From contig CAMCXW010000023.1 in assembly GCA_945883625.1 (NCBI GenBank), positions 1-33,738 of the forward strand: DNA of 33,738 nt. The letters run 5' to 3'. The position numbers and the translations under genes were made by a program. The DNA comes from Spirosoma fluviale. GTDB taxonomy: Bacteria; Bacteroidota; Bacteroidia; Cytophagales; Spirosomataceae. The notes below the pieces were generated by a model. That model was not told the DNA's origin and did no database searches. It saw only the letters and a program-made list of their open reading frames with translations. Below, piece after piece: positions 1-33,738 of the stretch (its first letter is position 1; every line of letters starts with the position of its first letter).

Positions 1-855
1 GAGTTTTATACGCGCACCTGGTTTCAAAAGGGCGATGGTATTTTTGAAGATATTCGCCACCCACAAGAGGGAATTGAGCGTTTTGGCATTCCAGGAGCTA
101 TTTTAACAGCATCGACTGGAATAGAAGCGTTGGATAAACATTTGGCATCTTTTTCTGCTCAAGGATATTTACATAATCATTTACGAATGTATCTCTCCGG
201 TACCATTTGTAATGTGGCCAAATACCATTGGTTGGAACCTGCTCAGTGGATGTATTACCATTTGTTGGACGGTGATTTAGCCAGCAATGCGCTGAGTTGG
301 CAATGGTGCGCCGGTACCTTCAGCAATAAGCTGTATTATGCCAATCAAGAAAATATAAATCGGTACACGGGTAGCGACCAAAGAGGATCTTTTTTAGATT
401 TTGATTATGAGGATTTGCCTCTTCAGGCTGTTCCCGAAGTTTTACGTAGTTCCGTGGAGGCCGAACTAGTTTTCACTCCACCCGCGACAAAAACACCGGT
501 TTTACAGGAAGGAGTACCTACGTTTATTTATACCCATTACACGCTCGACCCAACCTTCCACGAAGGCGAAGAGGGCAATCGAATTTTAGTCTTAGAGCCT
601 AGTCATTTTGCGAAACATCCGATGGCGCCAAAGACTATACAATTCATATTGGATTTAGCCGCAAACATCCCTGGGATTCAAGTTTTTTACGGGGAATATG
701 CCACCCTTAACGTAAGTGGAATTTTCCGTGACCACCCCATCAATACCCATTTTAATGGGGTTCGCGAGGCACACCCCTCACTTGCCCCTGGCCTAGTAGG
801 CGAGTTCAATAGCTTCTTTTCTTTTTGGAATAAGCTAAGTAAACAGCTTAGCTAG
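1..855 (+). CDS. FAD-binding photolyase/cryptochrome-like protein (5' end missing)
   Basis: The reading frame is open from the first base, so the start lies outside the window; 284 C-terminal residues are visible. They resemble the FAD-binding helical domain of the photolyase/cryptochrome superfamily. A helix with NHLRMYLSGTICN is followed by the core DGDLASNALSWQW, the conserved DGD-x-A-x-N-x3-WQW pattern that contacts the flavin, and then by NKLYYANQENINRYT. The last ~120 residues are a less conserved extension. This supports a flavin-binding, light-driven DNA-repair or light-sensing role; which one cannot be told from the C-terminus. Its last 21 bases overlap the convergent photolyase-related gene. 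Two more superfamily members follow, so this is a light-response cluster. The family is fairly certain, the subfamily is not. Confidence 0.8.
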   Translation, partial: EFYTRTWFQKGDGIFEDIRHPQEGIERFGIPGAILTASTGIEALDKHLASFSAQGYLHNHLRMYLSGTICNVAKYHWLEPAQWMYYHLLDGDLASNALSWQWCAGTFSNKLYYANQENINRYTGSDQRGSFLDFDYEDLPLQAVPEVLRSSVEAELVFTPPATKTPVLQEGVPTFIYTHYTLDPTFHEGEEGNRILVLEPSHFAKHPMAPKTIQFILDLAANIPGIQVFYGEYATLNVSGIFRDHPINTHFNGVREAHPSLAPGLVGEFNSFFSFWNKLSKQLS

Positions 856-870
856 AAACGCTTCAGCGTT
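833..870. terminator. two small hairpins at the convergent gene ends
   Basis: Inverted repeat AGCTAAG / CTTAGCT (833-839 / 847-853, 7-nt loop) lies in the 21-bp overlap of the two convergent coding regions. A second, AACGCT-TC-AGCGTT (857-870), lies in the end of the minus-strand gene and is followed by GTTT. No long T-tract is present, so termination here is a guess from position and structure. Confidence 0.35.
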
Positions 871-2274
871 GTTTAAGTGGGTTGACTTTTTCTCTAAAGG
901 CATTTTGTCCCAGGTACTAATCAGCATCGCCCATCTTGGATTCTTGCGGAAAGTTTCCCGCTGTTTATCTAAGAATCGCCAAAACAAGCCATCCCAAATC
1001 TCCTGCCATTCGCCCTTCGGATAATCGCTCATTTTCAGAATGTAATTGGATCCGCAGATGTAGGGTTTCGTCGTCATCAAACCGCCATCGCTAAATTGCG
1101 ACATGCCGTAGATATTTGGAACCATCACCCAATCGTATGCGTCGATGTACATTTCCATGAACCAACGGTAAACTGCGTCAGGCTCTATCTCGCACAATAA
1201 CATAAAATTCCCCAACACCATCAGGCGTTCAATGTGGTGATTATAACCGGTTTTTAGAAGTTTGTGAATCGTTTGGTCGATGGGTTCCAATCCGGTTGTT
1301 CCTGTGTAAAAGGCCGCAGGCATTTCGTTGGTGAATCCCCAGTAATTTGTGGTGCGCTGTTGGACCCCAATTTTCCGATACAACAATTGCACAAATTCCC
1401 TCCACCCCACAACCTGGCGAATGAAACCTTCCACGCTATTTAATGGCGCAGCGGAGGCCGCGACACGTTCGATCACCTGAGTCGGATTCAATAATCCCAC
1501 ATTAATCAACGGACTTAAAATACTATGGAATAAGGTCTTTTCTTGCGCCTTGATCGCATCCTCATAATCGCCAAACAAGTGTATTCGCTCTTGAATAAAT
1601 TGGTCCAATGCTCCCTGTGCTTCATCATGAGTTACCGGATAATATGCCCCTGAAAAAGGCTTTTCGCCCAATCCAGGATTTGCAGGGAAATACGTGTAAA
1701 CATAATCGACGGCTTCAAGAATATATTTATTAGTCGGTGTCTCCGGAAAGGGCGCCGGAATGAATGAATTCTTAGGAATCTTTTTGCGATTATCTGCATC
1801 AAAAGTCCATTGGCCGCCCATCGGTTTTCCATCTTCCTCGAGCAATAGTCCGCGATCTTTTCGCTGTTGGGTGTAGAAGGCTGTTTGGAAATAGGGCTTT
1901 CGGGTTCCGAGTAGTGAGGTGTCCGTATTTAGGAAATTTGGGCTTGTTAAAAAATGAATATCACCCGCTCGGCGAAGTCGGCGTTCCAACAAATAATCAT
2001 TCGGATCGAACAACATTATCGCGCCTTCGATGGAGGAGACCAGTGCGACTTCCGAAGCTCGAGGATCCTGCGCATCAATGTATTCCACTGTTTTTCCTGC
2101 GGCGCGTAGTCGATCCGCAAAAGCCCGCATGCTAGCCCGGTGGAAGATTAGCTTTTGTTTATGGAAGGCGTATTGTTTGAAGAAAAGAGTTGATTCCACC
2201 ACATAGAAAACATCCGCTTCCTGAGTTAGCGTTTGCTCAAATAATTGGTGTGGAAAGATTAGGAATGCGCTCAT
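835..2274 (-). CDS. photolyase-related protein (DPRP/FeS-BCP family) lacking Fe-S cysteines
   Basis: 479 residues, the normal length of the deoxyribodipyrimidine photolyase-related family (Pfam DPRP), which includes bacterial (6-4) photolyases such as PhrB. The N-terminal region starts with FLIFPHQLF. The C-terminal flavin domain has [10 protein letters not shown] (~291-300), [13 protein letters not shown] (~345-357), [21 protein letters not shown] (~380-400) and NYILKMSDY (~410-418). Known members hold a [4Fe-4S] cluster through four cysteines, several just after the MSDY motif. Here the motif continues [16 protein letters not shown], and the whole protein has only two cysteines (361, 407), so that cluster cannot form. 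The ATG overlaps the TGA of the upstream photolyase gene (ATGA, 2271-2274), indicating translational coupling. Substrate ((6-4) lesion or a light-sensor role) is not known. Confidence 0.88.
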
Positions 2275-3734
2275 TTATTCACGTGTTTTTCAAGGATTCG
2301 CGCCCCCTCTTGTCGGGCCTTTTTCGTTTTCCGCATCGCCCAAACTTGGTCGGATGCCGTTTTGCGTGTGGCACTCAAATCCACCACCGGCGCTGGATAA
2401 TCCACCCCGATTTTGACTCCATATAACGTTTGTTCCATGTCACTTAATTTCCAGGGTTCATGAATTAAGGTAGAAGGAACCGCCGCTAATTCAGGCACCC
2501 ATTTTTTAATAAAGACTCCTTCTGGATCGTGGGCATAGGAATTCTTGATTGGGTTATAAATCCGGATGGTATTAATACCTGTGACGCCGGCTTGCATTTG
2601 GATTTGCGGGTAATGAATACCCGGTTCGTAATCGAGAAATTGACGTGCCAGAAAATGTGCCAAATCCCGCCAATCCTGCCATAAATTAAACACGAAAAAT
2701 GACACCACCATCGCTCGCATGCGGAAGTTCAAATAGCCCGTCGCAACCACGCAATGCATGCAGGCATCAATGAGCGGAACGCCGGTTTGGCCGTTTTGCC
2801 AAGCTTGTATCAACGACTCATCGCGCTGTTTTTCAAGGCCTTGATATGCTTTATTTACATGTTCAAATTCCATCCGAGATTCATCCTCAAACTTTTGCAT
2901 GAAATGCCCCTGCCAATGTAGTCGGGATGTGAAATTTGAAAGCGCTCGTTTGTTGGCCGCCGTTTTATAATGCTGCATCGTGAACGTATAAGCCATTCTC
3001 ATGCTGATATTTCCGTAGGTTAGGTACGGTGAAATGCGACTGCATGCGCGCCGACTGGCCTCAGGTTTGCTGATGGACGAACTGTACGCGGGATGCCGGG
3101 TTTCGATGAAACTTTTCAAGTATTTCCAACCCCAATATTCGCCCCCTTCTTGGAAAACAGGGTTACGCGTTTTGAATTCAATGGGTAGTTCTGGACCTTT
3201 AATAGCCGTGTAAAATTCAGAGGGTAAACGTAGCAAGTTCCAGTTATCCTCGCGAACTAAATAGGGCTCATGCCTCATCGTTTCCTGCCAGCGTTGTTGC
3301 CAAGTTTTGCGTGATTTCAAACGGCGAATCACGCCGCCCGTTGGCGTCTCTTTCCAAGTAATTTTTTCGCGTTTGCAAAAAGCAGCTACTTCTTTGTCTC
3401 GTCTATAACTTAAATCATTTCCAATTTCCTCGTGAGAGAAAATTTGGTGAATACTAAATTGCTCAGATAAAGCCTGAAAAACAGGCAGTACTTCGGAATG
3501 AAAGAGGTATAAAATACCATTTCGATCTTCCAAACGCCCCTGCATTTCAACAAGTGATTCATGCACAAATCGCCAATGACGCACATCGCTATCCGGGTAT
3601 GTGATTAAGGAAGGTTCGAAAAAATAGACCAATAATACCGGAATATCTTCCTCCAATGCCCGGTACAAAGGCTCGTGGTCCGTAAAGCGGAGGTCACGTT
3701 TAAACCAGACGATATTGATGGGAGATTTAGGCAT
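2271..3734 (-). CDS. cryptochrome/class-I-like deoxyribodipyrimidine photolyase
   Basis: 487 residues, first gene of a two-gene minus-strand operon. The N-terminus [16 protein letters not shown] is the antenna-domain signature of the class I photolyase/cryptochrome family. The C-terminal FAD domain shows [17 protein letters not shown] (~270-286) and [15 protein letters not shown] (~333-347). At the position where class I enzymes usually have DGD-x-A-x-N-x3-WQW this protein has [17 protein letters not shown] (~367-383), followed by [13 protein letters not shown]; this marks a distinct clade. The expected role is blue-light repair of UV pyrimidine dimers in the cytoplasm or light sensing. The ATG at 3734 opens close to the N-terminal motif. 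It is coupled to the downstream DPRP gene by a 4-bp overlap. No clear TAnnTTTG promoter was found upstream. Confidence 0.9.
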
Positions 3735-3760
3735 ATAGCATAAACTGAAAATGCCTTCGG

Positions 3761-3791
3761 TTGTTTTCAGAATAGAAAAGCACTACTTTTG
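3761..3791 (+). promoter_or_regulatory. Bacteroidota-type promoter for the 3819 gene
   Basis: TTG at 3761-3763, a 20-base spacer, and TACTTTTG at 3784-3791, which fits the -33 TTG / -7 TAnnTTTG consensus. It lies 27 bases upstream of the ATG at 3819. Confidence 0.65.
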
Positions 3792-3818
3792 TGCCTTCAA
3801 ATTCCCTAATGTATCAAA

Positions 3819-4448
3819 ATGAAACAATTGACAGCTATAGGCCTTATTTTAGCCTCATTTACATTAAGCGCACAAACCGGAAGTATTGAAATGAGTACCG
3901 GTGGTTTCTCATTTATTCCTGCGTTTACGTCAAAGGAGCCCAATTTGATTATCAATGCCAGTACGAATCCGAAAAGAAGGCTGACCGGATCATTGATGTA
4001 CATGATGCGGATGAAAAGTATGACGCCCACCACGGTGGCCTTATTTACACGTTATCGACTTATTGATAAGAAATTTAAAGCGACAGCTGGCATACATATT
4101 CCAGCTTTTCAAATGACAGAGCAGTATAAGGTAACGAGTTTCTTTGGTCGGGAATTAACGTTGTCCTACCCGGTAAACGCTTCCTGGAATGTGGGCTCAT
4201 TTATCCTGAATGGCAATGCGCGAAATACGGATTTTAAAGTGACGCTGGTGTCGGGGAATGCCAACTACCATCACAAGAAATGGAATTTTTTCTCACAAGG
4301 ATATTATTTGTCGGTGGGTGAGTTAAGCGGTGTTGCTGAGACGATTTCCTATGACATCAACAAACATTTTCAGGCCAAAGCCTTTGGCAATTATACCATC
4401 ACAGATGGTCAGATGATTGGTACGGTGGGGTTGAAATATAACTTATAA
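3819..4448 (+). CDS. exported beta-barrel-like envelope protein, unknown function
   Basis: 209 residues. The N-terminus MKQLTAIGLILASFTLSAQ is a Sec signal peptide with probable cleavage after AQ. The remainder has alternating short polar/apolar strands with many aromatic and Gly/Asn residues (for example the stretches around KWNFFSQGYYLSVG and GTVGLKYNL), which suggests an outer-membrane beta-barrel of about eight to ten strands. No family was recognised. It has its own promoter (3761-3791) and ends inside the 40-bp palindrome that also terminates the convergent GH3 gene. Function unknown; export and barrel fold are inferred from sequence pattern only. Confidence 0.75.
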   Translation: MKQLTAIGLILASFTLSAQTGSIEMSTGGFSFIPAFTSKEPNLIINASTNPKRRLTGSLMYMMRMKSMTPTTVALFTRYRLIDKKFKATAGIHIPAFQMTEQYKVTSFFGRELTLSYPVNASWNVGSFILNGNARNTDFKVTLVSGNANYHHKKWNFFSQGYYLSVGELSGVAETISYDINKHFQAKAFGNYTITDGQMIGTVGLKYNL

Positions 4449-4480
4449 AAAAGGGAGCATTTGCTCCCTTTTTTATAAGT
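4441..4480. terminator. bidirectional terminator: perfect 40-bp palindrome
   Basis: 19-base arms (4441-4459 and 4462-4480) pair perfectly around a TT loop. The core is AGGGAGCA / TGCTCCCT, and A-runs and T-runs provide a U-tract for each transcript. Both stop codons lie in it: TAA of the plus gene at 4446-4448 and TAA of the minus gene at 4473-4475. Confidence 0.9.
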
Positions 4481-6482
4481 AAGTCAACCCATGCCCAAAG
4501 GCAAACAAGCCATACCCCGGACCTTCCATGTGTCCTGGAACGTCGGATTTATTCGCCTCAACCGCGGCTTGGTTAATCGGCGTTGTGAATGGCATCTTGC
4601 CTGATGGCTTGTAGGCCCCCGTCACGATGTCCAACAAAGCTTCTTGGGTCGTACCAAAAGTCGCAATAATGGATGAAGCTTTACCCTTGTCGATTTCCTC
4701 GATCACCCATGGATTCGTGTAATTAATCGCAAGGACCGTTGGCTTAGCATTCAAAACTTCATTAACATGATTAACGTCAATGCGGTTTTTAGACAAGTTC
4801 AGGTCGATTTTTGAACCTTGGGAACTGAATAATCCACCGGCTGTAGGAACCAACCACAGTAAAACGACATCGGCCTCTTCTTTCGTTGACACAAACTCAA
4901 GACCCGGATATACTGGTTTCGAAACTTTGATGGCCTCTCCTGCATTACGCCCGGATTGGAAGTAGGTTTCAAAATAAACCTTAGTTTTCTTAGCTAATGG
5001 CAAACGCTTTTCATCATTGCGCAGTAGCACAATCGATTTCCGCAAGGCCAAATCAGCCGCCGCAACCGCCTCCTTATTTCCCACCGTTTTCACCGCTTCT
5101 TCGACATTGACATACGGATTCTCAAATAGCCCTAAATCAAATTTCTCTTTTAATAATTTTGACACAGATTGATCAATGCGCGCCTCTGAAACTAAGCCTT
5201 TTTTTACTACGTCAATCAAGGTGGTCGGATCTGCCGCACCAGAGAAAATATCCACGCCTGCTTGTAAGGCTTTTTGGTAGCGCGCAGGAATGCTCATACT
5301 TTCCACTCCCCATGGCATCATTTCGATTGGACCTGTATCCGAATTAATGATTCCATTGAAGCCTAATTTGCCTTGCAATAAATCACCAATCATCGCCTTG
5401 TTGTAAGAGAAACCCACCTCTTCAAATTCCTTGCCTTTAGGTGCTGAATAGTAAGGCATGATCGCCGATGTTCCCGCAGCAATCGCTGCCTTGAATGGTT
5501 TCACATGGTAGTCAAACATGCCGCCCGGATAATGTGCGAATTTTCCCCAATCAAAATGGGAGTCCTGCCCATCTACTTGCGGCCCACCACCCGGAAAGTG
5601 TTTTGTGGTCATCGCTACTGAGGTTGGTGTTATTTTTTTACCTTGAAATCCTAAGACAATTTCCGTGATCATTTTAGATGCCAAATCCGCATCTTCACCG
5701 AATGTTCCTTCGACACGTCCCCAACGAGGTTCTGTGGCCAAATCCGCCATATACATATAACCTTTCCGTAATCCGACCGAGCGCCATTCAGCTGCGGCTG
5801 TTTCTGCGAACTTACGTGTTAAATCAAAGTCACGCATCGCCGCCAAACCTAATTCGCCTGGCCATTTTGAAAATGCTGTTAGGCCCACGCTCAATCCCAC
5901 CGATGCATCGGTCGTCACATGATTACGTGGATTCGAGGCAACAATGGCCGGGATTCCTAATCGTGTACTTTCGCAAAGTTCTTGTAAGTTATTCGACCAT
6001 TTGGCCATAATTTCTGGAGAGGCACTTGCACGTAAAATGAAGTGCCGTAAGTGAAATTGAGATACACCTTTGGTGGTACCGGCTGCCGACATATTTGGTG
6101 CGTCCAGCGGTTTACGGGTAAACATGTTGGTGTTTTGAACCAAATCTTCCTCATTAAACCCTTCCGTGATTTTAGGTTTTGGACCACCGCCACCTTGAAC
6201 CCCATTATTGAAAACTTGATCTCCACCCATGCGAGTCGTGCTGATGAGCATAAATCCCACCTTTTCTTCAAGCGTCATTTGGGACACCAAATCTGTAATT
6301 CGCGCCTCTACGGGCAAACGCCAGTCTTCGTATTTGTCAAGTTTGTTGTTCTTGTTAAGATCTTTAAATGACAATTTTCCTACACGAAGCGTAGGCGTTT
6401 TCATGGCGACAAGGACGGGCTGCGTTTGGGCTAGTAACGAACTAGAAGCAAAAAGCAGCGCAATAAGCATTCGTGATTTCAT
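4473..6482 (-). CDS. exported glycoside hydrolase family 3 (beta-glucosidase-like)
   Basis: 669 residues with a Sec signal peptide (MKSRMLIALLFASSSLLAQ). The TIM-barrel domain carries the GH3 motif KHFPGGG at ~294-300 and the nucleophile region GIINSDTGPIE with Asp382. EPRWGRVEGTFGED (~251-264) is also GH3-typical. The C-terminal alpha/beta sandwich has KSIVLLRND and ends YGLFAFGHGLTYL, as in complete enzymes. Residues ~41-54 (DLNKNNKLDKYEDW) form an EF-hand/dockerin-like Ca2+ loop at the mature N-terminus, seen in a subgroup of GH3. It should hydrolyse beta-linked glucosides or related oligosaccharides in the periplasm or at the surface; exact specificity is unknown. It stands alone, with no SusC/SusD pair nearby. 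Confidence 0.9.
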   Translation of the reverse strand: MKSRMLIALLFASSSLLAQTQPVLVAMKTPTLRVGKLSFKDLNKNNKLDKYEDWRLPVEARITDLVSQMTLEEKVGFMLISTTRMGGDQVFNNGVQGGGGPKPKITEGFNEEDLVQNTNMFTRKPLDAPNMSAAGTTKGVSQFHLRHFILRASASPEIMAKWSNNLQELCESTRLGIPAIVASNPRNHVTTDASVGLSVGLTAFSKWPGELGLAAMRDFDLTRKFAETAAAEWRSVGLRKGYMYMADLATEPRWGRVEGTFGEDADLASKMITEIVLGFQGKKITPTSVAMTTKHFPGGGPQVDGQDSHFDWGKFAHYPGGMFDYHVKPFKAAIAAGTSAIMPYYSAPKGKEFEEVGFSYNKAMIGDLLQGKLGFNGIINSDTGPIEMMPWGVESMSIPARYQKALQAGVDIFSGAADPTTLIDVVKKGLVSEARIDQSVSKLLKEKFDLGLFENPYVNVEEAVKTVGNKEAVAAADLALRKSIVLLRNDEKRLPLAKKTKVYFETYFQSGRNAGEAIKVSKPVYPGLEFVSTKEEADVVLLWLVPTAGGLFSSQGSKIDLNLSKNRIDVNHVNEVLNAKPTVLAINYTNPWVIEEIDKGKASSIIATFGTTQEALLDIVTGAYKPSGKMPFTTPINQAAVEANKSDVPGHMEGPGYGLFAFGHGLTYL

Positions 6483-6535
6483 GGGTTTTTTCTTTCTTTG
6501 TAGGGTAAAGCATATCTGTAGCCAATTCTAATCAT

Positions 6536-7183
6536 ATGAAAGACCCGAATGTAGACGAATTCATCCTAAGTGCCGACCATTGGTCCGCAGAAATGGCTTG
6601 TTTGCGACGCATTTTGCTTGACTGTTTGCTGATAGAAACTTTTAAGTGGCGGACACCGGTGTATATGGTAGGTACGAAAAATATCATTGCCATTGGAAGT
6701 TTAAAGGGACATTGTGCCTTGAGCTTTTTCAACGGCGTGCTACTTCAAGACGAGGACAATCTGTTAATAAAGCCTGGCGAGCACACGCAGTCAGGTCGCT
6801 GGATGAAGTTTAGTTCGGTGGAGGAGATTTTGGCCAAAGAAGACTTCATCAAAGCCTATGTCTACGAATCCATCGAGGTAGAGAAACTGGGATTGAAAAT
6901 GGAAAAGCCGCAAGAAATCCCTTATCCAGAAGAATTAACAGCTATTTTTGAAAAAAATCCTGCTGTAAAAATGGCTTTTGAAAAACTCACCCCCGGTAGA
7001 CAGCGCGCTTATCTCATGCATTTTTCTGACGGCAAGCAGTCGGCGACACGCACCGCACGTATCGAGAAAAATGAAAAATATATCTTGAGAGGTATTGGTA
7101 TCACCGACTGTATTTGTGGTTTAACAAAGCGCAAACCTAGTTGCGATGGTTCACATAAAGCCATCGAAAATTTTAAGCGATGA
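6536..7183 (+). CDS. YdeI/DUF1801-type protein with C-terminal CDGSH Fe-S motif
   Basis: 215 residues. The N-terminal ~125 residues (LLIETFKWRTPVYMVGTKNIIAIGSLKGHCALSFF) match the YdhG/YdeI (DUF1801) fold. Residues ~126-180 (YPEELTAIFEKNPAVKMAFEKLTPGRQRAYLMHF) are the YdeI/OmpD-associated 'bacteriocin-protection' helical domain. The last 25 residues contain CICGLTKRKPSCDGSH, which fits the CDGSH pattern C-x-C-x2-S/T-x3-P-x-C-D-G-S-x-H-type ligand set (Cys192, Cys194, Cys203, His207), predicting a [2Fe-2S] cluster. Function is unknown; the tail suggests redox or Fe-S sensing. The stop codon overlaps a possible ATG of the next gene, but that gene probably starts later, at 7243. Confidence 0.85.
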   Translation: MKDPNVDEFILSADHWSAEMACLRRILLDCLLIETFKWRTPVYMVGTKNIIAIGSLKGHCALSFFNGVLLQDEDNLLIKPGEHTQSGRWMKFSSVEEILAKEDFIKAYVYESIEVEKLGLKMEKPQEIPYPEELTAIFEKNPAVKMAFEKLTPGRQRAYLMHFSDGKQSATRTARIEKNEKYILRGIGITDCICGLTKRKPSCDGSHKAIENFKR

Positions 7184-7242
7184 CGCAAAGAAGTCATGTA
7201 AAAGGCGTTTGTTACTACCATTTTAAACCTCAATTTTGGCCT

Positions 7243-7734
7243 ATGAATTTTGGAGAACAACTCAAGGAAATCCGCACATCGAAGGGCCTTACGCAAAACG
7301 AATTATCGGAAAAGTCAGGCATCGCCCTGCGGACCGTGCAACGCATGGAACGTAACGAAGGCAAGCCCAGCTTGTATTCGATGAATGCGATCGGTGAAGC
7401 GCTTGGTGTAAATTTGACTTTATTGTATGCTCCAGATGATGAAACCGAAAATCGAAACATTATGGAAAGTACAGATCAACAATTGTGGGCACTAGCTAAA
7501 AGTCGGGCTAAATTCAAAAGAAGCCTAGGTTCTTATTCACTCGTTATCCCTTTTCTTTGGGTTATCTGGTATTTGACGATGCCAGTTGACGCCAAAAAGT
7601 ATCATATTCCTTGGCCTATTTGGCCGATGCTAGGCTGGGGATTAGGGTTAGGAATTCAATACCTCAAGGCTTACCATACTTTAGGGGGATCCTTAGAGCA
7701 AAGCGAATATGATAAGTTGAAGGCGAAGCAATAA
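7243..7734 (+). CDS. XRE-family helix-turn-helix protein with 2TM membrane domain
   Basis: 163 residues from the ATG at 7243. An earlier in-frame ATG at 7180 overlaps the previous stop but would add 21 residues unlike any HTH start, so 7243 is preferred. Residues 4-62 are a classic HTH_3 domain (GEQLKEIRTSKGLTQNELSEKSGIALRTVQRME). Residues ~75-155 are a 2TM domain: a basic stretch (KSRAKFKRS), a TM helix ~97-113, a short loop, a second TM helix ~124-144 and a charged tail. This predicts a membrane-tethered transcription factor. CAATTTTG, one mismatch from TAnnTTTG, ends 4 bases before this ATG, so transcription might be leaderless. Confidence 0.85.
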   Translation: MNFGEQLKEIRTSKGLTQNELSEKSGIALRTVQRMERNEGKPSLYSMNAIGEALGVNLTLLYAPDDETENRNIMESTDQQLWALAKSRAKFKRSLGSYSLVIPFLWVIWYLTMPVDAKKYHIPWPIWPMLGWGLGLGIQYLKAYHTLGGSLEQSEYDKLKAKQ

Positions 7735-7765
7735 GAAAAGCCGGCCCAATGAGCCGGCTTTTCTT
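7733..7765. terminator. bidirectional terminator
   Basis: Hairpin AAGAAAAGCCGGC (7733-7745) / GCCGGCTTTTCTT (7753-7765) with a 7-base loop CCAATGA. A- and T-rich outer arms serve both the plus-strand HTH gene and the minus-strand katG gene. Confidence 0.85.
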
Positions 7766-7781
7766 CAAACCTTTAAACAAT

Positions 7782-10186
<2,405 letters not shown>

Positions 10187-10190
10187 AACG

Positions 10191-11099
10191 GTGAATATAC
10201 AGCAATTAGAGTACATACTGGCGGTGGACCAATTAAAAAGCTTCTCCAAAGCAGCTGATTATTGTCATGTTACGCAGGCGACTTTGAGCGCGATGGTGAA
10301 AAAGCTGGAGGAGCAGCTGGATATCGTGATTTTTGACCGGAAGGCGAATCCGATTGCGACGACGGAAAATGGGCGGGAGGTATTGGTGCAGGCCCAACAA
10401 GTAGTCGCACATGCCAATGCGCTACTTTCGTCCTCTAAAGCCATTAATCAGAAAATTGAGGGGAAGGTGAAGTTGGGAATTATCCCAACGATCGCCAGTT
10501 CGGTTTTGCCTTTGATCATGAAACCATTGGTGGAAAAATATCCGCTGTTGCATTTGGAAATTCATGAGGTGACGACAAATCAGTTGGTGAAAGATTTACG
10601 AGAGGGGAAATTGGACGTCGGGATTTTAAGTACGCCCATATCGGCCTCGGATTTGGAGACCTCTTTATTGTATGTGGAAGATTTGCTGCTGTATGGCTAC
10701 ATGAGTAGTGGGGAGAAGCAAATATGTAAATTGGCCTTGAGCCAACAGCGAATTTTTTTACTTCAGGAGGGTCATTGTTTACGCGATCAAATTATTCAAT
10801 TGTGCGATTTGAAGAAGAATAAATCCTTACCTACGAATTTGTCTGTTGAGTCGAATACCTTTGATACCTTATTGAATCTGGTCGATACGTTTCAGGGAAT
10901 GACCTTATTGCCTTCGTTGTATGTACGGCAGTTGAGCGAATCGCGGAGGCAACATTTACTTGATATCGTCGACGGATCCTTACAGCGGGAGGTAAGTATT
11001 TGTTACTACCGTCCCTATGCCAAATGGAATATTATCAACCGTTTAGCCGATGAGATTACCGTCGAAGTGAAAAAACACTTAAATTCGTCGGCTATATAG
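10191..11099 (+). CDS. oxyR: LysR-family peroxide sensor OxyR
   Basis: 302 residues, GTG start at 10191. Residues 1-60 are a winged HTH of LysR type (FSKAADYCHVTQATLSAMVKKLEEQL). The effector domain starts with GKVKLGIIPTIASSVLPLI, close to OxyR. EGHCLRDQIIQLC gives Cys196 and Cys205, nine residues apart like the redox pair Cys199/Cys208 of E. coli OxyR, so disulfide-switch H2O2 sensing is expected. GMTLLPSLYV near the C-terminus is also OxyR-like. It is divergent from katG, its likely target, and an OxyR operator overlaps its own promoter. A membrane-protein gene follows 15 bases downstream and may be cotranscribed. Confidence 0.93.
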   Translation: MNIQQLEYILAVDQLKSFSKAADYCHVTQATLSAMVKKLEEQLDIVIFDRKANPIATTENGREVLVQAQQVVAHANALLSSSKAINQKIEGKVKLGIIPTIASSVLPLIMKPLVEKYPLLHLEIHEVTTNQLVKDLREGKLDVGILSTPISASDLETSLLYVEDLLLYGYMSSGEKQICKLALSQQRIFLLQEGHCLRDQIIQLCDLKKNKSLPTNLSVESNTFDTLLNLVDTFQGMTLLPSLYVRQLSESRRQHLLDIVDGSLQREVSICYYRPYAKWNIINRLADEITVEVKKHLNSSAI

Positions 11100-11114
11100 T
11101 AAAATTGTTGTTCT

Positions 11115-12359
11115 ATGATAAAACATATTACCGATAACTTAACGAATCCGGCAAATTTGGAGCAATTATACCGGTCGAATCCTGTTGCATTTACGCGCGC
11201 ATTTCATGCGGTTTATCCTGAAATTCAGACGGAATTAACGGCTCAAATATGGCATGAGCGCCTTCGAAATACGCAAGATGAAATCAGCTGGGGAAGTTCA
11301 AAGGATTGGATTTTTGTGGGTCTTATCGCGCTTTTTGTGGCGTTTTTTATGCAGCTACCGGATATACTTTCCATCTCACATGATGTCTATTTTCCACGAA
11401 ATATGGCCTTTATTGTGATGCCGGGGATGGCAGCGTATTTGACATATAAACAAGGCTTGCCATTTAAATCCTTAATTACACCTGTAGGGATTCTGCTTTT
11501 CTCGATGGTATTTATCAATGTATTGCCTGTTGGTCCGGCCAGTGACACCTTGGTTTTAAGTTGTATTCATTTGCCAATTTTACTGTGGATGTTAGTAGGG
11601 TTTATTTACAGTGGGGCAAATTTGTCTATCACCTCAAAGCGAATTGAATTTCTGCGTTTTCATGGAGATTTATTGGTGATGTGTGCCGTGATTGTTTTAG
11701 CGGGGGGCCTATTCACAGCTTTGACGATTAATCTCTTCAATTTGATCGACATCAAAATCGAGGATTTTTACTTCCGTTATTTAGTCCTTTCCGCGCTTCC
11801 ATCGGTGCCTTTGTTGGCCACATTAGTAGTCCAACAAAACCCTTCGTTAGTTAGCCGAATTTCCCCCGTGATTGCGCGGATCTTTACGCCATTAGTTACG
11901 GGTATGTTGGTGATTTTCCTCGCGGCATTCATTTACGCGGGAAAAGATCCCTACAACGATCGCGAGTTCCTGCTAATTTTTAACGGGATTTTGATCGGGG
12001 TGATGGCTTTGTTGTTATTCTCAGTCAGCGAAGCGACGAAAGATTCAGCCTCGTCATTTCAACGTTTTTCGTTGATTGGCTTAGCCTGCCTTGCGATTAT
12101 CAATAATGGGATTGCGCTTTCGGCTATCGTCTTTCGATTGTATGAATTGGGGGTTACGCCAAATCGATTGGCTGTTCTAGGTAGTAATGTACTGGTTTTA
12201 TTGAACTTAATTTTTGTTACGCGCCAATTGCTCGGATTGCTCAAAGGGCAAAAAAATCTCGCTGATGTAGAGGCAGGAATGACCTGGTTTTTGCCCTATT
12301 ATGCACTTTGGGCAGCGATCGTAAGTTTTGTATTTCCGCTGGCATTTTCTTTCCAGTAA
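11115..12359 (+). CDS. multi-pass membrane protein, DUF4153-like
   Basis: 414 residues. The first ~65 residues are soluble and amphipathic (ANLEQLYRSNPVAFTRAFHAVYP); the rest has about ten to eleven hydrophobic helices. The motif YELGVTPNRLAVLGSNV near residue 340 resembles the R-x3-YG-(I/V)T-x-NR region of the DUF4153 family. Function is unknown. It starts 15 bases after oxyR in the same direction, so it may belong to that transcript, but there is no direct sign of a role in oxidative stress. A weak hairpin and palindromic repeat A follow its stop. Confidence 0.75.
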   Translation: MIKHITDNLTNPANLEQLYRSNPVAFTRAFHAVYPEIQTELTAQIWHERLRNTQDEISWGSSKDWIFVGLIALFVAFFMQLPDILSISHDVYFPRNMAFIVMPGMAAYLTYKQGLPFKSLITPVGILLFSMVFINVLPVGPASDTLVLSCIHLPILLWMLVGFIYSGANLSITSKRIEFLRFHGDLLVMCAVIVLAGGLFTALTINLFNLIDIKIEDFYFRYLVLSALPSVPLLATLVVQQNPSLVSRISPVIARIFTPLVTGMLVIFLAAFIYAGKDPYNDREFLLIFNGILIGVMALLLFSVSEATKDSASSFQRFSLIGLACLAIINNGIALSAIVFRLYELGVTPNRLAVLGSNVLVLLNLIFVTRQLLGLLKGQKNLADVEAGMTWFLPYYALWAAIVSFVFPLAFSFQ

Positions 12360-12381
12360 ACTGATTTCGATTATCAGTTTT
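12358..12381 (+). terminator. weak terminator after the DUF4153-like gene
   Basis: AAACTGAT (12358-12365) pairs with ATCAGTTT (12373-12380) around a 7-base loop, followed by only one further T. It overlaps the stop codon. The stem is short and AT-rich, so efficiency is doubtful. Confidence 0.45.
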
Positions 12382-12408
12382 CATGGTGAAATTTAGCCCC
12401 CCAAGCCA

Positions 12409-12443
12409 TACCTTTGGCAAACCTTGGAGGATTGCCAAAGGTA
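12409..12443 (+). repeat. dispersed palindromic repeat, copy A
   Basis: Arms TACCTTTGGCAA and TTGCCAAAGGTA pair perfectly around ACCTTGGAGGA, where CCT/AGG can pair again. Compared with copies C, D and F, the left arm has GG for GC and the right arm has the matching compensatory change. It begins 49 bases after the preceding stop codon. No T-tract follows, so it is not a standard intrinsic terminator. Confidence 0.85.
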
Positions 12444-12538
12444 AGGGGTCCCAAAGGAAGCGGCCTAAAGATAAGGGGGGGAGTCAGGATAGGAATCTTT
12501 TCCGATTCTGCGTAAACTTACGTGAATCTAAACCTACC

Positions 12539-13453
12539 ATGAAAAAAATCGTCGCCCTGGCGCTCATCGCCAGCTCGCTTTCGGCACAGGTGCCCGCGGG
12601 TAAAAAAGTCATCAGCTCCTTATACATTTACGACCTCAAGTCCGGTAAATCAGAGAAAATTTTAGAAGAAAAACGACATTTTGAGGCACCTAATTGGTCA
12701 ACCGATGGAAAATTCCTCTTGATAAACGCCTACGGAAAACTGGAAAAAATCAGCCCGAAAGGGGAGAAATTAGGCGGGCTGAATACGGGGACGGTGCAGA
12801 AGGCCAACAATGATCATGGGTATACCTTTGATGGAAAAACCTTATTTATTTCGAGCGGGAAATCGGAGATAAAAGGTGGATCGTCCTTCATTTATAAGCT
12901 TGGCGCAGCGGGAGGAGAGCCAGTTCAGTTAACCCCTTTGACACCGTCGTACTGGCATGGTGTTTCACCTGACGCGAAAACGATGGTCTATTGCGCAGAA
13001 CGAAATGGTAATTTTGACGTATACGCCATGTCGACGAATGGCGGCGAAGAAATTCGGTTGACAAGCACGGAAGGGTTGGATGATGGACCCGAATATTCGC
13101 CCGATGGGAAATACATTTACATTAATTCGTACCGTTCAGGCATGATGCAAATTTGGCGAATCAAACCTGACGGATCTGAGCCGGAACAAATGACATTTGA
13201 CAACTACTCGAATTGGTTTGCGCATATTGCACCCAATAATAAAGTTGCGACCATCATTACCTATATGAAAGACCAGGCTCAGTCACATCCGTTTGGCCGA
13301 CAAATTAAATTGCGCTTATTAGATTTGAAAACGAAAAAAATTAGAGATTTGACGGAGGAATTTTATGGCGGACAGGGCACGATCAATGTTCCATCTTGGA
13401 GTCCTGATGGGAAAAAGTTCGCCTATGTGCGTTACGCATTAGAAGATTTGTAA
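12539..13453 (+). CDS. exported TolB-like beta-propeller protein (PD40 repeats)
   Basis: 304 residues from the ATG at 12539. The longer frame from 12383 would run through repeat A and give a low-complexity leader, while 12539 starts a short signal peptide (MKKIVALALIASSLSAQ). Repeated blades carry the PD40/WD40-like pattern S-P-D-G-K: WSTDGKFLLI, VSPDAKTMVY, YSPDGKYIYI and WSPDGKKFAY, indicating a six-bladed beta-propeller similar to the C-terminal part of TolB. Such periplasmic propellers bind proteins or small molecules; the partner is unknown. Only 27 bases separate it from the oxidoreductase gene downstream, suggesting one operon. Confidence 0.85.
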   Translation: MKKIVALALIASSLSAQVPAGKKVISSLYIYDLKSGKSEKILEEKRHFEAPNWSTDGKFLLINAYGKLEKISPKGEKLGGLNTGTVQKANNDHGYTFDGKTLFISSGKSEIKGGSSFIYKLGAAGGEPVQLTPLTPSYWHGVSPDAKTMVYCAERNGNFDVYAMSTNGGEEIRLTSTEGLDDGPEYSPDGKYIYINSYRSGMMQIWRIKPDGSEPEQMTFDNYSNWFAHIAPNNKVATIITYMKDQAQSHPFGRQIKLRLLDLKTKKIRDLTEEFYGGQGTINVPSWSPDGKKFAYVRYALEDL

Positions 13454-13480
13454 ATTAGCACTCGAAAAAATAACCTATTT

Positions 13481-14881
13481 ATGAAAGATAACAGTTCCGC
13501 ATCACGCAGAAGATTCCTGCAGCAAATCGGTGCAACAAGTATGGTAGCCGCCGCGGCACCTTTACAATCATTCGCAGTACAGCAAAAAGCTGAAGAACGA
13601 ATTTTACGTTACGAAAAACCTATATCCATTGGTGATAAAATCCGCCTGGGCGTTATCGGTTTTGGCGTACAAGGCCATTTCGATTTAGCATCTGCCCTAA
13701 AAGTTCCAGGCGTAGAATTAGCCGGAATTTGTGATTTATACACGGGTCGTATCGAAAATGCCAAAGAACTTTACGGCAAAGATTTATATACCACCCGTAA
13801 CTATAAAGAGTTGTTAGACCGTTCGGATATCGACGCGGTCATTATTGCGACGCATGACGTTTGGCATGCACGCATCACCATCGATGCCTTAGCTAAAGGA
13901 AAACATGTGTATATAGAGAAGCCGATGGTCTACAAAATCAGCGAAGGACAACGCGTGATCGATGCGCAAAAGAAATACAATAAGGTATTACAAGTAGGCT
14001 CCCAGCGCGTTAGCAGCTTAGGCTTAGCAAAAGCGAAGGAGATGTTGGCCAAAGGCGAAATCGGAAAGCTCAACATGGTTAACGCCGTATACGATCGCCA
14101 AAGCTCCATCGGTGCGTGGGAATATACCATTCCAAAAGATGCAGATGCATCTACGTGTGATTGGAATCGTTTCATCGAAGCAACGGCCAAAATGGAATTT
14201 GACGCGAAGAAATTCTTCTGGTGGCGTGCATTTAAAGAAGTAGGAACTGGCGTTGCAGGTGATTTATTCATTCACTTATTGAGTGGAACCCACTTCATGA
14301 CGAACTCAAATGGTCCAGAAACCATCTTCTCTACGGGCCAATTTAGCTATTGGAAAGATGGGCGCAATTTACCAGATGTAATGTCCGGTGTTATGCAATA
14401 TCCGGATACTCCTCAACACCCTGCCTTCCAATTGACCTTGCAGGTGAACTTTGTCAGCGGAACGGGTGGTCAAGAGGTGACTCGTTTGATCGGCTCAGAA
14501 GGAGTGATGAACGTGAAGGGAAATACGATAACTGTGACTCATAGCATCATGCCAGAGGCGCCAGGTTTTGGCGGATATGATTCGGTATTTACGTTCCCGA
14601 AAAGTATGCAGGAGGAGATGACGAAGGAATACAACGCCAAATGGTCGGAGTCTCAACGCAAGCGCCCGATCAAAGAAGATGTGATTTTCAAAGCGCCAGC
14701 GGGTTACGATGAACATGTGGATCACTTCACAAACTTCTTTGATGCGATTCGTACGGGTAAGCAAGTGGTGGAAGACGCGACCTTTGGATTTAGAGCGGCC
14801 GCGCCTGCTTTGGCTTGTAATGAAAGTTATTTCAGCAAGAAGATTATCCAGTGGGACCCTGTCAATATGAAATTAAAATAA
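13481..14881 (+). CDS. Tat-exported Gfo/Idh/MocA-family oxidoreductase
   Basis: 466 residues. The N-terminus has a twin-arginine signal (SRRRFLQQIGATSMVAAAAPL), so the folded, cofactor-loaded enzyme should be exported. The Rossmann motif GVIGFGVQGH (~57-66) binds NAD(P), EKPM at ~146-149 is the family's conserved Lys-Pro motif, and the C-terminal beta-sheet domain binds substrate, generally a sugar or cyclitol. Bacteroidota often have many such periplasmic paralogues; some oxidise or cleave glycosides through 3-keto intermediates. It follows the propeller gene by 27 bases and ends at a strong terminator. Substrate not predictable. Confidence 0.9.
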   Translation: MKDNSSASRRRFLQQIGATSMVAAAAPLQSFAVQQKAEERILRYEKPISIGDKIRLGVIGFGVQGHFDLASALKVPGVELAGICDLYTGRIENAKELYGKDLYTTRNYKELLDRSDIDAVIIATHDVWHARITIDALAKGKHVYIEKPMVYKISEGQRVIDAQKKYNKVLQVGSQRVSSLGLAKAKEMLAKGEIGKLNMVNAVYDRQSSIGAWEYTIPKDADASTCDWNRFIEATAKMEFDAKKFFWWRAFKEVGTGVAGDLFIHLLSGTHFMTNSNGPETIFSTGQFSYWKDGRNLPDVMSGVMQYPDTPQHPAFQLTLQVNFVSGTGGQEVTRLIGSEGVMNVKGNTITVTHSIMPEAPGFGGYDSVFTFPKSMQEEMTKEYNAKWSESQRKRPIKEDVIFKAPAGYDEHVDHFTNFFDAIRTGKQVVEDATFGFRAAAPALACNESYFSKKIIQWDPVNMKLK

Positions 14882-14884
14882 CGG

Positions 14885-14913
14885 AAGGGCGCCTGTGAAG
14901 GCGCCCTTTTTTT
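14885..14913 (+). terminator. intrinsic terminator after the oxidoreductase gene
   Basis: AAGGGCGCC (14885-14893) pairs with GGCGCCCTT (14900-14908) around TGTGAA, followed by a T-run to 14913. A textbook Rho-independent terminator. Confidence 0.92.
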
Positions 14914-14986
14914 ATGAATTGTTTTAAATCTAATGCGGAACAATTGGATATTTCTAAAAAGGAAAAATTTCTTGTAATATTACACG

Positions 14987-15751
14987 ATGAATTTTTCCAC
15001 CGATAAATTTCTTGAAATCCTTCGTAATGTAGGCAGTCGCTATTTTATTCTGGCAGGCATCATATTTATCCTATGTTATTTTTTCTTGCGAAATCGAATA
15101 GCAGCCAAAAAAATTCAAGTCTCTTTTCCTAAAAACTCAGATTATCTCCGCGAAATGATATACTCGCTCTCGAGTATGATCATTTTTTCTTTGATTGTGA
15201 CAGCGATCGTTTTCAATCCTTCCGTAAGGCCTTATACCACGATTTACCGAGAAATTGCTGAATACGGATTGGCTTATTATCTACTCGCTTTCCCAATCAT
15301 GTTTGTGATACATGACACCTACTTTTATTGGATTCATCGAATGATGCACCATCCCGTATTATTCAAATGGTTTCATTTAGTGCATCATAAATCTACGAAT
15401 CCCTCGCCGTGGGCGGCGTATGCCTTTCACCCTTTGGAAGCGATTCTGGAAAATGGGATAATCATTTTGTTTTATTTCACCTTACCCATGCATGTTACAC
15501 ATGTGCCAATCTTTTTCCTTTTTTCCATTATCTACAATATTTATGGACACATGGGTTGGGAATTATATCCCAAAGGATTTAATACAACGCAGATCGGTCG
15601 GTGGGTAAATACAGCCGTGGCACACAATCAGCACCACAAATATTTTAAGGGGAATTACGGTTTATATACCTTGTTTTGGGACCGTGTGATGGGAACGATA
15701 CGAACTGACTATGATGCGGCTTTTGATCAGGTCAAAAACCGAAAAATCTAG
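14987..15751 (+). CDS. fatty acid hydroxylase/sterol desaturase family membrane enzyme
   Basis: 254 residues with four to five TM helices. The di-iron histidine clusters of the family are present in order: HDTYFYWIHRMMHH (His109, 117, 121, 122), HLVHHKS (His130, 133, 134) and HNQHH (His213, 216, 217), with a further His at 148 (AFHPLEA). The family hydroxylates or desaturates lipids, carotenoids or sterol-like molecules using O2 in the inner membrane. The exact lipid substrate is unknown; no carotenoid or hopanoid genes are nearby. Its stop codon TAG overlaps the stop of the convergent tolC-like gene in the tetranucleotide CTAG. Confidence 0.9.
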   Translation: MNFSTDKFLEILRNVGSRYFILAGIIFILCYFFLRNRIAAKKIQVSFPKNSDYLREMIYSLSSMIIFSLIVTAIVFNPSVRPYTTIYREIAEYGLAYYLLAFPIMFVIHDTYFYWIHRMMHHPVLFKWFHLVHHKSTNPSPWAAYAFHPLEAILENGIIILFYFTLPMHVTHVPIFFLFSIIYNIYGHMGWELYPKGFNTTQIGRWVNTAVAHNQHHKYFKGNYGLYTLFWDRVMGTIRTDYDAAFDQVKNRKI

Positions 15752-17136
15752 TTTTCATATAAGATACCCGCACTCGCCTGCATGGCAAAGGTGGTTTTTT
15801 GTAGGTAGGCTTTTAGGTCCACCAACTTTTCTGCTGCTTCTAGGGATTTCATTTCCCGACTATTGATTAAAAACAACGAAGACTCTCCATTATCAAATCG
15901 TAGTTCCTCAGCCTTTACAAGCGATTGAAAATTTTTGTAAGCAGATTCCTGTGTTCTAATTTGTTTTTGTAAGGCTTCGAATTCATTGAAGTAATTTCGG
16001 ATTTTGATCTCAACTTGAACCTGTTTTTGATTCAAATTAAGTTGCTCATTTTCGAGTTTTAACTTGGCCGCTTGATACGCACCGCGACCTTCGGAAAGCC
16101 GAAGGGGGATTTCAAACTTAACGCCGTATTTATAATTATTCTCTAAGAAGGCAGCTCCCAAAAGTGATGGGCCGCCTCGTGACAAATGGTTATAGCTTAG
16201 GTCTAGTTTAGGCAATAAGCTTTGAAATTTTAACCTTTTTTCAATCCCCAATACATCTAATTTATTTCGGTAATTATTAAGTTCCGGGTGATTTTGCATG
16301 GCTTTTTCAATGAGACTTTGCAGATTAAGGTCGGCATTGGCAAGTAAGCGAACTTCATCGTTTGGTGTTGGGATTACATCTTCGGCTAGGTCAACGGGAT
16401 TATTATTCGCATTCCAAAGGTAAGCAGACAGGCCGATGCGGGCATTGGCAACTTCTAAGACCTTTGTGGTCAACATATTTTCAAAAGTCTGTTTTTGTGT
16501 TAGCGCCTCTAGGGTATCAATTGCGGGTCTATCTCCAAATTCGACACTCTTTTTTACGAACTCCAATCGATTGATTGCATTTTGGTAATTAGCCTTTACT
16601 AATAGAAAAGCTTGGTAGTTCCTCACCCAAGAGATGTAACTTTCCATGGCATCTAACAGTAATTTGTTCAGTTCGCTACGCTGATCTTGAATCGCCATTT
16701 TTTGCATAATTTTAGCCTGCTGAAGTACAGCTCGTCGCTTATCCATGAGCAGGTTTTTAGCTAACGGAATTTGAACACCGAGGTAACTCGTCTGGCCCAT
16801 AGTTTGGCTTTCATCAAGCCGCGAACCTCTGATATTTTCTATACCTGCATTGAACTCGATGCCGTACCAGGTAGGGATACTTAGGGATGGCGCGTGATAT
16901 TCAATGTAATTTTTGCCATCCAACGTTTTTTGTGTGCTGTAATGTTCCAATATAGGGTCAAAAGCGCCACGTGCAATCGTCAGCGAGGCATTCGATTGTT
17001 TAATTTCAATCAAAGTTTGCTTGACAATGGGGTGGAAATTTTGAACAATTTGCCAATAATCCGTCGAGCTCAGCGTTTTTTGTTGGCCAAAACTGACGTT
17101 GAAAACCAGCAGAAAAAGCAAGACTTTATTTTTCAT
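15748..17136 (-). CDS. TolC-family outer-membrane efflux protein
   Basis: 462 residues from the ATG at 17136, chosen over a longer frame because it begins a signal peptide (MKNKVLLFLLVFNVSFGQ). The body is mostly long alpha-helical, heptad-like stretches in two halves (for example QLNLNQKQVQVEIKIRNYFN and LQKQIRTQESAYKNFQSL), as in TolC-type channels. It is the last gene of the operon ABC-HlyD-TolC and overlaps the HlyD gene by 11 bases, so it should form the outer-membrane exit duct of that exporter. The ORF continues to within 4 bases of overlap with the convergent hydroxylase gene. Confidence 0.9.
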   Translation of the reverse strand: MKNKVLLFLLVFNVSFGQQKTLSSTDYWQIVQNFHPIVKQTLIEIKQSNASLTIARGAFDPILEHYSTQKTLDGKNYIEYHAPSLSIPTWYGIEFNAGIENIRGSRLDESQTMGQTSYLGVQIPLAKNLLMDKRRAVLQQAKIMQKMAIQDQRSELNKLLLDAMESYISWVRNYQAFLLVKANYQNAINRLEFVKKSVEFGDRPAIDTLEALTQKQTFENMLTTKVLEVANARIGLSAYLWNANNNPVDLAEDVIPTPNDEVRLLANADLNLQSLIEKAMQNHPELNNYRNKLDVLGIEKRLKFQSLLPKLDLSYNHLSRGGPSLLGAAFLENNYKYGVKFEIPLRLSEGRGAYQAAKLKLENEQLNLNQKQVQVEIKIRNYFNEFEALQKQIRTQESAYKNFQSLVKAEELRFDNGESSLFLINSREMKSLEAAEKLVDLKAYLQKTTFAMQASAGILYEN

Positions 17137-18439
17137 TCTTTTCCTTTTTTGCTGTTTTGCCACGGTAGTAATCGGCAGGGAATCCATTAATATTTCGCCA
17201 CAATTCATACCAAACAGGCACGTCGTTTAGTAGGGCAATTCCTTGAGCGCCCGCACCGATTCGAAGCTGCTTGGGCCATCTTTTTCCTTGCGGGTCCTCT
17301 TCCACGATGACGCGAAACAGTCCTTGCTCATTGATGGTATTTTCCACTGCGCGAATTCTGCCGGGGAAGGTTCCAAAGCTTTGATTAGGCCAGCCTCCAG
17401 CAAATAAAATCACGGGATAACCATCGAAAATTAAACGGACTTCTTCCCCGCGTACGATGAGGGGTAAATCTACGGGACGGACGAAAATTTCCACCGCAAC
17501 ATTATTAACGTTTGGAACAATCGTCAATAGGTCTTCTCCTTCTTTAATAATTTCACCAAGTCCGAATTTTGTTGCCTGTATAATCTGACCGGCTTGCGGT
17601 GCGATGATGAAATACATGCCATTTCGAATGGTATAATTGGTTACCAAATTCTTTAGTTTGGCCACATCTCCTTTGTTGGTTTCCACCTGTCCTAAACTTT
17701 GAAACCGTTCGCTCTCTGCCTTATTGATTTTTTCGCGGTATTCTTGGTCAATACCCCCTAACTCAATTTGTGCGTTTGCTATATCTTGCAAGGTTTGATT
17801 TACCTTATTCTCCGCCGTTGTATTTTTCGCCAGGGCATTTTGCATGGCCACATTTCTTTGTTGGAATTGCGTCTGCGAAATCAAGCCTTCCCGGTACATT
17901 TTCTGGTTTCGGTCAAATTGGTCTTTGGCTAAAGCATAGTCATTTTTAGCCGCCTCTAATTCGGCCCGCTCTCCCGTAATTTTTTGTTGGAGCTGCTTTA
18001 TTTTGTTTCCTACCTGCTCTTGTTTCAGGGTCAATGAACGTTTCAGGTTTTTAATCTGGGCATCGGTGGCTAAAATCTTTTGTTCATAGTAGCTGAGGGA
18101 TCCCACTTTGGCATTCAATTGGTCTTGTGTACGTGCAATCAAATTAGGGTCAAGGTACTCGCTTTTAATCTCCGTGATTTTGGCAAGGGTATCTCCAGCC
18201 CGAACATTGTCCCCCTCTTTGACCCACCACCTAGAAATTTTACCGGCGATTGGGCTATAAATTTTTTGAGGTTTTTGTTCTTGAAAAAGGCTTGTAATAT
18301 TTCCTCTGCTACGAATGTTCTGAGTCCAAGGTAAAAATATAAGCGCAAGACTAAGAAAAAGCAAGGTGTATAACCAAGGTTTAACTGCCGTGCCTTTCTC
18401 TTCTTGGTAGATGTGGTCAAACGAGTTAAACTTTTCCAT
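17126..18439 (-). CDS. HlyD-family membrane fusion protein
   Basis: 437 residues. A short cytoplasmic N-terminus is followed by one TM helix (~23-40). IYSPIAGKISRWWVKEGDNVRAGDTLAKI (~60-88) is the first lipoyl-like half-motif. Long coiled-coil hairpin regions follow (~100-250, rich in K/Q/E, for example KQLQQKITGERAELEAA), then the second half of the lipoyl domain (APQAGQIIQATKFGLGEIIKEGEDLLTI) and a beta-barrel. This is the periplasmic adaptor linking the ABC protein to the TolC-like channel. It overlaps the ABC gene by 14 bases and the TolC-like gene by 11, so the three are translationally coupled. Confidence 0.92.
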   Translation of the reverse strand: MEKFNSFDHIYQEEKGTAVKPWLYTLLFLSLALIFLPWTQNIRSRGNITSLFQEQKPQKIYSPIAGKISRWWVKEGDNVRAGDTLAKITEIKSEYLDPNLIARTQDQLNAKVGSLSYYEQKILATDAQIKNLKRSLTLKQEQVGNKIKQLQQKITGERAELEAAKNDYALAKDQFDRNQKMYREGLISQTQFQQRNVAMQNALAKNTTAENKVNQTLQDIANAQIELGGIDQEYREKINKAESERFQSLGQVETNKGDVAKLKNLVTNYTIRNGMYFIIAPQAGQIIQATKFGLGEIIKEGEDLLTIVPNVNNVAVEIFVRPVDLPLIVRGEEVRLIFDGYPVILFAGGWPNQSFGTFPGRIRAVENTINEQGLFRVIVEEDPQGKRWPKQLRIGAGAQGIALLNDVPVWYELWRNINGFPADYYRGKTAKKEKNEK

Positions 18440-20069
18440 GGGTCATGTTAATTTGTTGGTCTGTCAATTTATTAAAATCGGCATCATCTGAAACGACAAT
18501 CACGGTCGTATCAGCAGGTAAATTCAAAAGGTATTTTTTAATTATCTCTTTGTTGCTTGGCTCTAAACCTGCCCAAGGCTCTTCTAGTAGTAGTAGTTTT
18601 TTATTTCCGCAAAGTGCACGAAGTAGGAGAATTTTGCGAATAATGGTTTGTGGCGTTTTCTTCCCGATGGGCTCCATGAGTGTGTTGAAACCCAAAGGAA
18701 AATGAGTTAACAAATCTTCAAATCCAAGTTCATTTGCTTTTTGGAGAATCACTTCATTTGTGATTTTCTTTTGTCCTAAGCTAATATTTTCCCACAGACT
18801 TCCGCCGAATATTTCCTGTCCGTGAAGTAAAATACCTGTGTATTTGCGAAGGCTTTGTAAGGAGTAATTTTGAACAGGGAAATGGTTAATTTGAAAGCTG
18901 CCTTCAAAATCTTGGTAATTTCCAGTCAATATGCGGAGTAGCATGGATTTACCGGAACCTTCAGGGCCAGAAATACTTACTTTTTGGCCCGGTGTAAATC
19001 GAAGTGTAATTGAATCTAGTATTTTTTTACTTGAGTCAAATGAAAAAGAGAAGTCGGCCAACTGCACATCTAATCCTTTGTCGACGCCCAGTTCCATCGT
19101 TCCGGATTGCTCCAAGGGGCTTTCGGTTACGCTTGCAATTTTTTCTAGTCCGGTGATCACATCGTATGCACTATCTAAACTAGTGATTAGTTTTTCGACA
19201 GCCCCAATCACGATTAAGATGACGATTTCAGCGGCAATAAATTCCCCAATGTTTAACTGTTGTTCGACCAATAAAAATGTCCCCAACGTTAACATCAGAA
19301 GTGTCAAACTTACTTTGAAAAAAATCAATGTTTTGTATTGAAATAATAGCACGTGAAAATGTTGCGTACGTGCGTTCAAATATCCTCGGGTGTGAACGTT
19401 TGTTTTTTCCAAGTTCAGATGAGTTCCTTGACTAAATTTAAATGATTTTAACGTACGGCCCATTTCGTTAAAAAAGCCAACTACCTCGTATTTGTAATTT
19501 GATTCTTCAATACTAGTTGAAATCCCTTTATTACTACTAAAATTAAAAATAAGAAGGAGAAGTGTAATAAGGAAAATACCTAATAAAATGAAGAGCGGGT
19601 GGTATAGGGAAAGAAGTAAAATTCCGAATACGATTTGAACAGTGGCAATAGGTATATCGAGAAGTAACTTGGCAAATCCTTTTTGGATATTTACCGTATC
19701 GAAAAATCGGTTCACTTTTTCGGGTATGAAATAGTGGTCCATTTTCTTTAAGTCCATGCGAGGTATCGTGTCAGCAAATGTGTAGGCATAACTTGTGAAG
19801 ACGCGCTGCTGAATCGTCTCAATGATTTTCATCTGGTTGATTTGTAAAATACCTACCAAAAATACGCCCAAGACAACGAGGAAAATAAGTACATAAATGG
19901 AGCTGACCATCGTCGCACCCATCACTAAACCAATGATCGTTTGAACGCCCAAGGGTAAACTTAAATTGATTAGACCACTGAGCATGGAGAAGAGGTAGAT
20001 AGAAACGACTTCTTTTTTATGCAATTTGACAAGTTGGGCAATTCGTTTTAACGGATTGGATGGTGCCAT
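18426..20069 (-). CDS. type-I-secretion-like ABC transporter with degenerate ATPase motifs
   Basis: 547 residues. An exporter TM domain (~20-300, six helices, no N-terminal peptidase or CLD domain) is fused to a nucleotide-binding domain. Walker A is good (GPEGSGKS, Lys374) and a Q-loop Gln is at 418. Other motifs are eroded: the LSGGQ signature is replaced by GKKTPQTIIRK (~469-479), Walker B ends EEP (Glu496-Glu497) instead of DEP, and the H-loop His is replaced in VVSDDAD (~525-531). It is the first gene of the operon with HlyD and TolC proteins, predicting a three-part envelope exporter. Substrate unknown. As a homodimer it may bind ATP but hydrolyse it poorly, or need a partner. Confidence 0.88.
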   Translation of the reverse strand: MAPSNPLKRIAQLVKLHKKEVVSIYLFSMLSGLINLSLPLGVQTIIGLVMGATMVSSIYVLIFLVVLGVFLVGILQINQMKIIETIQQRVFTSYAYTFADTIPRMDLKKMDHYFIPEKVNRFFDTVNIQKGFAKLLLDIPIATVQIVFGILLLSLYHPLFILLGIFLITLLLLIFNFSSNKGISTSIEESNYKYEVVGFFNEMGRTLKSFKFSQGTHLNLEKTNVHTRGYLNARTQHFHVLLFQYKTLIFFKVSLTLLMLTLGTFLLVEQQLNIGEFIAAEIVILIVIGAVEKLITSLDSAYDVITGLEKIASVTESPLEQSGTMELGVDKGLDVQLADFSFSFDSSKKILDSITLRFTPGQKVSISGPEGSGKSMLLRILTGNYQDFEGSFQINHFPVQNYSLQSLRKYTGILLHGQEIFGGSLWENISLGQKKITNEVILQKANELGFEDLLTHFPLGFNTLMEPIGKKTPQTIIRKILLLRALCGNKKLLLLEEPWAGLEPSNKEIIKKYLLNLPADTTVIVVSDDADFNKLTDQQINMTHGKV

Positions 20070-20087
20070 TTTTTAATTGTTGAAGTA

Positions 20088-20095
20088 CAAAATTA
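20088..20095 (-). promoter_or_regulatory. possible -7 box for the ABC-HlyD-TolC operon
   Basis: TAATTTTG on the minus strand, 18 bases upstream of the ATG at 20069. No TTG is visible at the expected -33 position, so the promoter may need an activator. Confidence 0.4.
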
Positions 20096-20214
20096 AAAAT
20101 ACTTTACGTAATAGACGTTATATAGCTACTTATGAATCATAAATTTTTTTTATAATCCTTATATGTTTTTGGACCATTTTGAGTTAAATTTGAGGGGAGT
20201 TACATCGCTGGTTT

Positions 20215-21423
20215 TCACGCATGTGTATTTGGTGTCAAAATGATTTTATTTCCTAGGCCAAACAGGATGGTATTCGCTATAACTGCGCAGCTAAAAATGA
20301 TGATTGACATGGTGAAAGGTGTCCCGTCAAATAACAACCCAACGACTACCGAGCACACCGCTCCCCAGGCCATTTGAATGGATCCTAGCATAGCTGATGC
20401 CGTACCTGCACCCCGGTGAAATGGGCGTAATGCCAATGTGGCTACGTTTGGAAAATTGAATCCTTGGCAACCCATAATTAAAAACAATAGGAATATGTTG
20501 AGCTCTAAGTTCAGCAATTCGAATTTGGCTAAAATCGACAATAAGAGTCCCAAGGCCAATTGCGTAGGCAATGTAACGCGTAACACCTGTAAACTTGTGT
20601 ACTTTTTAAGGACTACGCGGTTCAGTTGGCTCGCCGAAATAATCCCCGCTGCCACAATTGCAAATAATAATCCAAACTTCGATTCACTGACTCCATAGTA
20701 GTTCAAAAATGTCAACGGTGCTCCTCCAACATATGTAAAAATACTTCCTGCGCCAATTGCGCCGGTAAAAGCGAAAATCAGGTATTCTTTTTCTTTAAAA
20801 AGTGCGCGATATGCTTTGGCAATGGTCGTTATTTTGAATGGCCCTTTTTTCTCGTGATTAATTTTCTCTGGAAGCCATGACTTGATTAAGAATATGATGA
20901 CTAATAGGATTCCTGCCAAAACAAGAAAAATAGCTTTCCAGCTGGCTAATGTCAATAATAAACTTCCAAGTGAGGGAGCAAGAATGGGCGAAACCCCTAA
21001 AATTAAGATCATGAAAGACATGATTTTTGGTCGTTCTTTTTCCTCAAAGGTTTCCCGAATGACGGCGTTTGGGGCAACCATTCCCACGCTACCGCCCAAG
21101 GCTTGAAATAAGCGAAAGATGGTTAATACCTCCACAGAAGGGGCAAATGCACAGGCAATGGAGCTTATTACGTAGATTGAAAGCCCGATGTATAAGACAT
21201 TTTTTCGGCCAAAATGGTCCAGTAAGGGGCCACTAATTAATTGGCCCATACAAATTCCAAAAAAAAAACTGGAAAGGGTGTAGCCCATTTCCTCTTGTGA
21301 ACAGTTTAAGGCGTGTGCAATATTTTTGAAAGCAGGTAAATACATGTCGATGGACAATGGCCCGATCGCCGAAAGTATGCCAAGTATTAAGATAATTTTC
21401 GTGCGGTTCGCAGAAGTAAGCAT
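20215..21423 (-). CDS. Bcr/CflA-type MFS drug exporter
   Basis: 402 residues with 12 predicted TM helices. The N-terminus ILSAIGPLSIDMYLPAFKNIA and the loop motif GPLLDHFGRKN between helices 2 and 3 are characteristic of the Bcr/CflA subfamily of major facilitator drug:H+ antiporters (bicyclomycin, chloramphenicol and similar exporters). VAPNAVIRETFEEKERPKIMSF (~117-138) is also typical. It is inner-membrane and proton-driven; the real substrate is unknown. A TACCTTTG -7 box and an inverted repeat upstream suggest a dedicated repressor, but no regulator gene is adjacent. Confidence 0.9.
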   Translation of the reverse strand: MLTSANRTKIILILGILSAIGPLSIDMYLPAFKNIAHALNCSQEEMGYTLSSFFFGICMGQLISGPLLDHFGRKNVLYIGLSIYVISSIACAFAPSVEVLTIFRLFQALGGSVGMVAPNAVIRETFEEKERPKIMSFMILILGVSPILAPSLGSLLLTLASWKAIFLVLAGILLVIIFLIKSWLPEKINHEKKGPFKITTIAKAYRALFKEKEYLIFAFTGAIGAGSIFTYVGGAPLTFLNYYGVSESKFGLLFAIVAAGIISASQLNRVVLKKYTSLQVLRVTLPTQLALGLLLSILAKFELLNLELNIFLLFLIMGCQGFNFPNVATLALRPFHRGAGTASAMLGSIQMAWGAVCSVVVGLLFDGTPFTMSIIIFSCAVIANTILFGLGNKIILTPNTHA

Positions 21424-21446
21424 GTTGGGGGGAATTTTTGAAAGCG

Positions 21447-21469
21447 CAAAGGTACGCCCAATGTTTGGG
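21447..21469 (-). promoter_or_regulatory. -7 box and inverted repeat upstream of the MFS gene
   Basis: On the minus strand TACCTTTG (21454-21447) lies 23 bases before the ATG. Two bases upstream of it is the inverted repeat CCCAA-ACA-TTGGG (21469-21457), in the promoter spacer. This could be a repressor operator; no TTG is seen at -33. Confidence 0.4.
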
Positions 21470-21555
21470 AATATGCGTATTTGCTTTAAAGTGGATGGAT
21501 AAATTTGATTGGGTATTTATCAGTTTTTTAGGTTCAAAGGATCTTTTTTCTCCTT

Positions 21556-21588
21556 AGCTTTGGCAAACCTGTCAGGTTTGCCAAAGCT
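21556..21588 (+). repeat. dispersed palindromic repeat, copy B
   Basis: AGCTTTGGCAAACCT (21556-21570) pairs perfectly with AGGTTTGCCAAAGCT (21574-21588) around a GTC loop, the most complete stem of the family. It is preceded by a T-run/C-run tract (TTTTTTCTCCTT). It lies between divergent genes, unlike the other copies, which are 3' of a gene. Confidence 0.8.
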
Positions 21589-21653
21589 CAAGCATGAAGT
21601 CCTTTTTGGCCAATTCATATTGTATCAAGATTAGACAATATTAATAATGTTTC

Positions 21654-21661
21654 TATATTTG
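21654..21661 (+). promoter_or_regulatory. -7 box for the 21693 gene
   Basis: TATATTTG fits TAnnTTTG, 31 bases upstream of the ATG at 21693. The -33 position shows only TTA at a 20-base spacing, so the match is partial. Confidence 0.45.
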
Positions 21662-21692
21662 CTTTTAGTATAAACCCTTAAATTTTAATGAA

Positions 21693-22073
21693 ATGAAAAA
21701 TTTAGTTGCGTTTGTGTTTGTTTTAATGTCATTGTGTTCTGCAACATCGTTTGCTAAGCTTCCAGATCCAACTGATTTTTTCGCTGGAAAATGGAAGTTT
21801 CTAGTTTTAGGCACCCCAAATGGTGATGCTACTTTTTCCGCGGATTTGGTTCGTAAAGATGGCGCGTTAACGGGTGTCTTAAAGATTGTTGGTGATACTG
21901 CAGCAGAGCCTATTCAAATTGCGAAAGTGGAAGATGACAAGGATAAAGTTGTTGTTTATTTCACAATTCAAGGGTACGATGTGAATTTAGAGTTGACGAA
22001 AGTTGATTCTGACAACTTGAAAGGCTCTTTGATGGGTATGTTTGAGGCGAAGGGGATGCGCGTGAAAGAATAA
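21693..22073 (+). CDS. small secreted protein, lipocalin-like, unknown function
   Basis: 126 residues with a Sec signal peptide ending near SFAK. The mature part is beta-rich: FFAGKWKFLVLGTPNGDATFSA, then DKVVVYFTIQGYDVNLELTKV and DNLKGSLMGMFEAKGMRVKE. The G-x-W near the N-terminus and regular strands suggest a small calycin/lipocalin-like barrel; this is inferred from pattern, not a recognised family assignment. Its stop TAA shares one base with the ATG of the following dehydrogenase (TAATG, 22071-22075), so the two are translationally coupled and probably linked in function, perhaps around a lipophilic molecule. Confidence 0.75.
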   Translation: MKNLVAFVFVLMSLCSATSFAKLPDPTDFFAGKWKFLVLGTPNGDATFSADLVRKDGALTGVLKIVGDTAAEPIQIAKVEDDKDKVVVYFTIQGYDVNLELTKVDSDNLKGSLMGMFEAKGMRVKE

Positions 22074-22870
22074 TGCAAATCGCCGGAAAAGTATTTTTGC
22101 TCACAGGAGCAGGCAGTGGGCTGGGGCGCGAAATGGCGCACCAGCTCATCGCCAAAGGGGCTAAAGTTGCTGCATTGGACATACACTTGCCTCAGCTGCT
22201 GGAGACAAAACAAATTTGTTCGGCGGATGACGCTAATTTTTTAACGCTGGAAGCGGACATTAGCAATCGAGCTGCTGTGCTTGCTTTACCAGATCAGGTG
22301 ATTGCTCATTTTGGGCATGTGGATGGAATTATCAATAATGCCGGGATCATTCAGCCTTTTGTGCGGGTGAATGAGTTAAGTTTTGACGCGATTGAGCGCG
22401 TGATGGATGTTAACTTTTATGGGAGTGTGGCGGTGGTAAAGGCATTTCTACCACATTTATTAGTTCGCCCTGAGGCGCATATCGTAAATATTTCTAGTAT
22501 GGGTGGTTTTCTGCCCGTTCCCGGCCAAAGCATCTACGGTGCCTCCAAAGCCGCTATCAAGTTATTTTCAGAAGGATTATATGCAGAACTGAAAGAGACT
22601 TCCGTTCGGGTTACGGTTGTCTTTCCTGGTGCGATTGCGACGAATATTACGGGTAATTCTGGGGTTGAGGGTTCTTCTTCTCCGGGTTCCTCAGCGATGG
22701 TGGCCTTGCCTGCAACGGATGCCGCACGGATTATTTTAGCGGGTATGGAAAATAATCAGTTTCATGTTTTTGTGGGGTCTGACTCGAAATTCATGGATAT
22801 TTTATGCCGAATCGCCCCTGAATTTGCCACGAATTTCATTCGCAAAAAAATGAAGGCCTTGCATGGGTAG
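22073..22870 (+). CDS. short-chain dehydrogenase/reductase (SDR)
   Basis: 265 residues, classical SDR. The cofactor motif TGAGSGLG is at ~11-18, NNAG in the middle, the serine in NISSMGG and the catalytic YGASK follow in the usual order. Cofactor is NAD(P)H; substrate is a carbonyl or hydroxyl compound of unknown identity. The final ~50 residues form a C-terminal substrate-binding/cap region with a basic tail (IRKKMKALHG). It starts within the stop codon of the small secreted protein gene. Palindromic repeat C begins 11 bases after its stop. Confidence 0.92.
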   Translation: MQIAGKVFLLTGAGSGLGREMAHQLIAKGAKVAALDIHLPQLLETKQICSADDANFLTLEADISNRAAVLALPDQVIAHFGHVDGIINNAGIIQPFVRVNELSFDAIERVMDVNFYGSVAVVKAFLPHLLVRPEAHIVNISSMGGFLPVPGQSIYGASKAAIKLFSEGLYAELKETSVRVTVVFPGAIATNITGNSGVEGSSSPGSSAMVALPATDAARIILAGMENNQFHVFVGSDSKFMDILCRIAPEFATNFIRKKMKALHG

Positions 22871-22881
22871 GCTTTCCCCCT

Positions 22882-22916
22882 TACCTTTGCCAAACCTTGG
22901 AGGATTGGCAAAGGTA
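22882..22916 (+). repeat. dispersed palindromic repeat, copy C
   Basis: Arms TACCTTTGCCAA (22882-22893) and TTGGCAAAGGTA (22905-22916) around ACCTTGGAGGA. It is preceded by TTTCCCCCT and followed by GTGAAAAC. It sits between the convergent SDR and glf genes. TTG at 22859-22861 is 20 bases before the left TACCTTTG, a promoter-like spacing, but it would read antisense to glf. Confidence 0.9.
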
Positions 22917-22923
22917 GTGAAAA

Positions 22924-24027
22924 CTAAGGGGTAAAAGTCTCCACCATCGTTAATGCACGCTCGATGATTTGGTGCATATCGTAATACTTATATTCACCAA
23001 GTCTCCCACCGAAATACACCTGCGATTCTGCAGCGGCTAATGCTTGATATTTACTAAATAACTCATTGTTTACGGCATCATTCACCGGATAGTACGGCTC
23101 CGTTTTTCCCGCTTGATACGGCTCTGGATATTCGTAACTAATCCAGGTTTTTTCAGTCTCATTAAACTCAAAATGTTTGTGCTCAATAATGCGTGTATAT
23201 GGAACCTCGGCATCTGTATAATTCATAACCGCAACACCTTGGTGATTGGGATATTCCTTTTTAACATGATCAAAACGCGTGGTCTTGTACTCTAATTCCC
23301 CGTGCTGATAGTCGAAATATGAATCAATTGGGCCTGTATAAATTACTTTATTTGCCAGTGTGTTAAATGCTTCCTTATCCGCTAAATAATCCACATTCAA
23401 GCGCACCTCAATTCCATCTAGTAATCTCTCAAAGATCTGCGTATATCCACCTTCTGGAATTCCCTGAAATCGATCGTTGAAATAGTTTGTGTCAAAGGTA
23501 AAACGAACAGGAAGACGTTTTATGATCTCTTTTGGAAGTTCTTTTGGATCCTTTATCCATTGTTTGGCTGTATAGCCTTTGATCAATTTTTCGTAGATGT
23601 CTTTACCTACTAATTTGATGGCTTGTTCTTCTAAATTCTGTGGATCTACAATATCTTTTCCTTGTTCGGCGATGATTTTTTGGGCCTCTTCCGGCGTGTT
23701 TACTTGCCAAAGTTGGTTAAACGTCCACATGTTAAACGGCAAGGCAAACAATTCCCCTTTGTAATTCGCAATTGGCCGATTCGTGTAATGATTAAAAGTC
23801 GCGTATTGATTAATCCATTTCCAAACGCGCTCATTTGACGTGTGGAAAATGTGCGCACCATATACATGTAAGTTAATGTCGTCCCGTTTTTCGGTGTAGC
23901 AATTACCGCCAATGTGTTCGCGCTTCTCGATGACCAAACATGAATATCCTTGATTCGTTAATTCGCGGGCACAAATACTGCCAAAAAATCCAGCGCCCAC
24001 AATCAGGAAATCATACTTTTTAGTCAT
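22924..24027 (-). CDS. glf: UDP-galactopyranose mutase
   Basis: 367 residues from the ATG at 24027; a TTG nine bases further upstream is a poorer start. The dinucleotide-binding motif IVGAGFFGS (~9-17), the second FAD motif EKREHIGGNCYTE, VYGAHIFHTSNERVW and the C-terminal YYPVNDAVN plus GGRLGEYKYYDMHQII are hallmark sequences. The enzyme converts UDP-galactopyranose to UDP-galactofuranose with reduced FAD, in the cytoplasm, for surface polysaccharide synthesis. No glycosyltransferases are adjacent; it stands alone between repeats C and D. The -7 candidates are TAATTTTG (24055-24048, minus strand) and the end of repeat D. Confidence 0.96.
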   Translation of the reverse strand: MTKKYDFLIVGAGFFGSICARELTNQGYSCLVIEKREHIGGNCYTEKRDDINLHVYGAHIFHTSNERVWKWINQYATFNHYTNRPIANYKGELFALPFNMWTFNQLWQVNTPEEAQKIIAEQGKDIVDPQNLEEQAIKLVGKDIYEKLIKGYTAKQWIKDPKELPKEIIKRLPVRFTFDTNYFNDRFQGIPEGGYTQIFERLLDGIEVRLNVDYLADKEAFNTLANKVIYTGPIDSYFDYQHGELEYKTTRFDHVKKEYPNHQGVAVMNYTDAEVPYTRIIEHKHFEFNETEKTWISYEYPEPYQAGKTEPYYPVNDAVNNELFSKYQALAAAESQVYFGGRLGEYKYYDMHQIIERALTMVETFTP

Positions 24028-24047
24028 GTTGTTCAATTATTCAATGT

Positions 24048-24064
24048 CAAAATTAGCTAATTTT
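24048..24064 (-). promoter_or_regulatory. -7 box within a palindrome upstream of glf
   Basis: TAATTTTG on the minus strand (24055-24048) lies 20 bases before the glf ATG. It overlaps the perfect 16-base palindrome AAAATTAGCTAATTTT (24049-24064). TTG upstream is spaced only 16 bases, shorter than usual. The palindrome could be an operator. Confidence 0.4.
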
Positions 24065-24090
24065 CGCATTTCAACGAACCCATCTTTTCC

Positions 24091-24125
24091 TACCTTTGCC
24101 AATCCTCCAAGGTTTGGCAAAGGTA
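24091..24125 (-). repeat. dispersed palindromic repeat, copy D
   Basis: Same element as C in the opposite orientation: TACCTTTGCCAA (24091-24102), centre TCCTCCAAGGT, TTGGCAAAGGTA (24114-24125). On the minus strand it is preceded by CATTCCCCCT and followed by GGAAAAG, as in C. It begins 46 bases after the acyltransferase stop codon. Confidence 0.9.
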
Positions 24126-24150
24126 AGGGGGAATGTGCTCTATACGCAAA
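24118..24150 (-). promoter_or_regulatory. possible repeat-derived promoter for glf
   Basis: On the minus strand TTTG (24150-24147), a 21-base spacer and TACCTTTG (24125-24118, the end of repeat D) fit the Bacteroidota promoter. It points at glf, whose ATG is 90 bases downstream. Confidence 0.4.
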
Positions 24151-24171
24151 CCTATTTCATGCGTTTATTGA

Positions 24172-25053
24172 TTATTTTTTAACCACTCGAATCCCAGTCA
24201 AACGAAACCCCACCGGAAGTGCCAGCATAGTCATGACTATCGGGATGGAAAATAGCCCATGAAAAAGAGCTGAAAGCGCAACCAAATATATTGGATACGT
24301 AACCAACAAAACCCCGAATAGCACCGAATCATAAAAAACGGTACCCGCCGTACGACTCCAAACATAATTACTGACCAAACGAAAAAAAGGTAGGTTTAGG
24401 TAGTAAAACAGCCCTTTTCGAAGTACCACTACCTCATCAGGCACGCGAACCAAACGAACCATTTGCTCCCGCACGGCCGCATTAAAATCCAACCGATGCC
24501 GCGCATGATCAAAAATCGCTTCCTCCGAAAAAGACTCAATCGCCACATGAATCACTTTTCCAAATGACCTAAAATTCGAATATCCCAATCCCACCACATG
24601 CACCATGGGCTGAATGCCCGTGGCTTGAGCCGACTCCAATATACGAGTAGCTCCTTTTTTGAAGGGTTGGATTTCATGGGTTAATAAACAGATCCCTTCG
24701 ATAAAAATCAACAGCCCATCTCCCCGACTAAGCACTTCGACCGATTCCTGAAACGTACCTTCATTTAAATGTAAATGCTCGCGGCCCTCACGTGCCCGAT
24801 GAATCGGAATCATCCCCATCGACCGTAATAAAAATCCAAATAACGGTTTTCGAAACACATCCCCGCGAGCCAGAAAATGAAGCTTCCGCGGATAATATGC
24901 ACCTAAAATCACAGCATCTAGAAACGAATCAGGATGATTAGCTACGATCAGCAGAGGTCCCCGCGCCGCCATCAACTCCGCACCCTCAATCCGAACCCGC
25001 GGACAGAAAATCCACAAAGCAAGACGCGCCACGAATTTTAGGATAGCAATCAA
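24172..25053 (-). CDS. 1-acyl-glycerol-3-phosphate acyltransferase family (PlsC-like)
   Basis: 293 residues. A TTG start at 25053 is the earliest possible because TAA lies in frame two codons upstream; no ATG occurs before the catalytic motif. ANHPDSFLDAVILG (~38-51) is the acyltransferase catalytic block in its NHP-x-S-x-LD form (His40, Asp46). RGDVFRKPLFGFLLRSMGMIPIHR is block 2, and LLIFIEGICLLTHE stands for the usual FPEG-TRS block with Ile for Pro and no Arg. A C-terminal hydrophobic pair follows. It transfers acyl chains to lysophospholipids or similar acceptors at the inner membrane; the exact acceptor is uncertain. Repeat D follows it. Confidence 0.85.
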   Translation of the reverse strand: MIAILKFVARLALWIFCPRVRIEGAELMAARGPLLIVANHPDSFLDAVILGAYYPRKLHFLARGDVFRKPLFGFLLRSMGMIPIHRAREGREHLHLNEGTFQESVEVLSRGDGLLIFIEGICLLTHEIQPFKKGATRILESAQATGIQPMVHVVGLGYSNFRSFGKVIHVAIESFSEEAIFDHARHRLDFNAAVREQMVRLVRVPDEVVVLRKGLFYYLNLPFFRLVSNYVWSRTAGTVFYDSVLFGVLLVTYPIYLVALSALFHGLFSIPIVMTMLALPVGFRLTGIRVVKK

Positions 25054-25092
25054 ATTTTAACTTATTTTCCAGCAAGGTTCAAAATTTTCCGC

Positions 25093-25953
25093 ATGCAAGC
25101 AAGTTTTCTATCCCTCGTCCTTTTACCCCTAGCTATCGCTATTATTATGGTTGGCCTAGGTCTGTCGCTGACTTTAGCCGATTTTAAACGGATTTTTAAT
25201 TATCCCAAAGCGATGATCGTTGGCCTAATTACCCAAATGATCATCCTACCTGCGTTCTGTTTTGGCATTGCCCTTATAACAAACCTTCTCCCTGAACTCG
25301 CCGTAGGTCTCATGCTGTTAGCCGCTGCACCCGGTGGGCCATCCGCGAATCTTTATAGCCACATGGCTAATGGCGACGTGGCACTAAACGTCTCACTTAC
25401 CGCACTCAATAGTCTTTTATCCATCATTTCCATCGGGGTAATCGTCAATTTTTCGATGGCCTATTTCATGCAAGCTGACACTTACGTACCTCTGCAATTC
25501 CAAAAATTACTTGAAGTTTTTATTCTCATCGTGACTCCTATTGCGATTGGAATGATCCTAAAATTCTATTTCCCAGCAAAGGCACTGCAAGCTGAAAAGT
25601 ATGTAAAAATGGCTTCTGGAGCGTTTTTGGCGCTCCTTATTATCTTAGCTGGCCTCAAAGAAATTGATCATTTATGGGAAGATTTTGGGATTGTTGGAGG
25701 TGCCGCACTACTCTTTAATCTAGGCTGTCTTGGAATCGGCTACGGTATCCCACGCCTTTTCAAGCTCCCACCAAAACAAGCCGTCGCCATCTCCATGGAA
25801 GTGGGAATTCACAACGGCTCACTCGCGATTTACATCGCACTCAGCATTTTGCACAATGGAACCATGACCATTCCCGCCGTCGTGTATAGCCTTATCATGT
25901 TTATTACAGCGGCGATTTTTGCATTTTGGTCGCAAAAGAGAATTGTCAATTAA
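25093..25953 (+). CDS. bile acid:sodium symporter (BASS) family transporter
   Basis: 286 residues, nine to ten TM helices. MVGLGLSLTLADFKRIFNYPKA (~19-40), LAAAPGGPSANLYSHMANGDVALNVSLTALNSL (~78-110, the first crossover region) and VAISMEVGIHNGSLAIYIALSIL (the second, E-x-G-x-x-N/H) are the signature of the SBF/BASS family. These carriers import organic anions with Na+; substrates range from bile acids to keto acids, and this one is unknown. It is divergent from the acyltransferase gene with 39 bases between. The next gene starts 21 bases downstream, so they may be cotranscribed. Confidence 0.9.
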   Translation: MQASFLSLVLLPLAIAIIMVGLGLSLTLADFKRIFNYPKAMIVGLITQMIILPAFCFGIALITNLLPELAVGLMLLAAAPGGPSANLYSHMANGDVALNVSLTALNSLLSIISIGVIVNFSMAYFMQADTYVPLQFQKLLEVFILIVTPIAIGMILKFYFPAKALQAEKYVKMASGAFLALLIILAGLKEIDHLWEDFGIVGGAALLFNLGCLGIGYGIPRLFKLPPKQAVAISMEVGIHNGSLAIYIALSILHNGTMTIPAVVYSLIMFITAAIFAFWSQKRIVN

Positions 25954-25969
25954 CCTTTTTGTATGTTTG
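25943..25969 (+). promoter_or_regulatory. promoter abutting the 25975 start (leaderless candidate)
   Basis: TATGTTTG (25962-25969) fits TAnnTTTG and ends only 5 bases before the ATG at 25975; TTG lies 16 bases upstream (25943-25945). A transcript would begin at or next to the ATG. Confidence 0.45.
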
Positions 25970-25974
25970 TGGCC

Positions 25975-26610
25975 ATGAAAAATTTCTTAATATTAATTGC
26001 TTGCACCTGCTTGTTATATCCTGCTTTAGGCCAAAAGGCCCCTTTGCCAGTTGAAGTGATGGCCGGCAATAACCGCGCCAACCTACTCATTATCATCAAT
26101 CGGCCTATCGACGCGGCCGGGAAATTCAATTTTTTCAATGTGACGGTGGGAGCGGCCGACTATCAAAATACGCCGTCCGAAACGGAGATGGTAATTAACA
26201 ATTCGATCACCTACGGCCTCGGAAAAGGGTTTTCTGCCGCATCAGGATTACAATGGCATTATAAATTAGGGCTTGTGCCAACCGTCGGCTTTCAGTTTCT
26301 GAAGGCCAGTCCGGATTATTTAATTGTCATTTTCCCCACCTATAATTTTAAACCAGGACCAGCCATTGAAACGGTTGCTCTAGCCGAATTCAAACCCAAA
26401 TTATCCGATAAACTACGCTTATATACGCGTCTTCAAGGGTTATTTGTTCGCGACATTGAACGTGGAGTTCACGCGCGTAGTGGCGTCACGCTTCGCGCTG
26501 GCCTTACGTTTGACAAATATACCGTTGGCCTAGGCTCCAACTTCGATGCTTATGGCCCACTAAAATCCGAAAAATCAAATCACGGTTTATTTCTTCAAAT
26601 GCGCTTATGA
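25975..26610 (+). CDS. exported envelope protein, beta-barrel-like, unknown function
   Basis: 211 residues from the ATG at 25975. An ATG at 25963 lies inside the -7 box, and 25975 opens the signal peptide (MKNFLILIACTCLLYPALGQ). The mature part is rich in alternating-residue strands (SITYGLGKGFSAASGLQWHYKLG, LRLYTRLQGLFV, SGVTLRAGLTFDKYTVGLG) and ends LFLQMRL, consistent with an outer-membrane barrel. No family recognised. The stop overlaps the next ATG by 4 bases (26607-26610), so it is coupled to the DUF1569-type gene. Confidence 0.75.
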   Translation: MKNFLILIACTCLLYPALGQKAPLPVEVMAGNNRANLLIIINRPIDAAGKFNFFNVTVGAADYQNTPSETEMVINNSITYGLGKGFSAASGLQWHYKLGLVPTVGFQFLKASPDYLIVIFPTYNFKPGPAIETVALAEFKPKLSDKLRLYTRLQGLFVRDIERGVHARSGVTLRAGLTFDKYTVGLGSNFDAYGPLKSEKSNHGLFLQMRL

Positions 26611-27059
26611 TCCAACAACTCGCCCAACAACTCGCTGAAATGGAATCCATGATTCCAGATGCCCATGTAGAAAATTTGGCTGTTTCGAATGGCTCCGTCG
26701 GCTGGCATCTTGCTCACAATATCTTAGTGATCAATCAAGTCATTTCCGCCGTTGCGATATCAGATCCTGCACTTTACCGACCAAAGCAATCATTTATTAA
26801 ATGGGTCATATTTTTAACAAAGCGCATTCCTCGCGGGAAAGTGAAAGCCCCCAAAGTTGTTGAACCAGCGCAAGACATGGATTTAAAGGAAGCGCTTGAA
26901 CGTGCAAGTATTGCGATAATTAACCTGATGAGCGTAGAGAAAAATCAGTTTTTCTCACACCCCATGTTTGGTGATTTAAATCAAAGGAAAACCATCCAGT
27001 TTTTGGTGATTCACACAGAACATCACCTGAAAATCGCTCGAGACCTACTGAAAAAATAA
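26607..27059 (+). CDS. DUF1569/DinB-like four-helix protein
   Basis: 150 residues, all helical. SVGWHLAHNILVINQVI (~29-45), KRIPRGKVKAPKVVEP, FFSHPMFGDL and VIHTEHHLKIARDLL (~134-148) match the DUF1569 pattern within the DinB/YfiT metal-binding fold; His34, His37 and the HTEHH histidines are likely metal ligands. Cytoplasmic, since there is no signal peptide. The family includes metal-dependent thiol transferases and many unknowns. It is coupled to the envelope-protein gene by an ATGA overlap and followed at once by a terminator. Confidence 0.85.
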   Translation: MIQQLAQQLAEMESMIPDAHVENLAVSNGSVGWHLAHNILVINQVISAVAISDPALYRPKQSFIKWVIFLTKRIPRGKVKAPKVVEPAQDMDLKEALERASIAIINLMSVEKNQFFSHPMFGDLNQRKTIQFLVIHTEHHLKIARDLLKK

Positions 27060-27091
27060 AAACGCTATCCGAATTTCAGACAGCGTTTTTT
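27059..27091. terminator. terminator between convergent genes
   Basis: AAAACGCT (27059-27066) pairs with AGCGTTTT (27082-27089), with TC/GA inside, followed by two further Ts to 27091. The A-run on the left gives a U-tract for the minus-strand aldolase operon too. Confidence 0.8.
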
Positions 27092-27146
27092 GAACTATAC
27101 TTCATCAACAAACTAAATATCGGTTTAAAGTAAAAATAAAAGTCTA

Positions 27147-28034
27147 TCAATCCAATAGATTTTTGCGTTCTTCAATTAATTTATCTAATGCCACGCATAA
27201 TTCCGGGGTTAATTTTCCTACATCTCTACGAGTTTCTAATCCGATTGGAAATCCCATTTTCGCCAATACATATTTCGCACTTGTAGGATACACATCATGC
27301 ATCAGCTGCATATGTTTACACATAAATTTTTGAATGTGTTGTCCCTGCTCAGGTGTCCGACACAATTCAACAATGAGATCTGGGAAATAGTTGCCCTGAA
27401 TGCAAGAAAGCCCCATTGAACCTGCCTGTAACGAGGCTATCGCATGTTCAATGTACGCGTCATATACCCCAAAAACATGCCCTTTCCCCGCATTAATTTT
27501 CGCTTGAACATCGGTGAGTGAAAGCGACGTATCCTTGTGATAGCATAGTCGGCCGGTCAACAATAAATCCTCCAAAACCGGTAAACTTATCAATCGTTTA
27601 TAGGGAACAGGACATTCATACATACCAAACGGAATGCCCGGAGTTAAGTCTAACCAGGCATGGACGCGCGCCAAAAATTCCGTATCTGACTCCTCAGCAG
27701 ACGCAAACTGATTATTTAAAATGATCACGGCATCAACCCCAAGCGCATATACTTGCTTTGAAAAATCAGCCATTTCCTCGATACTGCCGCCTAAAGTTCC
27801 CGTCGCGACAACGGGTACGCGGCCTGCCACTTGCTTGACAACAGTGTCGATCACCAACAAGCGTTCTGCTGAACTTAGTTCATACATCTCACTCGATAAG
27901 CAATTTGCAAAAAGCCCCACCGCGCCTTGCTCAAGGTAAAATTCAGTTAATAGGCGTAATCCAGGCATATCTAATGCCATCTCAGGGGTAAATGGCGTTA
28001 ACATTACGGGTATAAATCCATTCGGTATTCTCAT
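27147..28034 (-). CDS. N-acetylneuraminate lyase/DHDPS-family aldolase
   Basis: 295 residues, TIM barrel of the class I pyruvate-aldolase family. Lys167 (CYHKDTS) is the Schiff-base lysine and Tyr139 (GMYECPVPYK) the conserved tyrosine, 28 residues apart as in NanA and DapA. The usual G-x-x-GE carboxylate-binding motif is replaced by ANCLSSEMYELS (~43-54), so it is neither a standard DapA nor NanA. It is the last gene of an operon with a sialidase-like enzyme and a sodium symporter, overlapping the symporter stop by 4 bases (ATGA). It probably cleaves or dehydrates an imported sugar acid; sialic acid is one possibility. Confidence 0.88.
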   Translation of the reverse strand: MRIPNGFIPVMLTPFTPEMALDMPGLRLLTEFYLEQGAVGLFANCLSSEMYELSSAERLLVIDTVVKQVAGRVPVVATGTLGGSIEEMADFSKQVYALGVDAVIILNNQFASAEESDTEFLARVHAWLDLTPGIPFGMYECPVPYKRLISLPVLEDLLLTGRLCYHKDTSLSLTDVQAKINAGKGHVFGVYDAYIEHAIASLQAGSMGLSCIQGNYFPDLIVELCRTPEQGQHIQKFMCKHMQLMHDVYPTSAKYVLAKMGFPIGLETRRDVGKLTPELCVALDKLIEERKNLLD

Positions 28035-29530
28035 CTTTTTTTCATGAAAAATTGTGCAAAAAGTCCCAGTCCTACAATCGTTAATGTCCCTACAACTACA
28101 GTTAATTTGGCGTCAAGCGGACTTTGGTAGTTGGCAGGCAACAAATCCTTAAACGACATCCAAGCGATCACGACAACACCGCCGATCGCCGCGATTTTTG
28201 CCGCCATGTTCGATACATGTTTCGCTAAAAAACCAAGTAAAAATATACCCAACATGCCTCCTGCGAATATGCCTGATAGTTTCCACCAAACGTCTAACAG
28301 GCTTTTTACTCCAATCATGCAAATACCAAATACAATCCCTAAACAGCCCATGACCACCGTGGAAATAAGTAATACACGCAATTGTTTTTGTGGCGCCAAA
28401 TCGGGCTGTACATACCGTAAGTAAATGTCTTTCAAAAACACCGTGGCGGAACTATTCATGCCCGAGCTCATCGTGCTCATTCCTGCCGATAAAAGCGCAG
28501 CTAGCAAAAGACCAAGCAGACCTTTGGGAATTTGTGTTTTCATGAAGAAAGGCAATACCCGATCCGCATAATCAGTGGCCTTCAACGCCTCTACGCCCAT
28601 GTTTCTTTCCAAAGCGACCTGCTTTTTTAACTCTAAAATAAGGGTTGGATTTAAGTCATAATAGGCATAAAGGGCCGTTCCTATAAAGAAAAATAAAAAG
28701 GAAACAGGTAAGTAATAAAGCACGCAAAGCCAAATACTTTTGGCGGCATCCTGTGTATTTTTTGCCGTATGGTACCGTTGAATGTAGTTTTGGTCAATCC
28801 CAAAATTGGTTAAATTAATAAAAAACCCATAACTCAAAATGACCCAAAATGAACTCGTGGTCAAATCTGGGGAAAAGCTACCTAAACTAAATTTGGCATC
28901 ACGCTGCCCAATTGTAAGTACATCGGAAAAGCCGATTTGACTCGTAATGATGACTAGAATCAAAAGCGCCCCCAATGTTTTTAAAATAGCCTGAATTACC
29001 TCCGTCCAAATGACAGCCTCCATTCCCCCCAATACCGTGTAACAGATGATCACAAAGCCAGAAACAAGAATAATTCCCTCCATTTGAATACCCGTCAACG
29101 CATTAATCGTCAGCGCTAATCCGTAAAAAATAGTCCCCATTCGGGCCAATTGGGTCATAATAAAACAAACCATGGCATACGTACGCGCCCAAGCCCCAAA
29201 GCGCTCTTCCAAGTGTGAATAGGCGCTGATCGCTTCTCCATTTCGGTAAAAAGGAACGAAAAGTTTAGTGGCTACAAGTGCCGCAAAAGGAATAGAAAGA
29301 CTAAAAACGAAGGGATTCCAATTGCTTCCAAATGACTTTCCCGGATCCCCCAAGAAGGTAATCGCACTCAAAAATGTGGCATAAAAGCTTAATCCAAGCG
29401 CCCAGCCAGGAATTTTCCCAGATGCCGTTGTAAATTGTTCCGAACTTTTATTTTTCCGAGAGAAGTAAACCCCCACCCCAATCATGCTGAGGAGGTAAAT
29501 TCCGATAATGGCTAGGTCCAGATTTGACAT
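28031..29530 (-). CDS. sodium:solute symporter (SSS family)
   Basis: 499 residues with about 13 TM helices. IIGIYLLSMIGVGVYFSRKNKSSEQFTTASGKIPGWALGLSF is the typical SSS N-terminus (helix, then the charged loop before helix 2); GLLLAALLSAGMSTMSSGMNSSATVFLKD (~345-373) is the signature of the family including the Na+-site serines. It imports an organic solute with Na+. It starts one base after the sialidase-like gene and overlaps the aldolase gene by 4 bases, so its solute is likely the product of the sialidase-like enzyme and the substrate of the aldolase. The exact solute (sialic acid or other sugar acid) is unknown. Confidence 0.92.
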   Translation of the reverse strand: MSNLDLAIIGIYLLSMIGVGVYFSRKNKSSEQFTTASGKIPGWALGLSFYATFLSAITFLGDPGKSFGSNWNPFVFSLSIPFAALVATKLFVPFYRNGEAISAYSHLEERFGAWARTYAMVCFIMTQLARMGTIFYGLALTINALTGIQMEGIILVSGFVIICYTVLGGMEAVIWTEVIQAILKTLGALLILVIITSQIGFSDVLTIGQRDAKFSLGSFSPDLTTSSFWVILSYGFFINLTNFGIDQNYIQRYHTAKNTQDAAKSIWLCVLYYLPVSFLFFFIGTALYAYYDLNPTLILELKKQVALERNMGVEALKATDYADRVLPFFMKTQIPKGLLGLLLAALLSAGMSTMSSGMNSSATVFLKDIYLRYVQPDLAPQKQLRVLLISTVVMGCLGIVFGICMIGVKSLLDVWWKLSGIFAGGMLGIFLLGFLAKHVSNMAAKIAAIGGVVVIAWMSFKDLLPANYQSPLDAKLTVVVGTLTIVGLGLFAQFFMKKR

Positions 29531-29531
29531 A

Positions 29532-30527
29532 TTAAAGGGTCATGATAACGTGTTTGATTTTCTTCCGTTTCCATGTATATGTAATGTGAACTTTTCCATC
29601 TGAAGCTTGGATAACAGCTGGGTAGGAGAATTCGCCACCCGGCTCATTTTCTAAAATGGCAACGTCATTCCAGGTTTGGCCATCAGCCGAAATGGCGACG
29701 TTTAATGGGCTGCGTCCCTTTTTTGTCTTGTTGTAAATAATGATGTGCCTGCCATCCCGCAATGTCACAGCATCAGTACCCGAGTTTGGATTGAGCATGT
29801 TGGTGGGCGTTAAAGCTGTCCAACTTTTCCCATTGTCATCTGAAGTGGATTGTAGAACGAAGCCGTTTTTGGACCGACAAACCTGCTGTAGTTTTCCGTT
29901 TGGTAATTTCAGAATACTTGGCTGGATCGCGGATGTTGTCACCCCATCATTCAACGCGTCCGTACGCGACCATGTTTTCCCCCCGTCTTTTGTAAACTCC
30001 ATGTGCAGTCGCCAGCCATGATCTTCCGAACTCGAAGGACACAATAAGGTGCCATCTGCCATTAATTCGGGCTTATTTTTAATAGGTCCGTAGATGTCTT
30101 TTGGTAGTCGCTCCGCTGCCGACCAGCTTTTTCCGCCATCGGTGGAACGCTTTAACATACCCCACCATGTGTCCGGAGCAGGTCCTTCTTTGTAAAATAA
30201 AATGAGTTCTTTGCCAGGCATTTGGAACAAAACAGGGTTCCAAGTTGGATAGCGTTTACCAGTATCTTGGACACCATTGGCAACTTCTACCGGCGTAGTC
30301 CAGGACCCGTTGCGGAAAAAGCTAAACCAAATGCCCACATCTGGATGTTTTTCATGGGTCCCCCCAAACCAAGCAGCGGCAATCCCCGCTGGTGTTTCCA
30401 CCAAAGTAGACGCATGACACGAAGGAAACGGGGCACTTTCGTAGATAAATGCAGATTGTTCAATCTGCTGAGCTTGCGCCCAAGGCGCGATCATGCCTAA
30501 AAGGCAGAATAAGATTAGTTTTTTCAT
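29532..30527 (-). CDS. exported sialidase-like BNR-repeat protein
   Basis: 331 residues with a signal peptide (MKKLILFCLLGMIAPWAQA). Asp-box/BNR repeats STDGGKSWS, TKDGGKTWS and TSDDNGKSWT (S-x-D-x-G-x-T/S-W) mark a six-bladed sialidase-type propeller (BNR_2 group). PSCHASTLVETPAGIAAAWFGG and KNKPELMADGTLLCPSSSEDHGWRLH are conserved in a subgroup commonly annotated as exo-alpha-sialidase whose true substrates are often unproven. First gene of the operon with the symporter and aldolase, so it likely releases the imported sugar acid outside the inner membrane. Repeat E supplies a promoter-like sequence 44 bases upstream. Confidence 0.85.
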   Translation of the reverse strand: MKKLILFCLLGMIAPWAQAQQIEQSAFIYESAPFPSCHASTLVETPAGIAAAWFGGTHEKHPDVGIWFSFFRNGSWTTPVEVANGVQDTGKRYPTWNPVLFQMPGKELILFYKEGPAPDTWWGMLKRSTDGGKSWSAAERLPKDIYGPIKNKPELMADGTLLCPSSSEDHGWRLHMEFTKDGGKTWSRTDALNDGVTTSAIQPSILKLPNGKLQQVCRSKNGFVLQSTSDDNGKSWTALTPTNMLNPNSGTDAVTLRDGRHIIIYNKTKKGRSPLNVAISADGQTWNDVAILENEPGGEFSYPAVIQASDGKVHITYTWKRKKIKHVIMTL

Positions 30528-30544
30528 AGGTTTAGAACGTCATA

Positions 30545-30577
30545 AGCTTTGTCAATCCTTTGAGGTTTGACAAAGCT
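30545..30577 (-). repeat. dispersed palindromic repeat, copy E
   Basis: AGCTTTGTCAA (30545-30555), centre TCCTTTGAGGT, TTGACAAAGCT (30567-30577). Relative to C, D and F it has several compensatory changes (GCC to GTC with GGC to GAC; ACC to AGC with GGT to GCT). On the minus strand it follows TTTTTTTCCCTTT. It begins 45 bases after the pentapeptide gene's stop. Confidence 0.85.
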
Positions 30578-30600
30578 AAAGGGAAAAAAACAATTTCAAA
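30571..30600 (-). promoter_or_regulatory. repeat-derived promoter for the sialidase-like operon
   Basis: On the minus strand TTTG (30600-30597), an 18-base spacer and TAGCTTTG (30578-30571), whose last seven bases are the end of repeat E. It points at the sialidase-like gene; the start site would fall inside the palindrome. Confidence 0.5.
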
Positions 30601-30622
30601 TACCTCTTAAAAAATTTATCAA

Positions 30623-31183
30623 CTAACTGATTTCGATTCCGATGTCGCTAAGCAGACCTGCTAAGCCATCCGAAGAAAATTTGGCTTTTTTCAATCGATT
30701 CAATGCCGGGGAAATGGTGTAATTAACCACCGAACGGAAGTCGGCCTTCTCCAATACCGTCCGATCAAACAAAGCCCCAGCCAAATCACATGCGTCAAAT
30801 TTCGCCTCTGAAAAATCGGCTTCGGTAAAGTCAACTTCATGTAATACGCAGTCCTGGAAACTTGTTTTTTTACTCTTAGTTTGATAAAAAGAGGATAAAT
30901 TTAGGACACATTGCGTGAATTGGTATTCTAATAAAAACTGGTTGCAAGCCTCAAAATGAAGCCCTTGCATTTTACATCCCTCAAATACTACCTGCTGTAA
31001 CGAAGCACCGCCTAACTTAATCAGTGATAGATTACAGTCCTCAAACCGACAATCCACAAACTGAAAATTCTTTAAATCAGCACCCTCAAGATTGCACGAA
31101 CGAAAGGTGCAATGTTCATATTCCGCATAGGCAAGCGAAGTGCATTTTTCGAAAAGCTGGTCGGCGACGTACGGTTTTTCCAT
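30623..31183 (-). CDS. pentapeptide-repeat protein
   Basis: 186 residues built of A/C-(D/N)-(L/F)-x-x pentapeptides: CTFRS CNLEG ADLKN FQFVD CRFED CNLSL through to ADFSEAKFDACDLAGALFDRTVLEKADF. This should form a right-handed quadrilateral beta-helix of about seven coils. The C-terminal cap NRLKKAKFSSDGLAGLLSDIGIEI resembles the end of Qnr/McbG-like DNA-mimic proteins that protect gyrase, but that function is not proven here. No signal peptide. TATTTTTG ends 4 bases before the ATG, so the transcript may be leaderless. Repeat E follows 45 bases after the stop. Confidence 0.88.
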   Translation of the reverse strand: MEKPYVADQLFEKCTSLAYAEYEHCTFRSCNLEGADLKNFQFVDCRFEDCNLSLIKLGGASLQQVVFEGCKMQGLHFEACNQFLLEYQFTQCVLNLSSFYQTKSKKTSFQDCVLHEVDFTEADFSEAKFDACDLAGALFDRTVLEKADFRSVVNYTISPALNRLKKAKFSSDGLAGLLSDIGIEIS

Positions 31184-31187
31184 CCGA

Positions 31188-31195
31188 CAAAAATA
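31188..31195 (-). promoter_or_regulatory. -7 box abutting the pentapeptide gene start
   Basis: TATTTTTG on the minus strand (31195-31188) fits TAnnTTTG and is separated from the ATG at 31183 by four bases. No clear TTG at -33. Suggests a leaderless transcript if used. Confidence 0.4.
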
Positions 31196-31264
31196 CTAAA
31201 ATTCAGGGGAGGCCTTGGTTTGAATATCAAAAAAAACACGCATTTTTACAAAAAACCAACGACT

Positions 31265-32101
31265 ATGAAAATCAACATGTTACTCTTCGCCCTCGTGGTC
31301 AGCTTGCCCACATTGGCACAAAAATTATACACCTATCCAATGGGTGTTCAGGCCTATACTTTCCGGAAACATTTTCCTAATGGAACAGAGAAAACATTGG
31401 ACATCATTAAAAACATGGGAATTACGGAGCTGGAAGGCGGCGCTCCGAAAGGCTACACGCCGGAACAATTCAAGCAATTATGTACTGATCGAGGCATAAG
31501 CATCCCATCCACAGGAGTAGATTATAGTGAACTTGCGAATCCGCAAGCGGCCGTAGAACGGGCTAAAATTCTTGGGGTGAAATTTGTTATGTGTGCATGG
31601 ATTCCGCATAAAGGCACCGACTTCACCTTGGAAGACGCGCAAAAAGCGGTGGCACTTTTCAATTCGGCCGGAAAGGTTTTTAAGGAAAATGGCATCACGT
31701 TTTGTTACCACGATCATGGCTATGAGTTTCATGCTTATGAGGACGGAACCTTAATGGATTACATTATCAAAAACACGAATCCGGAGTATGTTTCCTTTGA
31801 AATGGATGTGCTTTGGACGATGCATGGCGGTGGCGCGGATATGCCTGTGAAATTATTGAAGAAATATCCAAACCGTTGGAAACTAATGCACGTAAAAGAT
31901 TTGCGCAAAGGCGTGATGGGGAATTTGACTGGTGGTACGCCTGCAGAAAATGATGTTCCGGTGGGAACGGGTCAGGGTAATTGGAAAGCCATTATCAAAT
32001 TGGCCAAGAAAAATGGCATCGAGCATTGCTTCATTGAAGATGAAAGTGACAAAGAATTGGAATATGTTCCTTTGAGCATTCAGTACTTGAAAAGCCTGTA
32101 A
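31265..32101 (+). CDS. exported sugar phosphate isomerase/epimerase-family TIM barrel
   Basis: 278 residues from the ATG at 31265, which begins a signal peptide (MKINMLLFALVVSLPTLAQ); a longer frame upstream lacks any such start. The xylose-isomerase-like TIM barrel shows metal-site motifs: ELEGG (Glu57 region), CYHDHGYEF (His149, His151), FEMDVLW (Glu179, Asp181), LMHVKD (His209) and IEDES. Family members isomerise or epimerise sugars, keto-sugars or inositols with a divalent metal; the exported form is common in Bacteroidota. Substrate unknown. The 3' end carries a promoter for the GH32 gene downstream (32087-32118). Confidence 0.87.
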   Translation: MKINMLLFALVVSLPTLAQKLYTYPMGVQAYTFRKHFPNGTEKTLDIIKNMGITELEGGAPKGYTPEQFKQLCTDRGISIPSTGVDYSELANPQAAVERAKILGVKFVMCAWIPHKGTDFTLEDAQKAVALFNSAGKVFKENGITFCYHDHGYEFHAYEDGTLMDYIIKNTNPEYVSFEMDVLWTMHGGGADMPVKLLKKYPNRWKLMHVKDLRKGVMGNLTGGTPAENDVPVGTGQGNWKAIIKLAKKNGIEHCFIEDESDKELEYVPLSIQYLKSL

Positions 32102-32118
32102 TAATTTCTTTACTTTTG
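32087..32118 (+). promoter_or_regulatory. promoter of the GH32 gene
   Basis: TTG (32087-32089, in the end of the epimerase gene), a 21-base spacer and TACTTTTG (32111-32118) match the Bacteroidota consensus well. Transcription would start near 32123-32125, at the foot of the hairpin 32121-32155. Confidence 0.6.
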
Positions 32119-32120
32119 TT

Positions 32121-32155
32121 GGGTGGTCTCATTGCACATGGGCCACCCTTTTTTT
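32121..32155 (+). terminator. terminator-like hairpin touching the GH32 start codon
   Basis: GGGTGGTC (32121-32128) pairs with GGCCACCC (32141-32148, one G-T pair) around a 12-base loop, followed by seven Ts (32149-32155) directly before the ATG at 32156. It fits an intrinsic terminator for the epimerase gene but also lies between the GH32 promoter and ATG. Confidence 0.8.
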
Positions 32156-33577
32156 ATGAAAAAAATCGTCCTTTTTTGCCTGTTGGCATTTTCCACTTTC
32201 GCCCAAGAACAACACCGTCCGCGCCTTCATTTCACCCCACCGAGTATGTGGATGAACGATCCTAATGGCTTAATTTATGAAAATGGAACGTATCATTTGT
32301 ATTATCAACATTATCCGAAAAGTACGGTTTGGGGTCCGATGCATTGGGGTCATGCGACTAGTACGGATTTGTTGCGTTGGAAACACCAACCAATCGCTTT
32401 GTATCCCGATTCGCTTGGATTGATTTTTTCGGGTTCGGCTGTGGTTGATCGCCAAAATACGGCTGGTTTTGGGGAAAATGCCCTTGTTGCCATTTTCACA
32501 TCGCACAATATGGAATGGGAAAAAGCGGGTCGTATTGATCGCGAAAATCAAAGCATTGCATTTAGTAACGATCATGGATATACGTGGACTAAATATGCCG
32601 GAAATCCTGTTTTGAAAAATCCGGGTATTGCAGATTTTCGAGATCCGAATGTCTCATGGTATGCCCCAGGAAATAAGTGGATTATGGCTTTGGCTACGCA
32701 GGACCGTGAGACATTTTATTCATCGAAGGACTTGAAAACCTGGACGCGGGAAAGTGATTTTGGCGCTGGCATTGGTGCGCATGGCGGAGTTTGGGAGTGT
32801 CCGGATTTATTTTCGATGGAGGTAGACGGTAAGGAAAAATGGGTGTTATTGGTCAGTATTAATCCAGGGGCACCTAACGGCGGATCGGGTACGCAGTATT
32901 TTGTAGGAGATTTTGATGGGCATCAGTTTGTGCCACAGGATGCGGAAACGCGCTGGATTGATTATGGTCGGGATAATTATGCGGGCGTGACTTTTCATGA
33001 AACAGGGAAACGGAGGGTCTTTTTAGGCTGGATGTCAAACTGGGATTATGCGACGGTTGTGCCTACGAAATCATGGCGCAGTGCGAATACGTTGCCACGC
33101 GATTTGGCATTAAAAAATGTTAGTGGAAAATATTTTATTAGCTCGAAGCCCATCGATTTGCCGGTGGAGTCTGCGAAAAAGTTGGCCTCTGGCAAATCAA
33201 TGAAATCTTCTTCAGCCTTGTTGCGGATTTCCGCAAAGGGGCAAGCTGTTCATGATTTTTCCATTGTTTTAGCAAATGCCAAAGGCGAGCAGGTGACCAT
33301 GGGATACGAAAAATCAACTAATCGTTATTTTGTGGACCGTCGGCAGTCAGGAGATTTTTCATTTAGCTCTAAGTTTTCAAGTCGGGACTATGCCCCTCGA
33401 ATAAGCCAATCTGCTACCATCGATTTCCAAGTAATTACCGATGTGGCGTCTGCGGAAATGTTTGCGGATGGCGGGCTAACTGCCATGACCACGATTTATT
33501 TCCCTTCGGAGGAGTATAAGGTTATTTCGGTTAAGGGAATTTCGGTGGATGTGGAGGTTGTTAAGCCGATTTTGTAA
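32156..33577 (+). CDS. exported GH32 fructosidase (levanase/invertase-like)
   Basis: 473 residues from the ATG at 32156, which starts a signal peptide (MKKIVLFCLLAFSTFAQ); an upstream in-frame ATG lies in the hairpin and is rejected. The GH32 catalytic triad is complete: WMNDPNG with nucleophile Asp35, FRDPN with Asp163 as transition-state stabiliser, and WECPDLF with acid/base Glu214. The five-bladed propeller is followed by a C-terminal beta-sandwich (~340-473). It should release fructose from sucrose, levan or inulin-type fructans in the periplasm or outside; which one is unclear. No SusC/D or fructokinase gene is adjacent. Repeat F begins 46 bases after the stop. Confidence 0.93.
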   Translation: MKKIVLFCLLAFSTFAQEQHRPRLHFTPPSMWMNDPNGLIYENGTYHLYYQHYPKSTVWGPMHWGHATSTDLLRWKHQPIALYPDSLGLIFSGSAVVDRQNTAGFGENALVAIFTSHNMEWEKAGRIDRENQSIAFSNDHGYTWTKYAGNPVLKNPGIADFRDPNVSWYAPGNKWIMALATQDRETFYSSKDLKTWTRESDFGAGIGAHGGVWECPDLFSMEVDGKEKWVLLVSINPGAPNGGSGTQYFVGDFDGHQFVPQDAETRWIDYGRDNYAGVTFHETGKRRVFLGWMSNWDYATVVPTKSWRSANTLPRDLALKNVSGKYFISSKPIDLPVESAKKLASGKSMKSSSALLRISAKGQAVHDFSIVLANAKGEQVTMGYEKSTNRYFVDRRQSGDFSFSSKFSSRDYAPRISQSATIDFQVITDVASAEMFADGGLTAMTTIYFPSEEYKVISVKGISVDVEVVKPIL

Positions 33578-33609
33578 GCTCGTTTTTATCAGTTTTTAGA
33601 CTGGGAAAA

Positions 33610-33738
33610 TCACTTTTTCCCCCTACCTTTGCCAAACCTTGGAGGATTGGCAAAGGTAAGTAAAACCTTTTTCCACGTATCTAAACGTCCATCGATCGCA
33701 GAGGGATCAAACTCCAGCCCTAACATGCGCGCCACAAG
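33610..33738 (-). CDS. C-terminal end of an unidentified minus-strand protein (partial)
   Basis: A frame open from the right edge of the window runs leftwards for 42 codons to TGA at 33610-33612. It reads LVARMLGLEFDPSAIDGRLD, TWKKVL and then continues through repeat F as LTFANPPRFGKGRGKK. The first 26 residues look like a real protein end (amphipathic, balanced composition); a phosphatase/sulfatase-type C-terminus is a guess only. The last 16 residues come from the repeat. If genuine, this gene overlaps repeat F and converges on GH32 with 32 bases between stops. Confidence 0.5.
   Translation of the reverse strand, partial: LVARMLGLEFDPSAIDGRLDTWKKVLLTFANPPRFGKGRGKK
33624..33658 (+). repeat. 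dispersed palindromic repeat, copy F
   Basis: Identical to copy C over 35 bases: TACCTTTGCCAA (33624-33635), ACCTTGGAGGA, TTGGCAAAGGTA (33647-33658). It is preceded by TTTTTCCCCC and followed by AGTAAAAC. It starts 46 bases after the GH32 stop and is read on the minus strand as the end of the partial gene at the window edge. Confidence 0.92.

Follow-up and report, generated by a model that had tools for sequence, protein, structure and literature searches.

Six short palindromes lie dispersed over the window, a 33,738-nt stretch of DNA which is contig 23 of an assembly with 2,305,426 bases (88.8% complete). The question raised by this locus is what kind of element these palindromes belong to, and what has kept them alike. 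A first-pass annotation, made from the letters alone, had placed six copies of one design here, and our analysis found all six hairpins at those positions, folding as it had described. The design consists of a stem of 11–12 bp, an inner stem of 3 bp and a triloop. A single A.A or T.T mismatch is present in five of the six copies, while copy B (21556–21588) is fully paired. Copies C and F are identical and copy D is their reverse complement, as the annotation had noted, and the paired, stem-keeping differences of copies A, B and E (GCC/GGC, GGC/GCC, GTC/GAC; ACC/GGT, AGC/GCT) also agreed with its list. A repeat search of the window returned the same six copies as the first direct-repeat family. 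A search for 15-bp arms with a triloop and at most one mismatch gave seven positions in the window, compared with none in each of 20 random windows generated by a first-order Markov model. A long ORF call (12383–13453) overlaps copy A, which is most likely intergenic because an ATG is found at 12539. The positions of the hairpins and of their upstream boxes are given in the table.

Table. Positions in the window of the six hairpin copies and of the ATCAGTT boxes found upstream of three of them.
Feature	Position	Strand	Basis
Upstream box ATCAGTT, 40 nt before core of copy A	12373..12379	+	
Hairpin copy A (TACC..GGTA, A.A mismatch, loop TGG)	12409..12443	+	fold, family pattern, ortholog comparison
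Upstream box ATCAGTT, 40 nt before core of copy B	21519..21525	+	
Hairpin copy B (AGC..GCT, fully paired, loop GTC), divergent gap	21556..21588	+	
Hairpin copy C (GCC/GGC variant), convergent genes either side	22882..22916	+	
Hairpin copy D (inverse of C and F)	24091..24125	-	
Hairpin copy E (GTC/GAC variant)	30545..30577	-	
Upstream box ATCAGTT, 40 nt before core of copy F	33588..33594	+	
Hairpin copy F (identical to C)	33624..33658	+	

A genome-wide search, which the annotation had proposed, returned many copies rather than only these few. In the own genome, 60 places matched a symmetric pattern with at most three mismatches (60 forward and 60 reverse matches), while the reversed-pattern control gave 0. 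The exact pattern was found in 11 of 149 relatives; all 11 were among the 38 genomes of the own genus, which we guess to be Aquirufa, and none was among the 111 others. A covariance model, R1, gave 24–149 strand matches in each of these 11 carriers, with 150 candidates scored per genome. Of the remaining genus genomes, ten had 1–10 strand matches and 17 had none. Outside the genus, weaker R1 matches were found in 16 of the 111 relatives. In the four of these 16 whose copies were printed, most copies had a 33-nt design with CTTTGNCAAA ends, and a few were 1–2 bases longer or less regular. A looser pattern run across 395 genomes of the phylum matched 12 genomes from three genera (control 0), with a related 33-nt design in two other genera. 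A contig scan with the pattern gave at least 102 stretches, and among the matches listed 100 were from Cytophagaceae and two from Candidatus Parabeggiatoa; the exact pattern had 0 matches in viral contigs.

The copies fell into two types. Of 216 distinct copies, orthologs included, 143 were type I, with ACC/GGT or AGC/GCT ends and the design TACC/TAGC-TTTGNCAA-A.A-CCT-NNN-AGG followed by its complement (33–35 nt). The six copies of the window all belong to type I, B and E having the AGC form. The other 73 copies, without such ends, were type II, and often stood in arrays with other GC-rich repeats at a spacing of 49–171 nt. The same architecture with unrelated sequence was seen in one case (L032:9241) in 954,520 bases.

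The covariation of this hairpin family is real. In 65 distinct copies, chosen partly by a pairing condition, 36 cells were changed on both sides and five on one side, and there were five G-U cells compared with the 36 double changes. The covariation score of these copies was 0.111 against 0.035 in shuffles, and was reached by 0 of 500 shuffles. Two of the five covariation measures were weaker, with the pairs having a double change matched by 15 of 500 shuffles and the further pair types by 123 of 500. Two tests free of the pairing condition led to the same conclusion. In the first, the stem position that the pattern leaves free was paired in 185 of 186 copies, where no shuffle gave more than 130. 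The outer pair was formed in 137 of 186, compared with at most 82 in shuffles, and pairing at the outer positions −3 and −4 was not above shuffles. In the second, with copies chosen by the left arm alone, 122 had at most two of 15 pairs unpaired (85 had none), and the other 13 had at least eight; 35 of the 41 unpaired cells in the 122 copies were at the last base. G.T pairs made up 6 of 1830 cells in the copies chosen by the left arm, all at the last base, and such scarcity fits DNA pairing better than RNA pairing. The larger sets thus bear out the covariation that the annotation had proposed to look for. Its further step, from covariation to selection on structure, does not follow from covariation alone, because hairpin-templated repair can also yield paired changes. 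Selection is more strongly supported by the retention of copies at orthologous places.

Our analysis also showed that the element is larger than the hairpin, having a one-sided base and, in some copies, a box further upstream. Of the 143 distinct type I copies, 38 have the motif ATCAGTT at a distance of exactly 40 nt ahead of the core, with no other offset holding more than three, and a reversed-letter control of the box gave 0. About three quarters of the type I copies are without the exact box, and the type II copies had one match, at another offset. Among 88 copies the box was never found on both sides. Window copies A, B and F carry it, C, D and E are not among the listed box copies, and the box of copy F is also present in relatives G006 (L311) and G037 (L312). 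Of 93 copies, 87 had one extra T or A at exactly one end of the hairpin (a T alone in 28, an A alone in 59), three had both and three had neither (Fisher p 4e-17, with orthologs treated as independent). One flank of type I copies is rich in C and the other in G. No second hairpin was predicted by alifold in the 29-nt spacer, and the best column pair had a z of 3.6, uncorrected for the many pairs.

The fixed spacing of the box is strongest at site A, since the spacers are less diverged at two other sites. At site A the spacing is 40 nt in five species, among them relatives G003, G022, G031 and G037, and 41 nt in G006, and the spacers of those five species have on average only 13.5 of 29 bases in common. 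The mean agreement at the two other sites is 18.5 and 21.8 of 29.

We compared sites A, C, D, E and F in loci fetched by their neighbouring genes and not by the element. At site A the hairpin was intact in four of seven relatives (G006, G003, G022 and G037) and had a single terminal base changed in a fifth (G031); it was degenerate in G011, and in G035 a run of N lay within it. At site C the same variant was found in five of six relatives (G006, G003, G035, G022, and G037 with the head flipped) and was absent in G011. The hairpin at site D was intact in two of six relatives (G006 and G037); in the other four (G011, G003, G035 and G022) a single flank aligned, and no copy was found within the 160 nt read. 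Site E was intact in none of six relatives, which keep only CAAAGCTAAA of copy E. Site F was intact in both loci reaching it (G006 and G037). A stretch of 92–94 bp around copy B matches G006 and G003 at 83–84%. Copy C is faced by the gene for UDP-galactopyranose mutase (GLF), and ten further GLF loci had no element in the 130 nt read past the stop codon. Three of these ten were from carriers (L168, L169 and L170) and seven from low-copy or no-copy genomes (L171–L177); two more GLF loci (L178 and L179) were unreadable and are outside this count. In G031 the stretch matching C's other neighbour extends across a copy that lies elsewhere on that contig.

A wider ortholog set gave 51 type I comparisons with the element, and ten more in which it was absent or degenerate. 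Many of these loci were fetched for holding the exact pattern, so identity of the core is partly conditioned, a restriction from which only the free positions and the loci obtained through their neighbouring genes are exempt. The same sites and species also recur in these comparisons, so that they are not independent. The free stem pair was identical in all 51 (15 C-G and 36 G-C). The outer pair was identical in 48, and in the other three, from two sites, it was changed on both sides. Homogenisation between copies does not explain this identity, because different sites keep different variants. Many type I copies stay at orthologous places while their flanks turn over.

These comparisons also bear on a neutral account, in which an ancient family spread, its palindromes were kept by template switching during replication, and the apparent conservation is slow decay. 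Four low-copy genomes (G016, G026, G028 and G034) hold relic copies that are still near-palindromic, as this account would expect, and the flips described below show that hairpin-mediated events do occur. At site A, however, the hairpin is intact or nearly so in five of seven relatives in spite of a diverged spacer, and the spacing of the box is kept there while the spacer sequence is not. The A.A mismatch, moreover, is kept in 163 of 204 copies, though correction would erase it. We consider the neutral account very unlikely.

In 41 of the 51 comparisons the mismatch was present in both orthologs. The head had the opposite orientation, with unchanged flanks, in 12 of these 41, at six sites. 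Window copy C, too, is flipped in G037. These flips in place suggest that hairpins have formed in DNA.

A RAYT transposase is the usual explanation for REP-like repeats, some of which may be kept for a function. The RAYT-type transposase for which the annotation had advised a check did not appear. The family PF01797 was matched neither by the own assembly nor by any of the 11 carriers, all of which are incomplete assemblies, while it matched in 12 of the 27 other members of the genus. We examined RAYT loci of relatives and of other genera as well; R1 was absent from ten loci (10 of 12 fetched), and CTTTGNCAAAG was absent from the 30 loci of a second set. Beside arrays, no transposase was found among ten ORFs searched in Pfam or among ten, partly the same, searched in PHROGs. 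A MITE or transposon remnant would be expected to leave empty sites and target duplications; when 223 copies were compared with 340 sequences to find empty sites, the loci being biased to presence, one candidate emerged, which was not clean.

The family may still be a non-autonomous single-strand mobile element, IS200/IS605-like or of another HUH kind, whose enzyme was lost or is unrecognised. The mismatch hairpin would then be the recognition site and the box the cleavage site, and the arms would be matched by template switching rather than by selection. A dispersed multi-copy family with subtypes and with type II arrays is consistent with this, and the mismatch, the one-sided foot base and the box at a fixed distance resemble the recognition anatomy of single-strand transposases. 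Against it stand the absence of PF01797, the one HUH family searched, from all 11 incomplete carrier assemblies, the RAYT loci (10 and 30) without the element, the array neighbours without a transposase, and the retention of the free stem pair in 51 of 51 comparisons. No clean empty site was found either, in loci biased to presence. We regard a mobile element as unlikely on the whole. About one chance in four is left to it, since its anatomy would fit transposases that act on single strands and the matter is not settled by any clean empty site.

Analysis of the gene context was directed at an RNA reading, namely a 3′-UTR hairpin that is read from either strand and ends transcripts or protects their 3′ ends. 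In the pooled loci type I copies were found in convergent gaps in 39 of 95 cases, and strict type I copies in 34 of 74, compared with 25 of 153 control gaps. Terminator-like hairpins were rarer in the rest of the convergent gaps that hold the element (5 of 34 compared with 11 of 25). The box often lies directly past a stop codon, as judged by eye, and on the side without the extra base T is enriched (0.45–0.57) some 20 nt out from the hairpin. All of this would suit an RNA element. However, the pooled loci include orthologs and were chosen by the element, and in the home genome alone convergent gaps were not significantly preferred (8 of 26 compared with 20 of 81, p 0.61). We therefore dropped the convergent bias as a main argument and do not rest the mechanism on 3′ ends. 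Some copies also stand in divergent gaps (copy B, and 9 of 74 strict type I copies in the pooled loci), and the box at −40 was found in 6 of 48 start-side flanks as well as in 17 of 100 stop-side flanks. G-U pairs are few, and the head flips freely. Directly after the hairpin both strands are A/G-rich with no T-run, which also led us to reject an intrinsic terminator. An RNA element thus appears improbable.

In tandem gaps no clear orientation rule was seen, the GGTAA-reading strand being that of transcription in 9 of 30 cases and the A.A strand in 17 of 31. A search of the window DNA against Rfam gave no match at the gathering threshold. In the Bacteroidota promoter motif TTTG..TAnnTTTG, the TTTG lies about 19–21 nt before TAnnTTTG. 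A promoter with TACCTTTG as the −7 box was rejected, as TTTG was not enriched at the needed upstream distance on 184 sides.

The explanation that we prefer, and to which we give an even chance, is an old REP-like DNA element of two parts, kept by selection, whose hairpin is bound by a putative host protein. It builds on the observed copy number, two-part anatomy, covariation, retention of many copies and flipping of the head in place. The first part would be the hairpin of 33–35 nt, bearing a single additional T or A at one foot only and flanked by C- and G-rich sequence. About a quarter of type I copies would have the second part, the ATCAGTT box at a distance of exactly 40 nt ahead of the core. 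The hairpin presumably forms in DNA, either in the single strand at replication or as a cruciform, and the putative host protein would recognise it and might also read the box or its spacing. The majority of type I copies would be old and fixed, and selection on their sequence and pairing, not continuing transposition, would maintain them. The element would probably serve as a structured DNA binding site between genes, perhaps at a boundary of the chromosome or of a transcription unit, and might bind gyrase or nucleoid proteins, as has been proposed for REPs. Against this explanation, template switching at hairpins could alone keep the arms matched and flip the heads. The partly conditioned core identity, the ten comparisons with an absent or degenerate element, the poor retention of copies D and E, the many type I copies without the exact box and the lack of a convergent-gap preference in the home genome also count against it.

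A bolder version, which we hold only tentatively and think rather doubtful, would make the element a new class of DNA-hairpin site. Such a site would combine ATCAGTT, the 40-nt distance and the mismatch hairpin with its one-sided foot base, would have a putative non-RAYT reader that needs both parts, and would be kept at fixed places as a structural or boundary signal, with the head flipping on extrusion.

The annotation had stated that no such element was known to it in Bacteroidota. As a class, REP-like repeats are already known, including those of Bacteroidetes and types without a transposase (PMC3733652, PMC6006769, in the parts available to us), and to that extent the statement does not stand; this particular element, on the other hand, was unreported in the literature searched. 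The CGTC REPs are palindromes without a dedicated transposase, and Bacteroidetes are among the phyla reported for them (PMC3733652). The element here is like them in lacking one, as far as PF01797 is concerned. Unlike them, type I has a different stem and no CGTC tag at one end in the flank profiles of 132 copies, and the box and the one-sided T/A are unmentioned in the available part of that paper. In the Bacteroidetes TnpA-REP subclass 2.6, atypical structures flank the gene and have copies elsewhere in the genome, according to the part of the report available (PMC6006769). The phylum and the copies elsewhere are shared with our family, which differs in that its carriers had no PF01797 match and the checked RAYT loci do not carry it.

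A text search of a limited literature collection with the element sequences gave no matching title on bacterial repeats. Earlier reports of the two-part anatomy with a measured spacing, of site-specific retention and of flips in place did not turn up in the literature searched. We have here a family with no PF01797 match in its carriers, which keeps its own stem variant at each site between species. The measured distance of a second motif, and the flips as a natural record of the hairpin, make function versus selfish spread directly testable.

Palindromes of 33 nt beginning with CTTTGNCAAA occur in two other genera of the same class, which we guess to be Flavobacterium and Chryseobacterium. 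They share the 33-nt design and the CTTTGNCAAA ends with our element, and differ in the inner stem; the search pattern excluded the A.A mismatch.

The closest familiar systems are the GTAG REPs with RAYT/TnpA-REP (REPtrons and REPINs). Like them, the element is a short imperfect palindrome with a mismatch, 20–40 nt long, in many mostly intergenic copies, and one of its feet is marked by a short motif. Unlike them, it has a box at a constant distance of 40 nt, carriers in which PF01797 had no match, and many copies that keep their orthologous places from species to species. The flank profiles showed no unpaired GTAG tag beside the hairpin, and the one-sided extra T/A stands there instead. On the side that lacks the extra base, the letters GTAG do occur where a G comes next after the paired GGTA (0.70).

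Relic copies of the hairpin were found at a convergent GH28/GH2 locus in four relatives (G028, G026, G034, and G016; loci L202, L208, L210, and L211), whose genomes almost lack the family otherwise. Set against L037:3380-3414, these copies have stems that are altered or broken in part. Over its final 200 residues, the GH28 protein of these relatives shares 85-89% identity with that of the home genome, and the protein facing GH28 is 58-60% identical to its home-genome counterpart. Gene transfer perhaps brought the relic copies into the four genomes.

At site E, the place of hairpin copy E (window 30545-30596), CAAAGCTAAANGGAAAAAA is kept in all six relatives compared (L311-L316) and the full hairpin in none of them. 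The conserved CAAAGCTAAANGGAAAAAA may be a half-element or an independent conserved motif. At site A, the place of copy A, a run of Ns starts within the hairpin in G035 (L287), as if the palindrome had halted assembly.

Our comparison of five loci with the RAYT transposase gene (L149-L153, from G015, G033, G020, G017, and G024) showed another 33-nt palindrome, AACGCTGTCAAGG.., less than 1 kb away in each. Other palindromes, GCCATGGATTT.. or GGCCGGGATTT.., accompany the RAYT genes there.

The exact hairpin pattern was matched in at least two Parabeggiatoa contigs, L134 and L140; these matches are perhaps convergent. L134 additionally carries a AAACCTGCCAGGTTTG.. palindrome.

Repeats such as GACGCGAAGTATCGCGTC and GGCGC..GCGCC adjoin part of the arrays of type II copies, which have no ACC/GGT or AGC/GCT ends. 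Arrays and adjoining repeats together are a mosaic of several palindromic repeats. A further inverted repeat in the window looks like an ordinary bidirectional terminator.

Positions of the type II arrays and of the further inverted repeat
Feature	Position	Context
Type II array	L033:2718-2970	
Type II array	L046:596-797	
Type II array	L125:5415-5816	
Type II array	L024:3387-3504	
Perfect 19-bp inverted repeat with A/T-tracts	window 4441-4480	between convergent ORFs
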